Assembly (NCBI RefSeq): GCF_019059575.1
Contig: NW_024882972.1
Coordinates: 62,001 to 126,000 of the forward strand
DNA: 64,000 bases
From: Amphibalanus amphitrite
Taxonomy: Eukaryota > Arthropoda > Thecostraca > Balanomorpha > Balanidae
Direction: 5' to 3'
The position numbers were made by a program, and so were the translations under genes. Below are positions 1 to 64,000 of the stretch, piece after piece. Within the stretch, counting starts at the first letter, position 1, and every line of letters starts with the position of its first letter. The notes beneath the pieces were generated by a model, which was given only the letters and a program-made list of their open reading frames with translations, searched no databases and was not told the origin of the DNA.

Positions 1-135
1 CGGGCGGCTGGCGGCGCGCGCGCGTGGCACAGGTGCAGCCAGGTCGAGCGAGCGAGCGGGCGGCGGCGATCAGTGGCCGTCAGTCGGGCGCCGGTGCACG
101 GACGATACACGGAGACGGACAGACAGTCGGCAGAG
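1..135 (+). other. 5' leader of the TGF-beta ligand gene
   Basis: GC-rich, purine-rich DNA with ACGGAGACGGACAGACAG just ahead of the start codon. No TATA box or clear initiator is visible in the 135 bases available, so the promoter probably lies outside the window. Confidence 0.4.
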
Positions 136-339
136 ATGGCGCGGGCCGGGCGGGTCTGGGCGGCCGCGCTGGCCGCGCTGGCGGTGGCGGCCGCGGCCGT
201 GCACGCGCTGCCGGCGGGCCGCGGCGAGGAGCTGTCGGAGGGCGCCGAACACACCGAGGGCACCGAGCTGGAGCGGCTGGTCAGCAGGATCCGGCGCCGG
301 GTCATCGACGAGCTCGGCCTGTCGCACTCCGTGGTCAGG
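136..339 (+). CDS. Exon 1 of the TGF-beta ligand: signal peptide and start of prodomain
   Basis: ATG at 136 follows a purine-rich leader and opens a signal peptide. The exon encodes 68 residues and ends after an AGG codon in phase 0. The donor reads AGG|GTGAGT with GT at 340-341. The open frame runs on to 705, but beyond 339 it becomes AT-rich and loses coding character, which supports splicing here. A GTG-started upstream extension in the same frame lacks signal-peptide character, so ATG 136 is the start chosen. Confidence 0.85.
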
Positions 340-3300
340 GTGAGTGCACGCTCCGGGGACTGGTGCAGCGGGGCTCCGCTCCTATCCCAACGAATAATCC
401 GTCTCTGCTATCCCAACGATAAAATGCGGTATATGACACAGTCATTTAGAAGCTTTCCTGTGGGTAATTTTAAAATAATTCAAATGCAACTTATATTTCC
501 CGAAAATGTGTTAGTGTTTCAAAGGCAAAAAGGAAAAGTCCAATCCAAAGGGCAAACACAGAAGTGTTACCAAAGCTACAATGCAGTAATATGTTCATTG
601 ACTTCAATGAATAGTGATATTGCTTTACAGTTTCACCTGAAAAGTTCAGCAACATTATGTACACGACAAAATCTCACACCCATCAATGTTCATGTATGTT
701 GTTAACAGCCTTGCTACTCTGAAATTGTAAGAATTTTGCGAGATATCGTGGTCATGGTCAAGTATTCTATCGAATAAATTTCCTTACCAACGACATAATA
801 CTCGATACAGCTGTCTCCTGAGAAACAATTGTGATTCTTACGGTACTTCCGCAATCTGTGCAAACTAGCTTGTTATCTTGCCTCTCGTAATAGGCCTCAG
901 ACATTTTTTTGCGCACTTGAGTTAGCGTATATCTGTAAGATATAAAATGATAGCACGCACATATCTAAGCATTGACCAAATGCATCAATCCGTCAAGCTC
1001 AAATTTAATGTTTTAGGAAGGTAATCAGAGATAAATGAGGAGCTTAATATCTTGTATCCGAGTGTTCACCCAGTCCTAAAACACACGCATGTCTAACAAC
1101 ACAGCAAAATTGAGCGAATGGTAGTCGAGTTGCGTTCTAGAGGACATTGACCCGTCAGGCGCAGGGTCGGCCCCCGGTCTCAAATGTGCGCCACTGGGGC
1201 CGCGCTGTCCGGGGAGGGCTCCCCTCCCGGTCCCCTCCACGCAGCCACCCGCTGACCTCAGCTGCCCCTGGTGACACAATGTCGGCCCCTCACACACAGC
1301 ACACCGCCGCCAACATATACACTATGTTCAGCCGACACAACTCTCATCGCCGGTTCCCCGAACCTGTATCGGGTCCTGTGTCGTGTCACAAGTGCCGCGC
1401 GGCCCAGAGCCAGTTCGTCCCGCGACAGCGCACACCCGTGTAACGCCACGGCAGATTGAGTCGTCAAGGGCGCTAAGTCGCGCTTGTTAGACCCAAAGCT
1501 GTGTGTACATGAATTAATTTACACTATGACGTGGGAGGGTTGCCTAATCGTCATCCGCGGCGCCTGATATCCAGCCCTGACACAGCGAACATGTGCGACA
1601 CGATGGACATATCAGTCAGCACTATCACAGCCGGTGCGGTTCTCAGAAAATTGGCCGATTGACGAGTAAACCAGGACAGTTAAGGTCGCTCTCCACTTCA
1701 GTCGGGCGGCACATGTAAACACAAAAGTCAGGTGCACGCGAAGCTCAGAGGGCCGGCGCGTTCCGCGCTCGGTCCCGGCTATCAACACTTGGCCGGGGCT
1801 GTTGACAAAATGCACCGGATTACACATTCCGTCGCTATCTGATGCGATTGTGTGCTTATTTAGGTTCCCTCACTGGCGACCTTATTTGTTGGCCGGTGCT
1901 CAAGCTGGATTGCCGCGTGTGAATTTAGTTCGCAGAACAGACTTATCGAGTCAGTGTGTATTTAGCCTAAGAGCTGGCACCAACACAGGCTCGGCACCAA
2001 CTGGGCTGCTTTAATCGAGCTCTCAGGGGCATTCAGCGTATGACATAATTTACAAGTGTGCCCCCCGCGCTGCCTGCTATCTTATCTCGCCGCTCCGCCA
2101 CCCTTCTGTGGCCTATCAGTGCGCCGTGACCGTGGCAACCCTTGAGGTCAGGCCCTGTGCCCGGGACACCGGAATGTCACCGCCGACAGCGGGCCCCCGG
2201 CTGCCGGGACGGAGCGCCGTCTCCCGGGACGGAGTGCCGTCTGCCGGGACGGAGGGCCGTCTGCCGGGACGGAGGGCCGTCTCCCGGGACGGAGCGCCGT
2301 CTGCCGGGACCGAGGGCCGCCTCTCTCGGGACGAAGCCGCTCGTCGCGGGCCACCGACGGGCGCCGTCGGCCCGTCGGCCGCCGCCGCCGCCGGGGCACC
2401 TGTTGCGCGGCGCGGCGGCCGGCTCGGCGCTGCAGTCGCCGCGGGACGAGCTCGGCGGCTGGCCCGGCGGCGGCGGTGTCGCCGGCGGCGCGCCACCAAC
2501 CGGGATGTGTGATCTGCCGCGGGAGGGGCCGGCCGCCGATCGGACACGCTCGTGATTGCGCCGCCGCCGCCGCCGCCGCCGCCGTGGAAATCCCGAGCCG
2601 GCCGAGGTGCCGCTGCCGCCGGCGACCCGGGAGAGCGGGACCCGCCCGGCGTGCTCACGGCTCGTGCCACCCCACCCCCGCCGCCACCGACCCGACTTTC
2701 CAGGTACGCGGCCGGTCCGGAAAGTCAGCCGTCCCGCCCCCGCACCGTCCGTCTGCCGTGCCTCGCGCACAGCGCCGGCCGCCTACTTTCGCCACGATAT
2801 ATGTCTGTCGACACGGTCGTAAAAGGCCCCTCGGGGCTCCAAAGTGCTGCGAGGGCGTCCGGCCAGCGCAGTCTCTTCCTGAAGTCGCCGCTCTGGGCTG
2901 GGTGGGGGCGCCGCTCCGGGCCGGCCGCGCCGAAGCCGGTGTCACGACACTGGCGCGCCGGCGCGCCGGTTCCACGCAGTCTGGCCGTGTCGCGCAGCGC
3001 TTATCGGGGTGCCGTCAGCGCGGGCCGCCGCCCCACCGGGCTCGGTCACGGAGACGGTCGGGCCCGCCCGGGTGTCACCACCGATGTCCCCACCTGATAG
3101 TGCCCGGCCGCCGCGCCGATCGGCCCCGTGGCCACTGTCTTTGGGGAGGGCCGAGCCGGACCCGGCCAGCGGCACGAGCGGCCCCTGGCCGGCGCGGGCG
3201 GGCCTTTGATGGCCGTGCCGCAGCGATGGAACACGACACCGGCGCGGCGGGCGACTGTCCGACCCGTGTCCACGAGCACGCCACCGCCAGCTGGCCGGCC

Positions 3301-6300
3301 GACCGGAGCGCCGATTTCGATGAACTAATTGGCGGCGTACACACATGCTCCTTTTGTTGAGCAATGTCTGCAACACGACCAACATGCCGGCGACACGACA
3401 AGTGCATTAAGTGCCTGTCAGTCACCGATTTGTAGATAGGCGGCCGACCGGCAACTTTGGCGGATGTGACTGCGAGCCCGGCTCAATGAGATCGTTTATC
3501 ATTTTCCGACAGATAATTCGCGGATGGTTGGAATAATTGGTGGTGCGCCCAGGTGCGCCCGTGACTCAGGGCTGATCCACCGCGGGGCGCGGCGCGGCGG
3601 TGCCCGTCCGCGGTCGGTGATGTCAATGAACAAGTGCGTAGCTGCCCGCCGCCGCGGACGAGCCAATCACTGAACAAAACCGGGTCATATGGATGACTGA
3701 TGAGTGGCGACAGTGGCTGCTGAATGCTGGGAATGCTGACTAAATTGTGATCGATTGCGGCACTTAAGGTCCGATAGGGCTATCAGATATCTCCAAAAGA
3801 ATCTGACACATCCACTTAATTATGCGCGACATGCAGCAGAAGATGAGGCCCGTTGCCGTGCCCTCACCCTCTGACACACCTGTTCATTAGGAGGCTAACT
3901 ATGCATATCCTCATGTTGCATGTCATATTACTAGTGCTCTGTGAGAGCAGTGAGAAACTGTTGCAACGTACCAGTGACGGCGGCCAATAGGTGGAACTGT
4001 GTATGAGCCGCCGATGGCGTCACGGTCGTTGTGGCGAGCTCACCGCGCCAGAGATGTGCCGCCATAAAGATAACGTCATCCGTTGGTATGAATTACACAG
4101 CGTCATCTGTAGACACTGGGAGAGAACAAATAAACTGGCCGCACTTCTTCAGTGCGACTCATCTCATGCAAAACAATCAGCCGAAATATACGATGGAAAG
4201 ACCGGCGCCGTGACAAGTGAGCAGAAAGTGAGCGGCTTTTGTAGTTGTTAAGTGTGCCAACTGTCAAAAGCTGTCGAAGCCGCGAACCGTTTTGTCGAGT
4301 CATTGTCCCATTCAGTCATCCCATTCGTCTCCCAGATCGTTGCACGTTGAAACATTCGTCTCTAATTAGAGTAGAGCTTCATAGCATGCCTGAACCGAGA
4401 GTAACTTCAAACGGCGCCGCAGTAGCCGCTGCCAGCTCTGCGGACCATTGGCGTTCCGCCGGCGGCCGTTGGGGCTGCGTGGAGCCGTTTCGGCAGGTCG
4501 GCCGGGCGGCGGTAGGTAGGGAATTCCGCACCGGTGTGCCGCCGGGGCCCGGGGCCGCAGCTAGCCGTGTTTGCCCGCCGTCCGCCCACGCACGGCACCC
4601 GGAGCGGGCCAGGCCGGACCGGGGCGGGGTCGGCTCCTCACGAGTCGCCGCCGGCGCACCTACCGCCGCTGACATCAGCCGGCCGGCCGGCCGCGCTGCG
4701 TGCGCCCGCTCCCCGGCCTGACGGAGGTCAGCCCGACCGGGCGCGGGCGCTCCGTGTCACACGGCGTGCTCCGCGTCGGTGGCTTCCGGGAGCGGCTCTG
4801 AATCAGCGGCGGCGGCGGCGGCATCCTTCCTGTCCGGCCGCCCCCGCCCCCGCCCCCGCCGCTGACGTCACGACACGCACGCAGTGACACCGTGTCACGG
4901 CAGATCCGGCCGCGACACCGCACGCGACTTCGGCCCGCCACCGTCGGCGCCGACGGCACCGACGGGTCAGTTCGTCGGAAAGGTCGCGTCACGCCTCCTC
5001 CACTGAACTCGGCCCCGTTTTCGACGTTAAAATTTAAGCCTTACGTAGAAGCGCAGGCGGAAAGTTTGAACGGACCGCTTATAGCGAGTGCTACGCTACT
5101 TTCGATGAAAGTCAAATTGGGCGGATGTCTTCCATGTCACGCACGTGTCGACCACGATACTATGGTTGGGGTGGGCTGTTGGTGGAGCAGCTAGTCGGGT
5201 GGCGCTGACATTTGACCCGGGGCTGATCGTGTCGGGCGCTGCCGGTGTCGGTGCGCCCGCCGCTGGCCGCGCCGCTCCGCCCCCGCACTGAGGGGCCGGC
5301 CCGCCGCCCAAACTGCCGCCAGCCGGCGGCCGGCCGAGCATCACCAATTAGCGGCGCGCGATGACGTGAGACCGCGTCTGCCTGCGGTAACTGGCCGGGC
5401 CGGCCGGTAGCGGGGCCGCTCTCAAAGCCAGCGCCGCGCCACACGCCATTGAGCGCTGGGAAAGTCCGATCAGCACCCGGCGGCGCCGGCGACGGAAGGG
5501 CGCGCAGCTCTCCCGCCCGTGCCCCCTCGCATTCAATTCAGGCATCGCATTCTCCTAGCGTTGGCCCTGCATCTGACGCTGCGCAGCTGTTTGACGGCGG
5601 TTTTCTCGTTTTTCAGAACACGACAGCGGAGGAGATGGAGGCCGTCATGGAGGAGTACCGGCGTCTGGTGGCCGAGCGGAGCGGCCCGGAGCCGGACACC
5701 AGTCCACTGGAGATCGCCGCCACCTCGGTGGAGCGAGGTGAGTCCACCGCCGCACTCAGAGACCCCCCTCCCCCTCCCCGGGGTGCACTGTCCACATAGC
5801 GACACCGCCATTCAAGCGGCCGGTCTAATTCGGGCCGGCCGCCGGGTCCGCACTGACCACCTTCAATAGCCGCGCCTTCGCTGGAGGTGCTGTTGGCAAT
5901 CAATACATCCGGCTGCGGCAGTTCCGCTGTCGGCTCGCGGGCTCAGCGCTGACGGCGCGGCCGGCCGCCACAGCGCCGCCCAGACCGCCGTGCGAACAGC
6001 TGCCAAGATAAAATCGCGCCACCTCTTGTCCTATCGGCCACATTCGCGTGCCTACAAATCATAAAAACACGCCGACAACGGCCAGCTAAAAATAATAACA
6101 AAATCGTGTGAGGGCGCGAACGGCGGTTTACCTTGTCGCCCACATGCAACTGACGCCTGGTCGCCACTCGTTTCCTGGTGGATGGGTTTTCACCGGGCGG
6201 GCGGGCGGCGCTGTTGGCGGCCGGGCCACTGCACGGCGACAGGACCCTCTCGTCCCGCCGGGCCGGGCCACGGACTGGTCAACAGCCACACGTGTCTATG

Positions 6301-9300
6301 CACGTGATGGGAGACAGTTCCGCCGCCGAGCAGGCAGCGCACGTCACCGTGCGACAATCACGGCGCGCCGATCACACCGCATGTTTGGCATACCTCTCAC
6401 ATCATTCCTGCGTCACGCATCTCACGGCCGATTAGCTACCGCCCACGGCGGCGGCGCTCGGTACACGGGCACTGACTGCCGGCGCTGACTCACTGACCGG
6501 CCGCCGACCAGTGACGGCACACCGGTGACCGCTGACCGCCGACCGGTGACCGGTGACGGCGGCACACCGGTGACCGGTGACCGGTGACGGCCGACCGCCG
6601 ACCGGTGACCGGTGACGGCCGACCGCCGACCGCCGACCGGTGACGGCGGCACACCGCACTATGGTTGGAAACGGCCTCACGGATGGCCGTGGGCAATTTC
6701 GGAATATATGTATATTTGGGGTGTCATTCTGTTGCAAATTGATGAAATGTTTTGAATTGGGCAGAAAAAATTATTTAGTTGCGCATTTAGTCTCCATTAT
6801 TGTACGTGGAATCGGGAGTTTCTGACAGTGACTTTTTTGGTGCGCCGTCAAAGGTTTAAACAACCGCGCTGGTGATAGCATGTGGAGTACCTCCATGACG
6901 TTGTAAAACTGGATTATTATATATCAAAATAATCCTTGTTATGTTGGCTATCGAGTGGAGTGACTCTTTTTCCCATGCGTGTTCAAAATCAGGAACGGCA
7001 TTGCATTCTGTTTGCAGTGTCACCACAGCAATATTTGCAAAATTGCGTTTATGTTTCATTGGACATACAAAAAGTTCTCCATCGACCTCCATTGAGCTTT
7101 TTGGCAGAATAAATCGCTGTTCAATTCTGCGTAAGGGGAACGTAAAAGCAGACTGCGCACTTGTGCGCAAAATCGTCCGTGAAGCGTCATCTCCCGAGGC
7201 GTACCTACCCGTCGCTTCGTTAGCACCAGGTCGGCTCGTCAGTCTTGCAATCGCTTATCCTTATAAATGATGGTAAGAAGCAGGGTTGCGGAGTCGTGGT
7301 GGCGCCAAATCCGACTCCGACTACGACTCCGACTCCTGACTCGTTGCCATGACTCCGGCCGACTCTGTCTCCGACTCCGGACCCCTGCCAGTGTTTCGGA
7401 GTCGCGATGGAGCTGTTCCGATTCGGACCGACTCCGACTTCCACTGCGGGCTCCTGACCGACCCCGACTCCGACTCCGACTCCTGGCTCGTTGCCACGAC
7501 TCTGGGCGACTCTGACTCCGACTCCGACTCCGACTCCGACTCTGACTTCGACTCCGCACCCCTCGTAAGAAGTAACTGCTCGCCCCTGCACCTGGAGTAT
7601 GAATATCGTGCAAACGTGTATGGATATCCTGGAGTATGGATATGGATATCCACTGACAGAACAGACATACAGACATGCTGTAAACTCCATTACACTGCCA
7701 ATACCATGGCAAATCAAATGGCTATCTATGGTTTTTGATCATCGTTCTACAGTTTCCAAAATCTTGAACTGAATGTTGGCAATTTCTCGTGACTACTTCA
7801 CGACCATGACGCATGCATTTCTGAAATTGATCTTTTTTCAACCAGCCACGTACTCGTATGATAAAATGAATGTCACCATCGTGTTCTACGCCCAAAAGTA
7901 CCCATAAAACATGTGTCATGCATGGGCTGCGGATAGGTACCAGTTTTAATTTTCGGGGTTATGTGCTTACCTGATTGACCTGACTTTGACCCTGGCCAGT
8001 GGCCTATGCTTGACTGACCCCTACATTGATCTGACACTCTTTTAGCACTTATATGAAGGGTTGTGACAGTTGTGACAGTTGTGACAGATTGTTTAGGACC
8101 AACTGATGACTGAATTTATTTAGGACCAACTGATGACGATATAATCGAAACGCGAAACGCGAGGCACCGATTGCGAGGTTCTAAAGTCCATGCTACTGAA
8201 AGCCCGATTTCAAGTGTTTGACCTGACCTTGACCCGACCTGTGACCTCGAAATTCAGCTTTAAAGTATTCATGTGAATCGTCTCGTCGCGTTCTTCTTTC
8301 GTTTGCCGCGCCTCGTGCGTTTCGCTGCGCCTATTTGTTCGCGAGTTATCGGCTGGGGGCGTTGAACGCCCCCCCCCCCCCCCCGGCAAACGGCGGATGG
8401 GGAAATACCCCAGCAACTGCCGGGTTAATCTGACGCATGTTTTGTCATTTGATCGTCATTTTATTTCTTACTTTTTTGCCTAATCTAAAAAAAAAATCAT
8501 AAATACTCTTTCTCCAAATTTGTGACCCTTTATGACCAATAGTAAGACACTGTGCGTCACTACGTTGATATTTCTCGCCCTAAAGCATAACAACAATATC
8601 CATTCAGTAATAGCAGTATTCAAAACATGTTCAAAATGCCTCACGATATCGATAACATAACGAAAGACATAGGCGACTTATGACATACTTGCAATGATGA
8701 CGTCACACACGCGTGACGTGACGTGACCTCGTCATTTCTGAGTTACTGTATGATGCACGAAAGACACTGGTATACCTATGCAAAGTTTCATCGCAGTCGG
8801 TCTACGCATTAACAAGTTATGGGCAAAACATTTTTTCGCGTTGACCCCCGGCCATCCGTGAGGCCGTTTCCAACCATAGTGCACCGGTGGCAGTTTCCGG
8901 CCGATCGGCTGATCGGCTGATCAGCAAGCCGGATGTTGCGACTGCACGAGGCCGCGCGCCGCGCCGCCTCTCGGCTCAATACCGCCGGGAATTCCACCCA
9001 CACTGGCCGGCTAAATATAGCGCCGGTTCGCGGTGTGAATTGAGACGATCACCGCTGCGCTGGCCGCACCGGCCCGGTTCCCATCGGGCCGGCCCACAAT
9101 GGCAGGGGGCGGTGCCGGGGCGCAGCTGCGGCCGCGTACCCGACGGCACCGGACAGGGGCGGGCGGCACAACTCAGCGCCGCCGGTCAGCCGGCACGTGC
9201 CGCGCGCGCCGTCTCCGGGCAGGCCGGGGCCGAGTCGCCGGGTCCGCGGCCGCCGGACCCCACACACGGCTACAGGTGACGTCATCCGACGATCTCGGTG

Positions 9301-12250
9301 ACGTCATATTGCCGCCGGGAGGGTGACGTCATCGCCACAGTGCACAGTGGGCCGGCGCCCTGTCCGCGGCCTTCATGCCCGCACGGGCGCGCACGATTTG
9401 TCCGAGCGGCCATCGAGCAGCGGTCCGGGAAACACCTGTCGGGTGCGCCTGGTCCGGCCGAGTTTACTGCCGCCGCCCGCGGTGCCGGGACTGCCCCCTG
9501 CGCAATCAAATTAACGAAAAGTCCACAAATAGTCAGTAACGGACTCAATCAGTCCACAAGCTCGGCGCAATGTCCTGCACCGCGGACGTAAACAGGCGGC
9601 GCCGTGACGCCGGCGGACGGTTTACGGTGACACGCCGCGCGGCGGTCCGCGGGCCGCGCGCCGGTCGCGCCACAAATAGCCGCACTGAGGCCGCCCGCAG
9701 TAGGTACTTTATTCGCCTCTTGTTACACATACTGCCGGCGGGCACGCCGCGCGGCGCCGCCACGGCGTACGCTCCGCCGCGGCAGAGGCACCGCGCTGCC
9801 GGTCGTCGCCGGACGGTACTCGGAGCGGCGGCTGAATCACGCCGGGGACCAATGACCATAACCGGCCGTCGGACCGGCGTCACTCGGGCCGGCGTCGAAC
9901 GACGCGACCACCCGGCGCCTTGGCCAGCCGGCACCCATTACCGGCGCCGGGCGACTCTGGCCGAGTCATCGAGTCGCCGCTGTGTGACTCAGGGGGCTGG
10001 CTGACTGACTCGGAGGGCACAGGTGACGGTCCGGGGTGGGCGCGTCGGCGGGCCGTGAGCCGCCGTGACGCGCCGGCCGCATTCCCGGCGGCTGCATCAG
10101 CTGCGGCCGCAGCTGCCAGCTGGCCGGCCGGCCGTGCGTGGCGGCGGCGGCCTGAGCAGCATTCCGCGCCGCCCATTCATCGGACTGCAGCGGCCGGCCG
10201 CCGCCGCCCACCCGTTTCCGCTGTGTCGCGCGCGAGACATTCCGCGTGATGCCGAAATGGGCGGCGCCGGCTAATTTTGTCGTCGGCTGTGTTTAGATTC
10301 GGCCGTGGCGGTGGTCCGGCGGCCAACCCCACCCCGTTTGGTGACGGCCACGTCAGGCGGTGGCGCAACAGCGGCGACGCGCCGCCGCCGGCCGGCCGGT
10401 ACCGCCACTCGGTCATCGGCCAGTGCAGGAAGTGAAATGGGATGGAAGGTTTTCCTGTCGGACCATACAGCTGGGTCGCTCTTCTGAAGCTTTTCCTCAT
10501 TTCGATGTGGCATGCGCCGATCGCGGACAAATTCCCCATCTCAGCCGATAAAGGTCCGCTTTAGAGCGCCAATCGGCACTTTTCTCGGCGGCGTTGATAA
10601 ATGTTCCAGAACAATGGCCGGTGAGTGCAGTTTTAGTGACGGACTAATCTCGCTGCAGCATGTGAGCGCCCGCCGCCGCCGGCCGGCCGGGCGATGATTT
10701 CATTGGCCAGTGAGTCAGGGCGCCGGCCGAGTGCGCTGCGCCGCTCGCGGACGGAGCTGTTGGCCTGTGGAGGCAGCTCCGACCAGCAGTCCGTGCAGCG
10801 GGTGGTTCGCACCCCGTTCACAGTCAATAGCTCGCTCAGCCGCCACCCGTTACCGTACAGAGCAGACGATAATCGTCAGACTATGGGCGGCCCGCGGCAC
10901 CGACAGGTTCCCCGAGCCGCCCGCGGCCCGCGCGGCGCCCGGCCCACCTACCGCCGTGCACCTCCTTAATCCTTTGCGTTGTTTTACGACTTTCATCAGT
11001 GCGGTTTGCACCGGCGTTCCGAAACGACATGGCGTGCCATTTACGCGGCACGATTGAGTCATACATGCCGCAAATAAAACTGACAGCCGGAGCCGCAGAA
11101 AGCGCGTCAAACACGCCAAATCGTGTTCTTGGAACGGAGGTAGTTCGTGCTGCGCATAAATGTTTTCTAGATGTATGTAAATTCTGTGAGCAGGACCTCC
11201 GGTTCCCGTTTCTTGTCGGCTATCTTCTGTGAACCATCTCGCCGGCTCGCCCGCGGGCCGCAAAGACAGGCGATGACATCAGCGTGTCATCATCGTGCGT
11301 TGCGTCGATCTGTCGTGACCAGGGCGATGGGCTCTGACCGGTTATACATTCGTTATTTAATTGGCAGCTGACCGGGATCCGTTGTTGCACTCGCTCGCAG
11401 CGGTGCGGTGTGTGACCCTCTGTGCAGCGCCTGTAGACCGGTGTGTGCCGCGCACTGACCGCGTCCCCCTTGCTCTCCAGGTTGGCTGTCTGGCGGCGGA
11501 GTCGGCTCGAGCTCGCGGCGGCCGCAGGAGGTGTTGCGGGCGTCCTTCTCGCTGGAGGCGGCCGAGCAGCCCGTCGGCGGAGCGGCGCTGCGTCTGTGGG
11601 TGCGCAGCGGCCGCCGCCGCCGGCGGCCCGCCTCTCTGGCCCTGTACACGGTCGGCGGCGGCCGGCGGCACCGGCTGGCCGTCCGGCCGCTGCCCCGCGC
11701 CGCCGGATGGGTCAGTTTCAACGTCACCGATGCGGCGCGGCGGGCGTCGGCGCTGCGCGTGGAGCTGCGCTGCCGGCGCTGCGGCCGCCGGCTGTCGGGC
11801 GCCGCGCCGCGCCTGCAGCTGAGCCGGCGCCGCGCGCGACGAGTCCGCAGAGACACCGCCGACTTCCTGGGCCAGAGCGAGGCAGTGCGCAGCGGCAGCC
11901 CGGTCGACTGCGCCAACAGCCACGACAAAAAGTGCTGCCGACAAAAGATGGAGGTCAACTTCAAGGAGCTGGGCGGCTTCGAGCAGATCATCGCGCCGGC
12001 GTCGTTCCAGGCGTACCACTGCCGCGGCGGCTGCCCGGCCTCCTATAACGTGGCCAACGACCACGCCCTCCTGCAGGGCTGGATCCACGAGAAGCACAAA
12101 CAGGGCGTCAAAAACATGCCGCACGCGCACGCGCCCTGCTGCGCGCCCAGCAAACTGAGCGCCCTGCCCATCGCGCACTACGACGCGCAGGGCAAGGTGC
12201 GCATCACCTACTGGGAGAACGTGGTGGTCGAGGAGTGCCGCTGCTCGTAA
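136..12250 (+). CDS. TGF-beta superfamily ligand precursor, three exons (join 136..339, 5617..5737, 11481..12250); maverick-like or activin-type
   Basis: The three exons join in phase (204 + 121 + 770 nt) into a 364-residue secreted growth-factor precursor. Residues 1-24 are an Ala/Leu-rich signal peptide ending in VHA. The prodomain runs to about residue 232 and has possible N-glycosylation sites NTT (residue 69) and NVT, and the stretch LRLWVR typical of these prodomains. RARRVRR at about 226-232 is a proprotein-convertase site. The mature part is about 132 residues with nine cysteines: 252, 260-261, 289 and 293 (CRGGC, the CxGxC knot motif), 328-329, and 361/363 (CRCS end). The family forms disulphide-linked dimers that bind type I/II serine-kinase receptors. 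The extra N-terminal cysteine before CC fits the TGF-beta/activin/myostatin/maverick group, and LGGFEQII with YNVANDHALLQ recalls arthropod maverick from memory. The prodomain is short, so a missed exon is possible, but the phases close without one. Confidence 0.9.
340..5616 (+). other. Intron 1 of the TGF-beta ligand gene
   Basis: This 5.3-kb intron has AT-rich parts (400-1060, 3700-4300) and CpG-rich parts (2100-3300, 4400-5500). Long open frames in the GC-rich parts exist on several frames at once and have no recognisable domain. Apart from the minisatellite at 2201-2320, a CCG run near 2558-2583 and a CRE (TGACGTCA, 4863-4870), nothing definite is seen. Confidence 0.7.
2201..2320 (+). repeat. 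20-bp minisatellite, six units
   Basis: Six head-to-tail units of CTGCCGGGACGGAGNGCCGT with exact 20-bp spacing (starts at 2201, 2221, 2241, 2261, 2281, 2301). A further degraded unit follows. It lies inside intron 1. Confidence 0.95.
5617..5737 (+). CDS. Exon 2 of the TGF-beta ligand: prodomain segment
   Basis: The acceptor is a pyrimidine tract followed by TTTTTCAG|AAC (AG at 5615-5616), and the donor is GCGAG|GTGAGT (GT at 5738). The 121-nt exon encodes 40 residues beginning NTTAEEMEAVMEEYRRL plus the first base of a Gly codon. It enters in phase 0, as exon 1 requires, and leaves in phase 1, as exon 3 requires. The acidic helix-like start suits an N-terminal prodomain helix. Confidence 0.8.
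6487..6656 (+). repeat. Degenerate CCGGTGACCGGTGACGG tandem array
   Basis: Irregular tandem array of GACCGGTGAC and GCCGACCGCC pieces, many of them self-complementary (ACCGGT). The transposon at 6657 inserted at its right edge and duplicated the CACCG of this array. Confidence 0.8.
7281..7564. mobile_element. hAT-type MITE with GACTCC internal repeats, 8-bp TSD GTAAGAAG
   Basis: GTAAGAAG flanks both sides (7273-7280, 7565-7572). The ends are CAGGGTTGCGGAGTC and, in reverse complement on the right, GAGGGGTGCGGAGTC. The interior is almost all degenerate (GACTCC)n, giving Ser/Asp/Arg-rich nonsense frames. An 8-bp TSD with CAGGG-type ends is typical of hAT elements. It is 284 bp and non-coding. 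Confidence 0.85.
8210..8428. mobile_element. piggyBac-type TTAA element, doubled-core end only (fragment)
   Basis: Ends in CAGCAACTGCCGGGTTAA with a G-run/GTTGAAC/C-run hairpin inside it (about 8355-8384) and a second, inner core-like GGCAAACGG. The reverse complement of 8230-8428 matches 31051-31240. The other end was not found. Confidence 0.65.
9277..9331. promoter_or_regulatory. Cluster of three CRE sites (TGACGTCA) in intron 2
   Basis: Perfect palindromes TGACGTCA at 9277-9284, 9299-9306 and 9324-9331, each preceded by GG and followed by T. TGACGTCA is the CREB/ATF consensus. The near-helical spacing (22 and 25 bp) suggests a cooperative enhancer, but binding is inferred only. Confidence 0.5.
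11481..12250 (+). CDS. Exon 3 of the TGF-beta ligand: rest of prodomain, cleavage site, cystine-knot domain
   Basis: The acceptor is CCCTTGCTCTCCAG|GTTGG with AG at 11479-11480. The first two bases complete a Gly codon begun in exon 2. The exon encodes residues 109-364 and ends at TAA (12248-12250). It holds the Arg-rich prodomain end, the convertase site and the whole nine-cysteine mature ligand, so the hormone part is on a single exon. Codon third positions are almost all G or C, unlike the flanking repeats. Confidence 0.92.
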
Positions 12251-13379
12251 CGGCCCGGCGCGCCGGACAGACGAGTCGCGCCGCCGCAGCCGGCCGCCTC
12301 ACCACATTGGTGCTAGTCAGTCGTTCCAGGCAGTCATTTTTTCCATTCCATCTCATTGGTTTCAGCAGTTCCTGAGAGCAGTTCAGGCGGCGCCGAGCCG
12401 GGCCGGCCGGCCGCGCTGCAGGCCACTTTAAACCAAAGAGTCGCCGCTGCGGCCGGGCGCCGACCACTGCCGGGGACGCTCCCGGAGGATGCCGTCGTTA
12501 ATTTATTTGTGACCGAGTCAGCCGGTAGGTGGTTATAGTTGTCTCGCCTGCGGTGGGCGGCCGCCCGCGACACGCGCCGGCCCGACAGTGTTTGTGTACC
12601 GCCGCCTGACGAGGAGCGCACTGCTCGGCTAGCTGCTGTCTAGCCGGAGTTAGCGCGTCTCCGACCTGGTCTCATAGATCTTAGTGTGCGCCGCTCGTCC
12701 TTCGTGTCCGCCTCCCGCGTCGGCCGGCGGCGTGCCCGCGGACGAGGCCCTCGGGAGGCCCCTCCGGCCCGCGCGGCCCATCGGGAGGCCCCTCAGGCTC
12801 TGTGATCTCGCCGCCCCTGGCTGACTGTGATATATTTCTAAGCGCTACGTGCGTACTATGTGTAAGTGCAATTACCTTTGTGAGCTTATTTATTGCGTGT
12901 GTGAGGCCGTACGCGTGTGCTCGTGTCCAGCAGAACTGCGAGCGTCGCCCGTAGTCTCGAGATGTAGTATTTATTGGCTGGCGCGGCCACTCCAGCGATG
13001 TGACCACGTGTCGCCAGCGATGTCGATCGTAACCAATGGTCGTTTTGTGGTTGCCGGTTTTACAGAAAATACAGTGCGCTGCATTAGTGAAAGGCATGGT
13101 CATTTTGATGGCGATCTGAGAGATGACAGAGACGAACAGAGCAGTTACTATCGTCGCGTCACAAACACTGACACAGACACAGCGTTCAATGAATACCACT
13201 GGCACGGAATGAACACCTTTTCTCAAACACCATCGCTAACTGGGACAGGTTTCACGAATCCGAATGGAAGTAGCGTGAGACCGCGGCCGTTCCATGGTCC
13301 TTCAAAAAGAAGCGAATCCCGAAAGTCCGGAGATGAGATCACCAGGATTTTTTATCATGTCTTACCAGTAAGACACCTT
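12251..13379. other. 3' flank of the TGF-beta gene
   Basis: GC-rich to about 12800 (3' UTR plus flank), then mixed composition. No AATAAA or ATTAAA was found between 12251 and 13379, so the polyadenylation point is unknown. The open frame at 12849-13442 runs into a transposon end and is not credible as a gene. Confidence 0.5.
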
Positions 13380-13896
13380 TTAACCCACGACCCGCTGGGG
13401 TCCTGGATTTCCACGCCCTGCTGGGGGGGGGAGGGTGTTTGAGGCCCCCTCCAGCTTGACTCCTGGGTCACCTACCGATACGTGGTAACCGGCATTGAAA
13501 AGAACGTCCAAAATAAGGACGGAACACTCAGGTCATTTTTTAGGTCGGGTCAAATGTCAGATCACCAGAGGTCATCAACGGTAAAATGTTGCATATTTAA
13601 ACATTTTTCGAAACACTGGCAGTGAGGCACAGAACTCGGGAACCAATTGAGGCAGAGAACTCTACAGTGTCGTGGAAAAGCGCATTCGATGGTCCTTTTA
13701 ACCCTCTTTCTGGAGCGTGCCCTCAGAGTTGAACTCAGGTCAACGGTTTAGTCTTCAGAGGGCAAAACACATCTACAAAAAAGTTTTTCCTCAATAACTG
13801 TTGACTCAAGAGCGTCACGGCATTACTTTAGCCAGCAACGTGCTCCTCTCGTCGATACTCGTCGAATAAACCATAATTTGACCTTTAAAGATCATA

Positions 13897-15157
13897 TTAA
13901 CCCGAACCCCTAGGTTTTAGTATCGGACTGCGTCTGTAAATGGGTGTCATACCTGTGGGCGTTCAAATAAATACATACATACATACATACATACAACCCC
14001 ACTAGGGTCTGTGTATAACGCGCCCTACTGGGGGGGGGGGGGCTATTCATAGCCCCAGTCCTAACTCCAAAACTACTGGGCCGATCGTCAAAATTCAAAC
14101 AGCTTCTGATAGCCCCGGAAAACTGTCGAACGAAACCTTATTTCATTGACCTGGAGGTCATCGATGACGTCACAGGTCAGGCCAAAATGAAAATTATCGA
14201 TGCTTGTATTGTTCATTCACATTTTGGGCTCTGGCCGTCGTCCTTCATGTCAGGTCAGACTCATTTTTGGTTTGCACACCCGTGAACCGATGTTTTAGAT
14301 ACCTTGAGGGTACCAAACTTGTACTTTCATTTTCAGGTTAGGGTCAGGTCATCACATATCACGGAAATCTTATATCATGCATCGGTCACGTGACAAATGT
14401 TTTATGGTCCATTTAGGACATAGATTTCGAAGTCGATGTCGTTTATGTCATTCGAGGTCATTTTGAGTTGAAATTAGCTTAGGCCAGGCCACTTTCAGGT
14501 CAAAAAGATGAAATTTAAAAGTTAAAATTTTCAACAAAAATGTGTCTATCGGATGCAGTTTGAGCTTAGGAACACGATGGTGCTATTTATATTGGAGTAC
14601 AATATCGATTGCACACTGAAAAATGGATTTGAAAAATTTACAATTGTGAAATTTTTGCTATAATGCGTATAACTTCGCCATTTTTGAAGACATCTGGCTA
14701 CCTCTCGCTAGAGTAAATCATAAGCATGTGTTCTATCACATATATTTCGGTTTTTCGAAAAGACAAAACTTTTTGAAAAAGATAAAAATATGAATTTAGA
14801 ATTTGAATATCTAAGATTTTCAGAATATTCAAAATTTTGAAGATCCGAGATAGCAGTTTGATGGCGCAGTCTATTCTGAGTCGCTGCATGCAAATAAATT
14901 GGATCTAGCATAAAAACTGAGCTCTTGGGAGCGATTGCCGTGGTTCAATGTTTTGCGTCGAAATCGGCCGAACATGACGTCACTCTTACGTCATTTCTGG
15001 CCGACCTTTATATGAAGTTCATATTTTGACACAAGGTGTCAAATTGATGCCACCGAAGGTACTCCAAGTTTGGCGTCGATACGTTCAGCGATTTAGAAGT
15101 TATTGCAGAAAAACGGAAGGGAGCTATGAATAGGCCCCCCAGAGGGGGGGGGGTTAA
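13897..15157. mobile_element. piggyBac-type TTAA element, family B, nested in family A
   Basis: Bounded by TTAACCC (13897) and GGGTTAA (15157), and the family A sequence is continuous on either side. In reverse complement it matches 35771-36962 nearly end to end, including the CTATTCATAG loop and the block naming TGTCACGTGACC-type sites. Its doubled-core end is broken by the (CATA)n insert at about 13911-13996. Confidence 0.8.
13911..13996 (+). mobile_element. Short retroposon 3' tail with (ATAC)n end
   Basis: About 85 bp ending GGGCGTTCAAATAAATAC followed by about seven ATAC units. It splits the terminal core of the family B element. A non-coding stub with a simple-repeat tail is what a 5'-truncated LINE or SINE copy leaves. 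The source family is not identified. Confidence 0.5.
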
Positions 15158-15303
15158 TTTGAAAGCTTAAAATCAGGTCAAGGTCATGACCTGACCGGAA
15201 AAGGTCATGTTGCATATCAATTGATCCATTTGGCGAGCCAAAGACATCGAAGGCATTTTCATTGCTCTAGCATAGGTACTTAATTGCTTACCTCTATCAG
15301 AAG

Positions 15304-15661
15304 TTTTTTTTTAATTTTTATATAAATTTAGTCCGAATCTTTTGATGGGAAGGATTCACAAGGACAGAGCCACCGCTAAGCGAAGCTTGTTGCGATGACC
15401 CTGCCCTCTACCCTCCGATCGCGCAATTCCGATTCTATGGCAGAATTTAGAGTCCAAAGTTTAACGTGCGCACAAAGCCGCGCACGGCCGGTCCCTTCGC
15501 TGACTTCGCCTGGCTACGGCCTGCCACCAACCGCAACCATACCTGTCAGGAGGCCCATAAATGTCGAGCGCCTGTCGCGCTTCGAACCCGGACTGTCATA
15601 ACCGGGAACACGTGCTCTCACCACGCGGAGTCCAACGCTCTAACCAACTGAGCTACGGGAC
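15304..15661 (-). mobile_element. tRNA-derived SINE, copy 1 (minus strand)
   Basis: Read on the minus strand, the head is tRNA-like (CCCGTAGCTCAGTTGGTTAG as A box, GGGTTCGAAGC as B box), then about 230 bp of body, then an A-rich tail (T-run at 15304-15312). It is nearly identical to 25863-26213 over the whole length. The body happens to have a 68-codon open frame in both copies, which is not taken as a gene. It sits inside the family A element at 13380. Confidence 0.9.
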
Positions 15662-15999
15662 CGGCTTAGTTATTAGCGAATCACTGTTAGATACATCCGC
15701 GACCTGAGATGACCTCAGGGAGTGACAGGAACATTACGGGGGGGGGGGGGGGTCACGAGTGCCATTTTTCGGTTCAGCGTGTCATTGTTACTCGTAATTT
15801 GGAGTTTGAAAATGTTTAGAACGACGTTCGTCTAAAAGAGGCGCCCTTCAATTTTCTCACATTCACTTATAATGGAGAGGTCGCAAAATTGACCTAACCT
15901 TGGATCACCGATACCGAAATTCCGAGATATGCATTTTGTACATATTGTTGCTCTTATCAATTGCTGAAAGTTTCAAAGATGAGCTTTTCGCGAGAAAAA

Positions 16000-16390
16000 A
16001 AATCAGGACGCGGAGTAGGTCACAGGCCAGGTCAAGGTTGGGTCAAGGATAAAAAAGTAAAAATTGCTACATTACTGGCTTTGTAGCCCAGCTCGCGAAA
16101 AGAGGACTAAGATTCTCACCCAGAACGCGTTCTTAGGGTATCAAGACGAGATGTAATACAAAAATATCAAACAAAGGTCAGGTCATATCAAACACGAACT
16201 ATTGAATAGGATATGTGCGAAACACGTTTTATTGGTCACTTTGCTCATGGAAATTTCAGGAAAGACGTCACATTGATGCATTAAAAGCTAGAGTTTGACG
16301 TAGCTGGCATGAAGCGTTTATGTTTCAGTTGTTGTTGAAATCCGGAGGGAAGGGAGGTAATACCCTCATCCAGCGGGGCGCAGGTATACT
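16000..16390. mobile_element. Fragment of a piggyBac-type TTAA element (family C-like)
   Basis: Contains the blocks GCGTTCTTAGG..ATCAAGACGAG and CGAAACACGTTTTATTGGTCA, seen also at about 39520-39660. It ends in a decayed terminus AGGTAATACCCTC..CCAGCGGGGCGCAGG that resembles the doubled-core end without its TTAA. Confidence 0.55.
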
Positions 16391-16439
16391 TTTTACACCA
16401 AGCTAGTATTACGTTGCTTTTACCGGCATCGCGTTTCTC

Positions 16440-16860
16440 TCGCTGAGACGCGTTGACTGTTGACAACAGTTTAAGGTCACGGAAAAGGTCATGCTGCATA
16501 TCAGTCGATTTGCATCGTTGAGCTGAACGCATCAAAGGTGTTTTCATCGCTCTAGCAGTAGCTTGTCTCTAGCAAAAGTTATTGTAAAAGAAAACTGCTG
16601 GAGACCTTTCATAAATTGAGATGACCCCAGTGACATAAAGAGGGGTCATGTGTGCAGTTTTCTGATTCAGTGTGTAATGTTTACCTATATCCTTATGTTT
16701 GACTGTGTTTAGTATGACTTTTGTCCAAGAAAGAGCAGTTGAACTGTCTCCCATTGAGTTATAATGGATAGCTCGCAAATTGACCTGACCTTAGGTCACC
16801 AATATCAAAATTCCGAGATAGATAGATATTGTTGGTACTGATTCTTTCGTGCAATACCCC
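16440..16860. mobile_element. Second family A fragment
   Basis: Matches the inner part of 18356-19531 (AAAGGTCATGCTGCATATCAG..GACCTTAGGTCACCAATATC) but is more diverged than the copy just upstream. No ends remain. Confidence 0.6.
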
Positions 16861-17800
16861 GAATTCCAAACCTCTAGGATATAACCTGTAGGAATGACAG
16901 AATTACAAGAAGCATAGAGGTATGGTCGCTAACTTGATCTGGTTACCGGATCTCACCTGTCCTTGGGTTAAAAATTTCACACACTATACGAAATGTATGC
17001 AACATAAGCTATATTATATTGAGTTTCGCTTTACACGAAAAAAAAACTCGAGTGTGGCCAAAAGCGACCCCTCCCCCCTCTTCACCATGGCTTATTTCAA
17101 ATAAATTAGCGATCTCCTTTTAAAAAAAAAAAATACATCTAAGCAAACAGGTCACCTTGGGGGGATTTCGCATGCATTTTCCTTTCCAGCAGAAGAAATC
17201 TGGTGAGCCGGAGGAGCTCGTCGGATGTAGTGTATGCTATTGGTTGTCGGATTTGACCGATTGGCGGCACTCCCCAGGAATATCCAGCTATAACTGCCAG
17301 TGAGCAGTGTTTACCCTGTACTCTGTGCCGGACGCAGCTGTCCCACAATGGAAGACGCCCCACTCATTGTGCCACTTCCTGTCAGTGGATGGGTCCATGG
17401 GTTTACATACACGGAGACACACACACGCCATCTCAGCGAACCGGCTGAGGAAACCTGCCGCTCTCAGAGCCGCCATTAAGGACGGCACTTTTACTACCGT
17501 GAATGAAAGGTGTGTCTCCGCTCTCACAGAGCGGCGTCATTGACTGTTGACATTAGTCACCTCAGCGTGCCCTATCCGTCTCACAAAGACGCATATGCAT
17601 AATCACGGTCACATGTGTCTCGGAACAGGAAATGCGATGCTCATTTCGAGCTTGCTCTTTTTCCTCTTGCTTCATAGCCCCGAACGTAGGAAGCGGAAAC
17701 GCCAAATTATTCCACGACAATGGCTTTGGGTTGATCATAATGCATCGAGACAAGGGAACGCCGATCTTTTATGCAGCCTTAGCGAAGAAAGGCTCAAGTG
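16861..17800. other. Interval with no recognised gene
   Basis: Mixed-composition DNA. Short open frames only, no conserved domain, no clear repeat ends. Confidence 0.6.
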
Positions 17801-17980
17801 AATGGAAATCAGATGGAATACGAGTAACCGCTCGTAGTAACCGTTTGCTCATAACTTAAGTAAGCTAAAAACAAATTCATGTTTTTTTTTAGCAAATCAA
17901 AATCCATTTGTTCTGTATGGATTTGTTTTAAGCTTACTTTAATTATGAGCAAAAGGTTACTATTCCATCTGATTTCCATT
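17801..17980. repeat. Fold-back (inverted repeat) of about 180 bp
   Basis: The left arm begins AATGGAAATCAGATGGAATA (17801) and its reverse complement ends the right arm (17980). The arms continue through GTAACC.TTTGCTCATAA and TAAGCTTAAAACAAAT with small mismatches around a roughly 20-base loop at about 17880. It is too long and uneven for an ordinary microRNA precursor, so a hairpin MITE is more likely. Confidence 0.8.
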
Positions 17981-18355
17981 ATAATCATAATCATGCTAAA
18001 AAAACGTTTCACACCATTCAAGCTCAAGAGAAGGTCTATCATAGATGGGTGGGATACAAAATTGAGAAAAAAGTGCTTTCCCTGTCCCCTGAACCAATGC
18101 TCAGGTTAGTACCTAAAACCATTTTCAGAACATTATTTGAGTAACGACTTAAATGACAGATTATGATCATTGATCAAATATTATTCGTTAACGTAAACAT
18201 TTTAATTGCACATAAAAGTTGCAAGTACCTATAGTTACACAAAAAAACAATAATTGCGTTAAGCGCAGCAGTTTGTTGTTGTGGAAATCTTAAACGATCA
18301 TTTACGGAGCTTTTATGCCAACGTATCTTTTTCGCCGCACCATTATACTAATACC
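17981..18355. other. Interval with no recognised feature
   Basis: AT-rich sequence between the fold-back and the family A element. Nothing definite is seen. Confidence 0.6.
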
Positions 18356-19531
18356 TTAACCCGCGCCGGGCCGGTGCTCTGAGATTCCGCGCCGGGCCGG
18401 GGGGGGGGGGGGGTGTCTGAACACCCCCTCCCCCCGTCTAACTCGGCTCCTGGGCCACGTAGCGACACGCGGTAAGCGGCAATCGAAAGAACGTCTAAAA
18501 TAAGGACGAAAACACTTCGGTCATTTTTTGAGTCAGGTCAAAGGTCAGGTCACCAGAGGTCACCAAAGGTAAAATGTTGACTATTTCAACATTTTGGAAA
18601 CTGCCAACGGCTATCTCGGGAACCGATAGAGCTACAGCGCCGCGGAAAAGCGCATTCGATAGCCCTTTTACAGAGCTTTCTGAGTTATGTTCTCAAATTT
18701 GACCTCAGGTCAACGGTTTAGCCTCCAGAGGGCAAAAACTTCAAAAATAGCCGTTTTTACGAAAAGTGTTTTTTTGACAATAACTTTTGACTCAAAAGAG
18801 CCATGACATTACTTTTGCCAGCATCGTGTTCCTCTCGTCGAGACGCGTCGAATGAACTATAATTTGACCTTGAAAGGTCAGCTTGAAAATTTGACCTCAG
18901 GTCAAGGTCATGACCTGACCGGAAAAGGTCATGTTGCATATCAGTCGATCTGCAACGTCGAGCCAAACACATCTAAGGCGTTTTCAGCGCTCTAGCACGC
19001 CTCTATCAGAAGTTATTAGCGAAAAACTGATAGATTCTGTTCGTGACCTGAGATGACCTCGGGGACATAACACGGGGTCACAGTTGCCATTTTGCGGCTC
19101 AGTGTGTCAATTGTACCTATATCTCGATGTTTGAGAGTGTCTAGAATAGCGTTCGTGCAAAACAGACGCTTTTCAATTTTCTCCCATTGACTTATAATGG
19201 AGAGGCCGCAAAATTGACCTGACCTTAGGTCACCGATATCAAAATTCCGAGATATACATTTTGTAGATATAGTTGCTCTTATCAATCGCTGAAAGTTTCA
19301 AGGCAATCGATCAATCGGTGTAGCTATGACGAGCATTCCTATTTTTTCTGAGGTGAGGTCACTTGGCGTGACCTGGTGACCTGACCTAAGGCGACCTGGG
19401 TCTGAAATTTTCACAACATGTGCGGAAAAGATGCACGAACAGGTGTGCTAAAAACGGTTTGAGATATCTGCGAAAAACCGCAGGGGGGGGGTGTTCAAAC
19501 ACCCCCCCCCCCCCGGCCCCGCGCGGGTTAA
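18356..19531. mobile_element. piggyBac-type TTAA element, family A, complete ends
   Basis: Left TTAACCCGCGCCGGGCCGG carries the terminal core twice (outer copy, 15-bp spacer, inner copy), then a G-run, the loop GTGTCTGAACAC and a C-run. The right end has a single core, GCGCGGGTTAA, with the loop GTGTTCAAACAC. It is 1176 bp including both TTAA copies, with no reading frame of substance. The interior has AGGTCA/TGACCT half-sites throughout, including the palindrome AGGTCATGACCT (18905-18916). Copies: 45245-46444 (opposite orientation) and the broken ones at 13380 and 56302. Confidence 0.85.
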
Positions 19532-19963
19532 AATATGAGCTTCTTCGAATCCTCCCTGTGCACGAGGGGGTGCACAGGGGATCCCCTCGCCCCTATTCTC
19601 GCCCCTATTCTCGCCCCTATTCAATATGAGCTTCTTCGAATCCCCTCGCCCCTATTGGTGTTTTGCCAGCCGCCAGGCCAGCCTAAGGCGACGGGGGTCC
19701 GTTGGACCTCCCCCTTCCGTTTGGCCCCTAATCAAGCTAGAACTTCACGGGGAAAAAAGAGCGCGTTGTCCGTGACGAAAGGAGGCCGATGATACCCAAT
19801 TCTAAGGTCATAGGTTATTGGTTGACCTTCAAGGTCAGGTTAATGACTCAAAAGTCGGGAAAATCGGGACCTGTCAGAAATTCCTAGTGAGGTTGTTAAT
19901 GGTTTTGCGGGGTGATGATCACGAACTTCATGCTAGTTTTATCACAGATGATGTCTTCATGAA

Positions 19964-20918
19964 TTAACCCTCGCACGACCAGGCCATTTCTCATAACACG
20001 AACGACCAGGGGGGGGGGGGGTTGTTACGACCCCCCCCCCCCCTGGCGTTTCGAAACGGAAGGTCGTAGAGCTTAGCGGAAAAAACCAACAGATTGCTCT
20101 CAACGAGATCTCGCAATTGGTGGTATATTTTTTGGTCCTAGGTCAACATTTGACCTACTTTTGACCGGTCAAAGGTCAAATTTTCGGAAAATAGACTTTT
20201 TTCAACTTTCGGCGGCGATTGCGGCAAAACGGTGGGAGATATCGACTTGAAACCTTCACTATCGTGTTCCTTGATCAATTCTCTATCGTTTGGTATGTAT
20301 TTCGTTTCCCTAGCTCTAAAAATGGCGCGTTGGGAGCGCCGGAAGTCGGCAAGGTCACAGTCGGCGGCAGAAATTCGAAAAATCAAAATTTAAATTTTTG
20401 AAATCTGATTGTATTTTTGGATTTGGGAGGTCCATTTGCTCCCTATAGAAGCTAATATTGCTGCATATTCCCATTGAGGTGACAAGAATTAGCAAAATAG
20501 TGGTTCGGGCGCTTTTCAAAAATAGTACCGGACGCTGTTCCTCTTGTGACGTCATAGCTCCGTGACCTGACCTGACCCGGTCAAATTTCTTATACCATAT
20601 GATAGCCAATACTTGCCCCAACATGCATGGGAAGTTTCATCACGATCCATCAACCGATGTCCGTACCACCGGCAGGAAACCTCGGGCGTTGGCACTCAGT
20701 TTGTGAAAATCCGGCCGGAGGCTGTACCTCTTATGACGTCATAACTCCGTGACCTGACATGACCCGATCAATTTTTTTTCGGCAAAAGATGCGCAAAGGT
20801 TGCCCCAGAGGGCATTGAAAATTTCAGCCCGCTACGACAAGCCGTTTAGCGTGCACTTCGAAAAAACCTCAGGGGGGGTTGATACAACCCCCCCCCCCCC
20901 TAGGCGTTCTAGGGTTAA
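19964..20918. mobile_element. piggyBac-type TTAA element, D-related, nested in family D
   Basis: TTAACCCTCGCACGACCAGG with a doubled core on the left, and a single TAGGCGTTCTAGGGTTAA on the right. G-run/GTTGTTACGAC/C-run and G-run/TTGATACAA/C-run hairpins lie inside the ends. The split host element confirms TTAA as the duplicated target. It is 955 bp, non-coding, and rich in TGACCT. Confidence 0.85.
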
Positions 20919-21129
20919 GGCTAAGTCGGGTCAAGTCAGGTCAGGTCAACCAGTAGGGGTCCTGCCGGGTATTCACAGTAGGTGTCAACCACCACTGAGA
21001 GCTTCGTAACATGTTACGAAGGCACCAAAACTACTTCGTAAATGTTTAAATGGTTGTTAAATTCGAAAGCCGCTTCAAAAACCAATAAAGAAACATGTAA
21101 AGCTCGAAACAATGAGCCATGGTCATCAA

Positions 21130-21142
21130 AGGTCAATGACCT
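21130..21142. promoter_or_regulatory. Perfect IR1 palindrome AGGTCAATGACCT in family D copy 1
   Basis: Two AGGTCA half-sites inverted with a one-base gap. This is the idealised ecdysone-receptor (EcR/USP) palindromic element. Function here is not shown. Confidence 0.5.
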
Positions 21143-21475
21143 AACCGGACCTTCATGTGACGTTGGCATCCACCATAATGCATGAGACTAACATCATTCC
21201 ACATGCATGAGCGTTTAAAACCACAAAAAGACTGCAAACGCGAGGATACGCCGACATACGCCGCATCGCGATTCCAGCCAAACATGGTCTCGAGAAATAG
21301 GTCACAGGTCAAAGGTCGTTTGGGTCAGGGTCATGAAATTTTTAGGGTATGTGTAAAATTGATTACCTCGAAGGTACTGAAAGTTTCGTTGCGTTCAGCC
21401 GCTTTTTGTGCGAGTTATTTGCGAAAAACGAGGGGTGTCCGTTCGACCCCTCCTCCTGTAAGTGCAAGGGTTTAA

Positions 21476-22105
21476 AGTGGTGCAACCACTCCCTACCATT
21501 TTTTTTTTTTGCGGCTACTCGACTCAGGTTACAAAAGGAGAACTGGTATTTGACGTCCAATGGCATCAATCACATTTCAGGTAAGATCACTAACGTTTGA
21601 CGCCTTCGATGAACCCCTGCGATTGCATGATCTAAAACGTCGCAGTTTTATAACAAGTTGAGCGGCAGATATGGAAAGATGGAAACCCAGCTGTGTATGT
21701 AGCTCTGGAACTTATGTAAGCCTATTTCAAGCATTTTATCTTTTCATACCCTCCTTGTAACGTCACATGCTTAGGTGTTGCTTATTACTCCTCTCTGGAC
21801 TTCTCATGGGTCATTCAAAGCAATCAAAGTTGTTCGTTACGATCTCCCAGCCAAATTAATTGCCAGCCGATTCCGCCAGCCCACCAGTGGGCCCCGACAG
21901 TCTGCCAGTGGGCCCCGTCAGCCCGTCAGTGGGCCCCGTCAGGCCGGCCAGGACCCGCTGCGCCCCCTGCGCTGCCGGCACTTTGACTGTCCCGACGGCC
22001 GACGGCCAGTCACCCGGCGGCGGCGGCGGACAGGTGGCGCGCCGTCCGTCCGCCCTGGAGACTCTGACCGCCGTCGGCAGCGACACACGCCCCTCCAGCA
22101 CAGGG
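21476..22105. other. Interval with no recognised gene
   Basis: AT-rich to 21860, then GC-rich with CAGTGGGCCCCGTCAG repeats (about 21885-21940). Open frames there are repeat-driven. Confidence 0.6.
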
Positions 22106-22412
22106 CACACCCTCCGCGGGTCAGCGGGACAGCCGGCTCCAGCACAGTACACAGAACACACCCTCCGCGGGTCAGGGGACAGCCGGCTCCAGCACAGGGC
22201 ACTCCCTCCGCGGGTCAGGGGACAGCCGGCTCCAGCACAGAACACACCCTCCGCGGGTCAGGGGACAGCCGGCTCCAGCACAGAACACACCCTCCGCGGG
22301 TCAGGGGACAGCCGGCTCCAGCACAGAACACACCCTCCGCGGGTCAGGGGGACAGCCGGCTCCAGCACAGGGCACTCCTTCCGTGGGTCAGGGGACAGCC
22401 GGCCCCAGCACA
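22106..22412 (+). repeat. About 43-bp minisatellite, roughly seven units
   Basis: Units read CACCCTCCGCGGGTCAGGGG, ACAGCCGGCTCCAGCACAG, then AACA or GGCA. They are very similar to one another, with small length changes that shift frame. Long open frames across it on both strands are by-products. Confidence 0.9.
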
Positions 22413-23256
22413 GGGCGGCCGACAGTCCGAGGCAGTCGGACTGGTGCCGCGGTCGGTCGGCCGGGGTTCGGTTCGCTGCCGACGGCGGAGTGCCGGGCTG
22501 CTGCCGGTGTCGGCGCGGTGTGGTGACGCGGCCGCGGAGAGAGCCGCGCTGGCAGCACCAGCCGACAGGTCACACTGGCCGGGGCCTGCAGCTTACGTCA
22601 CCACGCTCACGATCAACGATACGGCGTCCAAGACCCGTCTGCAAAAGCTTCCATTAAAATAATACATAATCGATGTAATGAGCGGCGCTGGCGCCGGCGC
22701 CGGCCGGCCGCCGTGCCGTCTGCGCCGCGCGGCCGGCGCCGCTATCACCAACGATCTGCTAATGCCGCAGATTTACATGCCAAGGCTCATGGGCTGAATG
22801 TAATCAGGGGTTTCAATGCAAGCCGCGATTCCCAACCACCTGGTGCTAAAACAATGCAAATGTTTGCCAAAACAGGTTGGCGGAGCTCTGGTACAGGGGA
22901 CCGGGCCGAGCCGGCTCCATCCACTGATGCGCCTCCGGTGAGAGATAAGTGATGCAATGAGAGATCTTATGCAGCCCGTTATAAACGCTTTCCGTTACGA
23001 GCGACTGCAAAAGTTCTAGTCTCTATTTCATGATGCCTCTTGTATGCTTCCCACTGTAAAAAGCAGCCATTCCGTTAGGCGTTTACGAGCACAGGTTCCG
23101 GATTCCAGGCCCAGGAGTGGCACTGGTTTGCTGAAAGATTCCGAAGCTTTGAAAATGCCACCCAGTGTGACCAACTATACACGCACGAGGAAAATAATTA
23201 TATTTCAACAGCAGGCTAGCACCCACTTGCTTCTCTTTGTGAATGGTAGTGTCCGT
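22413..23256. other. GC-rich then mixed interval, no recognised gene
   Basis: CpG-rich to about 22750 and AT-balanced after. No conserved coding signal and no clear repeat. Confidence 0.6.
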
Positions 23257-24253
23257 TTAACCCTATTCCTGGCGGGGGGGGGCCTCAGGAGCCCCCCCCC
23301 CCTGAGGTTTTTTGGTTATATCTCCCAAACGCGTTGAGCTAGGAAGCTCAAATTTTCTGACTTTTCCTAAAAGGCTTCTACGCAACATGTCTGAAAATTT
23401 TGAGTTGATCTGACCTCAGGTCAGGTCACCAGAGGCGGTTTGGTGACGCTACCTCAGAAAAGTTTGCAATCACGCCAGAGCTAGAGTTTTTGACCGATCA
23501 ATTTCTTCTCTTCAGGGTTTAGTTAGGGTACCAGTATGTGCAATTTGTATATCTCGGAATTTTGATATCGGTGACCTAAGGTCGGGTCAATTTCGCGACC
23601 TCCCCATTATAAGTCAATGGGGGAAAAATCAACTCCCTGTTTTTACCACTAAAACGGGTCGGAATGGCCCCATATACCATACATGACTTCATATACGATC
23701 AATCTTCACTACCTTGAGGTCTGTTTTGCTGTTGGGCAGCTGTGAGGTCATGTGACGTCATCAAAGGTCACAAAAGGTTTTTGGCCAATAACTCCGTACA
23801 GGAACAAGATACAGACGCGTGGATGGTCTCATTGTGTTCAGCTCGTCAATACGCATCGAATGATATACATGATGACCTCGAGGTCACGTGACCTGAGGTC
23901 AACCTTTGACCTTGACCTTTCGAGGTCAACATATATATCATTCGATGCGGATTGACGAGAGGATCACGATGATGCCCTTAGTTTGTTCCTATCTTGACTA
24001 ATTCGAAAGTTATTCGAGAAAAACTCTCTCCATATCTAGTGCCGCCATTTTGACTTTTTCGACCCCTGTGACGTCATCTTTGACCTGACCTGAAAATGAC
24101 CTTAGTAAAAATTGTAGATCTTGGCCGTGCGTATCCGATGCCGTTTACCGCTTGTCGCTATCTCGCTTCGTTCTCGAGATCTCAGGGGGGGCCGAATCGG
24201 CCCCCCCCCCGCCAGTTTCTTGTCCCGGCGGAGCCCGCCAGGAATAGGGTTAA
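23257..24253. mobile_element. piggyBac-type TTAA element, family E, complete ends
   Basis: Single-core end TTAACCCTATTCCTGGCGGG on the left. The doubled-core end on the right finishes CCAGGAATAGGGTTAA. The G/C hairpins have loops CCTCAGGAG and CCGAATCGG. The interior shares the block beginning ATATCTCGGAATTTTGATAT with family A (about 23548-23630) but otherwise differs. It carries dense AGGTCA sites, including AGGTCACGTGACCT near 23880. Confidence 0.85.
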
Positions 24254-24437
24254 AAGCAATGAAAATAAACGCCGATTGAAATTGGGAAACAAAGCGTTAA
24301 GCATAAGGGAGTGGGTATACAGTCCACAGCAGAAGTAATGTGCGGTTTCAGTCATTGGTATGTTCTGCTTCTAAAGCTTAGGAACGATTAGCCAGACTAC
24401 AATGAAACTTTGAATGCTGCTTTGGTATACATATGTA

Positions 24438-25127
24438 CCAGTATAACGCCTTTTGGGGCGACTAACGGAGCGAGCGACAGGGTGGGCCTTGCACGTGCGA
24501 AATTGCGAGGGGTACCTCCAACTGACTTGTGCACGGCACCCTACTAACCGGTCTCTTGCGATGTGCCAAATTTGGGCACAATCGGCCCAGCCGTTCTCGA
24601 GATCTGGAAGCGGCACCCTGCACGTGCGCACGTGCAGAGTGGGTCCCAACTGACTTGTGCACGGCACCCTACTAATCGGTCCCTAACTGTGTACCAAATT
24701 TGAGCGCAATCGGTCGAGCCGTTCTCGAGATCTGGAAACGACCCCTGCACGTGCGCACGTGCAGCAGCGCCCCAATTCTGGCACATGGATATGCAGTGCC
24801 TAGTGGGTGCCTACCTACATGCCAACTTTCAGAGCGCAATCGGCCAAGTAGTTACAGAGATATTGCAACAATTACAAAACGGACATCTCTTCGTTTTGCA
24901 CGTGGCACGTGCATAAGGGGTCACCCACATGCATCAGGAATAGTACAATACGTGGTAGAAGGAATGAAGCTACCCATACAAAAATTACCGCGTGTAAATC
25001 GGTCAAGTGGTTGCTGAGATATAAGCCTCGCAAAAGCGTGACCACGGCCGGCCGGCCGGCCGCTCATACTCAGAAATTTCCGTTAATCTAAGGAAAGACT
25101 ACGCTCGCTTCGCTCGCTCCGTAATCA
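24438..25127 (+). repeat. 0.7-kb tandem duplication, copy 1
   Basis: Matches 25153-25859 from CCAGTATAACGCC to CTCCGTAATCA with few differences. Inside are about four related subunits of 110-150 bp, each with a block like GCGCAATCGGTC.AGCCGTT.TCGAGATCTGG. Two end in the perfect palindrome CTGCACGTGCGCACGTGCAG. A GGCC run (25046-25064) is shorter here than in copy 2. Confidence 0.9.
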
Positions 25128-25152
25128 GTCATTCGTTGCGCCAGATGTAGCA

Positions 25153-25859
25153 CCAGTATAACGCCTTTTGGGGCGACTAACGGAGCGAGCGAGAGGGTGG
25201 GCCTTGCACGTGCGAAATTGCGAGGGGGTACCTCCAACTGACTTGTGCAGTGTGCACGGCACCCTACTAACCGGTCTCTAGCGATGTGCCAAATTTGGGC
25301 ACAATTAGCCCAGCCGTTCTCGAGATCTGGAAGCGGCACCCTGCACGTGCGCACGTGCAAAATGGGTCCCAACTGACTTGTGCACGGCACCCTACTAACC
25401 GGTCCCTAACAGTGTACCAAATTTGAGCGCAATCGGTCGAGCCGTTCTCGAGATCTGGAAACGACCCCTGCACGTGCGCACGTGCAGCAGCACCCCAACT
25501 CCGGCACATGGATATGTAGTACCTAGTGGGTGCCTACCTACATGCCAACTTTCAGCGCAATCGGCCAAGTAGTTACCGAGATATTGCAACAATTACAAAA
25601 CGGACACCTCTTTGTTTTGCACGTGGCACGTGCATAAGGGGTCACCCACATGCATCAGGAATAGTCCAATACTTGGTAGAAGGAATGAAGCTACCCTACA
25701 AAAATTACCGCGTGTAAATCGGTCAAGTGGTTGCTGAGATATAAGCCTCGCAAAAGCGTGACCACGGCCGGCCGGCCGGCCGGCCGGCCGGCCGCTCATA
25801 CTCAGAAATTTCCGTTAATCTAAGGAAAGACTACGCTCGCTTCGCTCGCTCCGTAATCA
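25153..25859 (+). repeat. 0.7-kb tandem duplication, copy 2
   Basis: Second copy of 24438-25127. The main differences are a longer GGCC run (25766-25794) and a small insertion GTGCA near 25248. It abuts the SINE at 25863, suggesting the SINE landed at its edge. Confidence 0.9.
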
Positions 25860-25862
25860 AAT

Positions 25863-26213
25863 GTCCCGTAGCTCAGTTGGTTAGAGCGTTGGACTCCGCG
25901 TGGTGAGAGCACGCGTTCCCGGTTATGACAGTCCGGGTTCGAAGCGCGACGGGCGCTCGACATTTATGGGCCTCCTGACAGGTATGGTTGCGGTTGGTGG
26001 CAGGCCGTAGCCAGGTGAAGTCAGCGAGGGGACCGGCCGTGCGCGGCTATGTGCGCACGTTAAACTTTGGACTCTAAATTCTGCCATAGAATCGGAATTG
26101 CGCGATCGGAGGGTAGAGGGCAGGGTCATCGCAACAAGCTTCGCTTAGCGGTGGCTCTGTCCTTGTGAATCCTTCCCATCAAAAGGTTCGGACTAAATTT
26201 ATAAAAAAAAAAA
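25863..26213 (+). mobile_element. tRNA-derived SINE, copy 2 (plus strand)
   Basis: tRNA-like head from 25863 with A box TAGCTCAGTTGG and B box GGGTTCGAAGC, a body to about 26195, and a tail TTTATAAAAAAAAAAA to 26213. It is nearly identical to the minus-strand copy at 15304-15661. The anticodon arm region is extended relative to a normal tRNA, so it is not an active tRNA gene. Confidence 0.9.
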
Positions 26214-28004
26214 TGTATGCACCCATTGCGCGTAACATCTTGCGTCGCGACGCTGTTCAACATGCTGCCTGGCAACATGGTGTGCTGACTGCTGTACACG
26301 TCTGAGTTTCGAGCATTGTTTACACATCTCAGCCTGTCAGGAAGGTGAACTACACCCGACTTTTTAGACACGCCCTGCTTTACGCCGATGCTTTATCGAC
26401 TAAACCGAACTATTAGCAAGACAAAGAGTACCTAATAAATGCAAAGGCCAACGCAATAAGAGTATGCACCGGTTTCCATGTACATATCTTTAGGCATAAT
26501 TTCTACATAGTATCCAACATCCATCCTTTCATTTGCGTAAAATGATCATGCAGCATTAAAATATATGTTGAACTATATTAAGCATATCTGAAATTAGCTA
26601 TTGTGGAATGCCAACGTAGATCATGAAAAATGGAAAAAAATCAATGATTTAATCATGTGTTAAATACCAGTTCTTATTAAAAAAAACTACGTTTTTCCCC
26701 GTTTTCAGATAATGCTCTTACAAAGGTTCAAAATAATTGCATAATTTGGAAACATGCCCGGCATTAAAAAAATTGGACAGTATCTAATAGATCTCGTGTA
26801 AGATGATCTCGTGTAATAAAACAAAGGCAAGAGCAAATCTATTCGCTGCAAATACTTTTACAGACGTTTCAAGCTTATGCCAGTCCATTTGCCGTCACCT
26901 ACTCATTTTTGCGAGTGCTGAAACTAGGTCCGCTGACACCGATCGGAATGTATCGTCGGCACTGCAGAGGAGCCGTCGCGCACTGGCCGCGGGTGGTGGG
27001 GCGGACGGGCGCCGATCGTCGGCGGGCCGGCCGCTGGCGGCGCGTTGGTGCCCGCTGCGCCATCGGTGTCGCCGGGCCGCCGGAACCCGCCACCTCGGCG
27101 GAGCGCCGGAACCCGGCCCCGCAGGAATGTAAACCGGCCGCCGGCGCTGAACGACGCCCGCCGGCGCTGACGGACGCTTCGTAAACGGCCGGCGCCAAAA
27201 TAGCCGGCCCATCCACCGCAACGCACTCAACACATCAACACCGGATTGGTGATCGGCGGCGCTCTGCCGAGTGTGTTTTGCCAACCTGTGGCGAGCCTGC
27301 TCAAACATATACTGCAGATACGTCACAGGTTTGCTGGAAAACAAACAGCCACTGCATAAACACACCCACTTGGCTGAGGAGTCTTATGGATGAAAAACAT
27401 TCGATAATCAGGTATTTAAGAATTTCCGATCCAACATTCCTACACATTACCTATCATAAAATGCGCTGCTTTCATGCAATCTACCAATGGAATCTGAATT
27501 TAAAGGCATGCGGTGATTTGAATACCGGCTGACAAAAGATGTCACGTCGACCTTTCGTCCACCACCTTGCCGACCTTGTCCCGGCTCACCGACTGCATAA
27601 GTAGCCTGTGTGTCCAGGAACACCGGTACAAGATCAGAACGGCGACACACCGCCCATGCCGTGTGATCGTATTTGTAAGTGTTGAATTCTGGTGCCCGAG
27701 TTCTGAGATCCGCCGACGGTTGTGCCCAAAACCCCGTCCAGTCTGTTTTGTGCTCTGTCAGTAGCCGGGCCGGGGCCGCACGTCCCGTTCTGATAATGAG
27801 GCCTGTTCTATGTCACTGATTTGTCGTGTTCAGTGCCTTTCTCTTATTTTGCTTCTGACGCCCATGTCATGTGTTTGTCCTAATGTTTGTGCAGTGTATG
27901 AGTGTGTGTGTTTTTGTACCAGCTACCGGCGGCTGGCCCTCCTGCAGTGACAGCCTCCTGTTTGCTCCCCTCTCCCTGGCCTATGACCAGCAGTTGGACA
28001 GAGC
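26214..28004. other. Interval with no recognised gene
   Basis: AT-rich to 26930, a short CpG-rich patch at 26940-27200, then mixed DNA. The patch has open frames on both strands without domains. Confidence 0.6.
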
Positions 28005-28115
28005 CATGGAGGGCCGGGGGAGGGCCGGTGAGGGCCGGTGGCGGACCGGGGAGGGCCGGGGAGGGTCAGTGGCGGACCGGGGAGGGTCGGTGGCGGACCA
28101 GGGAGGACCGGGGAG
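28005..28115 (+). repeat. GGGGAGGGCCGGTGGCGGACC-type minisatellite
   Basis: Irregular units built from GGGGAGGGCCGG and GTGGCGGACC, about 20-26 bp each. A 60-bp-period repeat of CGGGGAGCGCCGGGGCCAGG also occurs at about 28275 and 28357. Confidence 0.8.
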
Positions 28116-29097
28116 GGTCAGTGGCCACCCGGGTGCCCATCTGCGACCTCAGACGGGCCGCCGCCGGCCGGTCCACCCTCTAGTTCCCCTGACCGGCGGA
28201 CACAGGCCGGCCGGCCCGAGCGCCGCCCCACCGCCGCCTTATCTCGCCTCTCGGAAGGCGGCGCCGTCCCGTTCGGGGAGCGCCGGGGCCAGGTCACTGT
28301 GACCAGGACCCACCCGTAGGCCGCCGACCGTGACACGACGGCGCCGTCTCCGTTCGGGGAGCGCCGGGGCCAGGTCACCACCAGGACGTAAGTACATACG
28401 TACCAGAAGGCCGCAGACCGTGACACAGAGCAGAACAGCCCGCGCGCCGCAAAAACGACCCCCCCCCCAAAAAAAACACAGATGATCCAACACATACACG
28501 TAAGCCATACATCATAATGAGGCTTTCGGCAAAACTCTGTCTCCGAAATTTCTATGCGCAGCAAATATGGTGCTGATGCAGTTCAGTTCAAAATGTATCA
28601 ATGTGTGGGAGTCAAAAGGGAGTACAAATGCGGTGTCGATTTTTGGCGATTTTCGAGCGATAGGCCAAAATGTTTGAGTTCGCACCATGAGTTCAAATGC
28701 TGGAATCAAACCATAGTTGGTGAGAAAGCTGACACGGTTCCTTCCATTTCAATGCAAACAAACATTTATTTGATTAGATACGTTGGCCATTAATGGGTAA
28801 TAGTTATTAGCGGCATACAACCGAACGCTATATAAACATTTGTGCATAAGCTATCTAAGTAAATTCAGACGTATTGCTGGCCAGCCCAAGTCATCACTGC
28901 CACCTGGCCCACCTGCACTGCACCATGTCTTCGCCCAAGGGCTACAGTGGCGGTTTTTGCATTGTCTCCTCTCCATTATCCATATATCCTTCATTTTATT
29001 ACATGGCCCACTCAAACTCGCTAATAGATGTCGCTAAATATGTCGCCCGCTCAGAATAAAATTCAAGGAGTAAAACACCCGTAGATTACTATTGCCC
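28116..29097. other. Interval with no recognised gene
   Basis: GC-rich then AT-rich sequence. Nothing definite is seen. Confidence 0.55.
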
Positions 29098-29165
29098 GTT
29101 GACAAGGTTTATTTACTACGAGGTTGACAAGGTTTATTTACGAGGTTGACAAGATTTATTTACTT
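29098..29165 (+). repeat. Three tandem units of TTGACAAGGTTTATTTAC
   Basis: Three units of 22-26 bp: TTGACAAGGTTTATTTAC plus TACGAGG, the third slightly changed. Confidence 0.85.
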
Positions 29166-29533
29166 TACTCGTATAACATGCAAACTCTCAGAAGAAAATC
29201 TAAGTTGAAAATTGAGTTCAACAGTCAAAGTTATCACGCACTCAGTATACATACATACTCGTAAGTACGAGCCATGTAATGGTGAACATAAGTGAAGTAG
29301 AACTAGTATGATTAGTTATCATCCACAGATTAGCTCGAACCGCTATCATCATATTATATAAATAAATTTAGCATTGAAACGCAACACGATGAAAGTACAA
29401 TGATGAGATTTATTCTTAAAGTGCGCATAATTGTAGGAGAGCAACAGGTTTCTTATCTGATGCTGTAGGGCCTAGCATTAGACATGAAAATGTCATGTAA
29501 ATGACGAAGTACTTGTATGAACAGCATTATGAC

Positions 29534-29653
<120 letters not shown>

Positions 29654-29739
29654 TTTAAATATAACCTTATGTTCAATGACTGCGAAATACAAAAGGTTCC
29701 AAAATTAATTACAAAATGAATATATTAATTTATTATATA

Positions 29740-30654
29740 TTAACCCTCGCATGTGTGCGGCGTTTGCCAGCTTTTAATGTGTAGGGGGAGGTCGGTTGGA
29801 CCCTTGCCGTTTGGCCCCTGATCGAGCTAGCAGCTAGAGCTTCGCAGAAAAAAAAAACGAGCGTGTTGCCCGTGACGAGAGGAAGCCGATGATATCCAAT
29901 TTTAAGGTCCTAGGTCATTGGTTGACCTTCCAGGTCAGGTCAATGACCCAAAGTCGGGAAAATCGGGACCTGTTAGAAAGTCGTAAAGTGTGGCTGCTAA
30001 GGGTTTTTTTCGGGGTGCTGATCACGAATATCGTGTTAGTTTTGATCACAGATGACGTCTTTAAGCATTTAGACCAGGTCGGGTCAGGTCAGGTCAGGTC
30101 AACCAGTCAACCAGCAGGTCAATCAACGTGACGGGTATTCGTAGTACGTGTCAAGCGCCTCTGACAGCTTCGTAACATGTTACGAAGTCACCAACACTAC
30201 TTCATAAATGTTCAAATGGTTGCTAAATTCGAATTCAGCTCCAAAAACTAGCCTAGAAACATGTAAAACTCGAAAAAGTGAACCGAGGTCACCCGAGGTC
30301 ACCAAAGGTCAATGACCTGACCTGGCCTTCAGGTGACCTTGACACCCACCCTAATGCATGGGAGCAACATCAAATCACATGTTTGAACGTTTAAAACCAC
30401 GAAAAGCTTGCAAACGCGCGGCTAATGGGAGCCGACATATGCGGAATCGCGATTCCGGCCAAACATGGTCCCGGAAAAGAGGTCACAGGTCAAAGGTCAT
30501 TTGGGTCAGGGTCATGAAATTTTCAGGGTAGGTGTTAAATTGATTAATGCGAGGGTACTGAAAGTTTCGTCGCGATCAGCCGCTTTTTATGCGAGTTATT
30601 CGCGAAAAGCCATGGGGGGTCCATCCGAATCCCCCCTACACATGCGAATGTTAA
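29740..30654. mobile_element. piggyBac-type TTAA element, family D, complete ends
   Basis: Doubled-core left end from TTAACCCTCGCATGTGTG. Single right end CACATGCGAATGTTAA. It is 915 bp. Here the G/C hairpins are weak or decayed. It has AGGTCAATGACCT at 30306-30318 and a run of direct AGGTC repeats near 30073-30110. It matches the broken copy 19659-21475. Confidence 0.85.
30306..30318. promoter_or_regulatory. Perfect IR1 palindrome AGGTCAATGACCT in family D copy 2
   Basis: Same palindrome at the same place in the element as 21130-21142, so it is a conserved part of the family. Confidence 0.5.
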
Positions 30655-31050
30655 GTATAATAAATAATGAATATAATATAATGAATATAATGAAAATTAT
30701 ATTCATATTATAATGAATAATAATATAATAATATGAATATAGTATAATGAATATATTAAGTAATTAATTTTAGAACCTTTTGCGTTTCGCAGTCATTGAA
30801 CATAAGGTTGTATTTAAAAACATATATATGAAAATTTCATGATGCAGTGGCGTTAAGCTGATACCTTTCATAGCACACCGGCTACAATAGGCAGTAGCCT
30901 AGGTATAGCTATACCTATGTCAGTCTCACAATTTCTAGACAGGAGGCGCGTGCCAGTCCTGCGCCTTTTCCATTTTGTTTTTACGCTGGATTAAAATGCA
31001 GTTTTGCTTAAACGCTTAGCACTATCAAAGACAACATTAAAGTACCCGCT

Positions 31051-31240
31051 TTAACCCGGCAGTTGCTGGGGTATTTCGCCACCCACCATTTGCTGGGGGG
31101 GGGGGGGCGTTAAACGCCCCCAGCCGATAACTCGAGAACCAATAGGCGCAGCGAAACGCACGAGGCGCAAACGAAAGAACGCGACGAGACGCTTCAGATG
31201 AGTACTTTAAAGTTGAATCCGAAGAAATGAAATTTAAAAA
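31051..31240. mobile_element. piggyBac-type TTAA element, doubled-core end only (fragment)
   Basis: TTAACCCGGCAGTTGCTGGG, spacer, second TTTGCTGGGG, G-run, loop CGTTAAACG, C-run. It matches the reverse complement of 8230-8428 and stops near 31240. Confidence 0.65.
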
Positions 31241-32621
31241 TAGAAATATCAAGAAATTACGTGCTCATGCACCAGAAACTCTTCATTTGGCCTACGTTTC
31301 TACATGAAATCGGCTTATCCTGTGCTTACTAACAAGGACATTTCGGTAAGCGTGCCAGCCTGCTCACAAGTGCACCTACTCTACTGTTGCAGATGGCGCC
31401 CAGTTTCGTGTCAGCAGCTTGCACCGTAATGCGATTACCCCTGAATGGTATCATTGCGCCGGTCGGTAAAAGAGTGGCGCGTCCGGCGGCTGAGCGGCTC
31501 TGCGCGCCGTGCCGGGCTGCCCCCGCCGTTCGCGGAACGGCGGCGCCAGCGGCGGCTACCGTTCCCGTCGGCGGCCTGTGACCGGCCGCCGCGGCGCGGC
31601 TCATCTGGATCAGGCCGCCGGCCGAGCGCGCCGAGAGCCGCCATAGTTCCGTGAACGGCACCGCCGGCCCGTGGCGTGCGCAGCCTCCGCCGCACCGCCA
31701 CCTTCGGAAGGAAGGAATCAACAATGCATTTGCATTTAAATGAACTGCGGCCTAAGCCGTGCCTGGTGGCCGCACAGCCCCCCCCCCCCCCGGCCCAGCT
31801 GACCCGCGGCCGGTCGCGTGCCGCGGGATGTGTCACTCGGCACCACACACCACAGCCACAGCCGGACGAGCGCCCCCTGCGGCGCGGCGCAGCACCGACC
31901 CGCAATCACACTCCAGATCGTGTTCAGCAACGGCCCCTTACGTCACATGTGGGCACTCGTTTGGCAGAAGAGCCGTGTTGCTATGCTGGAATCGGCCGGG
32001 CGCTCTTCCTGAATGTCCTGTGTCGCTGCGTCATATGGGCTGGAAAGGGGCCCAGCCTTGGTCAAAGAAAAGTGTCAGCTCCTTTTGCACATCTTGTTAT
32101 GGTTTCTAGCAAAACAATCTTAAGCAGGCATTTCGAAAGCAGAGATCTTAATATAATGAATTACTTTTTCGGGAGGTTTTCGAACCTTGCGCCTAGTGCG
32201 CGCTCCGCGTTCAGAGTGGGAGCTGGGAAGTGGAAAGGCTTCCGGTGATTGCTGCCGCCGCCAACAGATGGCAGCAGTCACGAGCGCCTGAAAGTAGACT
32301 GTACCGCAGCTCCGCGATGACGCGGGACGGCGATCGGTGCCGCGCGGGGGGCCCGCGCCCCGGGAGGCTCGCGCCTTTCCACTGCGTCGTTCATCACCCG
32401 GCAGGGCGTCATCCTGCCCTTACATCGCGTTCCAGTGGGGCCGGTCACGTGACCACGTGCTGTCATTACACAGGGGCGCGGCGCTGGTCCGCCTCGGGCG
32501 GCTGCCTGTCCGGCTCGGTCCACTGACCGCAACTCCTCACCGCAGCAGCGAGCTGACACGTGTCCAAGCACGGACTGGTGCCAGAGGGGCAGACGAACGG
32601 ACCCCACTCCGACTGGACTCA
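31241..32621. other. Interval with no recognised gene
   Basis: Mostly GC-rich with open frames on both strands (31435-31905, 31676-32248, 32337 on). None shows a domain. Confidence 0.55.
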
Positions 32622-32895
32622 CCGGGAGCCAGCACCGAGCTCCGCCGCAGCAGCGGGCGGGCGGGAGCTAATGCCGAGCTCCGCCGCAGCAGCGGGCGGG
32701 CGGGAGCCAACACCGAGCTCTGCCGCAGCAGCGGGCGGGCGGGAGCCAACACCGAGCTGTGCCGCAGCAGCGGGCGGGCGGGAGCTAATACCGAGCTCCG
32801 CCGCCGCAGCGTCCCACCGGGAGCCAACACCGAGCTGTGCCGCAAAAGCTTCTCACCGGGAGCTAATGCCGAGCTCTGCGCAGCAGCAGGCGAGC
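32622..32895 (+). repeat. 39-bp minisatellite, about seven units
   Basis: Units of CGAGCTCCGCCGCAGCAG plus CGGGCGGGCGGGAGCTAAT and a few bases, 39 bp each. Because 39 is a multiple of three, frames stay open on both strands (one reads GANTELCRSSGRA per unit). A coding role is possible but unsupported outside the repeat. Confidence 0.9.
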
Positions 32896-33928
32896 GAGCG
32901 CAGCTGATAACTTATCCGGCTCCCACCTGCTTCACTGTTACGGCGCAAGGCCAATCAGCTAGCACCAGTGGCATGGCCACTTTAGACAGCTGTAATGAAG
33001 AAGTCATGCGCATCATCCATATTGTTATCGTTTTTCAGCTGACTTTTGCGCAAGGACTCAGCATGTATTCCCCAGAAAACACCTGTAGGTTCCAAGCGTA
33101 AAGAACAAGCAGTAACAACAACAAATGTGCCCAATCTACCCGTAGATCTGGAAAAGACATCACGTGAAACATGCGCAGCGCAATACTGATATTTGTGGGC
33201 TGTCGCCAGCATTCAGGGAACACATGGGTCGCTGAAGACCTGGCTACGGCGGCTGGAGCCCGCGTGTCAGGAAAATCGCCTCCTGAATTAAATCGGCATT
33301 ACCATATGGCGCCCCATAGTTTCCTTGGAACTCTTCCGTGAAATACTCCAGTCTATTTTTTGTTGCTATGCTTTAAAACAATACAAGGATGTGCGGAGTG
33401 ACTGACGAAATCAGCAGTAAAGTGCCTGGCATTCCTTGTAGCACTGACACCCTCTTCCAAAGCCCATCCACGGCTGTTAGTAACACAACAACAGAAATAT
33501 TAATTATCTCTTGGTAGGTACAGACAGAGAAAAAAAAACACAGATAAAGCCGGACAGATGACCCGCTCCTTGAGACTTTTCAGGGAATCAGCCTGCCACA
33601 GCGGGAGTGGCGTGTCGGGCCAGCAACCCAACAAAGAAAACCAAGTTCCTTTTACTTTAGATCTACTCACAGGTCAGGCCTGAGTGCAGTTGTCAAGTTT
33701 TTTTTAGAACACTCCAGGGCACGTATAAATCATCCAGGTGGGCAGCGTTAAGTCCACGTATGTCAGCGACCTGACCTGATTATTGCACAGGTAAGTGGCT
33801 CAACATGTTATCTAAATCGAAGGTCAGGCGAGTTCCTTTTTAGCTCTCTATCCCTGTCGTGCTACACATTCTCAGCGATCGTGAAAAACCTCAGGGTGTC
33901 GTTCAAATGACCTTTGATGACCTTGAGC
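32896..33928. other. Interval with no recognised gene
   Basis: Mixed DNA with a few AGGTCA-type sites near 33770-33830. No gene is seen. Confidence 0.55.
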
Positions 33929-34639
33929 CACTGGCGGTCCCAGGGGGGGGGGCCACGGGGGCCATGGCCCCCCCTTTGGTGCTGAAAGGTGGGGCCATAC
34001 TATCTTTTGGCCCCACCTTTCAGATCGAACAAAAGTCCTAGAAAAGCTTTTCGTATGTTTCATTTTCTTTCTTGCGCCATCAAAGGACGTAAATTTCACT
34101 CATGAGGGCTCAGTTTCGCATTCTGTCAATTTGGTGGTCAGCGTCGCTGGCACCGGTTCACGAGTATGGCCGGATCTTATATGGAATATCAGCGTGGGTT
34201 TACTTGAGGCTCTCGTAGGCCCAGCAATGGCTGGCATGAGACCCTCTTCGGCAGTGGTGGGTGGGCCCTGCTAAAGGAGATTGGCTCTAAGACACTAAAG
34301 TAAGACGTCATGGGTTGGTGCTGTGCACCTCAGAAGCCCGGTGGTGACGCCGTATGCCGGCTTGGTTTCTTAAGGATTAGCGTGGGAACTCCGGGGCCTG
34401 CATAGAGTTTGCATGAGCTAGTATGTAATCTCAGAGGCATGTGTGTAATGTGTACACAGTGGCGGTCGCGGGGGGGGGGGCATCAGGGCCATGCCCCCCC
34501 CAAGGTCAATAAAGGGGGCCATCATATCATTTGCCCCCCCCCTCAAACAACCAATGGGCCCCCATATAGGTGTATGGGGCCCTGGCAATTATTCGATCGT
34601 CACGAAGCTCAAAAAAACCCACGCCCAGCTATTAATATA

Positions 34640-35170
34640 GCTCCCACACCGGTCTTTGAGCGTCCTACACTGACCTCTGAGGGAACTTCAGTGGCGGTCA
34701 AGTGCCCACGTTGACCGCTAAGAGCCTACATCAACCTCTGAGACCCCACATCTGGCCTATGAGGGCCCCTAACAGGCCTCAGGGGTCCCAACCGGCGTCT
34801 GAGGGTCTCACACCGGTCTCTGGTGGCCTTATTTCTGTCTGTGGTGTCCCAAGACGAACCTTAAGGTGCCAATGAGGGCCCCGCACTGGCTGCTGAAGAC
34901 CCGAAACCGGCCTCTAAGGGCCTGCATTGGCATTTGAGGAGGGCCCATCTTGGCCTTTGAGGGCCGTCTGCTGGCCTCTGGGGTCCAACGACGGCTCATG
35001 CCGGTCTTTTAGGGCCCCACGCTGACCTCTGAGGGCCCATGTTGGCCTGTAATAACCCACATTAGCCTCTGAGAGCCCAACTCGGTCACTGATTGTCTCA
35101 AACTACTGGCCTTTGTAGTTTGCAGGCCCTGTACTGATCTCTGAGGGCCCTAAACTGGCCTCTACGTGAA
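34640..35170 (+). repeat. Degenerate GGCCTCTGAGGGCCC tandem array
   Basis: About 18 diverged units of roughly 30 bp built on GGCCTCTGAGGGCCC plus ACACTGG-like linkers. It has the same character in reverse complement as 60580-61500 in another hAT element. Confidence 0.8.
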
Positions 35171-35770
35171 AACATATATGGGTGGGTTTCTGAAGATCAG
35201 AGGGCTCACGCAGTCTCCGGCAAAGCCTTACGTTGGTCCTGATCGAGATTACTTTGCGTCCTGATGGTCCGGCGCAGATTCCCTCATATTTCGACGTCGG
35301 GACCCCATGAGCCGGTGTGGGTCCTGGGGCTGGCAGAGACTGATGAAGTCCTTAGGGCTCAGGGCCAGTCTTTTTAGCAGTAAGACTAGGCAGGTTGAGT
35401 GAGCCCCAATAGAGCCGCTGCGAAGCCCCGCAGGAGTCGCGCGCGGCCCTCAGATGCCAATTTTGAAAGCTCGGAACCTGTGGGGGGTCTCCAGAGGTCG
35501 GTCGGTGTACCTACTCTCTCCCGCCGCCACACAACTAGGTATGTTACCTATATGAGTAAATGTCATAGTCTGAAAATGCTCTCTGGGTTTCACATGCTTG
35601 TTCAAAGCAAGAGGTATCTGTACTTTTCCGAATTGTTTTATAGTGGTAAGGTCATGAATCCGCGTGCCTGACCTTCCAGTATACCTATGCTACACCGATC
35701 CGTCGTCATGGTGCAGTGGGCCGACCGGTGGAAGCACCGTGGGACGGGAAATGGAACTGGTGATTTTGCC

Positions 35771-36962
35771 TTAACCCGCGCCCCACTGGGGGGGGGGGGC
35801 TATTTATAGCCCCCCTCCCGTTTTTCTGCAATAACTTCCAAACCGCTTGACGGATCGACGCCAAACTTTCAGTACCTTCGGCTGCATCAATTTGACACCT
35901 TGTGTCAAAAGTTGAACTTCGTAGCTACCATAGGTCGGCCGGAAATGACGTCAGAGTGACGTCATGTTCGTCCGATTTCGACGCAAAACATTGAACCACG
36001 GCAATCGCTCCCAAGAGCTCAGTTTTTAAGCTAGATCCAATTTCTTTGCATGAAAGAACTCAGAATTGACCGCACTATCAAACTGCTATCTCGGATTTTC
36101 AAAATTTTGAAAATTTCGAAAATTTTATATAATAATATTCAAAATTTATATTTTTATATTTTTTTCAAAAAGTTTTTGACTTTCGAAAAAAAAACCGGAA
36201 TATATGTGACAGAACGCATGATTATGACTAACTTTAGCAAGTTTTAGCTAAATATCTTCAAAAATGGCCAAGTTATACGCATTATTGCAAAAAATTCACA
36301 ATTATTAATTTTTCAAATCAATTTTTCAGTACGTATTTGGCATCGTACACCAGTATAAATGGCACCATCGTATTCCTGAGCTCAAACTGCATCCAACAGA
36401 CACCTTTTTTGTTGAAAAATTTCAACTTCAAAATTTGACCTTTTTTGACCTGAAAGTGACCTGACCTAAGCTAAATTCGACTCAAAATGACCTTGAATGA
36501 CATAGACGACATCAAATTCGAAATCTATGGCCTAAATGGACCATAAAACATGTGTCACGTGACCGACGCATGATATAATATTTTCGTGACCTGTGATGAC
36601 CTGACCCTGACCTGAAAATCAAAGTACAAGTTTGGTACCCTCAAGGTATTTAGAGCATCTGTTCACGAGTGTGGAAACCAAAAATGAGCCTGATCTGACT
36701 TGTAAGACGGCGGCCAGAGCCCAAAATGTGAACAAGCCAAAGTGCTAATAATTTTTACTTTGACCTGACCTGTGACGTCATCGGTGACCTCGAGGTCAAT
36801 GAAATTAGGTTTCGCTCGACAGTTTTTCCGGGGCTATCAGACGCCGTTTGAATTTTGACGATCGGCCCTGTAGTTTCGGAGTTAGGAGGGGGGGCTATGA
36901 ATAGCCCCCCCCCCCCCCCAGTAGGGCGTGTTATACACAGACCCCAGTGGGGCGCGGGTTAA
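35771..36962. mobile_element. piggyBac-type TTAA element, family B, complete ends
   Basis: Single-core left end TTAACCCGCGCCCCACTGGG, and a doubled-core right end finishing CCCCAGTGGGGCGCGGGTTAA-like. Loops are CTATTTATAG and CTATGAATAG between G and C runs. It is 1192 bp with no gene. The interior has an AT-rich self-complementary block (about 36090-36200) and many TGACCT sites. It is inserted into the hAT relic. Confidence 0.88.
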
Positions 36963-37159
36963 ATTGAGCTTAAAAATTTCACGCAAGAATCAGATGGATG
37001 AAGCATAAGTAATGCCAACTGCGCGGCACCTCGTGGACGTAAAAAATTAGCCGATCACCCCCCCCCCCTTCCGGTGACGGATAAATGTTATGTCCCGCGA
37101 GTGTGACTTTGGCCCCCCCCCCCCTTTTGCTAGCGGCTGCGACCGCCAGTGCCTTGAGC

Positions 37160-37979
37160 CGGTATGTTTTTTTTTACGTTATTTCCATAGGCTGAATCTG
37201 GTCTGGCAATTGACATCCATTTGGCTTTTTACAATAATATGAAGGCAAATCACGATAAAATAAAGAAAACCAATTTGACTGATTTGAGTTTAGTTTGTAC
37301 AAGGTATGTAGATGTAACACAGAGTACAGATCATCCATGACTTTCACGTGGCCTTGCCTTGACCCAAGGTAGTCCTCAATTTCAGTGGTTTGGCTTGAAA
37401 TGCATTTTTCGACTTGATTCCGCACATTCGCTGACACAAACGGTAAAACTGAACCTGAGAAAACAACGTCGCCCAATTTTAAAATGAAATTTATTCCCGA
37501 TTATTTCCATCGCTGCATGTTAGACTAAATATAATAACAGTGATGACGTCATGATATGGAGCTTCCATTACAATGTAATGTTAAATTATTACTTACCATG
37601 GAGCGAATCACTTACTCGAGTCTGACCTTGCTGGCACTGAGACAGTGTATTCCTAGGGTTCGTCGACACTTGAAGCCATCATAAGGACATTGGGCGCCAC
37701 TTGTACCCAGCGACGTCATTATAGTGTACAATTTTGGCAGTCACAATCTCTATGAAAGTACGCAGAACAAATCCACAATATGGTAGATTTGAAATTTAAA
37801 AGATTGGAATTTCTTGGGTCAGCCTTCGGCTAGGTTTACCTGACTCCACCATTACGTAAACACCTTCAGGAAAAGTGGAACTACAGCTTACCATTAGGAG
37901 ATGACTCTGGCGCTTGGCCATCCCCCCTCCCTCATCCAGTCAGTAGTCAGCCTCGGTCAGTGGTCCCCCCCCCCTCCGA
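37160..37979. other. Interval with no recognised gene
   Basis: Contains a 100-codon minus-strand frame (37174-37476) preceded by an acceptor-like TTTTCTCAG. It has no match to a family I recognise, so it is left unannotated. Confidence 0.5.
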
Positions 37980-38180
37980 CAGCCTATTGACCGGTCAGTG
38001 GCCACCGGTCGGCCTCCTGTCGGTCAGCGGTCACCGCGCCGGGTCACCGCGCCGGTCAGCGGTGAGTGCGCCGGTCAGCGGTGAGTGCGCCGGGTCACCG
38101 CGCCGGTCAGCGGTCACCGCCCCGGTCAGCGGTCAGCGCGCCGGTCAGCGGTGAGTGCGCCGGTCAGCGGTGGCCGGTGA
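37980..38180 (+). repeat. GTGCGCCGGTCAGCGGT minisatellite
   Basis: Units of 16-18 bp alternating GTGCGCCGGTCAGCGGT and CACCGCGCCGGTCAGCGG, about ten in all. Confidence 0.85.
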
Positions 38181-39251
38181 GTGCGCCCCCACCCGACCGT
38201 CGCCGCCACGTGTCGTCTGCTGAGCCCTGGGCCACGCGGCCCGCCAGCAGCGTCACCCAGATGGACAGCGATGGCCCGCCGAGCCGCTGTCCGTGTGATC
38301 AGGCCGCGGAGCTGAGCGCCGCTCCACCAACTGAAGGCGGCAGCTATCTCACAGATGAAGGGGTGCTCTGTTCGCCGTGCAGAGACCGTATCTGAAAGGC
38401 CTGTTGCGAGATGTTTTCAACATACTATTAGCGGATATCTGACCGCAGTAGTATTTAAGGAATTTGATAGTTCGTGCTTGATGCTAACGGATACCGTGCC
38501 TGATAATACCTACACTATTATCCTTGTTTAGAAAGCTTATTGTGTATTTTTAACCACTCTGAGGTTATGCAGCTTCTCTTGCTGAAAATACCGCATCTCG
38601 GTGAACATCTTATGGTGCAGCTTGGACGGTGGTAATTTTTGCTGCTAGATATTACTATGAACTTGACTTGACCAGGAGTAGGTACCTAAGTAGCGTGAGA
38701 ATAAAATCGATGCATTATTGTGATAGCTCTCAGCAACAGCTAAGAAGTAAGAACAGCCGAGGACGTCTGATGCTGGACTTCGACGCGGGCTGAAAGTAAT
38801 ACGTAGTTGTTGGGGATTCTTTTACGATTCTTTTCTCGTACGGTACAACTTACAGCCAACAGGAAGAGAAGAGGGTGGCCAACATAAAGTCAATAAACTA
38901 ATACACATATGAAAGAGGCAGGCAAAGTTCAAAACTAAAACCCTGGTCGATGTTAACGGGAGCTGAGGCGCAAAGGGAGAATTATATAAAGAGCCAATTA
39001 GGGGGTTTGGGAGTGCTCGAGCTCGAGCATGCCCCCTGAAAATCAAAGGTTACCATATAATAATATTCCAGAGGCTTCTGACATCTCATCTCAGACACAA
39101 ACTGCTATGCGTAAGTGGCGAGGACAGACAGTAATGCTGTTGGGAAAACGTACCTGTATCTGGTCAAGTTAACAATTTGACGCTGCCACTCGCCAGGTGC
39201 TGGAAAAGCATCCCCATGGGTTTGTGACAATTATTCACCTCCAAGTATGCG
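38181..39251. other. Interval with no recognised gene
   Basis: GC-rich to 38400, then mixed. Nothing definite is seen. Confidence 0.55.
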
Positions 39252-40424
39252 TTAACCCGCGCGGGGCTGGGGTCTCCAGCCGAACGCGCGGGGCTGGGGG
39301 GGGGGGGTAAATTTTACCCCCCCCTGTTATCTCCCGAACTAATGGTCCGATTTGGAAAATTCAAGCGCCAATCGAAAGCTCTCATCACGAACTACTAAAA
39401 ACATGTACTTAATTTAAAGTTTGAGGTCAAGGTCAAGGTCAGGTCAAGGGTACAAATTGCAAGTTGCCTTGCACCGTAGTTGCCGAAGAATGGAGTCATG
39501 GACTGAGACTGATCGCCCAAAACGTGTTCTTAGGCTACCAAGACAATATTCGTTGCATACAATATCATTCAGAGGTCAAGGTCAAGGTCAGGTCAGGTCA
39601 GGTCAGGTCACCAAAAAAACAAAATATAGAAAAGGGCATGTGCGACACATGTTTTATGGGTCATTTTACTCATAGAACTCAATAGGCACACTCAATAAGT
39701 GATATGGACCACCTCTGGATGAATTTCAGGTCGAGGTCAGGTCAAGGTCAGGTCAAGTGAGGTCAAATTTTGAAGTTGGTTGTTAAGGCCTAAAAAGGTG
39801 TCTATCTGATGCAGTTTTTCACGGCAAATCGAATGGTGCTATTTTTGTTTCCGTACGAGGTCTAGAACTTCCAAAAAAGTCATTTTTCAAAAATTTTGTG
39901 TGTCGTGACGTCATAAAATTTTGAATAACTCCCACATTTTTGAACCGATTCTTCTAAAATTTGGTATGTAGGTGCACATAGACCACTTCTCTGACATATA
40001 TTCCGGTTTTTTCGATACACTAAAAATTTTGGATTTTATAATGATTTTCCCAAAAAAATCAGTTTTTTGAAAAAATTTAGGCCAAAATCCAAAATTTTCA
40101 AAAAACCGAGATAGCCATTTGATAGACAAAGTAAAATTACGTATAACCTTTTTTGTTACGTCTTGATTCCTTTAAAAATGAAGATGTTAGCGGCGTTTGA
40201 ACTTTTGCCGTTTTTGAGGCGAAAATGGCGAACATGACGTCACTAAAACGTCAATTTCTCAAAAATTTTCCGACGGATTTCGCTCAAATTTTCAGGGAAC
40301 GTGTCAAATTAATGTAAGAAAAGGTACTGAAAGTTTGGCGGCGCTGCGCGCCGCCGTTTTTGAAATATCGCAAAAATTCGCGAGGGGGGGTAAAATTTAC
40401 CCCCCCCAGCCCCGCGCGGGTTAA
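39252..40424. mobile_element. piggyBac-type TTAA element, family C, complete ends
   Basis: Doubled core CGCGCGGGGCTGG on the left with spacer GGTCTCCAGCC. Single core at the right end, CCCCGCGCGGGTTAA. Loops are TAAATTTTA and TAAAATTTA. A direct run of AGGTC units lies at about 39572-39611. Its right TTAA (40421-40424) is also the left TTAA of the next element. Confidence 0.88.
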
Positions 40425-40921
40425 AGGGACTATCCCACCTTCTAAAATGTTGTTAAAACCAGTTAAATTGTGCCCGACTTAATAGACTGGATCACCAGGA
40501 ACACGGTTCTGGCATTTATTTTTCATTAAACATCTTAGGCTTCCCATATTCCAAACACAAACTTTCAAATATGTGACGTCACAGCCCAAAATTACCTCCT
40601 TCCCCAGGCCACACTACTGTCATAAAGCTGATCCTTTTTCCTCTGTAGGCACCACAACGAAGTTCAGACCAAGTTTTAAGCGATTTTTCAACGAACAAAC
40701 CCATTTAAATCAGAATGACTAAACGAGGTGACGTCACACTAACGGTCGCTCCATGTTGAAGATAGGGCCTTGCACAAGGCCCATTTTCAAATGAAGGGAA
40801 CGAATTTCTTCAACACCAAGAGGCCGCGGGGGTTGCAACCTAGATAGATAGTGGTTTCTGAACCTCGCCGCAAACTTGGCTATCTCAACTCAAACCCCAT
40901 GTTAAAGGTGGGATAGTCCCT
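40425..40921. mobile_element. TTAA MITE with AGGGACTATCCCACC ends
   Basis: AGGGACTATCCCACCTT at the left and its complement at the right, flanked by TTAA at 40421-40424 and 40922-40925. It is 497 bp and non-coding. AGG..CCT ends with TTAA suggest Kolobok-type or a second piggyBac-type lineage. Its termini resemble those of 56395-58954 (AGGTAGTGTGCCACC). Confidence 0.85.
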
Positions 40922-40925
40922 TTAA

Positions 40926-41379
40926 TGCGTTTCTCCTAGATTATCTAGATAAACGTTCGAGGCTACAGAGCAGTACGAAACTCTGACCCCTTCTCTACTA
41001 TAAGTTAAAAAGACTAGCGCATTAATTTGTTTGCATGGTTGGACGTACAAAAGTGCCCTGGCAATGCAGTTTAAGTTGATCCCCGGGCGCAGCTGACCTG
41101 CTGAAGATGCTGACGCAAATCTCGTACTGGGAAAGAAACATTTTGCTGCAGTCGAGAATGCTGTCAGACGGCACGCAGGGAGATTACATAAGACAGATCA
41201 GATCGGCCCAGTAGTGGCGCAGCTGGTTCTCTCGCCGAGTGACGGGTACAGCGAACATCTGCAAGAGTCATAGACCATAAAATGCAACGCAACATGCATT
41301 AGTCCCTGTTTCGTGCGGGTTTGAATGACAATGTCGCCAGGTCGCGCACCTCACTCGCTGCCACTACCAGTGGCCATTC
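40926..41379. other. Interval with no recognised gene
   Basis: Mixed sequence, nothing definite. Confidence 0.55.
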
Positions 41380-41560
41380 TGTTATCCACGGCGGCACTGA
41401 GCAGCGCGGCAATTCTGTTATCCTCTGCCGCACAGACCACGGACCAGTGGCAACTCTGCTGTTCTCGGCGGCACAGACCACGGACCAGTGGAAACTCTGC
41501 TTTTCTCCGCGGCACTAACCACGGACCAGTGGCAACTCTGCTGTACTCGGCGGCACAATG
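41380..41560 (+). repeat. About 41-bp minisatellite, four to five units
   Basis: Units of ACCAGTGGCAACTCTGCTGT followed by TCTCGGCGGCACAGACCACGG, the last ones best matched. Confidence 0.88.
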
Positions 41561-43376
41561 ACATAGGAGGAGGCGTTGGCGCGACGCCTCACAATTGACC
41601 CTTAATTGAGTTGGAATTTCGCGGATAAAAACGAGCGTGCTGCTCTCCACGAGAGCAAACAAGCAGGACCCACTGTTGCGGTATCATGTCCATTGTCCAG
41701 TGTCCAGATCAAGGGCTAGGTCTAGGACCCAAAACTTCTTTTTGCTTCTGGGAATCAGCAAAAATGACCGCAAAAATGGTATGCACATACCAATACGGTT
41801 GTCGTCCTAAGGGAACGGTGGATATATTTCTTGTGAGGAGAAATTCAATTAAAATACGAATAAAATGCAACGAACTTGATCGGAGCTATAGCAAAGAGCT
41901 TCAACAAAAAGTTCCTGTCATTGGTAGGTAATATGCAGAAAACAGTCAAAATGTGAGCAGTTTAGAAAATGTATACTAAAAAATATGTATATTTTTTGTG
42001 AGGAAGATACATATTACGCTAGTATCCCCAGTCTCTCTCCACTACTACAGAGATTGCTAGCCTGTCTGTATTCGGCCGGAGCCGTCTGTTACACGGCGTC
42101 CGTTTCTGAATGTTCCGGGAATCGGCGCCAACCTGACTGGAATATATGGACGAGCGCCCGCGCGCGCTGGTTAAGAGACTGGCAGAGTCAGGTGGACGAG
42201 TCCGGCGCGAATTAGCCGAGCGAGTTCACGGCGCGCTGGTCCCCGCCGACCTGTAATCGCGGCAGATTAGCAGCGTCCCTCCCACGCGGTCGAGTTGTGC
42301 CATGCACGAGCGTCCCTCGCCTCTCGAGATGCCGCTCCGACACACAGCTTGTCCCAGGCTCTAATGAGGTTGCGTCAGAATGCGCAATGCACGCCCCGAA
42401 AACTGTGGCTCCAGACTCAGATCACCGGCTATGAGTGCATACAGATTTGGCTGAGGCAAATTGCAATTAACATGTGTGAAATTCGACATGTGACAGGTAT
42501 CTATCTCTACTTGTAATTCTGAAATTTCCAACGAATTCACCTGTAACTGGGCCTAATCCTGTTACTTCTCGCCAAAATAATTGAAAGTACTTACCTACCA
42601 ATTTGATATTCGGCACAGTGATTGATAACATGCCCGATGACGCGAGGTTTTAGGCGTCTGACTTTTCAGTCCGTGCCGGGTACATTGGTCTCAAATATCG
42701 ATATTTTTCAGCCAGAGCACATGTTGCAATGACCACATTGCACAAAACATGTTACATGCCTAATAAAGAAAGCATTACCATATTGGGAATGCCCTTGGAA
42801 AGTCTCCGACTTCCCGTATAGCAACAAAAATTACAGTTGCTGAAATTACCTTGTACGAAAAAGGGCAAAGCACAGCGTAGGCATTGCGCATCCAAAAGGC
42901 TGCGCAGAATGGAACCAGAGAAGACCAAGGACGCTTGCCGTAGCTCATACTTCAGCGAACTCTGTGAACTTTGCAATTATCTCGCCTCCGTCTATGATAA
43001 ACAACTATGACCTTGGCCAAAAAGTGTGGGATTCTGGACAGCACAGACGCAGTGCCTACGCAGAAGGCGAATGTGACGGACGCCGCGCAAGGCGGTTATG
43101 TTCGAGTTAGCCATCTCTGACGTACATTCTCCCGTATAAAATTCTCGTGGCCGGCCTACTGACGCAAATCGGACGCCACAGTGGTGGTGGTCAGTACGGG
43201 GAAAAGCCACACGCTACGGGACCGGCGCACGTGAAGACGGACCGGGTCAGCGCCGTCACGGAGATCTCCCGCCGCCGCCGTCCTGATCTGTGTGTGTAAC
43301 GCACTTGCGGCTTTGTTAGTGGCGGCCATCGTATAGGTATCACGTTTTGTGACATGAACATGATGTGTATATGCTA
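41561..43376. other. Interval with no recognised gene
   Basis: Mixed DNA. An 81-codon frame at 41686-41931 has no recognised domain. Confidence 0.55.
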
Positions 43377-43589
43377 CAGGCAAAGTGAAAACCCGGACAT
43401 TTTGCAAAATGCCTAGGCAATTTTGCAAAATCCCTGACCCGCCAGGCATTTTGGAAATTGCTTAGGCAGTTTGTAAACTGCCTGACCCACCAGGCATTTT
43501 GCAAACTGCCCAGGCAGCAAAATGCCTGGGCAGTTTGCCCTTGGCCTGGGCAAAATGCCTGACCCGCCAAGCATTTTGCAAAATGCCTG
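43377..43589. repeat. Palindrome array of GGCATTTTGCAAAATGCC units, array 1
   Basis: Begins CAGGCAAAGTGAAAAC and ends AAAATGCCTG. It is filled with about seven variants of the self-complementary GGCATTTTGCAAAATGCC and GGCAGTTTGCAAACTGCC, separated by short CTGACCCGCCA linkers. Array 2 at 44719-44867 has the same make-up and the same unique end. Confidence 0.88.
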
Positions 43590-44718
43590 AGTGTCCATAT
43601 ATTCCATCGTTTTTGTTGACTACAGGCCATGACCATAAACGTTCCACTGTGCTTGAGCTCAAACACATTTCACGGTCACGAATACAGGGTGTCACGAAAT
43701 TGTTGCGAGATGTTGTACGTGTGTTCCGAAATTGATTGCGTCGTAGTTGCGTCAGTGTTCTCCAGCACCTCGCTGACAAGTTATCAGCGGCCACGTGGTC
43801 TGTCCCTGCGGCACGTGGTGAAGCTCAGAGAGGCCTCTGTAGCCCGTCATGCCCCAAACGAGAATTCCCAGTGGATGCTTCACCGTCTCGACGGTGCAGC
43901 GCCTCTGAGCTGCTGTTGGCCCAGAACTAATTGTCGGGACGGTTAGTGACTTAGGAGAGCTCTAATATCGCCTCATCACTGAACAAGTCTGAACCTCTTA
44001 GTCCTGAATGGCCCAGATTTGGTGGGTCTTGGCGAAATCCAGCTGCATCACTTCTGAATGACGGTAAGCAGGGTTGCAGCCTGAGGTTGAGCGACTTCAG
44101 CTTCAGGGTAGTCTTCAGATACCGGGGGGATGGCCGATTTAGATGTCGGGTGCCCTGTTCTAGATGCCCTGGTGCCGGACCCGTTAAAAGTACATCCATT
44201 CAGCACTCGGGAGGGACAACATAGCAGACCAAGCCGACCGCGCATCAATTTCGTGACACTCTGTAGGTATATAACTACGTCTTGCGTCACTTCCGTCGAG
44301 ATGGAGCCACCACTGAATGGACTTGAGCCACCGTCTCCGTACCTTTCTTATAGGTATACGGAGTTGTAGCCGTGTGCATGAAAGCTGCGATGTCCAGTGT
44401 TCTGCCCTGGTGGGCTACTGTTCCGGCAGAGACAATTAAAAATGTAAACGTGTAACAATCAAATTTTCGTTAATTGAAAGAGCATTCTTTTCTGATCAAC
44501 ATCCACCCATAGTATTTTCAAAAACAGTGCAATAATTGTACTGAACGCCCGGTGCTCGGCACCTGACGGCCGCTGGGGCTCAGTGACCTTAACTCGCCGG
44601 CGCTACCCGGAGAACGTAGTGTCCTCTCACTTGGTGCGCATTGACAGCGATTAACTTTTGTAAACGGCAGTCACAAATGATGCTTACCTATACATCCTCG
44701 CTGGTGTGAGTCTGATGT
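43590..44718. other. Interval between the palindrome arrays
   Basis: Mixed DNA, no recognised gene. Confidence 0.55.
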
Positions 44719-44867
44719 CAGGCATTTTGCAAAATACCTGGTAAAATAATTTCAGGCAGTTTGCAAAATGCCTGGTTGGTCAGGCAGTTTGCAAACTGCC
44801 TGGCCGGTCAGGCATTTTGCAAATTGCCTAGGCATTTTGCAAAATGCCCTCGTTTTCACTTTGCCTG
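44719..44867. repeat. Palindrome array of GGCATTTTGCAAAATGCC units, array 2
   Basis: Inverted relative to array 1: the unique end GTTTTCACTTTGCCTG is at the right. Linkers read TGGTTGGT or TGGCCGGT. Both arrays start CAGGC and end GCCTG, but no clear TSD flanks them. Confidence 0.88.
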
Positions 44868-45244
44868 TAACATACATAGAAAAGAACCTGCTTGCGGTGG
44901 GACACATCCTAGTAATCCTATTAAGAGGAGATATCAATGTATCCTAATATGAATTCGCAGTATAAGTCTTGGCGCGTAGTTCTTCACACCACCAGGTACG
45001 GCCGCCCGGCAACGGCGGTTTATGGCAGCAACTCCTCTCGCACCGGTCGATCTCTACCGTTCTGCTGGCTTCGTGCAGGCATATGGAGTATGATGAGCGG
45101 GACACTTGCCTACATATGACAATAAATCAACCAAAGCCAAGCGCCAGCAAGTTAATTGATGGGCATCTTTGGTCCCTTCAAATGCGAAACCTTTGGGCTT
45201 TGGTCGTGGATTTGTGACATTCCTTCCGTCATAAATAATAATAC

Positions 45245-46444
45245 TTAACCCGCGCCCTGCTGGGGGGGGGGTGTTTGAACACCCCCCCTGTGGTTTTTCG
45301 CGAATATCTCAAAAACGGCGGCGCGGAGCGCCGCCGTTTTTGGTACACCTTATCATACATCAATTCTACACATGTTGTGAAAATTTCAGACCAAGGTCAT
45401 TCAAGGTCAGGTCACCAGGTCACTTGAAGTGACCTCACCTCATAAAAACTTTCAATGTCTGTCATAGCTACACCGAGTGACCGATCGCTTTGAAACTTTC
45501 AGCGATTGCTAAGAGCAATAGCATGTACAAAATGTATATCTCAGAATTTTGATATCGATGACCTAAGGTCAGGTCAATTTTGCGACCTCCCCATTATAAG
45601 TCAATGGGAGAAAATTGAAATGCGCCTCTTTTGGATGAAAGACATTATAAACACTCCCAAACACCGAATTACAAGTGGTTTAGACACACTGAACATAAAA
45701 ATGGTGTCCGTGACCCTTGTTTATGCCCTGAGGTCATCTTAGGTCACGAATGGTATCTAACAGTTTTTCGCAAATAACTTTTGATAGAGGTATGCTAGAG
45801 CGATGAAAACGCCTTAGATGTGTTCAGCTCGACGATACGGATCGACTGATATGCAACATGACCCTTTCCGGTCAGGTCATGACCTTGACCTGAGGTCAAA
45901 TTTTCAAGTTGACCTTTCAAGGTCAAGTCATAGTTCATTCGATGCGTCTTGACGAGAGGAACACGATGCCGGTAAAAGTAAGCTCGTACAAGGCTTGGGT
46001 CAAAAGTTATTGCAGAAAAACTGTTTTCGAAAAAATCGGCTATTTTTGCAGTTTTTGCCCCCTGCAGGCAAAACCGTTGACGTTAGGTCAAATCTGAGAG
46101 AATTACTCAGAAAGGGCGTTAAAAGAGCTATCGAATGCGCTTTTCCGCGGCGCTGTAGCTCTATTGGTTCCCGAGTTATGCGTTGGCTTCTTGGAAATTT
46201 TCGACATTCGACCTGGAAATCGGCGAAATTTTGCCTTCAATGACCTCTGGTGACCTGATCTTTGACCTGACCAAAAAATTGACCGAAGTGATTTCGTCAT
46301 TATTTTTGACGCTCTTTCGAACGCCGCCTTCCGCGTATCGCTACGTGGCCCAGGAGCCGAGTTACAAGGGGGGGGGGGTGTTCAAACACCCCCCCCCCCC
46401 AGCAGGGCGTGGAAATCCAGGACCCCCAGCAGGGCGCGGGTTAA
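45245..46444. mobile_element. piggyBac-type TTAA element, family A, complete ends (reverse orientation)
   Basis: Single core on the left (TTAACCCGCGCCCTGCTGGG), doubled on the right (CAGCAGGGCGTGG, 16-bp spacer, CAGCAGGGCGCGGGTTAA). Loops are GTGTTTGAACAC and GTGTTCAAACAC. In reverse complement it follows 18356-19531 throughout. AGGTCATGACCT lies at 45874-45885 and a GGCGGCGC hairpin at about 45315. Confidence 0.88.
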
Positions 46445-47456
46445 TAGCTAGTACCAAGGCAGCAGGGAACAAGCTTCTAAAATAGGTTTCTAAGTTACGT
46501 AAATTCATCTTGCTCTTTGCATAAATAGGCAGATGCTGTATTTCAATTAAAACTAAAACGCGACGATCCGCACCGGCCGCTAAGCTAAGCCAGATTGTGA
46601 TCTGCGCTCGGCTAGCTCAGCTCGCCGCGGCCGCTCGCTGCAGCAGCAGCTGACTGGCGAGCCGGCCAATTGGCCACCACTGAGCCCGCGTGGCGTGCTG
46701 ATGGTCCCGGCGACAAGCCGAGTCCCAGTCCGCTCGGCAGAGGCGCTCTGCGGCGCCCGCGGCCGCCCGCCGGGCCGGCGGCGGACCGGCACCGACCGCC
46801 CGCGGGGCTCCGCAAACACCAGCCGCTGCAGTTCTGGTAGCAGTGCCCGAGTGCTGACCAGACTGGGAGGTGGGGTCACTCGAGCTCATCTCCACCAAGA
46901 GGGCGGCGTGCTGGTTCGGTCGGGCACGACGATACCCGCCCGCCATCGCCCGCGCCGGATCGACTCCATTCTAAAAAGCTGAAGTCGAAAGGGAAACGGA
47001 TCTGGCACTTAAAGCGCTATCAATTCCAATACCTTGCTTTATTCTTGGCATCGTTGCATCTTCTTTATCAAATAGTTAGAAAGAAAACTAGCTTTGAACT
47101 AGTGAGCCCGGGGAACGAATTATCGAAGAGGACATGGACGATGTATTTGTATTGTATTGTATTTTACATCATTGGCACTCTTCCACTAAAGGTGGCTTTT
47201 CCGGGCCCTCGTCAAAAGAGTAAGCGCGTTAAAAAGAAACAAACAGTTAAACCAGATGCAACAGTATAAAAGCACACTAATGTTTGTATCATCGCCTATC
47301 CATCGATCTGACAATGATGATATTTAGCAAAATCTGAGAGCTATAGTTGCGAGCTGCGACATTTTATACTGATACTGTTGAACTACCAGCGGACATCCAC
47401 TTGAAACATGGACCCTCAGCCGCGACTACAAAGACCGATCCACCGCCGGGACAGCG
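46445..47456. other. Interval with no recognised gene
   Basis: CpG-rich patch at 46590-46960 with overlapping open frames but no domain. AT-rich after that. Confidence 0.55.
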
Positions 47457-47600
47457 AGGCCTCGGAGACAATATCCCGGTCAGGAAGCTCCGGGGGCCTC
47501 GGAGACAATATCCCGGTCAGGAAGCTCCGGGGGCCTCGGAGACAATATCCCGGTCAGGAAGCTCCGGGGGCCTCGGAGACAATATCCCGTTGGGGAATCT
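47457..47600 (+). repeat. 38-bp minisatellite, four units
   Basis: Units of GCCTCGGAGACAATATCCCG plus GTCAGGAAGCTCCGGGGG, nearly identical. The fourth is diverged after ATATCCCG. Confidence 0.92.
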
Positions 47601-48774
47601 CCGGGCGGCTGGCGGCGCGCAGGGCGGTTCGCAGTAGCGGCCGGGATCCGTTCAGCGGCGCCGAGGCTGTAATTGAATCCGACCTGTGCACCTGGCGGTG
47701 GGCGGAGCGTCGCGCCAGGGCTCACACCTCGCCCCGCCCACGGAGCGGCACGTGGCAGCCACCGGCAGCGGCAGCGCGTGCCGCCGCCGCTCCCGGCCGG
47801 CCCCAGACGGCGGCGCTGCCGCGGCCAGCGGAAGCGGCGACCGCCCGGCCCGCGGCATTTGCCAGCCAAGGAGGAGTCATTTCGACAACTGAGATCTGCT
47901 GAAAAGCGCTGATTTGGCCATGTAAAAATGATCTGCCAAAAGAGTCAGCATAATGTGACGGTCGACATAAAAGTGTGCAGAGTCCACATGTCATGACCCT
48001 CCGCCGGCCGCCAGATGCCAGTCACGATCCCTGGTCACTGGTCAGTTGACAGTGTGGTCACTGGTCAGCCGTCCGTCCGGCCGGCCGGCTGACCGGGCGG
48101 TTCCGGCGGCGTGCCGGCCGCGCCGCGGTGGGCGGGCTTTGACCAGGTGTGTGCACACTGCACACTGGATACCATCGCTTCACCAGCTGGCGCTCGCTTC
48201 ACGGGAACGCTCGCGTGCACCCCCGCAACAGATTTGGACTGATGTGCGCGCAACCAGTCCGTTCCTGGAAATGATAGGTAAAAAAGCAGTGGTTGAGTTA
48301 GTTAAGTATACCTACAAATTAATACCAGCTGCGTGACGAAGCAGTCAAATATGCTGTATGATACTACTAAAAGACCTCGGCAAAACAGCGCTTCAATAAC
48401 AGATGCTGCTGCACGCCAACAATGTTCAGCAAGAAATGATGAGTGACAGCAATATTTATTTCTTGATGTAAAGCGAATATAAATGAACGCGCTGCAGGAG
48501 CAGACATAAGTACTAACAATGGAACCTCGCCGGTTGAAACATGTAGCCCTTAGTCTATTTCAGACCGAACTGAATGGCATCTATCTGCAGTGCGGCGCGC
48601 TGCTCCGGACTCGGCCCCCAGTCCGGCACGGGGATCGGGCGGACCACACCCTCCCAGTCGTACCAGTCGTATCCCAACGTTCACCGAGTCGCGAGTCGAG
48701 GTCCCCAGGTGTACTGGAGTCCAAACTTACACCGACGGGCGCGCAGCGGCGACCACACGGCGGCACTCCCAGAC
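47601..48774. other. Interval with no recognised gene
   Basis: CpG-rich to 48180, then mixed. No recognisable coding exon. Confidence 0.5.
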
Positions 48775-49165
48775 CCGCGGTCTCTCCGCGGCGGCGGCAC
48801 ATACATACAGGTCCGCGGTCCCTCCGCGGCGGCACATACAGGCCCGCGGTCCCTCCGCGGCGGCACATACAGGCCCGCGGTCCCTCCACGGCGGCGGCAC
48901 ACCCAGACTCCCGGTCCCTCCGCGGCGGCGGCACGTCCCTCCGCGGCGGCACGTACAGGCCCCCGGTCCTTCCGCGGCGGCGGCACATACAGGCCCCCCG
49001 GACCCTCCTCGGCGGCGGCACATACAGGCCCCCGGACCCTCCTCGGCGGCGGCACACCCAGACTCCCGGTCCCTCCGTGGAGACCGCACATACAGCCCCC
49101 CCCCCCCCCCGGTCCCTCCGCGGCGGCGGCACACCCAGACCCCTGGTCCCTCCGCCGCAGCCGCT
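48775..49165 (+). repeat. CCTCCGCGGCGGCGGCAC minisatellite, about a dozen units
   Basis: Units of 25-37 bp around GGTCCCTCCGCGGCGGCGGC with ACATACAGGCCC or ACACCCAGACTC linkers. It gives long Pro/Arg-rich open frames on both strands. Confidence 0.9.
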
Positions 49166-49959
49166 CCGCTCCCTAATCAGCGCGTGGTAGCCAGCTCGTC
49201 ACCCGCACACAGACGGGCATCGAATTCGAGTGGACTGTGCTCAGTCTCATGGAGTTCACTTCAGTGGCAAGGTGGATCAGCTTATTCGACTGCAAAGCAA
49301 GAGGCACCCTTGCCCTTGCTGCAAACTGATGTTGCCCTGTCCTCGGTAAAACGGTGTTATCTCAGGCAAAGTCAAGGAAAATGAGTCAGGCGACCAGCGT
49401 TGCATCATTTTACGACCTTGTCCAGTGCAAAACCATAAATCCAGTCACAGCCATAAATAACTCACTAGTCTGTAAACACTGGAAATTTTAAACTAGAATG
49501 AAATGCTTAAGATAACACTATACGTGTCGACGCTATGAGGAGTACATAAAACAATGGAGGGATATCTCTACCGATCCCTAATATCTGGAGGTCACTAACA
49601 AGGCAATTAACAAAATTTATGAGCATTGCAGTGCAAGATAGGTATTTATGAAATGCAGCTGCATGCAAGAACCGATCACGGCCGAACCAAGCCCACTAAA
49701 TCGAAGCAAAAAATGTCAAATCGATCGGCCCGCCGGCGTCCGGTGGCCGTTCAGCCGCTCAGTCGGAATGTCGATGACGCCATATCGATGACGCAAACGA
49801 CATATACCGGCCATTACGTATATCATCGAACTTCCGCTGCGAAGGCGCACGGGCCACAGCGAGCGGAGCGGTGGCTTTTTGAGGAAAATTGCATCAGCTG
49901 TGATTGATCAGAGAGCAGAAACATGAACCGGGTGTGCACACAGGGCACACTGTACAGTG
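49166..49959. other. Interval with no recognised gene
   Basis: Mixed DNA. The right part (49900-49959) has several GTGCACAC and GTACAGTG palindromic bits next to the following element. Confidence 0.5.
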
Positions 49960-50858
49960 TAGGGGAGAGTGGAGCAAAGCGGCCACCCGGGGCAAAGCGG
50001 CCACCCATCGTTTTAGCCCTTCATAGCTGGCGTCAGTTCCAATTTATGGTTTCCAATTATACTTCTCTTCACGGTCGTTCGAATGAGCCAGACCGGGGTT
50101 TCAGGCCCATCACCATTGTTCCGTGAAACACGGAAAAAGCATTTCTTGCCAGGTTACCAACTATGTTTACAATTTTTAAGTTTTATGTTATTCCATAACC
50201 GTTTGGAATTTTTATAAACGTTCTTGTCCATGCATTGCATGGTTATCGTACATGTATTCTACCAATTTTAATGTTTTTTACCCCACTAATAGCTAAGCTG
50301 GAATATTTTTGTCTCGGACGGAATGCGCGGGGCAAAGTGGCCGGGGCAAAGTGGCCACCCCCCAATGGGCCATAAGTTGCTTCCATCTGGATAAAACATT
50401 ATTTATATTCAAATGTGTCGTCATGCATTCATCTTGGCCACTTTTCAGTTGCATGAGTTACCAAATAATGCAATTAAATGTTTATTTTCATGACAATCCT
50501 TTCTTTGATTACCTACAGGTGGAAGATGATAAAGTAAACATCCATCCTCGCTTAACCTTGTCACCATCAAATACCCTAGTCGTACACGAGGCAACTATTT
50601 TGTTTCTCAAATCGGGACTTGAGAAGACGCCGGTGGCCGCTTTGCCCCGGGGTACGGGGCAAAGTGGCCAATATGCATAGGTTTAAAGTTTTGTCAATAT
50701 CTTTCATATGTGAACACCTTTGGAAATAAAACGCAGTTGAAATAAAAGGCAACTTAATAGGGATCACATTGGTATAGAAAGAATCTTTCCAAGTTTAAAA
50801 ATCAAGCGATGGCATCGTGAGAAGCGTTAGGGTGGCCGCTTTGCCCCACTCTCCCCTA
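49960..50858. mobile_element. DNA transposon relic with TAGGGGAGAGTGG ends and 10-bp TSD
   Basis: CTGTACAGTG (49950-49959) and CTGTACAATG (50859-50868) flank the element. The ends are TAGGGGAGAGTGGAGCAAAG and the near-perfect complement. The phrase GGGGCAAAGYGGCCACCC recurs inside at about 49981, 50330, 50344 and 50630-50670. It is 899 bp with no transposase. A 9-10-bp TSD would suit a Mutator-like element, but the TIR does not prove it. Confidence 0.75.
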
Positions 50859-50995
50859 CTGTACAATGTACGTGCAGTGCAAAAAAAGAAACGGACGCAA
50901 TCTGTGAGTTTGTTGAACATATTGGCACAAGAGAATATATTCAAGTTAATACAGCAAACCCAAATAGAAAATTGTTAGCCGGAAAATGGAAAATA

Positions 50996-51114
<119 letters not shown>

Positions 51115-53400
51115 TAGGAAAAAAGAGAACATACAGAGACACACAGAAAGAGCAGTCACACAAAAGGGAGTCACTGAAATATGAAAATATTAGCAGGGTT
51201 TAAATGGAAGAGCGAAAGAAGAAATGTTTCATTGTGACCCGTATTAAAACATTCATATGCCGTTTGCCGGCGGATTTCTGACATTGCGGTTTGTTTTCGG
51301 TTTGCCACCGACACTGGAGGAGAGGGGGACCGGGTTCGCGCGTGCTTCCACTCGGTAATCGTGTTCCTTCAGGCCTCGTCGCTTACAGGGCACCGTTCGC
51401 GGAAAGCGCTCAGCTGGTATATATCAGCATACCAACAGCGAGGAGGGTGGTAGCTGGGGGATAATCACCTCGGCTCAGCTCCGCGCAGGCACCAAAGGCG
51501 ACTGCAGCGCCGTGCACAACACGGCCCACCATTGCATGAGTGACTGGTTCGTGATGGCAATTATTGCATAAGGCTTCTGTTAAAGATCAGCGGCCGTCCG
51601 GACTCATCAGATAAGGAGCACAAACGGCCCGGCCGACATTCCGCAGTTGCATGGCCGCTTTGACACTTCGGAATGAGTGCTGATGGTTTCGTTTACCTCA
51701 CATTGAACACAGATTGGGTGTGTGATTATACGGGCAGCAACAGCCTGCGCTTTATTCCGACGATTGATTCAAATACGCTACTACATAGAGCACATTATAT
51801 TTGCATGGGGTTGACCCGGAAAACCTCAGAAGCATGGGTACCGTTTATTGTATCTCATAGGTATAAAGAAATACTTCCCGACAAATATTGAATTAAATCG
51901 AATTATATTAAATTTGAATTTCCCAGCTTCTTGTACCGACCTCAATTTTCTCTTCAGGTCTGGAAAACCAAAACAATAGATCGATTACCAGCATGGCTGG
52001 CGTTTCTACACCGAATGCTATAGAGGCACTGCAGCTCTTATAATCTCTCCTAAGTCGAATACATTACAAATTAAATCAATCTGCCCTAGCTTGCGAGTGC
52101 TGCTTCCCGCGTCCTAAACTGCGCACGCGGGGTCCACCTTTTAGCCATTTCTATCCTAGTTACCTGAGGGAATCCAAATAGCTTGGAAAGTAAAATAAGC
52201 GGTGCCACATCTTTGAAAATAAAATATAACAAAAAAAAAACATTTTGATGCAGGAAATTAACTATCTCAGCGTCAATTCCAAAATTTATCTGCAAAACCA
52301 ATGTTGACTTAATGGAACCGAAGCAAGACAGAAATATACAGAAAATATGACGTGTGGGAAAAGTACCGATATCAATGGCAAAATAACAAATATTTGTTGA
52401 AGATCAATACCCTCAAACAGCCAATCAGCCAGCACTGCAGCCACAGGGTGGTATGTACCACCCATGTCACCGGCAGGGTCGGGTCAGACCCCCCCCCCCC
52501 CCCGAGACACCCGGGACGGGCGGCGACCGGCCTGAGCCGAAGCTGATCGGGCCACTCGGCCAATGGCTGTGCACGATCTGAGCCTGACCAATGGAACATG
52601 ATCGTGGCCGAGCCGCAATAATGGTAACAACGATATCTGAATGAATGATTCATTCACCATTCACCAACGGAAAATTTAAGCAGAAAAACCGAGGCTGAGA
52701 TGACCTTGGTCCCTAAACACCGCCGAAATTCGCAATCTCGCTTCTCCGAAGTAGGCACAAAATCGGCGCTACTTTTACACTCACATGTTTGCACGGTCGC
52801 GGTAAACATAAATCGGACCATCTTCTCGAGGGGCCCCGGCGGTACACGGGTGGAGGAGCTGCCGCCCGGTCGGCCGGCCGCTCGGCGGCTGCACACTGCA
52901 CAGTGCACGTGCTGCCGGTGCACAGTGTCCCGCCCGGCCGGCCGGTGATGGGGCCACTCGGCAGCCACCAGCCGCCCGGCACCCAGCGCCCTGGCGTGAC
53001 CGAGCTGCATGCTGCGGTTCCCCAGCCGGTTTAGCCGTGCTTTTTGCGTCGTTTCTTTGCTGATATAAGCTGCTTCGCCGAAACTCTGTTTGATGTGTCA
53101 ATTGACCGGTTGGAGCACGCCATTCAAACCTACATTGTCGAGGGTTCATGCGGTTGGACTCGTTCTGATAGGAAACACCTGCTTACAACTCCCGCATTTT
53201 CACTCGGGTATTATCTTGAATTGGATTTTTCCTTCATCAGCCAAAACAAATCAAGGGGCTTACCTAATTCATAATAACTTGAAGCATAAGCTATAGGTAA
53301 GCCTATTACGAGCAACTATTGGAAGTGTCAAAACTGTTCGACCATGTAGCGCCTTCGTCTCACTGCGCGGTAGATATTACTTTTTGGACGCCATTTAATT
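51115..53400. other. Interval with no recognised gene
   Basis: Mixed DNA with a CpG-rich patch at 52830-53020. No gene or clear element. Confidence 0.5.
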
Positions 53401-54672
53401 GCGTCCCAGAAAAGCTATTTCTGGCACCTAAAAGCTGACTCGCCCCAAAATTGGTCCTCAGCACCTATTTGGTGGATACCAGCACCAATCATGGAAAATG
53501 ACCTTAATTAGCTGTTTCTGGCACCTATTCATCGGTACGCCTTACTCTTTTTTTCTGAATCTGGCACCTAAATGCTGAGCGTAGCACCAATCTAGTAGGA
53601 AAATGAACTACTGGCTGGTAGAATCATGTTGTTCTGGTATAATGACCCCTGGAGTCTAGCCTAAAGGTTGCCAGTGCAGCTACACTCTAAGACAGCCCCG
53701 TAGTGATCTCAGCATTGTACATGACGTTTAAGTAAGCAAATAATATTGATTTGTTTGAAAAAACAATGTCATTTAAATATTTAAAAGTATTTATTTGTAA
53801 TGCTTAAAGGGAAACATTTTTGTGAGTAATTGTCTCGATTTTGACCATTAAAACGGGTATTGTATTTTTTGACGTCATCAAATAGCTCCAAAAAAGAAAT
53901 GTAATGTTTTCATTCCGTTCAAGGCCGCTGAAGAAACGCGGGATCTTGCGTGGGACATTGTCCGTTGTTTGCCGCGCAGAGTTGTGCCGTGGTTGTGCCT
54001 TTTTCATCCGTTTCTTACTTATGTGTGCATGAAGCTTTGATTTTGTTTTTGGTTATTGTGTGGCCGGTCAGTCAAACGCCCCTGTAGAAACCGGATGCTG
54101 CGTTTGATCGAGATGGAGTCAGACGATGATTGCAGAAAGCTAATAATATTGAAAAGAGGGCCGGTTGCGTGGCATGTCTGTTCAGAGTTGACATTTTGCT
54201 TTACTCCAGTTTATGACCTGAGAGCCTGGCTGGAAGTGACGGATCCAAACTCTTCACGTTAAAATGGCTGAGGGTGCAATAATCTCTACATAGCGGGCTG
54301 GTATAGGAGCGTCTTGCTATGCTGCACCATAGCTGGCTAGTGATTCTCTTTTGGCTAGAAATGGCATTATTCATTATCTCCACTGGCAAAAATGGCACTT
54401 GACATCACCGAATGCAACGTTCATGTTTGTTAGGATACATAAAATCAGGAAGATTACGCGAATTCGGTAGGCAAACGTGGAATAAAATAGGTGCTGGATG
54501 TTTTGGTTTTGGTGCTGAATCAGCAAACAGCAAATACGGAGTTCAACTAGACGATCTGGCAACTTTAGGCTGTGTGGAAGCAATTAGGTGCCAGATTCAG
54601 ATATTAGGGTCGAATAAGCATTTTGGGGCTGATCAGCAATTAGGTGCCAGAAACAGCTTTTTAGGGACCAGA
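53401..54672. mobile_element. Element or inverted pair with TTTCTGGCACCTAA ends
   Basis: The stretch at 53401-53465 (GTCCCAGAAAAGCT.TTTCTGGCACC..CGCCCCAAAAT) recurs in reverse complement at 54606-54672. GGCACCTA also recurs inside (about 53525, 53575, 54590). No TSD was found, so the exact ends are open. The frame 54412-54960 crosses the right arm and is not credible. Confidence 0.6.
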
Positions 54673-55339
54673 AACAAATATTCCCCTTACTTTTTCGACA
54701 AAGATAATACTAGTCTAAGGCTATGGTTATCAGTCTGCCGCCAAATTGGGTGGGAAAAGCAAACGCTAATGAGCCCAATCTATGGGGACGAGTCTCGCGC
54801 GTCCTGGCATTATGCTTCACGAAAGGCCGATGACATAGTTTTCGAGTTATTCTCAGTTCGTGAGAAAAAAGAATACCTTACCACGCAGAGAGACAAAAAC
54901 GTTCCAGAAGACACACTGTACAGTTTCTGGAACGCACTGTACAGCGTGTGTACAGCGTGAAAAGACTGAACTTTATTGATCAGATCGAAACACAATAACT
55001 GACCTTTCTTCTTCTTATCGCCGACATGGCCAACTGGAGCAGCTGTGAGCTGTGAAATGACGCATGCAATGGACATTGGACACGCATCGCTAGATAAGCC
55101 AACCCTTACGGATAACTGTTGGCTCATGTTGTCTTCAGTTTTTTTCAAGAACCTCTCGAAACTGGCCGTATGCCTCTCTACGATGATAGTCTTCCGGATG
55201 AGGCTAAAAGTACTTTAAGTTTTCATTTTTCATCATTCGAGAAACTCAGCGAATATTTAGAGCGGTTAGTGAATAGTTCAGAGTCCGAGACAATCCCAAG
55301 CAGTTTCAGTTTTAGGTTATGTTTAGTGTATGGAAGTGA

Positions 55340-56303
55340 GTAAAAAGACATCGCCAGTGCTTGTTCATGGTGATGTCACTGCGACCGCCAACAACGAGCG
55401 TGCTGAGCTGTTAAACCGCACGTTTGCGACCAGGTTCACGTCCTTTACATATGCAGGTACTTTACCAGTCGCTTTGCAGCTCGATTAGCCTATTCTGTCA
55501 GAGCTCGGTGTCTCAGATGGCGCTGTCTTGCGCATTCTAGAAGGGGTGAAAACGAATAAAGCGTGCGAACAAGATGGCATAAGTGCTCAGTTATGTCATT
55601 GTCCGTCATTGTACCGCTGAACTTATCACTCCTCTCACTGTGTTGTACAGACAGGCACTCGCTCAAGGGATATTTCCCATTAGATGGAAAGAGACAAATA
55701 AAGTGTCTGTCCATAAAAAATGGATCAACCAAAGAGGCGGCGAACTACCGCTCAGTCTCATTGTTACCCGTTTTTGGGGAAGATCTTGGAAAGAGTTATC
55801 TGTTAGAATCTTATAACGCACGTTCGCACCGCTCTGTCTGAGAAACGGCATAGTTTTATTCCACATCGCTCGTGGGTAACGAGCCTGTCCAGTGTGTCCA
55901 CTCTAGTAGGCGCAGGATGGCAGACGATCTCGAATGGCACTCAGCTTGACTGTATTTACATATACCGATTTCTCCGCCGCCTTTCAAAAGGTTGATCATC
56001 GGCTTTTACTGCACAACAGAGTTCGTACGGCATTTATGGACCAGCACTTGCACTGATTGCATCTCGCTTGCGTGACCGTCAGCAGCGTGTAGTGGTGAAC
56101 CGCCCAGCGTCGTCCTGGATGCCAGTGACCTCGGGCACTCCTATTGTCTGTTGTCAGTCTGAGTCAGTCTGAGTCAGTCTGAAGTCAGTTGAGTCAGTCA
56201 GCTGAGGGCAGTCTGGTGTCTCCGCTTCTCTTTATCTTATTTATCGAGGACTTAACTTCGCACGTCGAGTCAGAATATCTCATGTACTTACGCTGACGAC
56301 GTT
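55340..56303 (+). pseudogene. LINE reverse transcriptase fragment (Jockey/CR1-type), broken
   Basis: Blocks of a non-LTR reverse transcriptase appear in order: NNERAELLNRTFA (about 55392), VKTNKACEQDGISAQLC, EAANYRSVSLLPVF (55734-55775), YTDFSAAFQKVDH (55961-55999), LRDRQQRVVVN, SLVSPLLFILFIEDL (about 56211-56255) and CTYADDV (56283-56303). The blocks lie in different frames, so it is a pseudogene. A small (GTCAGTCTGA)n expansion at 56152-56200 splits the G-S-L motif. The sequence is cut immediately after YADD by a TTAA element inserted at 56302. No endonuclease domain was recognised upstream. Confidence 0.85.
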
Positions 56304-56735
56304 AACCCGCGCCGGGCCGGTGCTCCGCGACCTCCGCGCCGGGCCGGGGGGGGGGGGGGGTGGGTGTCTGAACAGTGAACACCCCCATGTTTAAAGGTAG
56401 TGTGCCACCTTCCAATGATTTCCCATTTTATTTTTCCTGAGATAAGAAGCTTCTGTTTTTACCTAATATCGCAAAAAAAAATGGGGCTGGAATAGTGCTT
56501 TTTTCGCCTAAAAGTTTATCGTTTTTTTATATGTATAACAACTGTAGTGGGCTGACTTGCAAACAGGCGTCGGCAACGATCGTGAATGCGGCGCACATGT
56601 GACAATAATCATAGGTCATTATAGAGTTACGACGTACGGGAATGAGTTATCAGCTGTCTAATCGTAGACAACACAATGTCGAACTTAAACTGTAAGCCTG
56701 TATTGGTATTGTTTCTTTAATTTGGCTGTCGAACA

Positions 56736-57909
56736 TTAACCCTCGCCCCGTTGGGGGGGGGGGCATTTTGGCCCCCCCCTGTGGTTTTTCCTGAATAGCA
56801 ACAAAACGGCGGCGCGCAGCGCCGCCAAATTTTCAGTACCTTCCCGGGCATCAATTTGACACCTTCACAACAAATTTCAAGTCTTAGGTCACCTTAGGTC
56901 AGGAGTTATTGAGGTTAAACTGAGGTCATGTTCGAGCAAAAATGAGCAAAAACATGCAATCTTGAAACGCTCACCAAATCTACAGTTATCAAGCAATTTC
57001 AAAGTTCTTTATATGGTCTAGTAGACAAAAAGCGGCGCTACAAAACAGCTATCTCGGATTTTCGAAATTTTGGGTTTTTGACCCAAAAAAATTCCAAAAA
57101 ATTGATTTTTAGAAAAACAAAAAAAAAATCCAAAATTTTTCCGAATTTCGAAAAAACCGGAATAAACGTCATAGTCCCTGCGCTCTTCTATATACATACC
57201 AAATTTCAGATCGATATCTCGTTTTTTGGCCAAGTTATAGCGAAAAAAAAACTGTTCAAAAATGATGACTCAAATTTTTGAACTCAATTTTTAGCGATTC
57301 TAGACCTCGTAAGGCAAAACAAAGACCACCATTGAACTCCCCGTGACGAGCTGAATCGATTCGATACCCATTTTATGCAAAAATATCAACTTTGAAATTT
57401 GACCTAATTTGACCTGACCTTGAACTGACCTTGACCAAAACGTGACCCAAGCTGGCCCCAAAGGCTGCCTGACCCACATAATCGCATTTGTCATGTAAAA
57501 TGTACCATAAAACATGCATCACACGACACTTTCATATTGTGACCCCCCAGTGACCTGACCTCTGTGACCTGACCTGGTATCAGTGACCTCAACTAGCAAA
57601 ATATGTGTTTGAAGAACATTTCCCCATCGATGATTTTCAATGAAATGCATTTTACTCGATTTTACAACGCATTTCTTGAAATGCCTGTAAACGGTGAAAA
57701 TTGGACCTTTGACCTGACCTGTGACGTCATCGGTTTGACCTAGGTCAGTAAAATGGGGTCACAAAGTAGTTCTCTGATAGGGCTATCCAACACCGTTTGC
57801 CGCTTGTCGCTAGGTTGCGTGGTTCTCGAGATCTTAGGGGGGGGGCAAAATGCCCCCCCCCCCCCAACGGGGCGCGTTGCTCGGCAGAGCCCAACGGGGC
57901 GCGGGTTAA
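56736..57909. mobile_element. piggyBac-type TTAA element, family C/B-related, complete ends
   Basis: Single core on the left (TTAACCCTCGCCCCGTTGGG), doubled on the right (CAACGGGGCGCGTTG, spacer GCTCGGCAGAGC that can itself pair, CAACGGGGCGCGGGTTAA). Loops are CATTTTGG and CAAAATG. The AT-rich fold-back block at 57050-57160 parallels the ones near 36100 and 40060. It is 1174 bp. Confidence 0.88.
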
Positions 57910-58184
57910 TCTATGGTTTGAAATATGATTTTATGTAAAATAATTGATATGAAACAGCCGTCTCTTAATTTATGACCCCATCTCACCACACGAAAGTGGC
58001 AGAAATGACAATGATCAGCTGACGCATTTTTCTTGGCCGAAGTCAGAGGCCAGAGCGCGCGGCCCGACGCACCACCACCGCACCACAAAGTATGAGCAGA
58101 AGCCACCTAACAGGCGTGTTCGAAACCGCAGGAGATGATAATGAACGGGTTTATCGAGACTTGATTGGATGAGTCTATCGGTAA

Positions 58185-58726
58185 CAGGGTTGTGCTTGAC
58201 TCATGAGTCGAGTCAGAAATTTGACTCAACTCTGACTCAAATGAGTCAGATTTGAGTCGAGTCGGATAAAATGTTGAGCTGTTGAGTTGAGTCAGAGTTG
58301 AGTCGGACAAAAATATTAAGGCGTTGAGTTGAGTAAGAGTTGAGTCAGTAAAATAACTTTTGACATTGAGTTGAGTCAAACATTTAGGAACATGAGTCAG
58401 CTGACTCAACTTTCTAGAAACAAGCTTTTCATTCCCCCCCCCCGCCCCCGCCTTAACAACTTCGCCCTGGCTCTGCTGCCGGATTTTTTCCACCCCCGCC
58501 CCCGCTCAGCAACTTTTTTATCTGAGTCAATTTTGAGTCAACTCACTTGACTCAACAAAAAATTTGAGTCAAGTTTGAGTCGACTCATATTTTCATTGAG
58601 CCGCTTGAGTCATGAGTCGAGTCAAGGGAAAAATCAGCTCCTTGTTTGAGTCAGAGTTGAGTCAGGGCTTTCTGAAGTTGAATGATGAGTCGAGTCGGCA
58701 ATTTTTTTTAGTCGAGCACAACCCTG
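58185..58726. mobile_element. hAT-type MITE with GAGTCA internal repeats, 8-bp TSD ATCGGTAA
   Basis: ATCGGTAA at 58177-58184 and 58727-58734. The ends are CAGGGTTGTGCTTGACT and, in complement, CAGGGTTGTGCTCGACT. The interior is degenerate GAGTCA/GAGTTGAGTC repeat on both sides of a C-rich centre (58433-58505). It is the same architectural type as 7281-7564. Confidence 0.9.
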
Positions 58727-59662
58727 ATCGGTAATAGCGATTTTAGTGTGTGCATTTATTGTTCATAGTGGTGTGAAATGTGATTGGGATACGACCGACA
58801 ACCCGTCGGGGCGAATTTCGCACTGGGGTACTCAAAATTTGAAGAATTTAAGACGTATCCATGAGTTTTGAAGGCATGGATAAGTTCTAAAAATCCGGTT
58901 CTCCTTATCCGGGTCATTAACTCCACATGATCCAGGAAAGCTGGCACACTACCTTTAACTCGGCTCCTGAGCCACGTAGCGACACGCGGTAAGCGGCATT
59001 CGAAAGAACGTCCAAAATAAGAACGAAAACACTTCAGTCATTTTTTGGGTCAGGTCAAAGGTCAGGTCGTCAGAAGGTCATGAAAGGTAAAATGTAGTCC
59101 ATTTCAACAATTTTGGGAACTGCCAACGGCTAACTCGGGAACCAATAGAGCTACAGCGCCGCGGAAAAGCGCATTCGCTAGCCATTTTACAGACCTATCT
59201 GATTAATGCTCTCAGATTTGACCTGAAGTGAATGGCATGGGTGTCGATTTGTATACCTTTGGGGGTGCTGCAGCACCCCCAATGCTCAAATGAGCACCCC
59301 CAATGGTTTTCCGGGCACCCCCGAATGTTCCAGTTAGCACCCCCAATGATTTTGTCCCTCAATAACTCCCACTAACTCTGCTTGAAGAAAATAATTGGTT
59401 CTGCAGTCTTTCACTACTAAAACTAAAACAATTACACAACTTGCAATGCATGAAATAAAGATGTAAAGAAAAGAAAAGTTAGTTTTAAGAAGAAGGGCGA
59501 AAAAAACGGTAAAGTGCAAAGACACTGGTGTGGGTCCGTCGTACACGGATGTCGGACCCTTAGAGCTGCTTGCGCGTACCCTTTACAAGCCGGCAGGGGG
59601 CTCCAGAGACCGGCGACGGGCCCTCAGAGGCCGATAAAGGGCCATCAAAGGCCGGTGGTACC

Positions 59663-60572
59663 TTAACCCTCGCCCGCACATGCCATTTTCCCATCCTAGA
59701 ACGCACATGGGGGGGGGGTGGTTGCCACCCCCCCGCGCCATTTCGTTCCTGTTGGAGATAGAGCTTAGCAGTAAAGACCAAAAAGATTCTTTGGGAAGAG
59801 ACGAATCCAATGATACCCAGTTTTACCTTCTCAGGTCAGTCATTGACCTTCCAGGTCAGGTCAAACTAAAAAATGTTGCTGTTTTGGGTCACCGTTGGAT
59901 ATCAAGTGCGCTGCTTATCAAATACCGATGACGATGCTGTTTTCTGGTGCCAAGCCAGCTAGAACCTTTTTGTCACACTATCCGACCAGAATTTTGCTGC
60001 TGAGGTCATTTCAGGTCAAGTTAGGTCAAGGTCAATTATATGTGTTTGTATGTCTGTGTGTGTCTGTGCGTATACTGATGTGTGCACCGATTGTTTTTGG
60101 GTCCATATCACATGAAATCATGATCTGAGAAGCTTTTACCAAAAATGCAGTCAAAAAACTTCACAAAAAGTCAATTCAGCTTGCCTAAAACGCAATTATC
60201 TTAGATGACCTAGGTTGACCTTGACCCTGACCTTGACCCCTGTACATCGTCGAACAACATGTTCCATGATAGGTGGGAGGTAAGACTGGCAAAAAAGGCC
60301 GAAATCAGGGTGTCAAAAGCTCACAAGGCCCATGGCAAACGCAAGATGTTGAGAATTGGCCATTTGGGTCATGACATGACCTGAAAAACAAGGTCATATC
60401 TCCGAAACCAAAAATCACAGAAACTGGAAATTTTCAGTGGACATCAAGAAAGGATAGACGAGCAGCTATACGAAAAATCAGCCTTCTAGCTCTAAAAATG
60501 TTGAGTGCAGAGCAGAAAGACTGCCTGGGGGGGTGGCAACCACCCCCCCCCCCATGTGCGGGCGAGGGTTAA
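59663..60572. mobile_element. piggyBac-type TTAA element, D-related, complete ends
   Basis: Doubled core on the left (CGCACATGCC, spacer, CGCACATGGGG) and single at the right (CATGTGCGGGCGAGGGTTAA). Loops are TGGTTGCCA and TGGCAACCA. It is 910 bp. It interrupts the GGCCCTCAGAGGCC array of the hAT relic, with TTAA on each side. Confidence 0.88.
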
Positions 60573-60579
60573 GAAACCC

Positions 60580-61500
60580 TGTGGGGTCGTCTTTAGAGAC
60601 CGGCACGGACTCAGCGCCGATGGGGCCCTCAGAGTAGCCGGTGTGGGGCCTTCAAATGTCACCGGTGGGTGGCCGTCACATGTGCACTTGTGGGGCCTTT
60701 AGAAGCTACAATGTTGGGCCCCCAGAGCCGCCGATATAGGGCCTTAAGAGGCACTAGTGTGGGGCCCTCAAATATGGCAATGTGGGGCCCTCGGAGCCGC
60801 CGGTGTGGAGGGTTCACAGTCGCCGGTGACGGCCCTCACAGGCGCCGTTGTGGGGGCTTTCAGAGACACTGGTTTAGGGCCATCACAGGCGCGCGTGGAG
60901 CCCTCAGAACTGCTGTTACGGAACGGACCCTTCATAGGCCGACAAGAAGATATTAAGAGGTCACCGGTGCCTTCAGGAGCCTTGTGGGGTTCTCAGAGAC
61001 TGGTATGGTGCGCTCAGACGCCGCTGGGATCCTCCGAGTCACCTGTGTGGGATCGTCAGGGTCGCTGGTAACTGACAAGGGCCCTCAGAACCGCCCATGT
61101 AGGGTTTTTAAAGCCATTGGTGTAGGGCCTCAGAGTTAGGGGTGTGTGGCCCTTAGAGACGCCGGTGTGGCGCTCAGGGGCGCCGGTGAGGGCCCTCACA
61201 GTCGCCGTTATAGGGGCCCTCAGAGAAATGGGTGTGGGGCCATTACAGGCGGGTGTGCAGCTCCTAGAGCTGGCCCCCTATAGGCCGGTTAGGACCCCCA
61301 GAGGCCGGCAAGTGGGCCTCAGAGGCTGGCTTGGGGCCCTTATGGAGATCTTAATGTTGGTACTTGTGGGCCCATGAGGTGTTCTTACGAGCCCTGTGGG
61401 GCCCTACTTAGTCCAAATATGGCCAACGTGGACCCTCAGCGGCCAATTGGCGCCGCAGTGCCCCTCAGGCCCGAATAACCCGAGGGGCCCCTGAACCTGA
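60580..61500 (+). repeat. Degenerate GGGGCCCTCAGAGNCGCCGGTGT tandem array
   Basis: About 30 diverged units of roughly 30 bp. The array starts at about 59560, left of the inserted TTAA element. The unit is the complement-type partner of the 34640-35170 array. Confidence 0.8.
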
Positions 61501-61548
61501 TGGGGGGGGGGGGCATGTGCCTCACGGGCCCACCTGGCTACGCCACTG
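61501..61548. mobile_element. Terminus of a second hAT-type element (CAGTGGCGTAGCCAGG in complement)
   Basis: CCTGGCTACGCCACTG at the right, with a G/C hairpin inside it. CAGTGGCGTAGCCAGG is a widespread hAT end. A partner end inside 59236-62021 was not found. Confidence 0.55.
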
Positions 61549-62065
61549 ACTGGAAAATCGTAAACCCATAAATATCGAAATGCGATCACCTGTCATTATC
61601 AGAGATTATTGTGATCGTCTGATTACCGCCAGAGCTTCGTAGCTACCGTTCCCTCCGCACAATATCCGCTCCTGCGGACCGCAGGGGCTGCTGCACCGGT
61701 GCTAATCGCCGTCATCGGTTACTGTCGCCTTATTACCGAGGTGCCGGGGCTGCAACCAGCTGCCGGCAAATGTACGACTTTTTTCGGAGACATATTTATG
61801 TAATAAGGTAGCCAAGTTCCTACCAGGACGAGCAGAATGATGCTGAAGAACGTTCAACCTTTGGGAAATATTAGTGGAAATCCCGGGATTATCAGTAGGT
61901 ACCTTATGAGGATACCCAACCATGCCTTGTATGTACGGTTGTGCCCCATGGCAAAGCTGCAATCTTTCACCCGGTGCAGGGGTTGAGCACCCCCAACCAT
62001 TTTGAAAAATCGACACCCCTGGTGAATGGTTTAGCCTCCAAAGGGCTAAAACTCTAAAAATACAC

Positions 62066-63114
62066 TGAGAAAAAAAATTGACTCCATATGGGTCAAAACT
62101 CTTGAAAATGCTCCCCAGAAAACTCCTGAAAACCATTGATAACACCCTTTCCAGCAGAGTTATTGAGTGTGTTCTGGGGTAACTTCGAGCCTTCCTCATT
62201 TTGCGAAAGAGTTTTCAATTGAGCTCTTAATGGATGGCGAAATGACTCCATGTGTGACACCCCATAACTCTGACACAACTCTCCATTACTCCCGAAAAAC
62301 AAGTCCCGAACGTTCCGACAGGAGTAAAAGTGATACGAAGGATTTGTAGCATATGTTGCGAGGCTTGGTATCCGATTGATATCTCTAGTGGGTACCATGG
62401 CTGCAAAATCTGGCTGATCGCTGTTCGCCGGCCACTGACTTTGTTCTCTGGGACCAGAATGAAAATGAAAATCCCAACACTGCCCCCCCCCCCCTCCCCG
62501 GCCCCTCCCTTGGGTACGTCACCATGTGCAGGCCGTCGTCTGCTCCTTTCCGCTGACCCACTGCGGGCCTGGTCCGGGTGCCGTGCGGAACTGGGCGGGG
62601 AGCCGGGAGCTCCGAAGTGCGCGGGCGCTCGGCCCTGTGCCGTCCCGCGGGCATTTCGAGACGCTGTCAGCTGTAACGTCAAACTGCCGCGGCGACGTGG
62701 CTCTCGCCGGTCACCCGGCGTAGTCCTTCCTATCACAACGTCACGGTAGGTCTCCGCGATAACCGACACCACATCACAAAGTCACTGTATCAATAACCAC
62801 TCATCAATCGCCCACAATACATCGGATCCTGCCCCAACCGTCCAAAACCGTCCGACACCACACGCACTGCCGGCGCGCGCAGCATGCTTCCGGCCTGCCG
62901 GGCGGTGGCGCGCTCAGCTGACTGGCTGTCTGCTGCGCGCTGATTGGCCGAGGAGGTGACACGGTTTCAGTGTTGCCGCGGGCGGACTGTCGCTGCGGAG
63001 CTGCAGCTCAGGCTCCAGCCGAGGACCGAGGCCGGCCGAGATCGACTGAAGGGGGGGGGGGGCAACACCGCGCCAAGCCCCAGAGAACAGGAGTCACCAG
63101 TGCAGGCCGTCTGA
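62066..63114. other. Interval with no recognised gene
   Basis: AT-balanced to 62470, then CpG-rich host-like DNA with a C-run (62484-62494) and a G-run (63050-63062). Open frames there are on both strands and lack domains. Confidence 0.5.
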
Positions 63115-63285
63115 CCTGAGAAATAACGTTTGATTTTCAGATTTATAGGAATCCGAGGTCATTTGAGGCTTCAAACAGATTTTTGCCAATAACTCTCGAT
63201 TGAAAAGAGATAGAACGCTGGGGATGGCCTCATTGTGTTTGTCTTGCCGAGACGCATCGACTGATATGCAACATGACCCAGGGCC
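63115..63285. mobile_element. Family A-like TTAA-element fragment
   Basis: Carries the family A blocks TTGCCAATAACTCTCGATTG, GACGCATCGACTGATATGCA and ACATGACC in order. Ends are missing. It may be the lost right part of the copy that starts at 56302. Confidence 0.55.
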
Positions 63286-64000
63286 TCGGCTAAGGAATTT
63301 TGACTGGTGGGCCACTTGGGCAGCGACATGGACTGACCTTCGTAGCCATAGCCCCCCCCCCCCCCCCAATTTTCGATTTCTCCCCAGATTTCGGCCACTT
63401 TATTCTGCAAAAAAAAAACGTCAGGATGGCATTAAAAATGTAAAAAACGGGCCTCGACCCCTCCCCCCCGACTTTTCAGAGAGAGGAGAGAGTAGAGAGT
63501 AGGGACGCACAACCCTCTCAGTGGTGATACTCCGGCGGCGCACATAAAATCGCACAAGTATGCACAAAACATTGACGCAGATAAAACTTTGGACGATAAC
63601 TTACGGCCGGTCGGATGTTAAAAATCAGCGAGCCCTGAGTGGATCGGCGGTCGGACGGGATCGGGCGTTGTCGGGTGGATCGGGAGGAATTGTGAACAGC
63701 ACAAGTGCAACTTTAGTAAAGTGGGTTGTAGCAGGAACCCCAAAAGGGAGTTGTAGCAGCAGCCCCAACATCTCTGAAAATGATCATTAAGCATATTGGT
63801 GTCGAATGGAAAAGAATTGACTCAAAAGCCCAATCGCACTGTGGAACCCTGATATTTTTCTAAAAAAACTAAGTTCTTCAAAACTATATTATAGGATTAA
63901 ATTGGACTTACTCCACAAGAGAATCGTTTTCGGTCGGAGCTTTCGACATGTATTACATGTCCTCTTCAGCGAAGGTCGGTAATCGGGGCGAAAATAAAAC
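63286..64000. other. Window end, no recognised gene
   Basis: C-run at 63352-63367, then mixed DNA. Nothing definite to the window edge. Confidence 0.5.

Follow-up and report, generated by a model that had tools for sequence, protein, structure and literature searches.

The window, meaning the whole stretch of DNA analysed here, comprises 64,000 nt from the barnacle Amphibalanus amphitrite (GCF_019059575.1, contig NW_024882972.1, positions 62,001–126,000, forward strand). It contains nine elements with both ends, all of them flanked on both sides by TTAA, the target duplication of the piggyBac superfamily. Four lie on the forward strand with a doubled end (defined below) on the left: 18356–19531 (core GCGCCGGGCCGG, single end on the right), 29740–30654 (core TCGCATGTGT), 39252–40424 (core GCGCGGGGCTGG) and 59663–60572 (core TCGCCCGCACATG). 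A further element on this strand, 19964–20918, belongs to core family A, in which the single-end core TAGAACGCCTAGG is unlike the doubled-end core TCGCACGACCAGG. The other four are on the reverse strand with the doubled end on the right: 23257–24253 (core TATTCCTGGCGGG), 35771–36962 (core GCGCCCCACTGG), 45245–46444 (core GCGCCCTGCTGG) and 56736–57909 (core YCGCCCCGTTGG). The CCC/GGG termini typical of the superfamily are present, with one decayed end reading CAT; the right end of 29740–30654 has mutated to TTAACAT, not TTAACCC. The window copies are without a transposase, the best tblastn match covering 13 residues (E 5.2).

These nine are as described in the sequence-only reading, which listed ten two-ended elements; the tenth had been misplaced. 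The TTAACCC at 13897 has neither a doubled core nor a G-run and was rejected as an element end, which is really at about 13995 and faces 15157. This element (13995–15157, forward strand) is decayed, with a doubled left end that has lost its TTAA and a single right end, and is 86% identical to 35771–36962. A truncated element at 13380–13897 (forward strand, right limit arbitrary) has a doubled end on the left only. Doubled ends also occur at 8380–8428 (reverse strand, core GGCAGTTGCTGG), outside the coordinates of the earlier reading, and at 31051–31120 and 56302–56375 (forward strand, cores GGCAGTTGCTGG and GCGCCGGGCCGG), for both of which the partner end was not found. Four doubled ends (8428, 13380, 31051 and 56302) are thereby added to the original ten.

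Copies of one family were followed through the genome. Among 3,152 candidates for the family of 45245–46444, 40 were scored, and all 40 (window copy included) begin at base 1 or 2 and run to base 1199 or 1200; the other 39 are 98–99% identical to the window copy.

The ends fall into two classes. At a single end the terminal core is present once and is followed directly by a G..C palindrome, while at a doubled end the core occurs twice, the copies being mostly 26–28 bp apart. The palindrome is found at 18 of the 21 window ends and is absent from three decayed ones. We scanned both strands of the window and of loci L009–L036 (297,997 bases, L001–L008 being left out), and assigned classes by the distance from CCC to the start of the first run of six or more G. 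This gave 95 TTAACCC sites, of which 32 have no G-run, 31 have an offset of 13–16 bases and 32 an offset of 39–45 bases, with none between; the same sequence reversed, as a control, gave 24 sites and one G-run, at offset 50. Two of the 31 short-offset ends, at L034 and L035 (loci nearly identical to each other), are in fact doubled, their first core finishing with six G; the G-run rule scores them as single and a second rule as doubled, and neither is paired. Palindrome centres over the 63 ends have medians of 27.5 (single) and 56.5 (doubled). Genome-wide, the forward strand carries 22,011 doubled, 18,144 single and 170 intermediate patterns, against 55, 61 and 59 for the respective backwards-pattern controls; intermediate spacings are thus about 100 times rarer.

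Pairing of the 63 ends by a non-crossing procedure blind to end class gave 21 pairs, every one of them doubled/single, and left 21 ends unpaired. An earlier greedy pairing had given 18 doubled/single and two doubled/doubled pairs, and both of the latter proved to be mispairings: one joined two elements that share a single TTAA (L023, 2515–2518), and the other arose in a nested stack (L025). Apart from the one wrong coordinate, the original observation that the core is doubled at exactly one end holds. In the barnacle elements a duplicated TTAA, tips reading CCC, two classes of end and one end of each class per paired element are all demonstrated.

The sequence-only reading had proposed a search for a piggyBac transposase whose own ends carry the same cores, and such genes were found: piggyBac transposase genes of one lineage lie between the same cores as the window elements, with PF13843 (piggyBac DDE domain) matches inside the matching ends. 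Five loci (L021, L023, L024, L025 and L026) bear the ends of 19964–20918, which is an internal-deletion derivative of these autonomous elements. L031 and L018 bear two further core types, and 29740–30654 is related to L031. The latter is inserted in a copy of the interior shared by 45245 and 18356, with ATAA rather than TTAA on both sides; its empty site can be read in 45245, providing a filled/empty pair. The L023 transposase is 646 residues long with no stop, and matches 6x67, the transposase of the moth Trichoplusia ni (T. ni), over residues 89–638 (E 2e-78). It has Asp aligned at Asp 268, 346 and 447 of 6x67, which we take to be the catalytic residues, and all the Cys and His of the CRD are also aligned.

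We read 14 transposase loci of this lineage. At the seven copies with both ends located, the doubled end always lies 3′ of the transposase, which bears out the suggestion that the doubling marks left/right polarity. L033 has only a single end, located 5′ of the gene, and L034 and L035 have only a doubled end, located 3′ of it; no ends were located around the transposases of L029, L030, L032 and L036, and full end pairs were not found around L029, L030 or L032–L036. With both ends located at seven of 14 loci, most core types are therefore without a located autonomous partner.

The window elements are very probably a non-autonomous (MITE-like) piggyBac lineage of A. amphitrite, mobilised in trans by the transposases of related autonomous elements. 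TTAA is used by Kolobok and Sola3 as well, which have transposases and tips of their own. The genome also contains other piggyBac lineages (ends TTAACCCATTAGTGCC and the like), whose transposases are numerous and likewise target TTAA. That these move the window elements is very unlikely, because neither a doubled core nor a near-end G-run was seen in any of the 10 elements examined (about six families), and the window cores instead surround the lineage of L023, L031 and L018. The G..C palindromes might suggest that G/C hairpins gave rise to these sequences, as elements of the foldback type or as artefacts of assembly, a reading we dismiss given the TTAA flanking nine window elements, the filled/empty site pair, the dispersed copies at 98–99% identity and the matching transposase genes.

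The earlier statement that no described family has this exact architecture fails, since the T. ni piggyBac, which is used in genetic engineering, shares the layout. Its core occurs once in the 35-bp 5′ end and twice in the 63-bp 3′ end with a 27-bp period (PMC7351741, PMC3078864), and from the ends given in PMC3078864 its palindromes start at 16 and 44 (centres 24.5 and 52.5), with a core repeat distance of 27. The barnacle elements have in common with it TTAA, the CCC tip, the core duplicated about 27 bp apart at the 3′ end only, a palindromic internal repeat at each end (after the inner core where there are two), and the same catalytic Asp and C-terminal CRD Cys/His in the transposase. They differ in the G/C homopolymer arms of the palindrome, the many core types, the predominance of non-autonomous copies, and the AGGTCA clusters inside them. 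By analogy with T. ni, we infer that each end would consist of tip, core and palindrome, and that an inner-dimer step would be involved.

Other systems are less similar. The piggyBat element of Myotis lucifugus is also of the piggyBac superfamily with asymmetric ends, and forms an asymmetric tetramer according to a 2026 preprint (PMC13405395), but it lacks a palindrome at the right end and its CRD is folded differently (PMC11707139, PMC13405395); the L023 match to piggyBat extends only to its residue 538. The CMITEs of Acropora corals share TTAA, CCC tips, and differing tips with a shared interior, but are about 100 bp long with inverted repeats of 13–14 bp, and a one-end doubled core is not among the features described in the part of PMC2872659 available. 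A survey of small-animal genomes (PMC10813416) apparently lists five A. amphitrite PiggyBac types, three of them intact (506–645 residues), with inverted repeats of 13–18 bp and MITEs excluded; going by the description, these may include the autonomous elements found here. Among the literature matches listed, none describes the elements found here, or barnacle transposons that carry AGGTCA arrays.

What is new is the scale and the turnover: each core type has changed jointly across its copies under an unchanging geometry. The sample (42 typed rows of the genome-wide listing) holds about 20 core types. Across 20 of them the second core agrees with the first core of its own end at 7.1 of 9 positions, compared with 4.6 when different families are set against each other (0 of 20,000 permutations); one type, TCACCAGG, shows no clear doubling (5/8). 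For 17 cores in the window and L009–L036 the match is 8.5 of 10 against 5.5 (0 of 10,000 permutations). We propose that a single protein would read all copies of each core and palindrome, and that this is why the two change in step.

The duplicated motif at one piggyBac end has been termed puzzling and enigmatic, and Chen et al. (2020) tested the one-end insertion and duplication, 'a puzzling arrangement' (PMC7351741). The same paper reports that randomising the second T. ni repeat, or adding 5 bp, about halved activity, and that with a hyperactive transposase like ends also function to some degree. The doubling could be an inherited relic with no role in transposition: a tandem duplication in an ancestor, whose copies have since been kept similar through gene conversion or through copying from end to end. 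The families do have interior homology in common, so the layout is partly inherited, and homogenisation could likewise change cores in concert. We nevertheless consider a relic improbable: the 27-bp period and one-end rule survive a large turnover of core letters and are common to the T. ni piggyBac, where altering the second repeat costs activity, and intermediate spacings are rare genome-wide. Some 20 natural core types keep much the same 27-bp period and the one-end rule. This is evidence from evolution that the same protein genuinely binds the second copy too, and the barnacle elements supply matched transposase/end pairs for testing it.

The AGGTCA clusters may be more novel than the end architecture. 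Element interiors contain 150 AGGTCA half-sites where about five are expected, in clusters spaced at about 165 bp. An internal tandem repeat was rejected as the cause of this period, as self-identity is flat at 0.25–0.28 over lags of 140–195. The arrays pose a separate question, namely why a non-coding transposon retains host-type binding words at nucleosome spacing. Tentatively, the interiors could be nuclear-receptor-type half-site arrays at nucleosome-repeat spacing, kept despite turnover of surroundings and cores; a host AGGTCA-binding factor might phase nucleosomes over the element or set the time at which it moves, and such arrays would have been carried through the barnacle genome by tens of thousands of copies. 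In 18356–19531, the AGGTCA/TGACCT clusters occupy 18535–19387; measured from the doubled end, their centres lie at 189, 348, 540, 693, 865 and 1015.

All TTAACCC/GGGTTAA sites in the window were examined inward from the tip. The sequence-only reading had listed ten elements with one doubled end; nine are real, with TTAA on both sides of each, while the tenth, at 13897, is a chance TTAACCC match that lies 98 bases away from a decayed end. At both types of end the inward order is TTAA, CCC and a core of about 10 bases. At single ends a G-run and a palindrome follow immediately after the core; at doubled ends the core is followed by a spacer, a second core, and then the G-run and palindrome. The core-to-core distance in doubled ends is mostly 26–28 bases, and 24–29 in a wider sample (a 42-row genome listing).

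Ends were scanned in 297,997 bases, comprising the window and the genomic loci L009–L036, with L001–L008 left out. The first G-run starts at an offset of 13–16 at 31 tips (including L034 and L035, which are actually doubled ends) and of 39–45 at 32 tips, with none between; 32 of the 95 tips have no G-run. In the reversed sequence there are 24 tips, and a single G-run was seen, starting at offset 50. The rule of one doubled end per element was upheld: all 21 pairs, formed blind to end class, are single/doubled, and 21 ends have no partner. Two doubled/doubled pairs from an earlier greedy pairing were pairing errors. In the greedy pairing set, the same four letters come after the G-run at both ends in 13 of 18 single/doubled pairs. 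GTTTTT with a CGC-like continuation follows the palindrome in seven of the nine window single ends (e.g. window 45292–45312), and therefore the polarity of the ends matches that of the interior; this motif is possibly another recognition site. We also note a small genomic group, TCGCCGACCCTCGCCGACACAGG (e.g. C13:1791612), whose core shows a partial doubling with a much shorter spacing.

The suggestion that this architecture is undescribed in any family does not hold, because the ends of Trichoplusia ni piggyBac share the core doubling: the architecture is piggyBac's own. As in the barnacle elements, the core is doubled at one end only, at a distance of 27. By the same measure, the T. ni 63-bp end has a 10/10 repeat at distance 27 and its palindrome starts at 44; in the 35-bp end the repeat is at most 5/10 and the palindrome starts at 16. 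These are the 3′ and 5′ ends, respectively (PMC3078864). Chen et al. (2020; PMC7351741) describe the T. ni core duplication, and place a dimer of the transposase's C-terminal CRD on the palindrome. They report that the native transposase requires unlike ends in cells, the hyperactive version being less strict, and that randomising the second repeat or adding 5 bp causes about 50% loss. For piggyBat, a 2026 preprint (PMC13405395) describes an asymmetric tetramer whose inner dimer is inactive. Within the barnacle genome, the doubled-core architecture was found in none of ten other-lineage piggyBac elements (about six families). The barnacle elements belong to a superfamily that is already known, and as a natural experiment in end recognition they are unusually rich.

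The Amphibalanus amphitrite genome (807.55 Mb, 2,644 contigs) gave 116 matches to PF13843, of which 20 neighbourhoods were examined. The proposed search for a piggyBac transposase within the same cores succeeded: one lies between ends of the window-19964 type in L021, L023, L024 and L025, and L026 keeps one of these ends intact, its other end having an altered TTAA. Element 19964 aligns with L023 at about 90% identity, over some 320 bases next to the doubled end and 390 next to the single end, and is therefore an internal-deletion derivative. The L023 protein is 646 residues long, stop-free, and matches the T. ni transposase, CRD included. As a query it gave 70 matches, many fragmentary; 14 transposase loci of this lineage were examined in total. 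Two more core types, with matching ends, flank same-lineage transposases in L031 (two pieces, 58% and 49% identical to L023) and L018 (56%). Compared with L023, L018 is 66% identical in the catalytic region and 55% in the CRD, and L031 69% (larger piece) and 39%. The palindrome of L031 differs from that of L023 more than the L018 palindrome does, but three families are too few for a conclusion. Where both ends were located, the doubled one lies 3′ of the transposase in 7/7 cases. At L033 the one end seen is single and lies 5′ of the transposase, and at L034 and L035 it is doubled and lies 3′; no ends were found around the transposases of L029, L030, L032 and L036. L018 holds another element nested inside it. 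The autonomous element L031 (L031:276–4353) is itself inserted in another family's element, a copy of the 45245/18356 interior. The empty site can be read, and the target is ATAA (present on both sides) rather than TTAA.

On the forward strand of the genome there are 22,011 doubled, 18,144 single and 170 intermediate-spacing ends, against 55, 61 and 59 for backwards-pattern controls. Reverse-strand counts (53,145, 51,123 and 402; controls 27, 20 and 13) were set aside, as the same end was counted several times. Doubling the forward-strand counts gives an estimate of some 40,000 elements; at 1.1 kb each, they would make up about 5–6% of the genome. For one family alone, a doubled-end 28-mer occurs at 2,945 + 2,921 places with up to three mismatches, and backwards at none. 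In one family both ends are reached in 40/40 scored copies, window copy included; 39 of these are 98–99% identical, which points to a recent spread. Back-to-back neighbours have one common TTAA at L023:2515–2518 and L025:6428–6431.

First and second cores change in concert across families. The 42 doubled-end rows contain 20 core types (separated by more than 2/10 differences), one of which shows no clear doubling. The second core matches other types at 4.6 and its own first core at 7.1/9, the latter value being reached in 0/20,000 permutations, a test that overstates certainty because the rows were chosen by eye, with repeats left out, and related families are not independent.

The elements also contain clusters of AGGTCA/TGACCT, a nuclear-receptor-type half-site. 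Eleven window elements hold 150 in 11,373 bases (mean 5.4 and maximum 13 in 200 mononucleotide shuffles) and the reversed word once. In ten elements, one-mismatch neighbour words number 1–29 each, compared with 146 for the half-site itself. Gene-side sequence (window 1–7400 and 8500–12600) is not enriched, with five in 11.5 kb, and six other-lineage piggyBac elements have 0–4 each. Non-coding parts of L023, L031 and L018 have 13, 25 and 28, and coding parts 0, 2 and 0. Half-sites are kept at 40–90% versus 4–46% for other hexamers in eight between-family pairwise alignments, a comparison that may favour repeated words. Cluster centres are 150–200 bases apart in 32 of 42 cases. For ten window elements the periodogram peaks at 165–170 (peak value 87, random 95% level 52; 0/300), although such pooled tests are not independent since the elements share ancestry; tested singly, seven elements gave 3 to 157 of 5,000. 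Clusters about 165 bp apart are seen at window 18535–19387 and in L021, L023 and L031; about 165 bp also corresponds to a nucleosome repeat length. The half-site array merits separate study. Nuclear-receptor-type repeats are reported to be carried by Alu elements (PMC1785376).

Elsewhere in the window, the minus strand at 15580–15670 looks by eye like a tRNA or tRNA-derived repeat, and ARAGORN found no tRNA there. An open frame at 11531–12250 looks like the final exon of a ligand of the TGF-beta family.
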